Shown here in pieces: positions 1-64,000 of a stretch of DNA of 64,000 bases. Under the pieces are notes generated by a model. That model worked only from the letters and a program-made list of their open reading frames with translations. It made no database searches and was not told the DNA's origin. Location: assembly GCA_033439295.1 (NCBI GenBank), contig JAVTLE010000017.1, positions 1-64,000 of the forward strand. The letters are read 5' to 3'. Within the stretch, counting starts at the first letter, position 1. Every line of letters begins with the position of its first letter. The translations under genes were made by a program, and so were the position numbers. Origin of the DNA: Deuterostichococcus epilithicus (Eukaryota > Chlorophyta > Trebouxiophyceae > Prasiolales > Stichococcaceae).

Positions 1-363
1 AGCCCCNCNTCCTCCCTTCCCCTCCCCTNCCCCCCTCTACAATCCGAGCTCTCTCCAAGCTGAGGAGTGGCACAATGGTCTCAGATGATGAGGTGAGGGC
101 AATGCCTTCCACCCACCACCCCCATGTGTTTGGGTGCAAGCCATGCACATGCAAAGCCCCCAAGCAAGGCCTCAAGTGTGTGGGTGCTTCATTGCATAGG
201 GAGACAAGGAGGCACTACCCCTTTTCTTTGACCCAATCACAAGCGTGGGCTTCACGAGCAAGCAATGGAGGGTGATGTTTGGGGATCTATGTGAGAAGAT
301 ATGTGGCAAGAGGATGGCTCCCAACCTTGCAAGGTGGGCTCTCAATGTAGGGGTGCAAATCCC

Positions 364-402
364 CATGCAATGCAATGCAATGCAATGCAATGCAATGCAA
401 TG
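364..402. repeat. Pentanucleotide microsatellite (CAATG)n
   Basis: About seven to eight perfect copies of a five-base unit (ATGCA/CAATG) stand in a row inside the recombinase-element block. The count is read directly from the sequence. Confidence 0.9.
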
Positions 403-495
403 TGTTGATGACACCCCACGCATGCCCACCAAGCTCTTCATAGGTAGAGGCTCACCTTCTTTTCGTTTGTGTGGTGAAGGCACATCACCATTGGT

Positions 496-762
496 GTGGT
501 GCATGGGGCAATTCGCCCAATTGAGGGAGCACCCACCAAGGATCAGCTTGCCACGGCCATGGGGCATGCCCCCTCCACGGCCACGAAGCATTATGATCGG
601 ACCAAGCCCCAACGGGATGCCCAAAGGGCCGTGGATGGCATGAAAGCATTGAGGGGTGCCATGAGAGGCAATGTGGCGGGAGTTGGTGTGGGTGGAGAGG
701 AGGTGGAGGGGGGTGGTGAGGATGTGGAGCATGACATCGAGATCGACCTTGATAGTGACTGA
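496..762 (+). pseudogene. C-terminal part of a tyrosine recombinase
   Basis: The 88-residue frame contains QLATAMGHAPST followed by ATKHYDRT. This is the pattern of the last conserved box of tyrosine recombinases: a GH pair, then about nine residues later the HY with the catalytic tyrosine. An acidic tail rich in E, D and G follows (about residues 63-88). The family cuts and rejoins DNA through a covalent tyrosine link. Upstream catalytic boxes are not recognisable as one frame, so this is annotated as a fossil fragment of the surrounding element, not as a host gene. Confidence 0.5.
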
Positions 763-1167
763 TGGTGGGACACCAGGTGTGCCTCAGCCCATTGGCAAGC
801 CACCACATGTGGGGTTCTAGGGTGGTGAGCCACCCTCCACCAAGAAATTTGTGTGTCACGGACCCCCTTGCCTTCGGCGGCCGACAGCTCAAAATGCAGA
901 GCACTTGTGGTTCAAAGCTCAGGCCGTGGCTGCCTGCGCCATGTCACGACGAGCATCTGGAGCTAATCAGATCTGGATTCCGCCCATGGAATCGGGAGCT
1001 ATGATTTTCTGACTCGAAGTAGCCATGTGTGCCTATATATTACCAATATAAAAATGAAATCATGCACTGTAGCGACCAGGAACACCATGTAACGGCCTCC
1101 CGCGTGGCTGACGGCCATGTCACGTGGCCCCCACATGGTGGCGAACCTCCCGTGCGTGGCTGGGTCA

Positions 1168-1187
1168 AGGGTTTAGGGTTTAGGGGG
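1168..1187 (+). repeat. Interstitial telomere-type repeat (TTTAGGG)
   Basis: Two full TTTAGGG units plus flanking partial units. TTTAGGG is the telomere repeat of plants and many green algae. It lies inside the repeat-like block, far from any visible chromosome end. Confidence 0.7.
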
Positions 1188-2403
1188 TGGTCGATTGAGG
1201 TTGGCACCCCTTGGGCCCCTTGGACTTTGAGATGAGGTTGCTGTGCGCAAACGGGGTGTATTCGGAAGGAGAACTTGGCCAGGCGCCTAGCTGAGGCCTC
1301 TGCGGTGCCGCTGCCGGTCGCCACGTCCAGATCCGAGGTCAGACGCTCGAGTTATGGCCATTCCCGTGCCATGGGGAAGCCCAACATGTGTCCGCCCATT
1401 GAGCCGCCGGCCCGACTCCCGACCATGCCTCCGACCCCCCAAATGCACGCACCACACCAGCCGTGCGTTGCGTGTCCCCTCCCACGCTCTGCTCCATTAA
1501 AACTCACTTTTCAAGAGCCACGGCCGCATTGTGTGGCATTGAGGTGGGCTTTCGGTTCACGTGGCACACAAGGGGAAGATCTGACGTGCACCTACGCCGT
1601 GCGGGCGGCGGCGTGCCGGACGACCTCAAGGTGGGCCTCTCATGCACACAGGAGACGTTTGACAAAGCTCCCGCGCCATGCGTGCCGGTTTGAGGTACTT
1701 GGCTCCCGGGATGTGTTACGATCGTGGGGGGGTAAGTCGCGCAAGCTGGCGCGTGGGCGACGAGACCTGTCGCGTGGCCTTTCCAACGCATAGAAACTGT
1801 GTTTGATGGTGGTCAGACCGCCCCACGGCGCGTGGCGCGGCCCACGATGGGGTGGAGACGTGTGCATGCATGTTGGGGAGTTGGCTTGAGTGCGCCGCAC
1901 GAGGTGGGGGGCCCAACCATGTGCTTGCCACACCTTTGGGTGCATGCATGGCCCCCCACCCCTCCCGTGCGCGCGCCGTGTGTTGCACGCCGTGTGCCAT
2001 CACACCCCCGGCACCTCAATACTTAAGCCCTTTTATGTACCCAGAAACACTCGATTTCCTGGAAAATCCGGCGGGGGAGTGCCCCCCCTTTGGTGCCCTT
2101 GCATGCGCCCACGGCGGTGGCAAGGCCGGCCCTCTTACACACGGCATGCCCACGACCTACTGAGGTGCCACGAGGGTGGCGGCGCCCTAGGTGGGGCCAC
2201 AACGCCTCCCACCTCACTACTTCGATGAGGGGGCCAATAGCACAACCACCACACCCTCTTGCAAGTGCCACCATGGCAAGGGGTGGGGCGCGACACCACG
2301 AGCGCCACTCCAGACGTGTACCCTGAGTGTGCACCTTCGTTTTGCCACCCCACCCCCCGCCATCCACGCTCTACAAGCCGAGCTATGAGGCGCACAATGG
2401 GCA

Positions 2404-2814
2404 AGTGCTCTTCATGCACCCACCCTAAAGATCCGGGTAGTCGCTCATCTTTGGAGCAGCTTGTGAGACAGCGTGCGTTGGCTTGGCTGACGAGATGCTC
2501 AGCAGCAGCAACGTTGACAGGCAAGGAGGTGCATTACCAAGAGACAAGGCACCCTCATTGGTTCGCGCCTGCGGATGGCTACCAAGCAGTCAAGCTTCGA
2601 CCGGATATTCCTAAAATGCTGTGTTGGTCTGCAAATGGTGGTTGCGAGTACAGCGTGACCAGTAGCAACAGCCACGCAAAACCGGGCAGGTCCGCCGCTT
2701 CCCAATGTTGTCGAACGCCGCTGAGTTGCGAGCTGTGATCTTTCACAACAATTCAATACAAGAGATAGGCCAACGGAACCTGTAGCAGAGTGCAACGCAC
2801 CACTGACAATGTGG
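2404..2814. other. Spacer between the mobile-element block and PARN
   Basis: No convincing exon is seen on either strand. It probably holds the 3' untranslated part of the PARN gene, which is read leftwards. Confidence 0.4.
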
Positions 2815-5800
2815 TCAGGAGTCGAGCCAAAGAACTGCCACTGCAAAAGTGCCGCATTCATGTCTATTGAACAGCACACGTGCGCTGCGCCGATGCCCCG
2901 GCTTCGGCAAACGCCGGCTGTGCCGCTGAGGCGTCAACCCTGCGATATTGACAACGCAAGACACATGTTGCAATTGAACACCAAGAGCGCGGCGGGATAC
3001 TCGAAGCACCAGGCGCGTGGCGTGTCCATCTTTCCAAAAGCAGACAACTTGCCTGCGCCGTTTGATTCGCGAGTGGCCGTCGCCGGCGGCGGCAAGCACG
3101 GCGACAGATCCTGGGCCCGGCGCCGCTGCAGCTGCAGCTACAGCGGCTTCAGTGCGCTGCTGCCTCGACCAGTCCTCATAGAGCACCACCTGCATATGAT
3201 CAACAAAGTCCACAATTCAGCGCTCGCAGGCGCGGCCTGCTGTGCAGTGCAGCCATGAGTTGCATGCCGAGGTGGCACGCGCACGGGATACCTGACCCTC
3301 ACACCTGGCGTCAGCCAGAATGTATGTCCTGAAGCAAAGAGCAATGCACGACTCACCCGTGGACCCCATGCCGCCAGACTGGACTGGACGCGGCAGACTG
3401 CCTCGCTGTCCAACACAGAGACCGCCGCGCTGGTGCCCTCCGCGTCCAGCACAGCCGAGTGAATGCGCCCCAGCCCTGCACGGGCAAGAGTGCTGGCATG
3501 AAAGGTGAATGATAGTGATCTACGTGATGGTACGTGCACATCATGTTCTGCAGCTTCAACCACCATCCGTGCGAAAGAGCGCGCCTCCTGCGACAGCCGG
3601 GACTGGGCAGCGGCATTTGCGGGGAAACCCTGGCGCACAGCAGCTACAGCTCGAGCCTCTGATTGAGGGACGAACTAGCATGAGTCCGGGTGGCAGCAGC
3701 AGCACCTGCTGAGGCAAACGCTGTGGCGATGTCTGGATGCCGGCTGCCGGGTGGCAGGCCGGAGACATGGAAGACGTGCCGCCGGTCCGGCAGCGGGTCC
3801 TCGCCAGCCAGCGCCGCATACGGGATGTCCGTCCTGCGCCGGCAGATTCGCACAGAGCAGGTGAGCCCCTGCGGAACCCTTCAGGGAGAGGACTCGCTGC
3901 TCTGATGTGCACCGATGCTTATGGCGCACAGTGAAGGCGGATTTCTCGACCTGGTGTCGGACCGCGGGCGGCGGTTCCCCGAGCGTGGAGCGCTGCGCCC
4001 GCCTGGTAAGGTGCTATGGTTACGAGAGCACCCGCTCAGCATGAGCTCTGCGAAGAGTGAGGCTCACCTGACCAGGTTGAGCTGGCCGAGGAAGTTGGCG
4101 GCCGCATCCAAGCTGGGCGGTCGCACCCCGCAGCCGGGCTCCGGCGCGTCAAAGCCAGCGCCGTCGCTGCGGCGCAGCTCCAGCAGCCGCAGCAGCGCCG
4201 CGAACGAGGCGCCCGTCATGAAGGCGTCGTAGCCCGCTTCGTGCGCAAAGCTGCCGGCGTCGTCGCCCTGAAAAGCAGCAGCTCAGAGCAAGGTCGGCTG
4301 CAGCGTCTCAATATGTAGGCTGCGCCGGCTGCTTCTCATCCAATCTGCAGGCATGAGCGTCGACGCGGCGTAAGATGCTGTGCCCAACATGGCGACAGCT
4401 GCCTACATGTACTTATGCGTATGCACAGGCTGCAGTGATTTGCTCTGCAGCCTGCGCCCGTGTGTGCTGGACGGCGTGCGATGCTCAGTGAGAGGCAGGG
4501 TGCGCTGACCTTCGACGATACAAGGCATCAAACTAGGCAGTCCACCGCTGGCTGAGCGTCCACACATGCACGACTCAAAGCCGGGGCTGGACACACGCCA
4601 GTCACCTCGTAGCGCACGAAGCCGGGCGCATGTTCAACGACCGGCAAAGCGTCCAGTGGCACACCCGCGCCGGCCATGCTGGGCGCCATCTGCCCCGGCG
4701 TCATGCGTGCCGCCACTGCCGTGCCGCTGCTGACGTCATACACCTCCCCAAGGGACGTCTGGCCCTGGTACACCTGCGCGCCGGCAGCCCCGGCTGGAAT
4801 CAGCTGATCCGGCAACTGAGACCAGGTCAACCACATGGTCTTGAAGCGTGATCACACTGGTGTCGCCAGGTCCCAGGAGCAGAGAAGTGCATGTCACAAC
4901 TGCGGCACGGACATGTGCGTCGATGCCAGTCCACTGCTGACTGAGCAACATCCCATGCTGCCATAACATCCAGCCGCATGCCGGCCAAAGCCACAGCCTT
5001 GACGCCCAGCAAAAGCGCAGCACCTCCGGCAGGTGCGTGGACAGCCGCTTGGTGTCGTAGATGCCGCCAGGGAACCAGGCGCCGGTGAGCGCCTTGTATT
5101 CCTCCCAGCTGGGCGGCAGCGGCCCCACAAACGCATACAGCGAGAAAGCCAGGTCCAGAGCCAGGTTGTGGCCGACCGCCGGCGCGCCGCAGCCCCGCAT
5201 CGCTTCCAGCACGGCCGTGAAGCCTGCGGGGGGTTAACAGGCGCATCTGCCTGGATTGAGCGGTTTCTTGATTGGTGTCACTCCGGCCTCCGAGCGCCAA
5301 ACAGGTGCCGCGCTGTTCTGTGTCCAGCTTGGCCGGGACACATCCTTGCAATTCATGTAGCAGCCGTGTGGTAGCATGCAGCGAAAGCAACATTGTTGTG
5401 TCCGGCCATCGCGAACATGCTGCCATAACATGGGCTGCCATGCGGATGAATATCCTGAATAGCAAGTTTGGGACATGTGCAAGGCTGTCAAAGCCGCTGA
5501 CAAGTGGCGCGCGACCTCATCGGGGCAACGCACACTCTTCCAGTAGCTCAACTGTGCACAGGCCACACTCCTCGTCCTTCGGCGCATCTGCACTGTGCGC
5601 ACTTTGCCAAAACCCTATTGCTGGTCCTGCCACTTCCCAGCAGCCGCCCATGCGACCCTGCAGCCGCAAGCAGACGACAGCTGCCCTTTACCTGCTGCCA
5701 TGTGGATCGCCTGCTCGCTGGAGGAGGCCTGCGCCGCCTCCCAGGCTGCTGCCTCCTCCGCAGAGACCCGCGTCAGCTGCAGTGCTGCCTGGCCGCCCTC

Positions 5801-7639
5801 GCCAGTGATCCTCTGCGAAGTGCACCAACGGTGTGTCAGCGCAGCAACGGTGCCTCCCAGGACAGTGCAATCACTGTGCAGCTGACGGCGCCTTCTGACG
5901 GCAGCCCAGCACGCTGCCAGCACTAAACATGTCACACGGTGCCCACCTCGACGATGAAGCCGGAGGCGGCAGAGTGGCCTCGGCCGTGCAGGTGCTGGTA
6001 CTGCAGCCGGCGCAGGTAGCCGTTGACGGCCGGCAGCAGCAGTGCGCGCTCCGAGCCCTGCAGCGGCGCACGCGCAGAGCTCGGGTGGTAGACACCAACT
6101 CGCGATTAACGCCGCAGCATGTTCAGCAATCTCAGACTGTCAACCAGCAGACACCGCCAGCACTGTCTCCTGGCAATGCCGGCTCCCTCGCCCGGCTCTG
6201 CAGCGCATTGGCAAGGCACCGCACCCTGTCAGGGGCGTGCAGCAGCGCCGCCTCCTGTCGAGCAGGCATGCACCTTGAGGCTGATATCATGGAGTGATGT
6301 GCACTGTGCGCGTGCCTGCAGCCACTCGGTGACGCTGGCCGCCAGCCTCTCTGTGAAGGCGCGATCGTCGGGTTTCGTGAGCGGGATTTCTCGCCGCCCC
6401 CGGTTGAGGCCGGCGTCCGCGCCGCCGCGCTCCCGCTGCAGGGCCGCCAGCCGTGCATCGCGCGTCGCTGCTGGCAGGTACCGCACGCCCTCGTGCACCT
6501 GCGACGTTTGCAGTGTCGCGCTCGCCCCCAGAGCACCCTGTGGCTGATTGCAGCGGAGATGCTGTGCAGCGCTGCAATGCAGTGACCTGGGGTCCGCTCA
6601 TGCACACGCCCAAGCAGACGAGTGACGAGGCAGGGGACCGGCAGCAGAGCAACAACCCTGACGCCCGCAGAGCAAGTCTGAGCACGGAGTCACACTCCAG
6701 AGGGCTGGGGTTGCATTACAGTCGAGCTCAGCAGGCGCACCCATTTGTTGAAATCGAAGCCCTGTCCTGCCAGAAACTCCATGCTACCGGCCTGCGCGGG
6801 TGCATATGCAAGAATGTGGAGCGCAGGGCGCTGCCTGCGAGCTGCCGACTGCCCTGCGGCATAAGCACACCAATGACAACAGTCCGTCCGCGCGTATCCT
6901 CGGAGACCACTGGATGCTATGCCAAGTCGAACTCTGAAGCTGAGTGCACGATGATTCTGGAGCAGCGTGCCATGGCAGAAACTGGTGTGACGTATTTGCT
7001 GACCTGCGACAGGAAACGGGGGTCGAAGCCATCGGAGGGGCGTGGGAACACGTAAAAGTTGAAGGTGCGGGCGACGTAGCGGTCGGCCTCCCACCGAAAT
7101 GCCGACAGCCCGAACTGTGTGATCTGGAAGTTTGAAGCAGACTCCACCATCTGTGTGCACAGAGGTAACAGCTGGTTGGCAGGCTGCGGGCTCAGCAAGA
7201 ATACATGTGCACGTCGTGGGCAGAAGCACCGAGCGTCACAGGCATATTTTGCCACTTCTGAGCTTGTTGAAGATGGGGTGTCGAGGCTCTCTCTGCTCTC
7301 TTGGCAGCGTGGGCATCATTGTTTAGTGCCGCCGGCCAGAAGGGAAGTGTTTCGCTTGCGCACCTGGGCGTAGCGGTCGTGGATGTCTTCGTAGAAGCTT
7401 GAGCGCGATTCCCGCACGTGCAAGCCCGTCATCTCCAGGTCGAAGGCGTAATAGTGGCACCCATCCAGCGCCGCCTTGACGGCGGGAAGCACCTCCTCAA
7501 AGTTGTTCTTGGTGACCTGGGCCGCAGCTGCATGTGTTTTGGATCTGCGCTGCGGGCTCAGCGGGCTATGGCAAACGATTATGATGCTAAAGCCTTTGTG
7601 CGGCTGAAGATGAGCGGGCGCTGCTGCTGTGGCCAGCAT
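2815..7639 (-). CDS. PARN: Poly(A)-specific ribonuclease PARN (DEDDh deadenylase), multi-exon
   Basis: This enzyme shortens poly(A) tails from the 3' end; in plants it acts on mitochondrial transcripts. Exons read leftwards. The first (7639-about 7360) carries VTKNNFEEVLPAVK and FDLEMTGL with the first two acidic catalytic residues. Exons near 7.25-6.92 kb and 6.5-6.2 kb follow. An exon at 5.21-5.02 kb carries GHNLALDLAF and YDTKRLSTHLPEV (third acid). One at 4.82-4.6 kb follows, then one at 4.27-4.05 kb with AHEAGYDAFMTG (fourth acid and the histidine of the DEDDh type). Exons at 3.85-3.35 kb match the RRM-like domain (HVFHVSGLPPGSR, LGRIHSAVLDAEGTSA). The tail is basic (IKRRRQ). All catalytic residues looked for are present. 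The 41 residues before VTKNN are basic and alanine-rich and could be a mitochondrial presequence; an acceptor-like CAG just before VTKNN leaves the first exon open. The last exon and the stop at 2815 are the least certain parts. Confidence 0.85.
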
Positions 7640-8574
7640 GTCACCGCGCTGCCGCTGCCGCTGCGCATACCCTCACACAGGCCCGCGATGGGGGGAACGG
7701 CAACTGCACCTCCATCGTGGATGCCTGGCCTGCCCTCGGATGCTGGTTGCAGCCGCGACTGTAGGAGAAATGCTCGTGAGGCAGCGGCGACCCGGCAGCG
7801 GCAAACCGCCGCCTCGGGGGCGGCTGGACGGTGACCGGCGCTGCGTGCCGCCAACGCTGGCGCTGGTGACTGGCAACGATGCCGCAGTGGGAATAAGCCC
7901 TTCTGCCGGTGCAGAGCAAGCCCAGCGAACGCGATAGCCGGGCTGTGGACCAGCACATCTGCTGTTCCGAGACGGTAAGCACGGAGCTTGACGCTCCGCA
8001 GTCACTCCACCCAGAAACTGCAGTCTGCAGACGGAAACGTCGATGTCTGACCCAATCCCAGGACCCAGCAGGTCCTCGCTGCAAATGCAAACGAGGCAGC
8101 GTATTGCGGAGGGGGTAGATCCCACGTGGATGCATGCGCTTTTAACCGAGGTGCAGGCGCGCTGGGTCCAGTACTCCAGCGCCGCTCGTCTTCAAATATC
8201 GAGCTAGCAAAGATTCGAAGCATTTGCACTGTGTCGGACCGGCTGACGTGCGCGGCTGGCGTCCTAAAGGATTGCTGCTGCTCCAGTGTCACACCTTCGT
8301 GCCGTGTGCACGTCTCGAAACAAGCGCCGAGACATCATTTCAAGCGGATCCGCATCATATCTGGTACTCGGGCCGCACCATGATCACGGTTTCGGCCGGT
8401 CTCGCATGCATGTGTCTTGTCCCCGCAAAAGCACGGCGCGCAGCAGGCTGCAAGTCCTGGGGGCAGCAGGGCAGCGTTCGTAGCAGACCTGAAATACTTC
8501 ACCCACCTACGCACCGCCGGTGCGACGCAGCCAGCGGCAGCGGCTGCCGTGCAGCCTGCCGCCGGCAGGGCGGT
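7640..8574. promoter_or_regulatory. Divergent promoter region between PARN (-) and sugar transporter (+)
   Basis: About 0.9 kb with no family-recognisable exon. The two genes are read away from it, so both promoters should lie here. The transporter frame stays open upstream as far as 8224, so its 5' part could also be coding, for example a transit peptide. No clear TATA box was found. Confidence 0.4.
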
Positions 8575-11500
8575 ATGAAGCAGGCTCCACACATGCGCCG
8601 CGGCGCACTGCCTGGCTGCCGAGCTACGGAAATCGAGCAGCAGGAGACCGAACAGGTGAGACCGCCTGTGCAGCCTCACGCATAACCCAAGCGTGCAACG
8701 TCTATGGCATGAGCACAACACAAAGTGCCACTGGACGCATGTGGCTTGCTGCAGCAGCTGGGTATGCGTCGTGCACCCAGCTGCCCGACCTGCAATGGAT
8801 CGTTATCACTACGAACGAAGACAGTTTCCTGCTGCTCGCAGACGAAACAGGAGCCGGAACAGCCGGTGGACTGGACCATTACAGTGCCGGCATTCCTCTT
8901 TCCAGCGCTTGGCGGCGGCCTGTTTGGCTACGACATTGGTGCCACGTCTGGCGCGCTGCTATCGCTGTCTTCTTCAGATGTTTCCGGCACAGACTGGTGA
9001 GCTTGCTGCCTACTACCATCGCTCCTGGCACGCTGCGTGGCAATGTCCGCAGCGCCGCGGCCCTTACTCGACTCGCTCACTGGGGCTTGAAGCGACATGA
9101 CTGCATCCAGCACAGGTGCGCCACTGCAGGCGAAGCCGACTGCGAAGTAGTGACAGGCTCTGGTGTTACTGAAAGCTTCGGCAGGCCTCCATTTAGCAGC
9201 TTGCACTGCCTCCCAACAAGCCCTTCTGGCGCACCTGCAGGTACAGCCTCAGCTCCTGGCAGAGCGGCGCAGTGGTGTCAGCCAGCCTGCTGGGCGCGCT
9301 GGCAGGTTCTGCCGGCGCCTTTGCATTTGGTGACGCTCTGGGGCGTCGCAAGGAGCTGCTGCTGGCTGCTGCGCTGTATGGTGAGCCTGCTGGCATCCCG
9401 AAATACCTCACAGGCTGCTTCAGCAAGGTGTAAGCCTGCCACATGGTGCTGTACGTAAGTGGGCCAAGCGCACTGCTTGGCGTCCTGAGTTTGGACTGTA
9501 TTGGAAAGAAGCGGGCTCCTGGCAGCGTGCAGACAGCAGCTTCCTGGTTCAGCACCCCTATTACTAGACCAGCTTGCAGGCGCACTGCTCCTTCCTCCAA
9601 GCATTCGCTGCACATTGCACGCCCACACACATGCTCGCGATCAAGACCAGGTGTTTGTGCTGCCTGCCCTGCAGGCAGCGCGGCTGCGGCCATGTGGGCG
9701 GCGCCCAACTACGAGGTTTTGCTGGCAGGCCGTGTTGCGTACGGCCTGGGCATCGGGTTCGCCATGCACGCTGCTCCCGCCTACATTGCCGAATGCGTGA
9801 GCAGCTGCCTGTCAACCATGTCCTCAGTCTTCGCACCTTGTGGCCTGCGGGACATGAGCGCACTACCAGCACTGCTGCTGCTGTGCTGTGCTAATCTGGC
9901 TGATGTCTTGTCTGTAGGAAATTATTCTAAGAAAAGGCGTGATGTTTTGACTCGGTTCTTGGTCTTTTCAAAGTCTAGCTGTCAAGAGTTTTGCAACAGC
10001 CTGGACGCCTCGCTCAGGATTACAAGCCAATTCCGTTCTTCAGCCACTGCAGATCGCAGATGACTGCTGCTGCACGCAGGTGCCGTCTAGCGTGCGGGGC
10101 CTGCTCATCAGCCTGAAGGAGGCGCTCATCTGCGTCGGTGTACTCGCCGGCTACTCGACCGGCTACCTGTTTGCCGAGCAGGTGCGCCATTTGACACGGC
10201 TGGTGTTGCATCGCCTCACACTGCGTGTCAGTTCGTGGATCAACCGGTCTGCCTGCACAACACTGTGTCTGCCACGCCGGCTTTGTCAAGTAGGCACTGA
10301 CAAGTGCCTCACTGGCATGCAACAGAGCGCCAGGTCGCATCTGACACGATCGCATGCTTGCAAACCCTAAGGGCAAATCTGCAATGCTGCAGGTCGGCGG
10401 ATGGCGCACAATGTTTGGCGCCGCGTGCTTCCCGGCCCTCGTCATGGGCGTCGGAGTGGTACGCCTGGGCCGTGTCACTGCTGAGCTTTGTCTGTTGGTG
10501 AAACTGCCCGAAAGGCGGAAGCGCGTCAGGGTGCCGAGGTGCTTCTTCGCTGCGGCTCGCAGATCCTCAACCAGCAGCCCTGCGACAGGAACCATCACCC
10601 AAGCTCCTGCTGTGCCCGCGCAGTTTTGGCTGATGGAGTCGCCGCGCTGGCTGCTGCTGTCGAGTGGTCGGCGCGACGCCGCGGTGGCGGCGCTCACCCG
10701 CGCCCGCGGCAGATACGGACGAGACGCCGCCGCCGTGGAGGCCGAGGTGGTCGGCATCGAGGACAGCCTGCGAGACGCCCAGGCGCAGGCCGGCGGTGAG
10801 CAACTCGCGGAACACGCACGGCTGGTTTTGCTTTCACTTGATCGGCTGCTCACAGGTGCAGCTGGTCCTCTGACCTGTGTCAGGTGACACATCTCAGATT
10901 CCGGCGCTGTCCATCGGCGCGCATAAACGACCGCACCGATGCGAAGCGAACTGTGCCACAGTCGGCCTAGTACCGGATTGTGTCCAATGTATGTGGTCTG
11001 CGCAGGCATCGGCGCGCTGTTCAGCGGGCGCAACCTGCGCCCGCTACTCATCGGCTCCTCGCTGATGCTGTTCCAGCAAATCACTGGGCAGCCCAGTGTG
11101 CTCTACTACGCCACTAAGATCTTCCAGGCGCGCTTGATCCTCGGCCTGCTTGCGCAGAGACTCTGGAGTACCTCTCAGTGGTAGCCTGATGCCGCAGTCC
11201 CCAGATTCAGGTACCCGACGTCTTCAGCGGCGGTCAACACGCGCTGTCTTGAATACTAGACCAGCAGCACGCATTGCAGCCGTTGCAGAGGGTACCCGCT
11301 TGTGCTCAGCTGTGACTGCACAGCGCCAAAACAGCTCCTGACGTGCATCGCAGGACGCGGGCTTTGCAGGCGGCAAAGATGCTGCGGGCGTATCGGTGCT
11401 GCTGGGCGTCTTCAAGCTCTTGATGACGGGTGCGCTCCCACTGGCACGAATGGCTGCACGCATTTGACATTGGCAGCTGGAGGCTGTACATGCCTCCAAT

Positions 11501-12614
11501 TTCGAAGGCAAAGCTTTAGCTTGCTACGTGGTGCCATGGAAGGCCGGCACATGACAATGATGGCGACTGGGCATGAAGCACAGTGATGACTGTGCCATCG
11601 CATTGCGTGTGTCTCCGGATAATTCTCTTTGTGTCATGAGCCGCATCGACTTCCTGCGCATCTTCCAGGCGTCACTGTCTTCACGGTGGAAAAGGCGGGG
11701 CGGCGGCCGCTGCTCCTGGGCGGGGTGGGGGCCATGACCGCAGCACTCGCGGGGCTTGCGGTGCAGCAGAGCAGCGGCCTGTCGCCCACAGTGGCAGCTG
11801 CGGCCCTGCTGCTATATGTCGGCGCCTACCAGGTCAACATGGATTCTGAAAGTCCGCAACTGTACTCCGTTTGCTCACAAAACCGCATCTGCAGACACCT
11901 TGTAGCGCCACGCTGCGCTGCGTGGTCAGTCATTTGTTCACTACCTTCGATAAGGATACTTAGTACAGTACTTGTGCAACCCTGCAGATCAGCTTTGGAC
12001 CCATCAGCTGGTGCGCCATGCATGCTGTGGCAGCATGTGTCTCGTCACCGCAGCCCATGGAGCGACACCACGCTTGCACCAATCAAGATTTCATTTCTTG
12101 GTCCTGATGCCGTTTCTTTGGAATGTGGCAGTGTGCTTCTGCATGCAAATAACAGATTTGGTGCCTGCAGGCTCATCGTGGGCGAGGTGTTTCCGCTGGC
12201 GGTGCGCGGACAGGCCACCGCCGTCGCCACCCTCGTCAATTTTGGCTCCAACTTTGGGGTACGCAGGCGTTTTGCATGTCTATGATCACATACATGATGT
12301 GGTGCATGAGAATGGAGCTGGAAAATGTGCTGCTCACTGCTGCATGCATGACGACGGTCCTGAAACACCCAGAAGCGCAGCTCCACCCAAATTAGCTTGT
12401 TAATGCTGAGCCTGCTGCTTCTTGTGCCCATTCTCTGCAGGTCAGCCTGGTTCTGCCGGCGCTGCAGGATGGACTGGGCATGGGCGCCACGTACAGTCTG
12501 TTTGGCGCCATCAGTGTGGCTGCGCTGGCCACGATGTATTTCACCGTGCCGGAGACAAAGGGTAAGTCGCTAGAGCAGATTGAGAGGATGCTGGACCGGG
12601 GCGAGATGGAGTGA
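8575..12614 (+). CDS. MFS sugar transporter of the VGT / plastidic D-xylose-H+ symporter-like type
   Basis: A 12-helix sugar carrier of the major facilitator superfamily. Thirteen exons join in phase to 494 residues: 8575-8655, 8842-8996, 9241-9380, 9675-9796, 10080-10181, 10393-10458, 10624-10795, 11006-11127, 11354-11429, 11669-11832, 11988-12010, 12171-12258, 12441-12614. Family marks in order: GGGLFGYDIGATSGA (helix 1), FGDALGRRKE (the loop 2-3 GRR/K motif), GRVAYGLGIGFAMHAAP, WLMESPRWLL, LMLFQQITGQPSVLYY (sugar-binding helix 7), EKAGRRPLL, YQISFGPISW and the end motif VPETKGKSLEQIE. The closest remembered relatives are Arabidopsis VGT1 and At5g59250, both of this length class. Intron 8 begins with GC, not GT. 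The first exon lacks a clear transit peptide unless translation begins upstream (frame open from 8224), so plastid or vacuole location is undecided. Expression context: divergent from PARN. Confidence 0.92.
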
Positions 12615-12943
12615 GCTTCGATTCGGCGTTTCCGCACTGCGGCATAATGCAGCAGATGTCTCACTCTAAACTCTAATGTTGGGGATTGCGCAAATTAATT
12701 CTTGCTACATTTCATCACGTTCTCATCATAAGATTTCCCTTCAACGTACACATTACAAAGCAATGCCACTCAGATAGGCGTCCCGAATGTCCTGATGCCA
12801 CCTGCTCGCCCGCCGCACTACCTATCCAACCCAATAAAAGCCAAGCCGACAGCAACAATCTGACGGGAACCAAAACCTCAACAAATCAACCTAACTGATC
12901 TGAGATCTGTCCGATTGCCGCCTGCACACACCGCATGTCACCA
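12615..12943. other. Convergent 3' region (transporter and Cys-rich gene)
   Basis: AT-richer than its surroundings and without coding signal. AATAAA occurs at 12833-12838 on the + strand. A TGTAATAAA string near 13177, inside the last exon of the opposite gene, is another candidate 3' end signal, since TGTAA is the usual green-algal polyadenylation signal. The two transcripts may overlap at their ends. Confidence 0.4.
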
Positions 12944-14877
12944 TCACAGACAACGCAGCCGTCGTCTGCCATGCGACATGAGACACGAAGCAATACCCCT
13001 CCCTTCTGCTGCAGCGCCCCGTAATTGTTGCCCACCGCTGCTGCCGCACACACGGCCTACTGCAGCCCACATATACCAGAATGCGCTACCCACGTTGTCA
13101 TTTGACAATCCCTGCGACACATCACTGACAGCACCTGTAGGATACGACTTGTACAGTGATGGTGTGTGACGGTGACTGTAATAAAAGTAGAAACTTGACG
13201 GCGTTCTGCAGGGCTCTAGCTGCAACACGGCGACTGCCTTGCATACGATGACAGAAACGTGCCACTTGGTCGTCAGGAGGTCTAGAAGAAGCGCACTGTG
13301 GCAGATCCCGTTGGCATCCGGCTCGTAGCCCTGAACACACGTCTGACAAAGTCCGTTTGGAAAGCAGGTCAGGCAGAACCGCGCACACCTGCAGAGAGAA
13401 TCGTGATAGGGACGTGTTGACGATGAATGGCGGCATGGAGAGAGGAGCGCTGTCCAGTGGGCAGCTGCTCAGGAAAGCTATTTGGGCAGCTCTGAAGCAT
13501 ACAGTGTAGGGGTCTTGATCCAGTTGAGGCGGCGCATGCATAAGAGACTGGGCGTCAAGCAGGCGGGGCAGGGCAAGCGTCGACGCACCCTTTTGTGCAG
13601 ATGATCGGGAACCTCTGGCCCTTGTTGGCAAAGCCGCTGCACATGCTGAACGTTGAAACCGAGTAGTCCGTCGGCGTCAGCACCTGGTGCTTGAGATAGC
13701 TGCACCGCCCGGACGCCGGCGCCGGCGAGTTGTAGCCCTGCGCAATGCCGGGTCAGTGCTCGTTAGCTGTTGTTGAGACACCTCTGAGCGCCTCCGCCTC
13801 TGAATGTCTCGGCATCTGTTCAAGACATTCGCAGCAGGGGGGCGAAAGTCAACGCCCGGCTCCAAGCAAAGGGATGCATGTTGCCCAAAGGTAAGGTGCA
13901 GCCTGGGATGCATGTCACCGCACCAGACGATGTGCACACACACGAGAGGCAACACCACCAGGGTTTTCAATGAAAGCGCTGCGATGATATGCAAATTCAG
14001 ACTCTCCGAAAGCTCAGTCTGCTTGCGCGCACATGTCTGGGTGAGGAGCAGCAGCAAGGGCAGCAGCAGGACGGCAGAGGAGGGTCTGGCCAGCATGCAT
14101 CGAGCACATGGACCTCACCTTTGTGACCCAAGCAAAGTAGTTGAACCCAATTGTAGACTGGCCTTGCAAGGCGCACTTGAAAGCGACCTCCGTGGCGGAT
14201 GCTGCCACCTGCGCTGTCGGCAGGTCTGTCAAGTGCAGCATCTGGGGAGGCACGCAGCATGTGCACAGCACTTCCACGTCAAGAGCAGACATGCAGGCAT
14301 AGCTGATTGCGGACCTTTTGTTGCGACTCAGTTTTGATGATGGCAGGGACGAGGTTGGTGGCGTTGGTGAGGCCGCCCATGTCGCGCAGCCCGTCGCATG
14401 CCTGCATGCGCAAATGATTCTCGCATGGCAGCACCTGGCGATCCTGGCCGACCTCCACGAAGGCCTTCCGAGATCGCTGTCGACTTTTGCTGCCGAGCCT
14501 CACCCTAATCCTCAGCTGACGGGACATGCATCGCCACCCACCAACAACGCCCAAGTACAGTACGCTGACGGCGCTGCGTGGCTTTACTGCAGACGTATCA
14601 GCATTGAACCAGCAAAAGAAAGCACCAGCCTCAGGGCCCTGGCCCCTGAGCCGCACCTGCGCAGCGGAGGGCTCGTCGCCGTCGCCGCCATTGAAGTACA
14701 CCAGGCGATTCTGGAGCCAGAAGGGGCCGACTTCGGTGGCTGCCAGATCGTCCTCAAACTCGCAGCCAGCTGCGGCAGCAGTGTGCACGCGATCAGTACA
14801 GGTCGCCGGCATCCGCATGTCATCTGTGTTAAAAGGCACCACAGGGGCACTTGATGCGTTGGCAGCCATGCGAAACC

Positions 14878-14908
<31 letters not shown>

Positions 14909-17021
14909 TAGTGCACACATTCGTGTGGCACAGGACACGGCAGCCCATGTGTGACAGCAAGCCTGACGTTTGCATGCTGTTCCCTCCCCACACAGTGTCA
15001 TGCTGGCGGCCAATGCATGGCATCCCAGGCTGTCATGCCAGCGTACCTCAGCAGATGGCCTGAAATGCTGTGCAATCACTTCATAAGGGAAGCACGCACG
15101 CTGGCATTTCGAGCGCGCTGGGTCCACGATGCCGGCGTCGCGGTCGCAGGCCAGGCACTGCGTGAAGTTGCGGTCAGGCGCGTATGTTGAGGCCGGACAC
15201 AGCTCACAACCGATGTCGCCCGGCGACGGTTTGAAATGGCCCACCTGCAAACGTGAAGAGGGTGCACGGCTTCCGTAAGGGCTTGCCTGCCTCCAGGAAC
15301 AATAGTGTGAGAATGTGTTCCGGAAGGACTCTCCTCGCCGCATGTGTGTGGGCAATCAGGAGATGCCGGCAACACGCGATGCGGCAACTGTCAGGCAGCA
15401 TGCATTGCGCTGCATGATCGACTGGGACACACCGTCTTTGGCATGAAAGAGACACTCATGGCAACAGGTAGATTGCAAGGCATTCAGATCTGCGATGCTG
15501 GTTTCCATGCAGCACCGTCCAGCCTGACCCACCGTGCAGCCGTGGCACTTGCCGGTGCTTGCCCTGTACTCGAACCCCTGGTCGCACACTGCGGGACGCA
15601 GGAGGAACAGCCGTCAGCGCAACTCACAGCATGTAGCTGCCGCTCAGTTGTGCAGAGGGCTTGCGTGAGTGCTGGGTTGGCATATGCACGCAATGCGACC
15701 GCAGGATGAACTGCAAGAGAGAGTGCAAGAGGCGGCGCACCGCATTGACCCTGCGGCCCGGCGGCAACTTGGTTCGCCTTGGGGCACGCCACTGGCGGCT
15801 CGCCACGGGTGCGGGGAACGAGCTCAGTCGGCTTCGCCGTCGGCGCGGAGGTCTTGGGAGTCGGCGCCGGCGCGGCGGGCTTCTGAGTAGGTTTCCGAGT
15901 CGGGTTCTGGGTCGGTTTCCGGGTCGGCTGTGGAGTCGGCGCAGGAGCAGGCTTTGGAGTTGGCGAGGGTGTAGGCTGTGCAGCTGTAGACCTCCTTGCC
16001 GTTGGCCTCTTTGCGGTCGGCCTCTTTGCTGTCGGCTTCCTGGAGGTCGGCTTCCGTGCTGTCGGCTGCCGTGCTGTCGTTCGCTGCGCTGTTGGCCTTT
16101 GCCCGGTGGGCCTTCTGGCCGTCGGCTTTATCTTGGTGGGCCTGGCTGTCGGCCGCAAAATCGTCGGCCGGATCTGCACGCGCAAACATGCTGGCATGAC
16201 AGCCCACAGAGCTCCGCAGGACAGCAGATTCCGAGCAATGATGTAGGCTGGAAGCGTCTCCCGCCCGGCTGCAGCTTGGCATCATTTCGCTCAAGACCCT
16301 CGAATGAGTCTGGACTTGCACTGAGCCGATTCACACCACAGCGGCCAGCGAACATCAGGCTGTCACAGCCGCACCTGGACTGCTGCAGGCTTCGCTTGCA
16401 GGGAGCGGTGGCGCCATCCCTGGCGTAGCTGGGCAACCTGCAAAAGCAACCACATATGTGGCACTGCACCCAAGATGACTTCAGGTTCACGAAACCCCCT
16501 TTCTGCTCTTGTTGTGGGCGTAAAAGGTTCAAGCAGGGTAGGTCTAGTGGCTGACGACTCCTTGCAGGGCTCCAGCCGCCGTATGCCAACGACATATGCG
16601 GCTGCACCTGACTGCCTGTTTTGAATGGCCGCACACACCATGCTGGTGACAAGAACAGTTTGAGCGGCGCCAAGTGATGGCATTGCAAGGATGGTGGCAT
16701 GCATGGCGAGCGCAAGCCGCACTTTTACATAAACCTCGTGAGCAAGGCTGCGAGCTCTACCTTGCACAGCCATGCCGCAGAGGCTACTGCGTCTTGTGCC
16801 GCATATGGTTTGCAATCCAGGTCTTGCTCAGCAACAGAGGAGGTTCGCGCTCCTTGCAACGGAGCCACAGGAGAGGCCAGGATCAGCAAGGTCGGATACG
16901 AACGCACCTGGCCGGCGGACAGTTGCTGCTGCTGTCCATTGGCCCAGGCGCCGCCGATATTTGTGGCGAGGCCGACCATCAGCAGCATCACGAGGGCCGG
17001 GGAGGCCTTTGCGCTCGCCAT
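12944..17021 (-). CDS. Secreted Cys-rich protein with Pro/Thr-rich repeat stalk
   Basis: Not assigned to a named family. Exon 1 (17021-16908) encodes a clear signal peptide: MASAKA, a hydrophobic core LVMLLMVGLAT, then a small-residue site before NGQQQQ. Exon 2 (16173 to about 15740) encodes some 140 residues of K/R-P-T repeats (ARKPT, AKRPT, ARRPT) shading into P-T-P-K-P, like hydroxyproline-rich wall glycoproteins. Later exons hold cysteine-rich modules of the ephrin-receptor/GCC2-GCC3 look: CDQGFEYRASTGKCHGC (15.59 kb) and VGHFKPSPGDIGCELCP (15.25 kb). Then come a domain with FWLQNRLVYFNGGDGD (14.7 kb), ATEVAFKCALQGQST (14.2 kb), SGRCSYLKHQV (13.7 kb) and a final Cys-rich end with CLTCFPNGLCQTC. 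Probable role: cell wall or extracellular matrix, with the stalk presenting the Cys-rich part. No transmembrane helix is evident. The 3' limit and small exons are tentative. Confidence 0.65.
14878..14907. repeat. (CTG)10 microsatellite in an intron
   Basis: About ten CTG units in an intron of the Cys-rich gene, between the exons at about 14.7 and 15.2 kb. Confidence 0.9.
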
Positions 17022-17952
17022 CACGACCCAATCACGACGACGGCCTCCTGCACGCGTAACCGGCAGAGCTGTCGGCGATTGCTGCCGGAAGCCAGGTGGC
17101 ATCGATATCGTACCACTACGGCAACGCATCCCAACGAATACGCCGGCTGCCAAACACCGCAACAGCCGTATAGGGCATGCTGCTGCGATGCTGCGCGGCC
17201 GGAGAAGGTATCGAAACATTTGATCAGCCAGTGGCGCGACCCAGGCTGCGCATGGCGACTGCCGCCGCCACGACGCGCCGCGACAGCTGCAAACCTCTAA
17301 TCCCCCCCACTGCTGGCATCAACCTCAGGCAGAGTCCTTGCCGCACAGCGCAGCGCTGAGAGAGCGACCAGGCGTTCGCAGTTTGCTTCTCCTCTAAGCC
17401 TGATGCACAGAGCCTAGTGCAACCTCATCGCGGCAAGGTTGCCGATCGCGGCGCTGTACGGGCTAGCGCTCGGATAGGGGTGTGTGCGGTCTGTTGCGAA
17501 GCTGACGGCAAGGTGCTGAGCATGACGATAGCCCCTCAGTCATTGCTGTCTATGAGGCCGAAACGGAGGCTGCAGAGGCACGCGAGACGGTGTTGCCGAT
17601 GTACCTCTTGTCGATCGGCGGGATGGACTACGACTATGGCGCAGACTGGCCGAGAGCCCGCAAGCCGTCTCCTTCGGCGCGAACCGCGATCGGATCACCC
17701 AGAAACCAGCACAAGTGTAGCTCGCGATACACTGGAAGCAATTGCGATGACCTTTTGATTGCGCAGTACATATTTGGCGCAAGACATGCAGGTGCCAACT
17801 GGCGCGGAAATGGCCATTACACGTGGCTACACTGGGGCGTGTCAGACCAGCCCGACCAACCCAGCTCACCCTGTCTTCGCAGCGCATCGGCCAGGCTGTG
17901 TGCCGGTACCGCTCTGCAAAGAATTTTCAGTGTCGCATTCGATTCACCTGCT
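17022..17952. other. Spacer upstream of the Cys-rich gene and downstream of PrmA
   Basis: Both neighbours are on the - strand, so this holds the 3' region of PrmA and the promoter of the Cys-rich gene. Open frames occur in the GC-rich sequence, but none shows a family motif or splice-consistent exon. Confidence 0.4.
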
Positions 17953-20934
17953 TTACGATGATGAGCGCCCGACGCCTTTGATCAGCACCCAGCCGCCCTC
18001 CTCGTTTGCCACCGCCACATCGTCAAACAGCTGCGCCAGCGCTTCTACTACCCTGTCCGCCTGCAATCCGGATGAGCAGCGTCTGTGTGGTGGGAAAATG
18101 TTATGCATTGCGGCACGCAGTGTGGCCGGCATGACGCAGAGATGGCTGTCTCTTGGCCGTCGAGGAATGCATGCAACTCAGCGGCGCTGGGCAACGCTTT
18201 GCTCAACAGTGGAAGCGGAAAGCCGCCCAGGCGAGGGCTCAGACCTCGAGCCCGTGTACCCGACTTGCATTCGCACCTGGTCGCCAGCCAGCACTCCAGA
18301 AACCGCCAGCACGGCCCTCGGCTTGGCATAACCGGCCAGCCGTGGCGCCAGGCCGATGAGCGGGCCAGCCAGTATGTTCGCCACCACCACGTCGAAGCGG
18401 CGGTCGACCTCCTGCAGACCCGCCGCCGCCAGCGGCTCGGGCGCCTTGCCGCACAGGACATACGCTTCGAGCTTCAGGTGCAGGCGCTGCCAGCGCCGTG
18501 AAGCACTTGGTCATTGGCATGAGTCCCCGCAATGCAGCAGACACTGCCAGTGGAGCAGCGCAAACTCGACGCAGCACAGGTTCTGGTTTGGTGTACCGCA
18601 TGAAAAGGTGCCTCGCCTCTAGGCTGCGGTCGCACAGCAGGCTGCGCAGTCGGCCCCCGGCGCCGTTGAGGTGCGCGTTGCGCTTGGCAGCAGCCACGGC
18701 GCAAGGGTCCACGTCGGTGGCGACCGCCGCGGCGGCGCCCAGCTGCAGGGCGCCGAGCGCGAGCACGCCAGAGCCGCCGCCATAGTCCATCACCGAGCAG
18801 CCCTGGAGGATCGGAAACACGCTGTAAGAGGTGGGGCCTGGCGGAGCATACCGCGCAGGCTGTGTAGAGCGACATGCATGCACAGTCGGCAGCGAGTTCG
18901 ATGCTGGAGGTACAGCCCTGTGTGCCTGCAGAACCCAATGACCGGCAGCGTTGATGGATCGGGCACCCTGTGTGGCAAAGCTGCGCGCAGTCTCACATTG
19001 CAGCAGCTCTTGGGACGCGCAGCTGCTGTTCGCATGGAGGGTGCGACAAGGAGCCCACAAGCTTGCGCATCCACCTGCAGCTGCTGGCGGCGCCGCCACA
19101 GCCAGGCCAGACACATTCGCGTCGTCGGGTGCTCGCCAGTGCCGAAGGCGATGCCGGGCTCCATGGTGACGCACACCGCGCCCGGCTGCGCAGGTGCCGT
19201 TGCCCACGAAGGTACAACCCACAAACTGCCATCGCTGTCGCCGCCGTCTGCACGAGTTGTGAAAACGGCCATCAAGTATGTCGGGGAGTACAGCGTTCGA
19301 GGGGTCTCTGGTGTTTTGCCGAAGCTGACACCGGGTGCCGGACGCTGCAACCATCAGGACCGCTGCCAGCATTCAGAACCCTGCAGTTGACACAGCTCAG
19401 AACGCCGCCAAGCCAGCACCACGTACTGCTGAGCTCGCCTGCCAATGCGGCGCCAGGATCTTCCCTGGAGACGCAGCAGGACATCACGGCAATCTCCTCA
19501 GACAGGCACCTGGGCGACAGCTGCTGCGCGCCCAGCTCCCCAGCCTGCTTCTCACTGCAGGCAATCCACCGAAGTTCGCAGCAAGCAAAAACGTCCAGGA
19601 GAGGTGCCCACCTGGCACGATGCACAGCGGCTGGTAGCTGTCCAGCACCGTCTGCTGCCAGTCCGCAGCCGGCACCGCCTCCAACTCGCACGCCGGGAGC
19701 GGGTCCAGGCCAATCTGCGGGGAAGGCGGCAAACAAGCCTGGCAAGGGACAGAGGGTGCTTGCTGGGTGTTCAATCATGTGATCAGCGCGGCCTGCTGCC
19801 AGTCTGCAGCTGGCACCGCCTCCACCCCGCATGGCAGCACAGGCTACAGCCTGATGTGCGGGCAAGCAGCAGAACCTCAAGCGGCTGCAAGCACAGCTCG
19901 CAGGCTGCTGTTTGGCCGTCCTGTGGCCAGCAGGGTCCTGCGATGAAATACTCGTGTATGCGCTTGCTTGCGCCAGGCAGCAGGCCCCAGATGGATTAGT
20001 ACGGTCCTGAGAGCACGCACTGGCAGCTGGCCCAGAAAGTATTCTGCCACTGATCCTGCCCGAACGGTGCTGCCGACATCCTCGCACACCGCCATGATGC
20101 AAGCGCTGTGCCATAGCCACCTGGCTGACGCCTGGTCGCCATGTCGACACTGCCGTGCGACGCAGCGCAGCGCTCGTTGCCCATCTGTGACGGTCACCAG
20201 ATGCGCACCTGGTGGCGCTGCTCGTGACGCGGAGCCTTCTGTACAATCTCGCGCCATCAGGAGGCTGTGGACGCTCTGAGGGCGAGCAACATGGCTGCAT
20301 GCCCGGCGTCTCGGCCTGCCAAGCGTTGCAACATCCCCGCCTGGCAAAGCCCCTAGGCACCTGCTGACAGTCTGGCTCTCGTTGCATTCGCCCGACCCCT
20401 ACGGTCCCCGCTGTGGCGCAGGTCGGTCAAGCAGATCAGGGAGTTGCACCTGCGCCGCAGCGCCTGCGAGCGCGGCCCGCGCGTCGGCGTCCGCAGCAAA
20501 GTGGGCGGTCACCGCGCAGCTGTCCCAAAGTTGCCGGTCATTCTCCGCGTACAGCTGCTGCTCGGCAACGCCCTCCCGCTGGTGCTCCGACACCCTGGAG
20601 GTGAAGTCACAGTGTGGAACGAATAGATTGCGGAAGAAAGTGAACCACAGTGCCAGGTCAGGGTGCCACGGGATGCTTGAATGCCTGCACAGGTCGGGCG
20701 GCGTGCACGCATTCGCGCTCTGCAAAGAGCGCAATGATGCTATTCTCGCAGCAGGCGCTGCGATGGAGGATTGTGCAATCGGCCTGCTAAGGCGCTCACG
20801 CCGCGGAGGCGGCGCCGTGATCCAGCAGCGCATCTGACAACGCGTCCGCAACCTCCGGCGCCAGGCCGCAAACGGTGCACTGCAGTGCGCCTCCGCCATC
20901 GGCGCCCACCGCGGCCGCCGCCGCCACGCCCATG
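17953..20934 (-). CDS. prmA: Ribosomal protein L11 methyltransferase (PrmA), SAM-dependent
   Basis: Methylates lysines of ribosomal protein L11, here presumably in plastid or mitochondrion. Exons read leftwards. 20934-about 20806 ([17 protein letters not shown]) and about 20600-20415 ([19 protein letters not shown]) form the N-terminal substrate-binding domain with the exon at 19719-19616 ([18 protein letters not shown]). The exon at about 19.25-19.05 kb has [15 protein letters not shown], the PrmA signature. About 18.8-18.6 kb carries SAM motif [19 protein letters not shown], then the acidic DVDP and [11 protein letters not shown]. 18478-18274 has [18 protein letters not shown] (the N-[IL]-L-A motif). 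18060-17953 is the last exon, ending in a stop. Motif I reads D-Y-G-G-G-S-G where DCGTGSG or DLGCGSG is usual. An intronic echo of the third exon lies at 19792-19866. The start ATG and any transit peptide are uncertain. Confidence 0.87.
19792..19866 (-). repeat. Intronic echo of a PrmA exon start
   Basis: This stretch is a diverged, same-orientation copy of 19651-19725, shifted by 141 bases. It covers the first part of the exon together with its acceptor CAG and adjoining intron bases. Read on the - strand, the echo lies in the intron just before the real exon. Confidence 0.8.
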
Positions 20935-21662
20935 GCGCCCTGCCACGCCTGCAGTGCAGCGTGGGCAGTGAAGGGCAGGCCGGACGCGACGTTCGTCGCT
21001 GATTTTCCTGATGCAGGTGGGCCAGTGCGGCGAGGCCTGCTGCGACTGTGATGCGAAGCTGGTGCAGTCAATACAAGTTGCCTGCGGGTGCCCAGCCGGG
21101 GTGTTGACCGCATGCCGCACAGCATTGTAGGGGGCCTGACGGAAGGGGCTCGCCTTCGTCTGAAGCTGCACAGAGAAGCTGGCACTGCAGGCTCCGGCGG
21201 GCTGTCCAAGTCGTTCCTGCTGCAGGTGCCGGCGGCCCCGACTGACAGACGACGCCGCGGCCCTGGCGGCATGACTGATGCGGATCCAGCGCACAATCAC
21301 CCTGACTGTCTCACATTTTCCGGGGTTCTGGGCTATCCAACCAGCCTTTCCCAGCAGGGAAGTGCGAACGTACCACATGCCGGGGGATCTTGGAGATGTT
21401 GCGCAAATTTAGCTGTGTGTGTCCCCGTCGTGCTTGCCAGCAGATGCTGCAGCTGCAAAAGTTACGCAGTGTGTGGGCGGGCGACGGCGCCGGGGCGCTT
21501 GCAAAAAAGGCCGGCATGCTCCGACTCCGAAAGGCAGCTCCGCCTACCGAAAGGTGGTGCTGCCCGAGCCCCCTACAATATATTTGATGCCTTTCCATTC
21601 GGGTTTAGGGTTTTAGGAGTCTGAAGTTCAGACTCTGAACGTTTCGGTCCATGTCGAGAAAA
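20935..21662. other. Spacer between PrmA start and rhodanese stop, with a telomere-type block
   Basis: Holds the PrmA promoter and the 3' end of the rhodanese gene (both - strand). At 21601-21618 there is a GGTTTAGGGTTTTAGG string, a slipped TTTAGGG repeat. A GGCAGCTCCGCCTACCGAAAG stretch near 21530 reads like repeat debris. No exon is supported. Confidence 0.4.
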
Positions 21663-22993
21663 TCAGTAGCGGGGCGTCTGCGGGTCCACGGAGGCGTATT
21701 CGTCTATGCCGCCGACAACGTTGCTAACGTTCGCAAACCCCACCTGCTCCGACACCAGAAAATTCGCCACCTGCATAAGGAATGCACAGCTTGCAGTGCG
21801 CCAGGAGCGGGGAAAAGACGGCGCTCATCAGGTCCGTACTCTGAGGGCGCCAAGCCGCCCATCGTATCCTTGGAAACAGATCAACGCTCAATGGCCTGCG
21901 CGCTCAGCAAATCGGGAAGCTGCAGAGAGCCATGTGAGGCGGTGGGACGGACAGCAGGCTGGAGGTTGTGCGCAGCAGTGGCCTGCAGCCAGGTGACGGA
22001 CCCCACCATGTTGGAGCGCATGCCGTGGTGGCACAGCACAATGGTGTGCTTCGCCGGGTCCAGCTGTTGCGCAATGAGCCCCGCCCACTCCTGCTGCCTG
22101 CGCCCATGTCGAGCTTGAGAATTGGAGATGCGCAGGAGCCCAGGACTGAGCAATGCCCATCAGCAGGTTGTTCCTATCCCGAAATGCACACGGTGCGTGC
22201 TGGGCCGTCGGCAACACAGGAACACACAACCAGTGCGGTAGCGGCACCGCCGCCACGACGGCGGCACCCCATGCCACGAAGCCATAGCGCTGCGTCGCGT
22301 CCTGCACAGACCAGGTTCCTGGCGAGAGCAGGCGCAATGCCGGACCGGAAGCAGCAGCAGCACCAGCAGCAGACTGCTGCTGCTGAACAGCACTGCTCTT
22401 TGTGAGGTGTCAAGCAGGATGACGTGCCTGGACATGGGCAGCAGCGTGAAGTGCGGCACCGACGCCTGCTGTGCCTCCCACTCCTCGCGCACGTCCAGCA
22501 GCTGCACCGTGTCTCGCAGGTCATCATCGTCCAAAATCTCCTTCAGCTCGTGCACGGCCATCTGCGCCACGCCACGCCTGCGTCCCCACGCACGCAGAAT
22601 GTCATCGAAGTTTTCCGATCGGCGGCTGGCTGCGCCGTGTACCGCAGGTCCTCACATTGCAAGATTTCCTTCTGCTGGTGCACGCCATCTGCGGCAGAGG
22701 TTCAGCTGCACAGCAGGTCCGCAACCTTCAGACTCTCCTTCAGCCCGTGCACACCCACCTGCACCATTGCATACATGGGTATCAGTAGGCCAGAGCTGGC
22801 AGCCTTACCGCGTGGGTTTCTGCGGCTGAACCCGGCACTACCTGTGGTGTACTCCGCATAGGCGTTGTGCCAGCGGAACCACGATGTCAAATTCGCGGTA
22901 CCGATGCAGAGTTAATCAGAGGTGGCAAAGATGCATGTGCACTGAGACTCACCACTCAGGATCCGTGCCGCGTCCTCCTGCTGTAGCGCTCAT
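21663..22993 (-). CDS. Rhodanese-like sulfurtransferase, cyanobacterial/chloroplast type
   Basis: Single rhodanese domain. The exon holding 22570-22400 carries MAVHELKEILDDDD and LLDVREEWEAQQ, with VPHFTLLPMS after it. The exon near 22.1-21.97 kb carries LDPAKHTIVLCHHGMRS; the cysteine of CHHGMRS is the active-site residue that takes the sulfur. The last exon (about 21773-21663) carries VGFANVSNVVGGIDEY and ends VDPQTPRY. This C-terminus and the CHHGMRS loop match cyanobacterial single-domain rhodaneses, so a plastid origin is likely. The proposed start at 22993 (MSATAGGRG) lies on a short first exon, and HNAYAEYTT near 22.87 kb looks like the second. Between the second exon and the domain start lie two echoes of the domain's first exon (22624-22769). 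Divergent from the F-box gene. Confidence 0.82.
22624..22769 (-). repeat. Two intronic echoes of the rhodanese domain's first exon
   Basis: Two consecutive degenerate copies (22624-22698 and 22699-22769) of the exon start at 22491-22568. All three keep an acceptor-like CAG followed by RTGG, then GTGCAC and the AAGGA(A/G) core. Offsets of the shared TCCTTC string are 129 and 69 bases. The copies do not preserve the reading frame through the module. Confidence 0.8.
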
Positions 22994-23903
22994 GTTGCAC
23001 CGGCTGCTGTCGCGCCACTGCCTGGCAGAGCCAGCCGCTGCAGACTTGAACAGTCGGGCGGAGGTGCAGAGGCGCTCCAGGGGCCTGGCTCTGCTGACAG
23101 ACAGTGCGGCCGCTGTATGCACAGACGGACTCCTTGGAGGCGGCACTGTGACACCTGGAGAGAAGGCTGGTGTCATTAGGCACGCTTGACAACATGCACA
23201 AAACCTAAGTTGCTTAGTCAAGAGACCAGCGGCGCACGGTTCTGCTGCTCATCGAGCACGCTCAGGCTGAGGTGAATGACATATTCGCGAGAAGGCTACA
23301 AAATACAATGTATTGAACTCGTTTGTGTCATGGTGTGCCCGGCATCATTCACCGTGAACCACACCTGCACTGGATAGCCAATCCCCTCGCAAGATGTCTC
23401 CTCTGCGAGCAGCCGCGGGGCAGCGACGGAATGGCGAAACGTTCAAGCTGGACAGGATAACTCGCATCAAGCGTGCCGTCATTCCTTCGACGCTTTATAT
23501 AAGCTGGAAAGAGGCTTGTGAAATGACAGTGTCAGCGGCAACGCATGCAGAAGCTGTAAGAGTTCAATTGTAACGATGTCAGCTCAGCGCAGGGCTCACG
23601 ATGCTATTCTGGAATGAGTTGCGATTTGCAGATGAAGAGTTTATCACTTGTGGAAAACCTGCATCTCAAAAGCATGCATCGTTCTGCCACATAGTGCGAT
23701 ATACATAGGGGGAATTGCGCCCGCCACTACCAACAGCACTCCCAAGTTGCTGGACGGACTTAGCATGGCCATACACAGGATCCTCTGCAACCAAGAGGCG
23801 CACCAGTTTTCCGGCGCAGGTCCCAACGGACACGTTCGGGCCGAACCAGTATCCTCGAGTTCCCAGCATAGCACTTCCCCGGCCTGTGACCCTGTGGCAC
23901 GCA
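22994..23903. promoter_or_regulatory. Divergent promoter region, rhodanese (-) and F-box gene (+)
   Basis: About 0.9 kb, relatively AT-rich at 23.2-23.7 kb. A good TATA-like string, TTTATATAAG, sits at 23494-23503 on the + strand, about 400 bases before the F-box start. No exon was recognised, although the F-box frame is open from 23715. Confidence 0.4.
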
Positions 23904-26850
23904 ATGCAGACTCGACGGTGTCGGTCGCCTGCTGTGATCGTTGCAGAAAATGAAACGGCTATCAGCATTGCAGAGCTGCTTGACGAAATCCTTGAGCGCA
24001 TCTTGGCGCGGCTGTCGGTGCAACAAAGGTGTGTGCATGGCGTCCTCCTCTAAACACTGCAGCGAACTCTTCCCGCTGATGCGAAAGTCATTCGCCGACG
24101 ACTGTACTTGCGTGCAGAGTACATGCCCAGGCTGCATGCAAGGCATGGCGCGAGCTGCTGGCGCCGGAACGCAGCCCGCTGTGGCAGGGCCTCGTCCTGC
24201 CAGCCTCAGCAGGATCGCAGAAATTCCACGAACTTTGGCAGAACGTGAGCTGGCAGGAGTTTTACTCATTGCAGCGGTGGCTACGGCGGTGCTCGTGGCG
24301 GCTGCGCCAGCTGGAGTGCGGCCACGAGTTCATGTCAGGGGTGCGCGCACCAGGCACCGGGCTCGTCAACCGCAATCTGCGTTTTTGTCGTCCTCAAACT
24401 CCTGTCACTGACGATACTGCCAGCAGTGCTGCCAAAAAGTGCGCATGCAGCCTTGGCATTGTGACTTTGGATGCAAATTGAAACCCGCCCGTTGACTGCT
24501 GACCATGCCCCCAAACGCAGCACAGCGATGAGAAATCGGACCTACTGAAAGCGGTGCTGGCGACAGTGTGCTGCTCTGCGCTGCTGGAGGCCCTGCGACT
24601 GGATGGCCGGGCGGGCGCAGCGCTCCACGGCAGCAGCCTGATGTGCATCAGGTCCTTTCTCGGCGGCAGCCTGCGCCAGCTGGCCATGATGGACATGCGG
24701 CAGGTGCCGCACGGCGCCGTGCTCAACCTCGCTGAAGCCTGCCGCTGCTGCAGGTGTGACACGCTGCTTTTCACACGTTTGAAATAACGAACTCAAAACT
24801 AGTTTCGCTTGTCGGCGTCTTGATTGAGCTGCAGCCTGACGTCCCAGCTGAGGTGTAGGCAGACAGCATTGCACATATTCGTCGTTTAGCCAAAGATCCA
24901 GCCAACACAATCCACCTGTAACTAGCCTTGAAACTGAACCCCTCACACTGCAGATGTGCAGGACCTGGCATGACCGTTGACAGGTTGGAGGAGGATGGCG
25001 TCTGCACGGAGGACCTGCCAAAGAAGTTACTCACCTTCTGACACTCCTGAGCGATGTGTGATCTTTATTCACAACGGTGTCCAGGACTTGGCGATAACCT
25101 TCAACAGAGTGGAAGCAATTTCTGGGAAGAAAACCCGCCGGACGTGCTGCAGCTGCTTGCCGCTGCCGCGGACCACTGCCCTGCGCTGCGGGCGCTGGCG
25201 CTTGCGGTTTGGAACAATTTGGACCGTAAATGGCCCTCCGCCAGGCTTCTGCGAGAGCATGTTTCGGCTCTATCGCGATTGACTGCTCTGGTGCTGCACG
25301 GCGTGCCGCTGACCGGGTTAGGCCCGCTGACGGCACTGACCGCGCTGTGCCAGCTGTCGCTGGTCGATTGCGCGCCGACTGTCGAGCCCGCTGGCGAGGC
25401 GCTGCGGCATCCGCTTTTGGCGCTCACAAATCTGCGCACCCTGCAGGTGCAGAACTGCACGAAGTGCTGTGCTGTTCGTCACTTTCCAAATTGCAGGCAC
25501 TACAAACTGGCGCTGCATGAGTTCTGTGCTTGCAATCTGGAACAGAAATGGGCTCCTGGTGTCCACCGCACACAGCTGTCATGTAGCCTGCCATCTAGCT
25601 GTCACCCACCATCCTATGACCCACCTCATGGCTATGTTGCAGGCCAGTGGCCTGTCCTGGGTGGACAATTTGCCGTGGAGCCTAACGAAGCTGGTGCTGC
25701 TGCAGGACACAGAAGACCCATGGCAGCGGGAGCACCAGCAGCAGCTCTTTGGCGGCCTTGCCGTCTGGCGGCTACGAAGTCTAGAGCCCTGCGCCACCTT
25801 GCTATCCACGACGCCGCTGGGTGGCTGCAGCCGCACGTGCCCGCTATCGTTGCCGTGGCCGGCGATATGCCACACCTGCGCAGCCTGCACCTGGTGAATC
25901 ACCGGTGGCTGTGCCTGTGCCATGCCCCGCGCTGCTGTGTCGCACAGCATCATGCCAATGCTCAGCCCGATGATTGGCGAACGATTGATCCTGCCATGCT
26001 GCCTGCCATGCTGCGAGTTCTCGCACAGCAGCTTCCCCTGCTCTATGGATTGCTCGAGCACAATGCTGCCCGCAGGTGAAATGCGGGCTCATGCAGCTGC
26101 CGCCGGACCTGACAGGCCTGGCGCGGGTGCAGCTGCTGCAACTGCGCAGCAATGAGGGCCTGCTGTGGGGCGATGATTTCTGACCGCCGGCCTGGATCAC
26201 CTGACAGCCTGCCACACCATTGACCTTCGAATCAGCGACCGTAGACCCCTCTTCAGCGGGTGCGGCGTGTGTCCTGTTGTGTTCTCCGACTCCTCCGAGC
26301 TTGACGCTGCATCTTGGGAAGCTGCATCGCAGGATTGGATGTGCCATGCGCTGCGGCCCGCGGTGTGCTCTGTCACGCCTCTGGATCGCTTGCATGCCAG
26401 TCGGCGAACAGGATGCGTCAGCGCGCAGGAACACAAGTATGCTAACGCCTGTCCAGGCGGGCACAGTGGGCGCACCTTCTATCAATCGCCATCCTTGTGA
26501 ACGGACGTCATCAATCAGATATTGGCAAATGCAATCAGGCCCGGTGCCGCGGCGGAGCTGGCGCGCATGCTATAGCACTGGAGACGATTGTGTCCACCTT
26601 GAAGACGCAAGGCGCCCACGCGACGATGGCGAAGCTCAGCTCGCTGCGCGCCGCGTGCCTGTCGGTGCCGCCGCCGATGCGGCTGGTCGCGGAGTGCTGC
26701 AAGGCGCATGACTGGGGATGCGTCGAGATCAAGCTACCCTTCGAGGCGGCGGGGCCGCTGCTGGGGCAGCAGCTAACACGCATAGTGTTGTGGGCCGATG
26801 AGTTCCCGGTGGACACGTCCGAGTCCGAGTCTGAATCGGAATCCGTTTAG
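23904..26850 (+). CDS. F-box protein with leucine-rich region, multi-exon
   Basis: Exon 1 (23904-about 24029) ends with ELLDEILERILARLSVQQR, a recognisable F-box core, which binds SKP1 in SCF ubiquitin ligases. An exon near 24.14 kb continues the F-box style with CKAWRELLAPERSPLWQGLVL. Later exons are leucine-rich without strict repeats: LLKAVLATVCCSALLEAL (24.53 kb), VSALSRLTALVLHGVPLTG and LGPLTALTALCQLSLVDC (25.27-25.45 kb), LPWSLTKLVLLQDTE (25.67 kb), LRHLAIHDAAGW and MPHLRSLHLVNH (25.8-25.9 kb), LPPDLTGLARVQLLQLRS (26.1 kb). The last exon (to 26850) ends in an acidic-serine tail of E and S. Between about 25.70 and 25.79 kb the leucine-rich pattern changes frame, which implies a small unrecognised intron, a sequence error or an indel. 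The substrate is unknown. Confidence is high for F-box, moderate for exon joins. Confidence 0.7.
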
Positions 26851-27643
26851 GAGGATGACTGTTGTGCATGATGTTGAGGGATGGGGATGAGGGCCGCGTG
26901 GGGGGCGGCTGTCAAGCAATATACCCGGGATGATAGTCTTGCAGGGGCCGTAAGTCTCTAAGCTCATGAGTTGGATCCTCAAAAGCTGTCCCATTTCGGC
27001 GCATTTGAACTAAGCACCGAGCCTTTGGAATTTTAGCAGCTGCAGCTGCGGCTTCTGTGGGCCTTGTGCATGACAACATGCACGCACTCGCCGCAGCGCT
27101 CCAGCAATGGCCCTGCCTCAGCTGCTGTGATGTAGGGGACGAGAGGCCTGCAGCTGTCCGGCGAGCAACGTATTTGTGTCAACGTGATATCAGGAATGTC
27201 GGTGCCGTCAGCAGTCGATATGCCGTGACATTGATGCAACAGGGCGGAGCTTGAAGACATCGAAACTTTTCCCTGCAAGAAGAAGAAAAGGAAGATGAAG
27301 AAAGAACGCCACGGCCAGGGGGTGTGTTGGTCCTGCATGTGGACCCAGTACCCAGGTATTGCAAGTCCATCATCATGCCGCCACTACTAGAATCAACAGC
27401 ATCAAAGGTTGCTGGACGGACCTGGCTGATCCGAATCCGAATGTTGGGGGCTGCGGAAAGAGTGGAATTGTTTGACTGGCTTAAATAAGAGTCCCCAGTC
27501 TGGTCCGTGGCAGCTGCCCAAATCAGTTCCATGATGCCCCTGCATCAGCTGTGCATTTCTGGTAAAATCGCTAGCATGCTAAATGCTCCAGCGCAACTAA
27601 CCCAATTTGCTGCCGCAAGTCTGCGCTGTCATTCCAGTTACCA
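26851..27643. other. Convergent spacer between F-box gene and GH5 gene
   Basis: No exon is supported. A purine-rich run (mostly A and G) lies at about 27278-27306. It should hold both 3' untranslated ends. Confidence 0.4.
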
Positions 27644-30600
27644 TCACGCCGCTTGCACCAGCACCTTTGCCGGAGCATCATTCACAAGCACGGCAGCAGG
27701 CGTGAAATCGCGGCCCCGGGCATGCACCACTGCGCCGCACGTTGGCGAGTTGGAGCCACCGTGGAACAGCAGCTGCCACTCCGCCGATGCGACCGCTGCG
27801 GGCACACAGACTCGTCAGTGATCAACCTGCTGATCTGCAACTGCTCTGTAATGTCACAGGATGCCTTATTCATAGGGTTTGGGAACGTCACAGGATGCAC
27901 TTTTGCTGCGATGCCTTCTCGTCGCGCCAGATTCCAATGCACCAGGAAGGTGGTGCACAGGAATTCGTGTGTCGTTGGAAAGCGCACTAGCAGCAGGCCA
28001 TGCACAGGCAGCTTAACTACGCATGCAGTCCTGTTCCAGAGCGGCGACCCGCATGCCACCGGCGCACTGCGGAGCGTATGGCGCAGCGCCGCACACGGTG
28101 CCTGCGCAGCTTCAGCTGTTGTCGAAGCCCATATCTTTGAAAGTGAAAATGAAAGACTGCGTACACCGAGCTGCCACTGCCCCATTGTGCGACCGGCTCG
28201 TACCGTGCAGCGTGTGGCGGGGGGCCTCGTACGATGCGGCGCAGTTCCAGCTGTTGGCAATGCCCGCGTAGGCGGGACTCGCCACGGACAGTTGCCAGGG
28301 CACTGGCACCGGCGCCTCGCCTGCACGCGCCAGGAGGTCCGGACATCACAAGCTTTCCAGCAGGAGCTTTGCAGGGATGCCCTGCGTAGGCCGGACTTGC
28401 CACGGGACAGTTGCCAGGGCACCGGCACGGCGCCTTGCCTGCGCGTGGAGAATGCAGACTGCGTACAGGTGAGCGGCCGAAAACAGCAGGGCCGGACCGG
28501 CCCTTCGAGATTCAACCTGATGGTCGCACCGCGCAGTGTTTGCCCCTTGATGCAACTGCGCGCTGTCACTGAGCACAAGCCTCCGACAGCAGTGGAGCAG
28601 CAATCGACGCACCTAGATTACGCACGCTGAAGTTGAGCGCGGCGCCGTGTGTGCCGCCGCCCTCCTCCCAGGGACTGCCCACCTGCGCATGGGTGACCGC
28701 CTCAGTGTTGCTGACGATGGTGTTACGCAGCCGGTATGCCTCGAAACGGCGCCAGTGCACCAGTGTGTGCCGGCCGCCCAGCCAACAAGGAAGGACGAGC
28801 CTTGCACGAACAATGCACCAATCTCACCTGGACGGTCACCTCGAAAGCCTCATCGCCGCGGCACGCCAGAGCCACCGGCGCCGGCGCGGCTGCCGGGCAC
28901 ATGCCGTCCGCCGCAGCCGCCGCTGGCCCGTGTGCCGCTGGAGCCTGCGCCGCCGGCTGGGACGGAGTGGTGGGCGGCGGTGGTCCGATCCCATTAGCGC
29001 AGACCCCGTTGGCACCCGGCAGCTGCACGCGCTGCGTCGGCCCGGCCGAGGGCCGCACTGTGATGGGCGGCAACGCCGGCGGGTCGTCCTGAGGCGAAAA
29101 AGAGAAAGGAGCTTAGGGAAGTGCAGAGTGCAGCTGGCATGTGCTTGCTTGCTACTTGGCACGCGCGGGTCTGCGGAAGTCCTGCCCCGCGCCTGCCAGA
29201 CCTGGCTGGAGACGCCATCTCACAGATCTGTGACCGTGCAGCAGCAAAGCGCAAAAGCTACCGCACAGGTCCAACGCTCCGGCCCTGTCACATCAGCAGA
29301 ACCCACAGCTGCACTCTGCTACGTCAGGTCCCTCACGCACACACGAAGTCAGTAGCCTCCTAAGGAGTTGTATTTCGGGGCCACAATGGCTGAAGGCGGT
29401 ACAAGCCCTGAAGCCAAAACCCTAAACTCGCACCCAGTCCAGGAACCAGGGGCGCAGGCCGATGAGACAGAGGTAGGTAACTTTGTACCACTCCAGTTCA
29501 CGCCAGTCCTCCTTCACCAGGCCGCCTGTGTCGCCGCTGTTGCGATTCCAGCACCAAAAGAACCTGCGGCGCCAGGGTGTGGTGGGTTCTTTCCGGCACA
29601 GCTGTCAGCCAGCCGCACGATGTGGTAACAGCCTCCTGACAGCGCGCAATTCGCAGACCAGGCTCAGCCGGAGTCACTGCCTGCACTGCGGCCCAATATG
29701 AAGCTGGGCACTGGAGCGAGCGGAACTGTTGCAACGAACGCACATGTGAGGTGCACCACAACCACACCTGCACTGGCACGGCTGCCTGCCACTGCCAATG
29801 CACGATGCGTTGGTGTGCACCACAAATGCCATGTCTCAAGTGTGCATGCAGCACATCTGCAAGTGATCAGGAAAGTTTTTGAATTGCGAGTCCACTGCAG
29901 CCAGAGCACACGCAACCGTACCAGTTGTCGACGGGTGCGTGTGCACCATCGTCAGCGGTGCCCTCATTACTGAGGTATGCCGCCAGGTCCAGCAGCGTTG
30001 CCATGTCGTCTTCCTGGTGAGCATGCACAACCGATGCTCGATGAGCACCAAGGGTGCTGCAAAATGCTCAAGTTCTGGCAAGCAGAGCCGCGGCAGCGCA
30101 TGCTCGCAGAGTCTCAAAAGTAGCAGGCGCTTGTGGCTTTCTTGCCCAGGCAGGTGATGCAAAAGGTGCTGCAGTTCTTGACACTCCGGTTTTTCTTCGT
30201 GTGCTCAAACATGTAGCTGGATGAAGCGCAAGGACTGACAAGGAAAGGCGCACTGACGAGAAGAATGACCCAAACTCGCCGATGGCGATGGGGAAGCGCT
30301 TGCCTGACGGCCCCACTCCTGAAGCCCATGCTTCAAGGCGTCAGTTTGCCAAGGAGCTCAAAACAGATAATGCCTCCCGGCGGAGGGAACTGCGACGGCT
30401 CCACAACCAGCAGCGCTGTCCATTTTGCTGAATCACACGGTCGCCACTGACAGCCTGACGAGCACATGCTCAAGGGTCCCTCCGTGACGCAGGTCTGTCC
30501 GCAACGCATGGTTTCAGCTTCACATGACATCGTCTCTGCATGGCGTCCTCGAGCGAATCCTTCAAGTACCCCAGGCCCACTTGCACCAGCTCACACCCTG

Positions 30601-33600
30601 GCTGGTAGCATAGCCGAAGGGAGGCGGTGACACGTGCGAACAGGTCCGGCCCCGCCCCCTGGTCGGTGCCGACAGCGCGCCGCCTCGTGCAAGCCAAACG
30701 CCGGCTGTCTTCCCCCTCTCTTTCAGCACATGACTTCAGGGTTTGATCTCCATGAAACACCTTGGCTGGTGGCGTAGCCGAAGGAGGCGGTGAGGCGCGC
30801 GAACAGGTCCGGGCCCGCCCACGCCGTCGGCGCGGACGTCACGAACGGCCCGTACACGTGCGGCGACAGCACCACCTGCGCGCCGCATGGCAGCAGGCTC
30901 ATTCGGGTACGAGCACACAGGTACGGGAATCTAATGCGCACTGTGACCGCACTGGCAGCTGCCAGCTTCCTGGGCATGGTTGCCGTGCTCAATCAGGTTC
31001 GAGCTGCCCGGCGAGGCCTGCGGCCTGCTCGGTTTTGGGCGCCCGACACTTTGTGCGACTCCTGGACGCCTCAACGTGCAAGGCGCGTCGAGTGTGTGCC
31101 CGGACAGCCAGTCGCTGGTGCGTCACATGAACAACGCGCCTGGTCCGCGGCTCATGTGCGACATGCCTCGAGTGTGTGCCCAAACAGCCAGCCACTGGTG
31201 TGTCGCGTGAAACCCTAACCCCTGCGGACTCGCCTGGTCCGCGTACGGCTTGCGCGCCAGGGCGTCAAAGAAAGGGCGCGGGTCGCTGAGCTCCAGGCCC
31301 GCGAGCAGCACCGGTTCGGACGCAAAGCCGTCGCCCCAGTTGGTGCCCAGCGCCTGCTGCCCGCCGCCCTGAGCGGAGGAGGGATGCGCCATGTCACAAG
31401 GATTCACGCCCCTGCAGAGTGTCCACCAGTTCCCAGCAGTGCCGCCTCCGCGCAGATGCCAGTTGCGCCGACGCGTGTGCCTCGCCTGGACGATCGCTTC
31501 CTCATCATGCATGTGAGCCCAGCCGCTCTTCCAAACTCCCAATGCGCAAGGTCTGGCGAATAAGGCTGTGACAGACCGATGTGGAAGACGATTCTTGGGG
31601 CCGACGCTCAACGGCTTTCGAGGTGCGACGGTGCAGCGTCACAAGGCCGCATATCTGTGCCCCTGGTACACAACCAAGGGTCGATGCAGTGCTGCCCACC
31701 TCGACCAGGAAAATGACTCCCGGCGCGACCGCCTCGATCGCGTCCATCGCCCGCAGGTGCAGGGCCATCAGGCCCGGCGTGCCGCACTGCTGCGGCTCCC
31801 ACCGCAGGCTGAAGTTGTCCGGCTCGTTCATGATGTCCACCAGCAGCCGCCCGCGCGTCGCCGGGTCCTTGGCCACCTCCGCCACCTGCGGAGGGGAAGG
31901 CTCTGCTTTGCTTTGCTGGACCTGCCGGACATAAGGTTCTGGCATCCTTGAGAACCAGCCGCCTGCGCATCGCCAGGTCCCACTCCACCTATGTCAGCTG
32001 CGGAATATGCAGGCTGCATGCCCGAGGAACTTGGTTGTGTTGTTGAGATTCGGTGTCAATCTGAGCGCCTTGGCGTCAGACAGCAGCCGCCCGTGCGTAG
32101 TGGGCGACCTCCGCTAGCGACCTCCGCCACGCAGCGCAGCGCGGACGCCCTCGGCTTGATGCAGAAGCCGTGAGCCAGAGAGGCAGCCGGGGAGGCGACG
32201 TGGGAGCAGCCATGATTGAACAGGCCCCCTGTTCCGCATCCAGCCAGTGTGGCAAACGCATGCAGCCAGGCGGTATGTGCTAAATCGTGTAAGCATTCAA
32301 ATTCCGACGCACCAGGGCTGCCCACTTGTGCGCCCAGTCCACGGGGTCGCGCAGGATGGTCTGGTCCTCCCGGATGTGGTTGTCCAGCAACACATAGAAG
32401 CCTGCAGGTTCGGGTTGGTCAATGAAGTTTCGAAAGGCGATGCTGGGTCGAGAACCTTTTCTTCAGGAGGTCTCTGTGTGGCCCTGACATGCGGAACGCA
32501 CACCTGCCCCAGCGCCTGCACGCCCGTGCGCATTGGCACGCACTATAGGAGCTCTCAAACCAGGGGGCCCTCCTATTGTCTAGACAGCCTGCTGATACGC
32601 TCCTCAGTAGCGTCTGAAACCTGACGAGCAGCAGGTGGTACGTGCCGTTTGCAGCGTAGAAGCGCGCCACCCAGACGAAGCGCTCCAGGGTGGAGGTGTC
32701 AGGCAGGTAGTCGTTGCAGGTGCCCCTGCTGTTGCCGGGCGGCGACGGCAGGGTCGGCACCAGGGTGCCGTGTGGCAGGGTCACGCCTATTACACAACAG
32801 CGACAGTCTTCATATGAAATATATGCCAGAGTGCACCTTTGTAAAATGCGCAAGCTGAACATTATGGGGCTTGGTGTCAGGATACAAGCAGTGCCAGCGG
32901 GTGCTCTCTGTAATTGCAGTGCAGAACACCCACCCGGCGGCAGCACGGACACCGCGAGCTGCGCGTCCGAGTGGCGGGCCACGTCGTGGCGGAGCTGCGA
33001 GCGTGCGCGGCAGGCACCGCCTGGGAAGCTCGTCGAGAATGCAGAGAAGAAGAGTGCTGTGTTGCAGCACTGGCTGTCCGCACTTGCCTGGCGGCAGCAC
33101 GGATGCTGCGACCTGCGGATCGGAGGGCCGGGCCACGCCGTTGGCGAAGTTGCGGGGCGTCAGGTCGTGCAGGTCGCGGAAGGAGAACGGCAATCGCACC
33201 GCGTTGAAGCCTGCATACAGCGTTGGATGACATGAAGGAGCTCGATTAGACATTTGGAGGCGTGCGGGAAAAGTAGCTCGAAGGACCTCGAAGGTGAACA
33301 GTGGCCAAGGTCGGCAAAGGTCTTGGGGTGTTTTGGCACAGGTTGACCTCGAATGGATTACGGATGTCCCAGGTGGACTCGCCAGACATGCAGATGACGC
33401 ACTAGTCTGCACTATCGTAGCCCTGCACGCTCAAGGAAGGATCTGGAGAGGTGCACTCGCCCAGCAGCTTCTGGCGCAACACCACGGCCGCAAAGTCTGT
33501 GACCAGCGGGTCGCTGCCCCACAAGCCGTCCACCATGGTGGTTCCCGTGTTGAAGCCGAACCAGTTGATGCCCTTCAGCTTCACCACGCCACCGTTTTCG

Positions 33601-33695
33601 TCCACCAAGTCGGCTCCGCGGCAGCGCAGCGCTGGTCCGCTTGGTGCAAGCGGCGCCATGGCGATTGCTGGGCCTGTCAGGCTCGAGGAGCACAT
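27644..33695 (-). CDS. GH5-family endoglucanase (cellulase) with C-terminal linker and accessory domain
   Basis: Hydrolyses beta-1,4-glucan chains. Exons read leftwards: about 33.69-33.45 kb (VVKLKGINWFGFNTG), 33.21-33.09 (FNAVRLPFSFRDLHD), 32.79-32.63 (LERFVWVARFYAANG), 32.40-32.30 (YVLLDNHIREDQT), 31.89-31.70 (LVDIMNEPDNFSLRW; the E of NEP is the acid/base), 31.37-31.23 (GTNWGDGFA), 30.89-30.76 (VVLSPHVYGPFVTSA), 30.33-30.26 (FPIAIGEFGSFF; E is the nucleophile), 30.02-29.92 (DNWYGC), 29.59-29.43 (WCWNRNSGDTGGLVKEDW). Both catalytic glutamates are present. Splicing then leads to a Pro/Ala linker (about 29.09-28.84 kb) and a domain with YRLRNTIVSNTEAV (28.77-28.57 kb), loosely like a CBM49-type cellulose-binding fold. 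An exon at 27795-27644 (FHGGSNSPTCGAVV) seems to close the gene. The signal peptide exon was not found; it should lie in 33.7-34.5 kb. The C-terminal exon chain is tentative. At least four intronic repeats of its own exons are present. Confidence 0.8.
28074..28432 (-). repeat. Two pairs of local tandem repeats in the 3' part of the GH5 gene
   Basis: 28074-28130 resembles 28208-28263 (offset about 134), and 28264-28316 resembles 28380-28432 (offset about 116). All copies face the same way. They lie between the supported exons of the C-terminal domain, so one member of each pair may be a true exon border and the other its echo. Confidence 0.7.
30596..30690 (-). repeat. Intronic echo of the GH5 exon at 30.76-30.86 kb
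   Basis: A diverged copy of 30760-30855, 164 bases downstream in gene direction. It includes the region coding DLFARLTASFGYA and the donor that follows; the echo still reads DLFARVTASL. It lies in the following intron. Confidence 0.85.
31089..31212 (-). repeat. Short tandem repeat, period about 80, in a GH5 intron
   Basis: 31089-31125 and 31169-31205 are nearly the same, starting CGAGTGTGTGCCC. Between them CGCCTGGTCCGCG near 31136 repeats the end of the adjacent exon (CGCCTGGTCCGCG at 31228). A telomere-like ACCCTAACCCC closes the array at 31208. Confidence 0.8.
32075..32130 (-). repeat. Intronic echo of the catalytic GH5 exon start
   Basis: A copy of 31835-31890 (offset 240-245). CAGCAGCCGCCC and CGACCTCCGCCAC-type strings are shared. 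The parent encodes VAEVAKDPATRGRLL just before the catalytic NEP. The echo is upstream in gene direction, in the preceding intron. Confidence 0.7.
32932..33006 (-). repeat. Intronic echo of the second GH5 exon
   Basis: A copy of about 33086-33160 (offset 154). On the - strand the echo reads ARHSDAQLAVSVLPPGG against the exon's ARPSDPQVAASVLPPGK. It lies in the intron after its parent and keeps the end of the exon. Confidence 0.88.
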
Positions 33696-34550
33696 GTCAC
33701 TTGGGTCTGCTCTTGATGACCATCTTGTCGAACCTGCGCCGCGCCACCCACAGCAAGTACCGATGCCGTCAACTCACTGCTTGTCCTGGGAAGTGGCACC
33801 GGCAGCATTTGTTTGCTGCAGGTGACATGAGGCCCCCAGGCATGCAGAGTGCTTGCGGCCGATCCCGGTGTCGTATTTATGCGGTTAGGTTGTTGTGCAC
33901 GGCAGACGGCGATACCTCTGCATTCAGGAGCCTTGCATGCATGTTCCGGAAGCGGATCCGGGAATGCCTGTTGCATTGGACCGTATGTGGCGCTCACCAG
34001 ATGCAGCGAGGGTCACCAGCACCAGCCTCAGCAGGCGCACTGGAGCGATTCGGTGTTTGCGTGGTGATCTGAGGGTGATCTGGGAGTCGCAGGGACGAGT
34101 CTGGGGCCCGTCGCGTTGCGCCAGAGTGCCCGACACCTGATCTGATCATCTGACACTGAGTGCACCAAGGCGACGGTCAAACTCCCCGCAAATTGCCTTT
34201 GACTTGTGGTCACCGGCTTCGATACGAATGCCGACAGTCGCACTGACAGAGTCTTCGGCGACCTGACGACAAAGCAACTCACGTGCCTCGGCGTGCCTCA
34301 GTTTCAGCAGGCCAGCGACCCAGCGTGCACCACTCGCGCCGATTAGTGCACTCTTGACGTGAAAACTCTGGACTGAGAGTTTTCCGAACGTTGGCGCTGG
34401 CTGCATTCATTTTCAGTTGCCGCGTGAACCACCGCCCAGCCAAACTGCAGACGCATATCTTGTCAACTCAGCGACTGACTGGGACAGCGACTGCACGAGC
34501 TGTCCCACCCCAGTGATCATAGCTTCGCCGCTCACTGCGTAGTAGCCCAC
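33696..34550. promoter_or_regulatory. Divergent region between GH5 (-) and ABCI10 (+)
   Basis: Should contain both promoters and the missing signal-peptide exon of the secreted GH5 enzyme. A hydrophobic stretch LLRLVLVTLAASG on the - strand near 34.0 kb is a weak candidate. No TATA box stands out. Confidence 0.35.
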
Positions 34551-37352
34551 ATGCCCTCCCATCTGCTACTATGCGCCATGCATGGAGCCGCTGCGCGTCT
34601 CTGCACTTGCGGTGCACTCCTCACAAGTCAGCAGAGGAGACCCTCTGATGGTTGCACGCCATTGACAGCCACCTGGAAGCAGCAATGGCGTGTCAGCAAC
34701 CCCGACAGCGGCAGGTCCTGCAGCTCGGGGCCCGCACTGCACAGCCAGCGGCGGCACAAACACGCAACAGCGGCGGTGCTCGCATGTGCAGCGGCCCCCG
34801 CAGGCCGGGCGGAGCCGCCGCAGACGAACGCGGCGCCGGCCATGGCCGTTGAGATGCGCGGCGTCTGCGTGACCGTCGGCCAGGGCGGTCAGCGCAAGCA
34901 GGTACTACTTTGTGATCCTCCCGCAGTGCATCGTCGCCATGCAGCAGCATGAACACTCCACCTGCACCATGCAAGCAAGGCGCATCAGCGCCTTCCATCA
35001 AATCACAGGGCCGCTTGCTCCCTGCAAGCAGATCCGCCCTGGAGCAGGTGTCCCTAGCCTAGAGCAGCACCTTGTGCACATGCCCATTTGCGGTGTTTGT
35101 GAGCGCCACTGATCCCTGACCGTCTGACCGCGCAGGTGCTGCAAGACTGCCATTTTGCGGTGCAGGCAAGCCAGCTGCACATGCTGCTGGGTCCAAACGG
35201 GTGCGCCTTTACATCACTAGCCCCTTGTGGTGTTCCCTGTGGCAGGGCCAAGCGGCGCCATCTGCATTCATTCCTGCCGCTGCCCCATTTGTGACGGCAG
35301 CAATGCATGTAGCCGACCCAACTGTGGAGCGCGAGCAACCACGAATTCCTGTACAAAAGTGGCGCTTCACGCATTGCTGGGACCCTCAGCTGTGGCGTCT
35401 GCCACCGACAACGGCGCTGCCGCACACGTGCTGCAGGTGCGGCAAGAGCACGCTGCTGCGCTGCGTCGGCGGGCTGCTGCCGCCGGACGAGGGGTTCGTG
35501 CGCGTCGCAGAGCCCGCGGGTTTCGTGTTCCAGAACCCCGACCACCAGGTGGTGCTTCCTACCGCCGGCGCAGACGTCGCCTTCGGCCTCGGCAGGTGCT
35601 GACGAGTCACGCTTGCTGATGCGTGTAGTCCTGCCAGGATGTTGCCGCCGGATTGGAGCGTCACCAGTGGCGCTTGCATCGCCCGCGCGCCGGGCGGCTG
35701 CCAGCAGTTGATGAGCCCTCCGACAGTGCGAACACAGAAGCTTGGATCGGGCAGCCAATCGGAAGGTACGAGTTTTGGCAAGAACGAGATCATTCTATGG
35801 ACGACTGAGCGTTGCAGATTAGGTCTGCCAACGGCAGATGTGGGGTGGTGGTGGAGCACTGTTTTGGGATCATGGGAATCCTGAAACCTGTCCGCATTTC
35901 GCAGTGCCACCTTCTGGACGCCAATGCACAGGCGGTCGTGCAACACACTGCCTTCACAAGAACTTGAACACTTATATTAGTCTGAACGTGCTATTGATCG
36001 CCTGCGCCCTGCAGGTACAACCTAGTGGAGGCGGATGCACAAATTGTCGTGGAACAACAGCCTTCTACGCAGATCAAACACCTGTGACTCTGAAAGTGTC
36101 CTTACTGTACCGCCCGCGCCGTGCAGGTACGACCTAGTGGAGGCGGACGTCCAGGCGGTGGTGGACCACTGCCTCCAGCTGGTGGGCCTCGCCGGCTTCC
36201 AGCGGCGGTCGTCGCACACGCTGTCGGGCGGCGAGCGGCAGCGCCTGGCTGTCGCCGGCGCCCTGGCGCAGGTGAGCTGGCGCTGTTGCATCCTGGTGTA
36301 CCGCCGGCATGCCCTCAAGCCAAACCGCAAGTCTGGCCGGTGGATGGGACCCTGCTGTTGGCTGGGCGCATGTGCAACTCCCTGCCAAACCGGTTTATCT
36401 AGCGGGTCTGCGCTCATGGAGCTGAGGCGACCAGCAAGAGGGCCAACGGTTTTTTTAAAGGGACACCCTTCCCAGATGATCCTGCCTGTAGCACCATCCT
36501 CCATCAGACAAAGTCTGCGTCTTGGCCGTCTCATGTTGTATTTCGATAATGCTGCTAGCCCGCTGGCGCCGACGCGCTCCCGCTGGACAACCAACCAGGT
36601 TGGTGGATCCTGGCGACTCTGCAGCAGGACCCCACACAGCCTGCCAGACATGCTGCACCCGGCGAGGGCGACAGCTACCGGCATTTATATTTATGAGTCC
36701 GATGGTACATCCAGATCCGAAGAATTCCGCAACACGTGTGCCACCCGCGCGTAGGCGCCGGCAGTGCTGCTGCTGGACGAGCTGACCAGCTTCCTTGACG
36801 AGGGCGACCAGCGGTCCGTGCTGCAGGCGGTGCGCGCAGCTGTCGATGCCGCCGGCGTCACCGCCGTTTGGGTGAGGAGCAGCGGCGAGCCACCGATGCT
36901 TGTGCATTGCTGCGGCGGCCCTGCATGCGCAGTGGTGGCCGGCAAGGCTCTGCTTCAGGCGGCACCGGTGCTGATGCGGCGAACCTGACTGCGAGTGATT
37001 TACGTTGGCCAGGCATCTGAGGGAGGTCCGCGTCTCCCGGGCTGGGCCTCTGCCATGCAGCTGCCGTTCAAGACGAGCAGAGGCTTTCAGAATGAAGTTG
37101 ACTACTGGTGTTCTGCTGTGAGCAGGGGCCCCACCAGCAGGACGAGCTGGAATGGGCAGCCCATGACGGCTTGCTCACACTGTGTTTTCACCATCTTCGT
37201 GATGTTCCCGCTGCTGTGCACAGGTGACCCACAGGCTAGACGAGCTGGAATGGGCGGACTCCGCCAGCTACATGGACGGCGGCGCCATCGCGGTGTCGGG
37301 CTCTGTTGGGCGCATCCGGCGCCACCTGCGGGGCCTGGGCGCAAGGGTGTAG
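34551..37352 (+). CDS. ABCI10: Plastid ABC transporter ATPase, ABCI10 type (ECF/CbiO-like)
   Basis: ATP-binding subunit of an energy-coupling-factor-like ABC transporter of the chloroplast envelope in plants. The first exon (34551-34901) encodes a basic, Ser/Ala-rich leader of about 97 residues (likely transit peptide), then MAVEMRGVCVTVGQ. 35136-35200 gives VLQDCHFAVQ and LLGPNG. 35437-35597 completes Walker A (GPNGCGKST across the splice) and carries FVFQNPDHQVVLPT (Q-loop) and ADVAFGLG. 36127-36270 carries YDLVEADVQAVVDH and signature TLSGGERQR. About 36760-36870 has Walker B VLLLDELTSFLDEGDQ. 37224-37352 has VTHRLDELEWADSASYMDGG (H-switch) and the stop. NPDHQVV and LLLDEL-TFLDE-type strings are specific to the ABCI10 branch. 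All ATPase motifs are intact. Introns hold echoes of the fourth and last exons. Confidence 0.92.
36001..36056 (+). repeat. Intronic echo of the ABCI10 signature exon start
   Basis: A copy of 36112-36168, 112 bases upstream. Both have GCAG then GTACrACCTAGTGGAGGCGGA. The echo keeps a full acceptor and about 40 exon bases, then loses similarity, so a splicing machine would see two near-identical acceptors. Confidence 0.92.
37113..37162 (+). repeat. Intronic echo of the last ABCI10 exon start
   Basis: A copy of 37211-37260, offset 98. Shared strings are CTGCTGTG before the acceptor and GACGAGCTGGAATGGGC inside the exon. The parent encodes the H-switch VTHRLDELEWAD. Confidence 0.88.
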
Positions 37353-37813
37353 CTCCTGGCGCCATTGCGGAGAAACCGTCCCGTTCATTCTGGCCCATGC
37401 CACCACGCATACATTGCACTGGTTTAGAGCAGAAACTCTTCAGGGCCTTCGTGTTTGTGGAAATCTGTGTGTTGGCGTTTGACCAAGATTATACGTTGCA
37501 GTCATGGCATCCCACTGATGCTGATACGTAACGGGACGTTACATCGCTAACAACACTCCTAAGTCTTAACGCGTGCAAACCTTACGTGGACGGCCGATCA
37601 AGAGCCGAAAATTTACCCCTGGCTCGAATCCCAACCATACCATGCAGTACGGGTTATACAGCTGTCCATTGAATTCGGAAGGGACAGCAGGCTACCACGC
37701 GGGGCTCGCAATGCCCCAACCATTCGGGTCTGTCTGCCTACCATCGCCGCTGCTAGGGCCTCCTATCCCATCAAGTGCATCCAAGACCCACGGTCTCAAC
37801 GCCTATCAATTTG
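37353..37813. other. Convergent spacer ABCI10 / mTERF copy A
   Basis: The stretch after about 37640 resembles 41.3-41.5 kb, downstream of mTERF copy B (shared GGGCTCGCAATGCCCCA-like and ATCCAnGACCCACG-like strings). The 3' flank was therefore duplicated along with the gene. No exon seen. Confidence 0.5.
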
Positions 37814-40800
37814 CTATAAAATTGCTATCGACTTGCCGGCTGCGAAACGGGTGCCCACGCCTCCTCCACCGTTGCTGCCGCCGGCAGCCGCCAGCGCCTG
37901 TGCGGCGACACTCTCGAGCTGCGGCCAGCGCCTTTCAATGTCGTCTGGATCCCAGCCCAGCACAGCGGGCCTCTTCACCAGGAAAAGCCCCAGCTCCTGG
38001 CGGCCTTCCAGGCCCTTGGCTGCATGGCCAAGTAAGCGACTGCGTGAGGGCCGTGAGCTATATACATGCCGCATTGATGGCGGCAAACTACCAGCACCTC
38101 AGTGCGCACACAGCCTGCTGAAACAGACGACGCCTGCTCACATTTTCTCTCTGGCGCCGTGCTTCCTCAGGGCACATGCAACAAGGTCCAGCAGCGGCCC
38201 TGCCTCTCACTCTGTTGAAAGTCGATGGCTGGCTGGAAGTTTGCTGTGCTCGTCGTCGTCAGCAGCTGCGGGAAGCGCGAGCCACACACTGTCTGTGGCA
38301 TGGTCCAAAAACTGGGATTAGACTCTGAAGCGACGACACTTGCAGAAGCAACCAACCTCGTCGAAGCATGCACCACCTTAAGCCGCGGGGCAGATACAAC
38401 CAGGGCGAGCAGGTGGTAACAGTATTCTTAAGTATTCAGGACTGATGAGGGCGCTTGCTGCTAGAACGCAGCAGCTAACATCTGTTGATCCTCTTTGATG
38501 GCGCCGCTTGACTGCACCAGCAGCAGGCACTGTGACACGGCATGCATTATGGCCGCAAGAGAGCTGATGCTGTCCGGCCTATAGCAGATGCTCGTTGATC
38601 ACACTGAACAGCCTTCGGCTGCACGACCCCGAAACAAGCCATGATCTCCCACGAACGCACCTGCAGCTTGTTTGCAGGCACAGCCAGCTCTGTGCGCAGC
38701 CAGTGCACACGCGCCTCGATGTCGGTTGGCGTCAGCCATAGCACCGCAGGATTTGCCTTCAGTAATGCCGCGCGCTGGAGGCCGTTCATCTGCATCAGGC
38801 CGCCACCACAGCGAAGTCACTAGGAGACCCCAGGTACAACAGCATGTGGAGATCACCCCGACGACACTGGCATGCGTGCTGAAATGCCGCTGCATTGCTT
38901 TGAGACGAAAAGGCAGCAGGCAGGCAAGCATGATGGCTGCAAAAGGCCGCCACCTTTGGCATGGATGTCTTCATGCATGCCAGCCACGCGCTCAGGTGTT
39001 CAGTGGTCAGGTCAGCCAGCAGGCGCGGCTCAGACTTGAGCAGTGCTTGCGCCCACTCGGTGCCCTCGCTGGTTGTGAACCTTCCAAGCAAGCTTGTACG
39101 CGGATATGTCCACATTCCAAGAGGAGGCCACTGTCCCTCATGGAAGAAGGAATTACAATTCTGACTGCAGGCACCGACGAAGCCACTAGCAAGCAAGACA
39201 TACATGTGAGCATGGCGTAAAAATGAACGACCGCGCCAACCCTGCAGAACTTATGGCGGCATTTTTGGTCGGCAGCCGCATTCCGACATGGGTAATAAGT
39301 AGCCACATGCTGTAAAGATAGATGCACCGAATGGCGGCGGCTGCAACGAGGAACCTAACAGTCATTGAGCACATGAATGTTACAGCATCACAAAGCCCAA
39401 GGCTTGCACTCAGACGATACCAGTGCCAAGATGATGACACTGGGCAGACTGTTACAATGAAACTTGTAATGCTCACCGGAAACCCCGAGAACAGCAGCTC
39501 AAGCATCGACTTCAGGCTCCCCGACTGGCGCTGGGCGATGGCGGGATGCCGCCGCACTGCCCGGCAGAACAGAGTCGCGCTGATTATTCCAGCAAGATCC
39601 TCGCCGAGCAGCTGCCGCACAGCTTCTGCCGCCGCACACTCGTCGTCGTAGTCGTCTGTGTTCATGTAGTGATGGCTAAGGTTATTCTATCGTGTTCACG
39701 AGCGCAAGAACCTGCCTCTACCAAGGACTGCTGCGATGATGGCGCGCAGGCGCACCTACGTAGGGCATGCAAAACGCACAGGCCGCACTTGCACGGGCGC
39801 ACTGGTTCCTCATCCGCGCGCATGTTGAAGGCAAGGCAATGCATCGGCGGCGGTCCAGCCTTTGCCGCCGCACCCATGTTGGCGAAAATGTTGTACTGTT
39901 TGATGGCGGCGCAGGCGGCGTAGGCGAACTCGGATGTGGAGAATCGCGTGGTCAAGCTGTACTCCATCCTGTTGCAGATGTGACACATGTCAAAAGTGCA
40001 TTGAAGATCAATCAAGGCGCGTATTGGCAGACTCGGGCAGACTCGCTCATGCTGGCAGGGTACAGCGATCTATCTGTCAGCCTGCACCCCAAGCATGAAA
40101 CTTTCGGCAGGTGAGCATCAGTCTACGTGCGGGCCCAATCGCGCGCCCAGCGTGCGAGGGTGATGGACCATCTCACCTCATACACGACATGACACATGTG
40201 CCTGGGTGCCAGGGTGCATATGCCTCACAGATATCGTAGACTGCGATCAGCTGCTCCTTATCGATGATCGTCACCGCAAAGCCCCCGGCCGGAAGAAGCC
40301 CTGCTTGGGCCCTGTGACACTGCAGCGGCTGCCCAAATAAGACCATGACAGCGGTGCGGCTGGCGTCCGGGAGCGGGCTCGACGGGCTTGACGGCAACGC
40401 AGGCAGCGTCAGCTGCCTGCGCCGCGGACTCGGATGTGGGGAATCGCGTGGTCAAGCCGTACTCCATCCTGTTGCGGACGTGACACTAGGTGTCAAAATA
40501 TTTGAGGATCAACCCCACACCAAGGCATGTGCCGGCGGTTTCGGGCGGGCTTCACTATCCTAGCAGGGCTATCGGTGTGTCAGCCTGCAAATTTGGCCTG
40601 TAACCCTCTGCGTGTAAGCATCCGTGTACTTGCGGGGCCAGTCGCGTGCCCAGCGTGCGAGATTGGATCATCTCACCCTGGTGCGCCATGGGTCTCGCAG
40701 ATTTCGACGACTGCGTCCAGGTGCTCTCTGTCGATGATCGACACCAGAAAGCCCGGAAGCCAGACGAGCGGGCGCTGTGACACCGCAGCGGCTACCCGCA

Positions 40801-41091
40801 GACCGTGACGGTGGCTCGGCTGGTGGCGCCCCCGAGCCCGGTCCGCCGCTGTGGGCATAGCTTTTGTCATGCGATGTCCATGGCTTGTATTTGACCATCT
40901 CTGCGTACTGCTGCAAGCGCATCGGGTCTTTCATACACAGGGATGCTGTGGAACCTGTGACGTGCATTCGGGCGCTGAGGGCGCTCGCTCGCCCTCACCC
41001 AGTCGGCGCAGGCGGGCTGTGCGATCATGCAGGCAGCAATTTCCCACTTTCCGACTGACTGCCGTGGACGCAAGCAACTCGGCAGCGGCAC
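37814..41091 (-). CDS. mTERF-domain protein, copy A of a tandem pair
   Basis: mTERF proteins are helical-repeat nucleic-acid binders of mitochondria and plastids that act in organelle transcription, splicing and translation. Exons read leftwards. About 41.09-40.99 kb is N-terminal (AQPACADW). Then come two copies of a 500-base block (40.85-40.42 and 40.37-39.93 kb) with MEYGLTTRFPTSES / MEYSLTTRFSTSEF and IIDREHLDAVVEIC / IIDKEQLIAVYDIC. 39.66-39.47 kb has LLGEDLAGIISATLF and AVRRHPAIAQRQSGSL. 39.1-38.93 kb has WAQALLKSEPRLLADLT. 38.8-38.67 kb has LLKANPAVLWLTPTDIEARV, a typical mTERF repeat. About 38.3 kb has RFPQLLTTTSTANFQ. 38.05-37.81 kb has LVKRPAVLGWDPDDIERRW and the stop. It differs from copy B mainly by the extra internal blocks. 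Exon borders are approximate; either copy could be non-functional. Confidence 0.65.
39928..40850 (-). repeat. Internal ~500-base tandem duplication in mTERF copy A
   Basis: ACTCGGATGTGG starts at 39928 and again at 40428, an exact 500-base shift. Similarity continues through ATCCTGTTGC, GTGTCAGCCTGCA-type strings and the CAGATwTCG...CGATGATCG stretch (about 40226 and 40697). Copy B has this material only once and shorter. Confidence 0.85.
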
Positions 41092-41509
41092 GGAAGGCGA
41101 ACAGACATTCGGAGGTGTATCACGTGCGTTCTATCGGACTGCCCGACAGCAGGATGATCGAATTTTGCACATCAATGCCCACAGCTGTTGACGCAGCTGA
41201 GACTTTGTTGTCACGAGGCTCGCTCCGAAAGCTCCGTGAAAGAACTTCGAAAGTATCGCAGTAGAGCCGAACAAAAACTTCCCAACCATGCCAGAACTAT
41301 GCATGGTTCCTCAGTCACGCAGTTCCCATGCAGTTGTGCACGCACTGACTTCGGGAAAGGGACGACCCACCATGCGGGTCTCGCAATGCCCCAGTCGTCG
41401 TCGGGTGTCGGCGTCTTCCTATCACCAGGAGCCTCTCGTCCCACCGTGTGCATCCATGACCCACGATCTCGACGTGCTGTCAAGTTGTCAGCATCAATCA
41501 AACAGGCGC
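41092..41509. other. Spacer between the tandem mTERF copies
   Basis: Contains the 3' flank of copy B (like the flank of copy A at 37.64-37.8 kb) and the promoter of copy A. No other coding signal. Confidence 0.5.
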
Positions 41510-44095
41510 CTATGCCTCTTCCGCCGCAGGTGCCGCAGTCGCCCGCGCCCGTGCGGCGACACTCTCGAGCTGCGGCCAGCGCTTTCGGATCTTGTGCGGG
41601 CTCCAGCCCAGCACGGCGGGCCTCTTCACCAGGAATAGCCCCAGCTCCTCGCGGCCTTTTAGGCCCTTGCCTGCGGCGTGGCCAAGCAATCGGCTGTCTG
41701 AGCTGTGGATATGCGGCACGGCCAAAAACGGCGGCGAGCACCTCAAGGCGGTAACCTGCTGGTGGTGAGCATGTCAGTGCGTACACAGCTTGTTGGAACA
41801 GACAACACCTGCTCTTGTTCTCTAGCATAGCTGTTGTCATGATTCCTTAGGGCACATTAAGCGACAGGGGCTGGGCTCTCTGCGAAGTTTCCCAATGAGG
41901 ATTAATTGCCGCTGCAAAGGCGGAGATTTCGCGCATTCATTTCAAGCAACCCACCGGCGGCCCTGCTTCTTATCCTGCAGAGCGTTGATGGCCGGCTGGA
42001 AGTCTGCTATGCTCCTTGTCGTCAGCAGCTGCGGGAAGCGCGTGCAACACACCGTCTGTGGGCATGGTCCAACAATGGGATCAGGCTCTGCAATGATGGC
42101 ACATGCATGAGCAGCGGAGGCAGCCTGCTCGTACCACCAACTCATCAGGCTGCGGGCTGATACAAATAGGGCGAGCATGTGAAGACAGCATTCAAAGGCG
42201 CTCGTGGCGGAGGGCGCCAGCTGAGATGCAGCAGCTGAGGATCTGTTGATCCTGTCTGAAAGCGCCACTTGGAACACACCAGCAGCTATACAGGGCATTG
42301 ATCAAGCAAGCCATGCATGATCGCAAGATGGCAACCAGCTCTACAGCAGGAGCTAGCACGCTCACTGATCACACCAAACAGCCGTACCCCTGAATAGGTC
42401 ATGATCTCCATAAACCCACCTGCAGCTTGTCTGCTGTCACAGCCAGCTCTGTGCGCAGCCAGTCCAGCCGCGCCTCGATGTCGGCTGGCGCCAGCCAGAC
42501 CACTGCGGGGTTGGCCTTCACCAGCGCCGCGCACTGGCGGCCTGACATCTGCATCAGGCCGCGGCCACGGCGGGGGTATCAGGACACCCCATGCAGACAG
42601 CATGTGGAGATCACACAGCCAGACTGCACTGGCATGCTCAAATGCCGCTGCTCTGTGCTTTGAGAATCAGGGGCAGCAAGGTGAGTGGGCAAGCATGATG
42701 ACTGAAAAGGCCGCCACCTTTGGCATGGACGTCTTCACGCATGCCAGCCACGCGCCCAGGTGTTCAGTGGTCAGGTCGGCCAGCAGGCGCGGCTCGGACC
42801 TGAGCGCTGCTTGCACCCACTCGATGCCCTCGTAGGTTGGCCGCCTTCCAGGGTACATCCCCCGCCCCTCATGGATGAAGTGATTATATTTCTCTGACTG
42901 CAGGCACCGACAAAGCCATTGTTCAGTGAGCAGGTCATAAAGACGAGCGACCGCGCCAGCCCTGCAGATTTTGTGGGCAATCTCGGCAGCCTGGAGCATC
43001 ATTCCAACCGACATGCGATGGGTTCGAAGCCCCGCCTGGGTGCAGAGTGGCGGCGGCTGCAGCGAGAACCACTCGCAGAGCCACTAACCCACGACTGTTG
43101 CAGCCTCACGAAGCCACAAGGCTTGCAATCAGACGATACCATCCAGTCCCAAGGTTACAGTGACGGTGACATACAGGTCCGATCTTATTGCCTCACCGGA
43201 AATACCGAGAACAGCAGCTCAAGCATCGGCCGCAGGCTCTCCGACAGGCGCAGGACGATGGCAGGATGCCGCCGCACCGCCCGGCTGAACAGCTCCGCGC
43301 TGACCACTCGAGCAAGATCCTCGCCGAGCAGCTGCTCCACAGCTTCTGCCGCTGCATCAGCTGCAGCGGCGTCGTCGTTGCCTGCATTTCTCATATGGCG
43401 ATGGATAAGTTTCCACCGTGTCCACGAGCACAATAACCTGCGTCTTGTGAGGACTGCTGCAACGATGGCACGCAGGCGCACCTCGAACATGAGAGATGCA
43501 TAGGCTGCACTAGCACGGGTGCAGGGGTCCCTCATCGGCGCGCGTGCCGGAGGCTAGATGGGGCATCAATGTGTGATGAACTTTCGAGCGAGGCAGTCCA
43601 GCCTCAGCCGCCGCACCCATGTTGGCAAACAGGATGTACTGTTTGATGGCGGCGCGGGCGGCATCGGCAGACTCGGAAGTGGAGAATCGCGTGGTCAAGC
43701 CGTACTCCATCCTGTTGCAATTGTGACACACTCACCCAGTCGGCGCAAGCGGGCTGTGCATTCACAAAGGCAGCAATCTGATGCCTGCTGGCGGACTTGA
43801 GTAGTCTTGAGCAGCTTGGCAAAGGCACAGAAGGCGATTGGACAAGCTGAAGTGCACCTCGTTGCATCGTATTGGCCCTGGTATCGGACAGCCCGACGCA
43901 GGGGACAGAAATAATAATGCAGATGGAGAACGATCGTATATCACGCGAGCTGCGACATGTAAACTTACCCACAGGTTCTTGAAGCAGTATAGATCGTCCT
44001 GAGGCTCTCGTCGACAGGTCCGTGGGAGAATGAAACAGATAATACACCTGTTTGTTTCGGGACAGGTGCTGCACTTTCAAAGCAGCAGGACGCAA
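41510..44095 (-). CDS. mTERF-domain protein, copy B of a tandem pair
   Basis: Paralogue of the adjacent copy A, same exon order. The N-terminal exon (44095 to about 43.75 kb) ends in VNAQPACADW. Then MEYGLTTRFSTSESADA (43.72 kb), QLLGEDLARVVSAELFSR and AVRRHPAIVLRLSESLRP (43.4-43.2 kb), WVQAALRSEPRLLADLT and WLACVKTSMPKVAAF (42.85-42.7 kb), LVKANPAVVWLAPADIEARL (42.52 kb), RFPQLLTTRSIADFQPAI (42.04 kb), and LVKRPAVLGWSPHKIRKRW ending in AAPAAEEA at 41510 (41.7-41.51 kb). The repeated P-x-(V/L)-L with downstream leucines is the mTERF repeat pattern. Its compact form suggests that it keeps the ancestral structure and that copy A grew. Divergent from DUS3 with about 200 bases between starts. The start codon is uncertain. 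Confidence 0.68.
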
Positions 44096-44291
44096 GGGAA
44101 GCAGCAGAGACTACGTGCACTTCAAAGCATTTTTGCACTGCACAGCAATACAGCATACATTTCATCTACACTGCACAGCACTACAGCAATACACTGAGCT
44201 GTCTGAGCTGGAGTAGGGGCGAGGTCGAAGTCTCGGCAACCTTGTCAGTGGAAGTCAGTTTCTCCGACATAGATATCGCGCCGACGGCACG

Positions 44292-46264
44292 ATGGCGAGC
44301 GGCGTCGCCCCGATCAAGCCCGAGTTCAGACGCAAGATTGGTGCGCTGATCGTGGTCGAGGCCGTGACGGGCAGCTTGGCCGCTGCGCCAGCGGAGGCTG
44401 GCGCCACGTTGACCGCTGAGCCGCCAGCTGCGCACAAGACGACTGGCGGCAAGCCGCAGCACACCAAGAAAAAGAGCCGCCGCCAGATGCAAAAGGTTCT
44501 CGAATCACGTCTGACACGTTTGCAGCTTGCGGTGGACGCCATGCTGGCATGCGCCATGGCAGCAGCAGCGGCACGGGTGCACCTTCACAACTCTGCTCGT
44601 TCTGTCGACTTCGCCTCGAACTGGGAAGAAGGCACGCATGGTGTCTCAGTCCGAGGCTGGTGGCCAACGCTGCACCTGCCCAGGCCCCTGTCCAGGCGTT
44701 GACACAGCCGCAGAGCATGCGTCAGTCAACTAGACCATCTGCAGCCAAAGCATTTTCGCCCTCTTTCACCCACAGGACCGGCAGGAGCGGCGCCGCTCGG
44801 TGCTGGAGGTCTGCACGCCCTTTGTGCTGGGCGCCTGCCGCTATGGTGACAGCTGCCGCTTCTCTCATGACGTGCCCGCCTACCTGGCCACTAAGGCGCC
44901 TGAGCTGCCTGGGCGCTGCCCCTTCTCAGCCGCCGACGCCTGCCCTTATGGTGCGAGCAGGTCTGCAATGCCGTTATGACCTACCAGGCGAAAGCAGAAA
45001 GAGCTGATGTGCGCAGGGTGCCGGCCTTGTCGTGTTCGATGATGCTGCGGGGTGCTGACAGCTCTGCCGGAGCCTTCTCACCGCTGCGGCCACGGCAGAG
45101 TGCAGCCTGCCACTGAGGGCCACTGGGTACCCTGTGTCACTGCCAGCCTCGCCGGGGCATCACGCTTTGATCAACAAGACGCGCCTACTTGCTTCGTGGC
45201 AGGTATCACCTGCCGCTGGGCGTCTGCGCACGCTGCGCCGGACGCACTCACCCTGCAGCACATCATCGAGCCGAAGCGGGCGGCGGCATCAGCAGCAGCC
45301 GGCGGCGCTGCTGCAGCAGCCAATGGCGTTGGCGCTGTGGCAGGCNCCCCCGCGGCGGCGGCAGCCGAGCCGGGCGGCGCTGCTGAGCCTGCCGCGGCGG
45401 GCACAGGCCCGCAGGCAGCCGCGGTGCTGTCGCCGCCTCCGGCAGGCGAGGGACAGCAGCCAGAAGATGCCACCTGGGCGGCGGGCAGCGGCGGCGACCT
45501 GCAGCGCTCCTCAGAGACGGCGGCGGCGGCGGCGGCGGCGGCAGCGGCTGTCCCGGCGCCTATGGCTGCGGCACCCGAGGTTGCGCATGAGGCGGACGTG
45601 CCGACAGCACGGTCCGATGATGGGCCGCAGGACACGCCTGGCAGCTCGTGCGTGGAAGTGCCACACCAGCCTGCGGCAACTGCCCCGCAAAGCCGTCTGG
45701 GCGCTGCAGCGGCGGCTACGGCAGCCGGCCCAGACGCACAGTGGCTGGATGGCCATGCCGGCGGCGGACAGGGCGCGGCAGCCGCGCAGGGTGGTGTCAT
45801 GGCAACGCCGGCGCCGGCAAGCACGGCGGCGCAGCCGTCGGACACGCCGCCCGGCGCGCCGCCACGGATCATGGACCTGCCGGCGCAGTCGACGCTCCCG
45901 GCCAGCGTCAACTTCCTGAGCAAGGACCTGCAGGGCGACCTCAGGTGAGAAAACCCTGCTCTGTGCTCTTCCGGCTCCTTGGAGACACTCGATGGGAGGC
46001 AGCTCGACGGGTTGTCGCCAAACTGATGCTGCGGCATGTTGCTGCAGCACTGCGCCGTGAGACAGATGCCTCGCTGCGCGTCGCACTGCGCTGTGTCAGC
46101 CTTGACCTGCTTCAAGAAGGTGGCAGTTTCTGAATGAACAGCTCCCTCTTCACGGCACAGGCGCAACACCTACGACTTTAGCCGCGCGGACGGCGTACTG
46201 AAGCGACTAGGCCTGCAGGCCGGCCGGAAAACAAAGGCTGCCAACGCAAAGCAGCAGCAGAAAC

Positions 46265-46299
<35 letters not shown>

Positions 46300-49200
46300 C
46301 AACAGGAGCAGCAGCAGGAGCAGCAGCAACAGGCGGAAGTTCTCGGGCAGCAGGAAGCAGGCACGGGCGGAGCCGTGGAGCCCGCGGCCAAGCGGCAGCG
46401 GCTGGATGATGCTGTTGACAGTCCCATTGCCAATAGCGCTCATGCTGCTGCTGCTGCTGCTGCCTCAGACTCGGCAGCGACGGGCGCAGATGATGCCCCG
46501 GCCGCCAGCCACTGCGCGCTGATGGAGCACAACAGAAGCACGGCAGCGGCGCCCCCTGCAAAGAGTGCAGCCACGCCGGCGGACCAGTCATCGTCCCCGA
46601 CAGCAATCGCAGCTGCAGGCGGCGTACCAGCCGTTGCCGGCGACCCCGCCGCAGCCGCGCGGGACGCCGACGCGCAGCAGCGGCGGCTGTTTGACATCCG
46701 GGCGCAGGCGGACGCGGGCGCTGATGCGCAGGACTCGAAGCTGCGGCCGGCGGAGAAGCGGCGCATCGACTTCCGCGGCAAGACGTACCTGGCGCCGCTC
46801 ACCACCGTCGGCAACCTGCCCTTCAGGTGTTACATTTGCCTGCCCGGCTTTTGGGTAAAGAGGGCTTGTCTATGATCACCACTGTCGGCAAATTGCCCTT
46901 CGGGTGCGCCCTTCCTGAGGGCAGTGAAAGGGACAGTCTAGTCTTGTGCGGCGGCATCTGTCTGGCTGTCAGGCCGCTTGTAGAGCACCACTCTGGAGCC
47001 GTCATTGCAAACCCTGCTTGCCCAATCCGTGCGGCCAGGATGGATCCAGCAGCCATGGACCACTTAGCCGTGTCGGCAATGTGCAGCTCGAGGCGGGCAC
47101 TGTCACTGTCCTGCATACTTGCTCTGGTCGTGCGTGCCAGCGCTGTGCGAGACACGTGCGTATCACCCTGCAACATGCAGTCCTTAGTTGCACAGCAAGC
47201 CACCAGCTCGTGAGGATTTCCAGGAGGAGGGCTGCTGCTGATCCGGGAATCCGCACCATCTTCTCCCCTCCATGCCCGCAGACGCGTGTGCAAGGGGCTG
47301 GGCGTCGACATCACCTGCGGCGAGATGGCTATGGCGACCAATATCATACAGGGCCAGGGCTCCGAGTGGGCGCTGCTGCGGCGCCACCCGTCCGAGGACG
47401 TTTTCGGCGTGCAGGCGCGCAAGTTCTGGCACACACGCCCAGGCGCCACACTGTCGAGCCAGTCAGGACGCTGGCATCCTGCAGCTGTGGTGCTCTGCTC
47501 CGCGTCTTGGAGGTCAAAAACTGCAGACACGGACGCCTGACAGTGACTTGTATAGAGTCGGCCACCGGATAAGTGAGAGACAGAGGCTCCTGCGCCTCAT
47601 GCGCATGCAGATATGCGGCGGCTTTCCGGACGCTGTGGCGCGCTGCTGTCAGCTGCTGGATGAGCACATCAGCGTCGACTTTGTGGTGCGTGTCAGAGGA
47701 CGAGGGTGAGGAGGCCTGCAATGCCGCCGTCGGTGGCGCCCGCCGATGGCAGGCGGCGCACTGCCTGACCACTGCCCGGCAGTGGTTCTGGTCTGATCGG
47801 GTGCTACGATGAGGACGCAACTGGGGCTGATTGCAGCCTGCGCATGCTGATGGCCTTGCCGAGTCTGGCACCCGCATGTCCACCACTGGTGCTACAAAGC
47901 TGGGCAAGTCAGGATTTGTGCGCACGCAGGACATCAACATGGGGTGCCCCATCGATCTGGTGTGCAACAGGTGACTCGCAGCATGCCTTGCCTGATCGCT
48001 CTTTTCCTTGCAACAGTATGCTGCGCGAGTTGACAGCTTTCAAAGCTCGGAGCAGTGCCTGGGAGCGGGGCCATCAAGTGGGAGTGCACCTGTTGCTGGC
48101 AGAGGCGGCGGCTCGGCAATGCTGCTGAAGCCGCAGAAGATGGGTGAGGTGGTGAAGGCGGCGGTGGGCGTCCTGTCATGCCCGCTCACATTCAAGCTGC
48201 GCAAGGTAAGCCCAGGTTCTGGAGACCGGCGGTGCTGGGTCTAACCTGCTTTCCCGGACTGGTGCAGACGGATGACTCGTGCTGTCCTGCCCGCGCACTT
48301 TCAAGCTGCGCAGGGTGCAGTCTCGAAATCGCTGTGCCGATGGGCTGTTCTCGTGGGTTGCTCTCCAGCAGCGGCCAGGCGCTTATCTCCATCCTGCAGG
48401 CGTCCAGCTGCGGCTGTGCAGCCGCAGGAGCAACACCGGACAGCGAACTAGCCTCCTGCGCCGCCTGTTGTCCAAGGGGTTGGTCCATCATTCACCCTGT
48501 TCCCTCTGCAACCCGCAGGGGTACTATGACGGCAAAGATGTGGCGCACAACCTCATCCCAAAGGCGGCTAGCTGGGGCGCCGCCGCCGTCACGCTGCACG
48601 GCCGCACCCGCCAGCAGCGGTGCGGCCCCCCTGCTGCAAGATACGCCATGAGATATCCTGCTTGCAGCAGACTCGGATGTGCTGCATGAGGGGATGCGTG
48701 TGCGCCGATGCCCTGGAGAGCAGTCTCGTCCCCACCGTGCGGCTGCGGGCGACACGCCTGACACCTGTGCCGCGCTATGCCGCAACGCCTTGCACAGGCA
48801 TGTCAACACCGTATTGCTGTGCGGTCCCTTTGCGAGCCAGCTGTGCAGGTGCGGACTGGGGCACAGCTGCACATCAGGATAGACGGCGTGCAATCATGGA
48901 CGGGCTCCACCAGTGTCATGGAGGACTGTACTCGGCTGTAGGTACTCGAAGCTGGCGGACTGGGAATATGTGCAGCGATGCGCCTCTGCAGTCCCCGAGG
49001 TGTGCGTCGGCCGTCTCTACCCTGAGCTTGCATTCCATTCCATGACTGTTCTGGCTATTCCTCGACAGTGCCTGGCAATGCCAACAGCCGCCCGGCAGTC
49101 GCAGTCGAGGACCTGGTTCATAAACGCCGCTATGGCATACAAGCGCCATCCACTCAAATGCCCGAAGCATCCTTGGCTCCCTCTGCAGGGCTTCCAGATG

Positions 49201-50953
49201 CTCGGCAATGGCGACGTGTACAACTTCGAGCAGTGGGGCCGGCTGCTGGATGGCTCGCGGCTGGCGAGCCTCATGGTCGGCCGTGCCGCGCTTGTCAAGC
49301 CCTGGCTGTTCACCGAAATCAAGGTGCGGTCTGTGTTAGATCCTGACTGCTTCGCCGAGATCTGGGTTGACTGCGCTGCGGGATTGTGTCTGTGCACGGC
49401 CGCCGGGAGCCCCGGCACTGGGACGCCTCCGTGGCAACCAGCTGAACGAGCTGACCGGCTGACCCGCGCTCATGTCCTGACAGACTGACTTCGCCTGTGT
49501 CTCGCCATCTGCATTCTCAGCGGGGCAGCCCTGCAGACGAGCGCCTGGACCCGGCGAAGCTCACTGGGACAGCTGTGAAGGCAAGCAATTGGACCTGCTG
49601 AAGGACTTCGCCTGATGGCCGGTAGGGTTTTAGGCTTTACTAGCAGCACCCTTGCCTTGCTGACATCGCCGCTTTCCTATGGTATTCGCCAGGAGCGCCG
49701 GCACTGGGACATCTCTGCGGGCGAGCGGTTGGACCTGCTGAAGGACTTTTGCGCCTACGGCCTCACACACTGGGGATCCGACTCGAAGGGCGTGGAGACG
49801 ACGCGGTGGGTTTTTGTCTGGAACCCACGTCCGTTGCACGCTGTGCGATGCGTCTGTGGGATTGGCCACACGCGCTGGACATTGGGACTGAGTGGTGAGG
49901 AGTGGCCTGGAACATGTGCACTGCTGCGCATGTCTGCGTTGGCATGTGTGTTTGCCGCCGTGTTGGCCAGGGACGCGGCGGCATTGCTGCGTGACCAGCA
50001 GTGCTGAAAGGCCGAGCTTGACCTGAGCGCTGTGGTTTCCTGGGGTTTCCTGATTTTCAGCCCGCATTTCTGGAAAGCCTGCCAAACCCTGAAATGCGGG
50101 CTGGTCCATGCAAAGCTGTGGATGCCGCACTTAGGGTTCTGCTCTTCTGCAAGGTTGGTGCTACAAGCAGTCTGCGTCACGCATCGGGATATAGCGGTGC
50201 AGGACGGGCGCCCACTCCAGTGAGAATCCGCCTCTGAAAGCCGAGCGAATCCTCCACGAGTCCTGTAGCCGGTCTTTCGCCCCACAAACCGATTCATTCG
50301 TGCACTCGCAGGCGCTTCCTGCTGGAGTGGCTGTCCTTCCTGCACCGCTACATCCCTGTGGGGCTGCTGGAAGCAGGATGCGAGGCGGCGCACCTTAACT
50401 GGCGCAACCCTGGCTTCCGTGGCCGCTCGCAGCTGGAGGGGCTGCTGGGCTCCGACGACCCTCGCGACTGGGTGGCCATCTCCGAGATGCTGCTGGGGCC
50501 GCCGCCGGCGGGGTTCATCTTTGCGCCCAAGCACAGGGCACAGGTGGGGAGCCTGGTGCAATGCCGCCAGACAATGGCACCTCGTGAGACCGCGCAAATG
50601 CCGCCCTGCCTCATCTTTGCGCCCCAGCACAGTCAGGCGAACTGGAAGGTTTGACGTCATGGTCCAGTGTAGCAGCGCGCTGCAGGGTTTAAAGACCAGC
50701 TGACCTCACAGGACGGGGACGGGGCGATGGCGATGCACTGCGATGCCTCGGCTCAAACCATCTCTTCGGAAACCTGATGCACTGGATCAGAGATGGCTGA
50801 CCACATGGCCACTTGAAGCATGGCGCACTGTGCACGATCAGGAGTGATTGGCTCAGGTGGATCAATTTCCTGCTACCGTGTCTGCAGGCGCACGCCAAGT
50901 CTGAGCAGGACATGGCGCTTGCCGTTGAGGGCCGCGGCCCCATCAAGGGCTGA
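44292..50953 (+). CDS. DUS3: tRNA-dihydrouridine(47) synthase DUS3 with CCCH zinc fingers
   Basis: FMN enzyme that reduces uridine 47 in the variable loop of tRNAs. Exon 1 from 44292 is basic at its end ([10 protein letters not shown]). About 44.78-44.95 kb encodes a CCCH finger [19 protein letters not shown] and half of a second, completed across the splice at 45.2 kb ([13 protein letters not shown]). 45.2-45.94 kb is a long Ala/Gly/Pro-rich low-complexity stretch with one unknown base at 45345. 46.16-46.83 kb holds a polyglutamine run, then [22 protein letters not shown], the start of the Dus barrel. Then [16 protein letters not shown] (47.3 kb), NMGCPIDLV with the catalytic Cys (47.94 kb), [12 protein letters not shown] (48.2 kb), [16 protein letters not shown] (48.6 kb), [10 protein letters not shown] (48.95 kb), [11 protein letters not shown] and [15 protein letters not shown] (49.2-49.3 kb), [16 protein letters not shown] (49.7 kb) and [10 protein letters not shown] (50.5 kb). 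The last exon, 50888-50953, ends GRGPIKG. Disordered regions are longer than in yeast or plant DUS3. Four introns contain exon echoes. Confidence 0.9.
46247..46338 (+). repeat. CAG-rich polyglutamine tract inside DUS3
   Basis: A run of CAG/CAA with a few GAG codons encodes about 30 residues, mostly glutamine, in the disordered segment between the zinc fingers and the catalytic barrel. Confidence 0.85.
46875..46910 (+). repeat. Intronic echo of a DUS3 exon end with donor
   Basis: A copy of 46798-46833, offset 77: TCACCACyGTCGGCAA then TGCCCTTC and a GGTG donor. Parent codes TTVGNLPFR; the echo would read TTVGKLPFG. It lies just after the real donor. Confidence 0.92.
48255..48317 (+). repeat. 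Intronic echo of a DUS3 exon end with donor
   Basis: A copy of about 48146-48208, offset 109. TTCAAGCTGCGCA is identical and TGTCATGCCCGCTCAC parallels TGTCCTGCCCGCGCAC. A donor-like GGTG follows in both. Confidence 0.88.
49541..49612 (+). repeat. Intronic echo of a DUS3 exon start
   Basis: A copy of 49681-49752, offset exactly 140, with an identical 20-base core at 49589-49608 and 49729-49748. It lies in the intron before its parent, which encodes [16 protein letters not shown]. Confidence 0.93.
50608..50640 (+). repeat. Intronic echo of a DUS3 exon end
   Basis: A copy of 50512-50544, offset 96. CATCTTTGCGCC and AGCACAG are shared. Parent codes [11 protein letters not shown]; the echo would read CLIFAPQHS. 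Confidence 0.88.
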
Positions 50954-52010
50954 CCACCCAGCGCGCTGCGGACCTCGTTGCGGCGATGTGAGCGACCAGC
51001 GCCTGCAAGGTGTATGCTGGACGGTCGGACACGGCGGCGGGCCGTGTGGCTGCTGCAGGGCCGCCGCTCGAGCGAGATGGCAAGGCATCTCGACCCATCG
51101 CACATTAGGCCGCGGCCTTAACGTCAGGTTCCAAATGCGTCTTGCTGCTAGCTCACCGCCACATGCGGCGCATATTTACTAGCAGGAACCCAACGGAACT
51201 TCGGTAGCACGTAGTAATGTATCCGCTGATATAGTCTTGGAACTGTACTCGACATGTGTTGAAGTACGCTAGGTGGTGGCCATATTTTCTGGCTCTGCGG
51301 CGGCTCCGGCGGTGGCTAGACAATCGCACATCTTACAAGGTCGCGTGTCCCTCAAGTTTTTTGGCCAATATCAATTGAGGACGCAGAGGTTCACAACCAG
51401 TGCTCCAGTTGCAACAGCGCGTCTGCAGGTCTGCCACTTCACCCTTCACCGGTCAAGGGTCGATGAAATGCTTCACAAAGTTGAGGCTCGCATGATGAGC
51501 TTGTCCAGCTGCGGCAGATCACAGCTTCGTGTCTCGGTGGCTGTGGAGACCTGAACTCTTCCATCAAATCGTGGGTGGTGAACATAGTCCAAGGGCTCGG
51601 CGGCGTGCAAACTGGTCGATCCCCAGGACGTGTCCGATGTTTGGCGCATGAGATTGTAAATCGAACGGCGTGGCTACGGCGAGCATTTTGGGCAAAGTGG
51701 CAGCAGCCGCAATGCAGGCGGGCCTGCGCAGCCCCTGCGGCTGCACATCCGCGCTGCTACTGCCGAGGGTAAGCCCTCCTTGCTCACGTTGGGTGCATTC
51801 CTTGTTCACCATCTCAGATCAACTAGGTGAGCATCACAAGCGCATGGCGAAGGATGGAGAATCTATCGCAGAGTGCTAACAGCGGCTTCGAACCTCTCAA
51901 AACGGAGCACTGCGCCGCCGCTCCTCTTGCAAAGCAAGCGTGCGGCCAAGACTCTGACAGCCTTGCTGCTGTTGTAATGGCTCAACACCTTCCACGCGGC
52001 GTCGTGTTGC
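50954..52010. promoter_or_regulatory. Spacer between DUS3 stop and IleRS start
   Basis: About 1 kb holding the DUS3 3' end and the IleRS promoter. A TGTAA string (green-algal polyadenylation type) lies at about 51654. At 51712 a short ATGCAGGCGG matches the IleRS start (52011) but similarity fades quickly. No exon is supported. Confidence 0.4.

Positions 52011-64000
<11,990 letters not shown>

Follow-up and report, generated by a model that had tools for sequence, protein, structure and literature searches.

The window analysed here, 64 kb long, lies at the start of contig 15 of the genome of the green alga Deuterostichococcus epilithicus (46.8 Mb in 21 contigs). Seven of its predicted proteins or protein parts are related by Pfam to CAF1 nuclease, a sugar transporter, PrmA, GH5, an ABC transporter, Dus and IleRS; a rhodanese match is slightly under the cut-off. 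Two neighbouring genes on the minus strand, 37814-39967 and 41510-43710, are predicted to encode similar proteins, which start with MEYSLTTRFSTSE and MEYGLTTRFSTSE, and are probably a tandem gene pair. A local duplication is also present at 39924-40754, with offsets of 463-503 and pieces that are 74-92% identical. The exons of IleRS were read by eye, and this hand-made model was then used as the seed for a small self-trained gene finder that provided all gene models outside IleRS. Within IleRS, which belongs to its training set, the gene finder predicted 23 exons and placed 19 of the 22 hand-read exons exactly, with hand-read exon 7 too short in this benchmark. The window itself was chosen for the pattern described below; the genome sample consists of 20 arbitrary 10-kb stretches (16 stretches plus L025-L028). 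GC-AG introns look frequent: 46 of 527 predicted introns in the window and the genome samples are of this type despite a scoring penalty, and the three in IleRS (53183, 55679, 58817) give joins that agree with relatives. CCCTAAA repeats are found at the ends of several of the contigs listed.

Some introns of the window carry diverged copies, here called echoes, of the edge of the neighbouring exon (Table 1). An echo comprises roughly 30-95 nt of exon edge together with the splice site, and it reaches at most some 8-12 nt into the intron. With the self-trained models, 23 adjacent matches were found at E<0.005 in 22 places, one of which matches both neighbours. They are 26-92 nt long when aligned and 68-92% identical to their parents, and they have the same orientation as the parent in genes on both strands, as had been claimed from the first inspection. 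The echo at 22629 also resembles the predicted upstream exon 22713-22762 (E 3e-4), which may itself be an echo.

Table 1. Echoes in the window and their parent exon sequences (identity as identical over aligned positions)
Echo	Strand	Parent	Gene	Identity	E	Remarks
19407..19475	-	19101-19173	PrmA	52/66	0.005	exon interior; weak
19784..19849	-	19643-19708	rhodanese/PrmA	51/66	5e-9	downstream exon start
22629..22696	-	22501-22569		55/68	2e-10	three-copy family D3
28073..28130	-	28209-28265	GH5	43/57	5e-6	upstream exon end
28355..28438	-	28245-28320	GH5	69/75	7e-12	downstream exon start
30599..30691	-	30763-30856	GH5	74/92	7e-13	upstream exon end; intronic flanks of echo and parent look unrelated in alignment
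32081..32130	-	31841-31885	GH5	38/45	1e-4	farther echo; nearer echo of same edge in this intron, spacing 112, 133
35904..35954 (approximate)	+		ABC transporter			second, farther echo of same exon start as 36015; spacing 112, then 111
36015..36063	+	36127-36174	ABC transporter	37/48	7e-5	nearer echo
37130..37157	+	37228-37255	ABC transporter	24/28	4e-4	
46845..46901	+	46767-46824	DUS3	40/57	0.003	exon end; weak
48260..48312	+	48150-48203	DUS3	42/53	7e-7	exon end; same intron as 48378
48378..48424	+	48542-48588		32/47	0.003	start region of next exon; weak
49562..49620	+	49702-49762	DUS3	50/58	1e-8	more echoes upstream in this intron
50600..50632	+	50504-50536		27/33	4e-4	exon end
53839..53896	+	53981-54036	IleRS	43/56	2e-5	
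54359..54384	+	54474-54500	IleRS	24/26	0.001	
55917..55998	+	56076-56157	IleRS		8e-5	added by hand-made model
57039..57071	+	56954-56986	IleRS	29/33	2e-5	exon end; one of few with intronic flank also like parent's (flank p 0.004)
58005..58091	+	58230-58316	IleRS	63/87	9e-10	
59248..59308	+	59374-59431	IleRS		7.5e-8	added by hand-made model
60286..60311	+	60204-60229	IleRS	23/26	3e-4	exon end
61834..61878	+	61969-62012	IleRS	32/44	0.004	weak
62259..62323	+	62393-62454	IleRS	46/62	9e-6	
63749..63814	+	63464-63529	IleRS	45/66	3e-5	farther echo, exon end; nearer echo of same edge in between, spacing 141, 144

IleRS is the case that was checked by hand. Its exons, from 53112 to 63529, do join in frame without the echoes, as the earlier note had stated; the hand model has 22 of them in this interval, and the note gave 25. 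Among the best 120 of 7996 matches, a 1082-aa protein of JGI origin comes first (77%); Trebouxia, Chlorella ohadii, Micractinium and Myrmecia, which we take to be trebouxiophytes, have proteins that match at 67-68%, so that IleRS marks the source as a green alga. Comparison with four algal relatives reveals one shared addition only, of some 15 residues where exons 7 and 8 join. Its source is not the echo at 55917, although that echo lies in the intron concerned; a longer exon 7, ending at the GC donor 55679, accounts for it. One relative alone (P0003) has 7 extra residues at the exon 6/7 junction, where no echo was found, and the remaining gaps are of 1-2 residues. The echo at 59248 was wrongly called an exon by the gene finder, with no matching addition in the four relatives; such read-through means that the gene finder can hide echoes, and it may also make the opposite error. 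When each IleRS intron was compared with all 22 exons, the best-matching exon was a neighbour in 10 of 21 introns (1.9 expected, binomial p 5e-6). At E<0.02 and with the hand model, matches were obtained for 10 of 42 adjacent pairs, for 8 of 420 non-adjacent pairs, which is the chance level, and for none of 42 pairs with the neighbour reverse-complemented. IleRS introns also contain a telomere-type repeat (CCCTAAA, 4.4 copies, 63258-63289) and a perfect 31-nt direct repeat (57180-57210 and 57236-57266, 25 nt between the copies).

The presence of exon-edge echoes in neighbouring introns is confirmed, and it extends beyond the window. In an adjacency test on 436 introns from the window and 16 of the arbitrary stretches, 28 of 841 adjacent intron-exon pairs matched at E<1e-4, versus none of 5232 other-gene pairs, none of 3216 same-gene pairs lying one to five exons further off, and one of the 841 adjacent pairs when the exon was reverse-complemented. 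Adjacent similarity thus exceeds that of random pairs, as the earlier note had anticipated. At E<0.005, the window and all 20 stretches together gave 47 matches among 1017 adjacent pairs, and these fall in 42 of 527 introns; provided that the E-values are sound, about 5 of the matches would arise by chance. The stretches outside the window contribute 24 matching pairs out of 779 at this threshold and 15 at E<1e-4. The genome-wide habit suggested before is recovered in the arbitrary stretches, where 21 of 403 introns bear echoes, though unevenly. The distribution among loci is patchy: none of the 91 introns of L025-L028 and none of the 36 introns in positions 1-18000 of the window has an echo, where intron length would lead one to expect 4.8 and 2.2, respectively. 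Direct repeats at offsets of 30-330 number 33 in the 64-kb window and 60 in the 160 kb of 16 stretches; control bins at far offsets are mostly near empty, and the samples also hold 13 pairs at 1030-1530 and 5 at 7000-7500. In one of the stretches (L010), the end of an exon and about 11 nt of intron are repeated (9767-9807 and 9894-9934, 95% identity, 86 nt apart), and each copy was called an exon by the gene finder.

The eighteen cases first described, 16-95 nt long, 70-290 nt from the parent and starting or ending at splice sites, proved essentially right. In the window and 16 stretches, 39 of the 47 matches end within 12 nt of the junction; the other eight are not anchored in this way and include the only perfect match (31/31 nt, in L021). 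Echoes of exon starts (31) outnumber those of exon ends (16). A typical copy lies about 70-190 nt from the true junction, with second copies at about twice that distance: for the 63 echoes at E<0.01, the junction-to-junction distance is 69-189 in 49 and 223-321 in 14, and none falls at 190-222. At least two echoes of one edge are present in twelve introns (each at E<0.03 and at least one at E<0.005), the chance level at E<0.03 being 23 matches in 844 non-adjacent pairs. Successive spacings in these arrays are correlated (r 0.77, p 0.004 for 11 of the 12, leaving out one array with a weak second hit and ignoring extra hits in two arrays; p 0.023 for all 12 as found). The exon-interior ends of sister echoes also differ by a median of 12 nt, versus 20 nt by chance (p 0.041). 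In 15 sister pairs, one of them from an array outside the twelve, both echoes differ from the exon at 56 positions (41 expected) and show the identical change 25 times (about 16 expected), 13 of these 25 at third codon positions. From these counts, sister echoes derive largely separately from the exon. Echoes go with longer introns, as had been proposed, although long introns also ease detection: 39 of the 42 echo-bearing introns are at least 250 nt long, their median is 380 nt against 225 nt for introns without echo, and echoes occur in 3 of 311 introns below 250 nt and in 20 of 60 at 350-500 nt. When the offset is subtracted from the length of echo-bearing introns, the median is 254 nt, compared with 225 nt for non-echo introns.

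Homology is limited to the exon edge plus roughly 8 nt of intron, with no detectable similarity beyond. Simulated decay at the echoes' own divergence gave a median flank score of 113, with 98% above 57, whereas the observed scores have a median of 41.5 and only 13% of 38 exceed 57 (5/38), mainly near the junction. Flanks with the junction included show weak similarity (Fisher p 0.0024). With the 8 junction-proximal nucleotides left out, 36 parent-echo spacer pairs score no differently from unrelated introns (KS p 0.69, 4 at p<0.05), and the same holds for 32 spacer pairs within arrays (1 at p<0.05). Copy pairs at offsets of 60-350, counted over 128 kb of intronic and 64 kb of exonic sequence, comprise 51 exon-intron, 15 exon-exon, 6 intron-intron and 4 intergenic pairs; two of the six intron-intron pairs (35904 and L013:406) are echo-echo pairs by their place in arrays. 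Two spacers searched genome-wide match themselves only. As regards introners or transposable elements, 31 spacers compared with 264 kb gave two scores above 105 and a median of 81, versus 77 for shuffled sequence. As regards local copying, 2 of 32 spacers had direct and none inverted copies, compared with 4 and 2 of 150 controls. An origin of the echoes from spliced mRNA is unconvincing: resemblance of an echo flank to the exon on the far side of the intron exceeds the 95% control in only 3 of 23 and 1 of 15 cases.

Splice sites are intact in 12 of 31 echo acceptors and 11 of 16 echo donors. Echo donors that keep GT or GC have a +3 to +6 score of 0.37, compared with 1.39 for true donors and -1.72 for random GT (p 5e-5, n=13), and acceptors that keep AG are likewise signal-like (p 9e-4, n=13). 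At +3 to +6, however, echo and parent donors are no more alike (identity 0.42) than mismatched pairs (0.44). Since the surviving sites are signal-like but the donors are unlike those of the parent, echo and exon seem each to have had a working splice site of their own, as judged from sequence. A branch-point motif precedes 30% of 23 echoes, 36% of 437 true acceptors and 18% of 437 random points, in what is a weak test. At the inner end of echoes, acceptors are found in 38% versus 24% in controls (n=16) and donors in 6% versus 25% (n=31). The suggestion that echoes offer alternative exons was therefore not sustained: as a mini-exon, or a cassette or mutually exclusive exon, an echo would lack a clear inner splice site, and its mismatches and indels are unlike those of coding sequence.

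Mismatch frequencies at codon positions 1, 2 and 3 are 0.185, 0.187 and 0.258, and 46 of 53 indels are not multiples of three. The echoes contain 6 stops in 765 codons, with 9.9 expected from random placement (sd 2.6). Synonymous changes number 185 versus 136 expected (sd 8), as would be seen if the exon itself accumulates silent changes. This excess is small, and the parent-echo pairs are therefore taken as not ancient; a search for paralogues that could date them, made for three loci, returned only the loci themselves. Changes from strong to weak bases (229/1716) and from weak to strong (154/767) give an equilibrium G+C of about 0.60, where introns of the window have 0.589. Mismatches are evenly spread along the echoes (mean z 0.03, n=35); patchy identity was looked for in these 35 and not seen, and 5 of the 47 echoes have about 90% identity or more. 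Echoes thus appear to drift in a neutral-looking manner, like ordinary intron DNA.

Several explanations can be weighed against these results. An artefact of gene prediction, composition or assembly is very improbable. It is true that models outside IleRS are self-trained, that one IleRS echo was miscalled as an exon, and that one reverse-complemented pair and about five chance matches belong to the counts given above; however, the IleRS model is hand-made and checked against relatives, and the other-gene and non-adjacent controls are at chance. Duplication in the assembly, which the earlier note had named as able to refute the pattern, is countered by divergence: almost every echo departs in sequence from its parent and is flanked by other DNA. 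Echoes could also be functional, as decoy or alternative splice sites under selection. The signal content of the surviving sites and the correlated spacing would fit, but the neutral-looking decay in codon position, indels and base composition, the partial survival of echo acceptors and donors, and the patchiness among loci make this quite improbable. The earlier note read the pattern as plain tandem duplication, in which a unit spanning the border is copied and one of the copies decays. What stands of it is that the copies are direct, local, mostly junction-anchored and spaced like units, and five of the 38 flanks score as it would predict. Its intronic half fails beyond 8 nt: almost all flanks should have stayed recognizable under simulation, flanks are unrelated even for several echoes with about 90% identity, donor positions +3 to +6 are at the control level, and intron-intron copies are few next to exon-intron copies despite twice as much intron sequence. 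We consider it improbable, though less so than function.

Repair of a staggered break at the exon edge, ranked second, would account for more of this. The break would be filled in, so that the edge is duplicated, and unrelated DNA would be joined between the copies; the exon would then be spliced at a new site within the filler, while the old site would stay with the echo. A spacer unrelated to the intron edge, signal-like splice sites on both copies with different donors, and introns that are longer by roughly the offset are all in line with it, and the Daphnia model of intron gain has direct repeats flanking inserted DNA (PMC3443670). Yet the correlated spacing and the shared inner ends of sister echoes are left unexplained, the two spacers searched genome-wide match only themselves, and creating an acceptor should take more signals than creating a donor, although echoes of exon starts are the commoner kind. 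On balance this repair route is unlikely, though it is the chief competitor of the reading ranked first. The reading that we rank first, tentatively and at somewhat less than even chances, is local duplication of edge-plus-spacer units whose exon part is written or rewritten from the exon. We infer that introns would be lengthened by whole units of exon edge plus spacer, about 80-160 nt each, and that the conserved exon would act as master for the exon part of each unit, which would be copied from it at the outset or overwritten later, whatever happened to the spacer. The route would be gene conversion or template switching on a DNA or RNA template, after which the echo would drift as ordinary intron DNA. 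This reading accords with the arrays, with the largely separate derivation of sister echoes from the exon and with spacers that show no homology to one another. Pasting of the exon edge alone was rejected, since the gain in intron length would then fall short of the offset. Rewriting from the exon has its own difficulties. Conversion should leave patchy identity and many near-identical echoes, contrary to what is seen; saturated spacers should lose splice signals, whereas the surviving GT/GC and AG sites are signal-like; positions changed in both sister echoes exceed the number under independence; and there are only 12 arrays, in a setting where long introns make echoes easier to detect. Moreover, we know of no evidence that ectopic conversion between such short repeats is a strong process.

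Hellsten 2011 and Gao & Lynch 2009 are reportedly cited in connection with intron gain by tandem duplication. This mode of gain is established (PMC3443670; PMC4974935), and the echoes resemble its AGGT form in being local direct duplications beside splice sites in protein genes. They differ in that they go with longer, existing introns and that their intronic half is not homologous. The earlier proposal that echoes might create introns by the AGGT route found no match: that geometry, in which the intron opens with a copy of the first bases of the next exon and the offset is as long as the intron, occurs exactly in 0 of 47 cases, and the nearest one (22578-22711) has an offset of 127 for an intron of 134 nt. 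In the potato RdRp gene (PMC4974935), the duplication likewise crosses an intron-exon border and copies the exon start and acceptor, but the copied segment there also takes in the branch site and polypyrimidine tract, and ten nucleotides differ; in the alga, homology stops near the junction, 21 of 403 introns are concerned and some echoes form arrays. The layout of repeat, insert and repeat described for intron gain at double-strand breaks in Daphnia is the same (PMC3443670), whereas the repeats of the alga are 30-95 nt long, lie on existing exon edges and are in some cases at correlated spacing. For stwintrons, PMC7138796 suggests that a donor element became duplicated within an intron; nested excision is demonstrated there, while the echoes of the alga are known from DNA only and their sites are decaying. 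Among the papers listed in our literature search, mostly non-subscription ones, none describes the echo pattern in its title or the opening of its abstract, which is weak evidence of absence.

Intron lengthening and the gain of spare splice sites are poorly documented because readable intermediates are scarce. This genome holds many such intermediates at different stages of decay, and they are linked to intron length. It is possible, but somewhat unlikely, that a process repeatedly writes exon edges and splice sites into neighbouring introns at a locus-specific spacing, with the exon (DNA or pre-mRNA) as template; introns would then grow in units and fill with exon relics. If the exon-templated reading is true, it would provide a route for exon sequence into introns that is absent from the tandem-duplication accounts consulted. 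If the repair reading is true, intron lengthening would be tied to break repair. Under either reading, echoes can be mistaken for exons by gene finders, as one was in IleRS.
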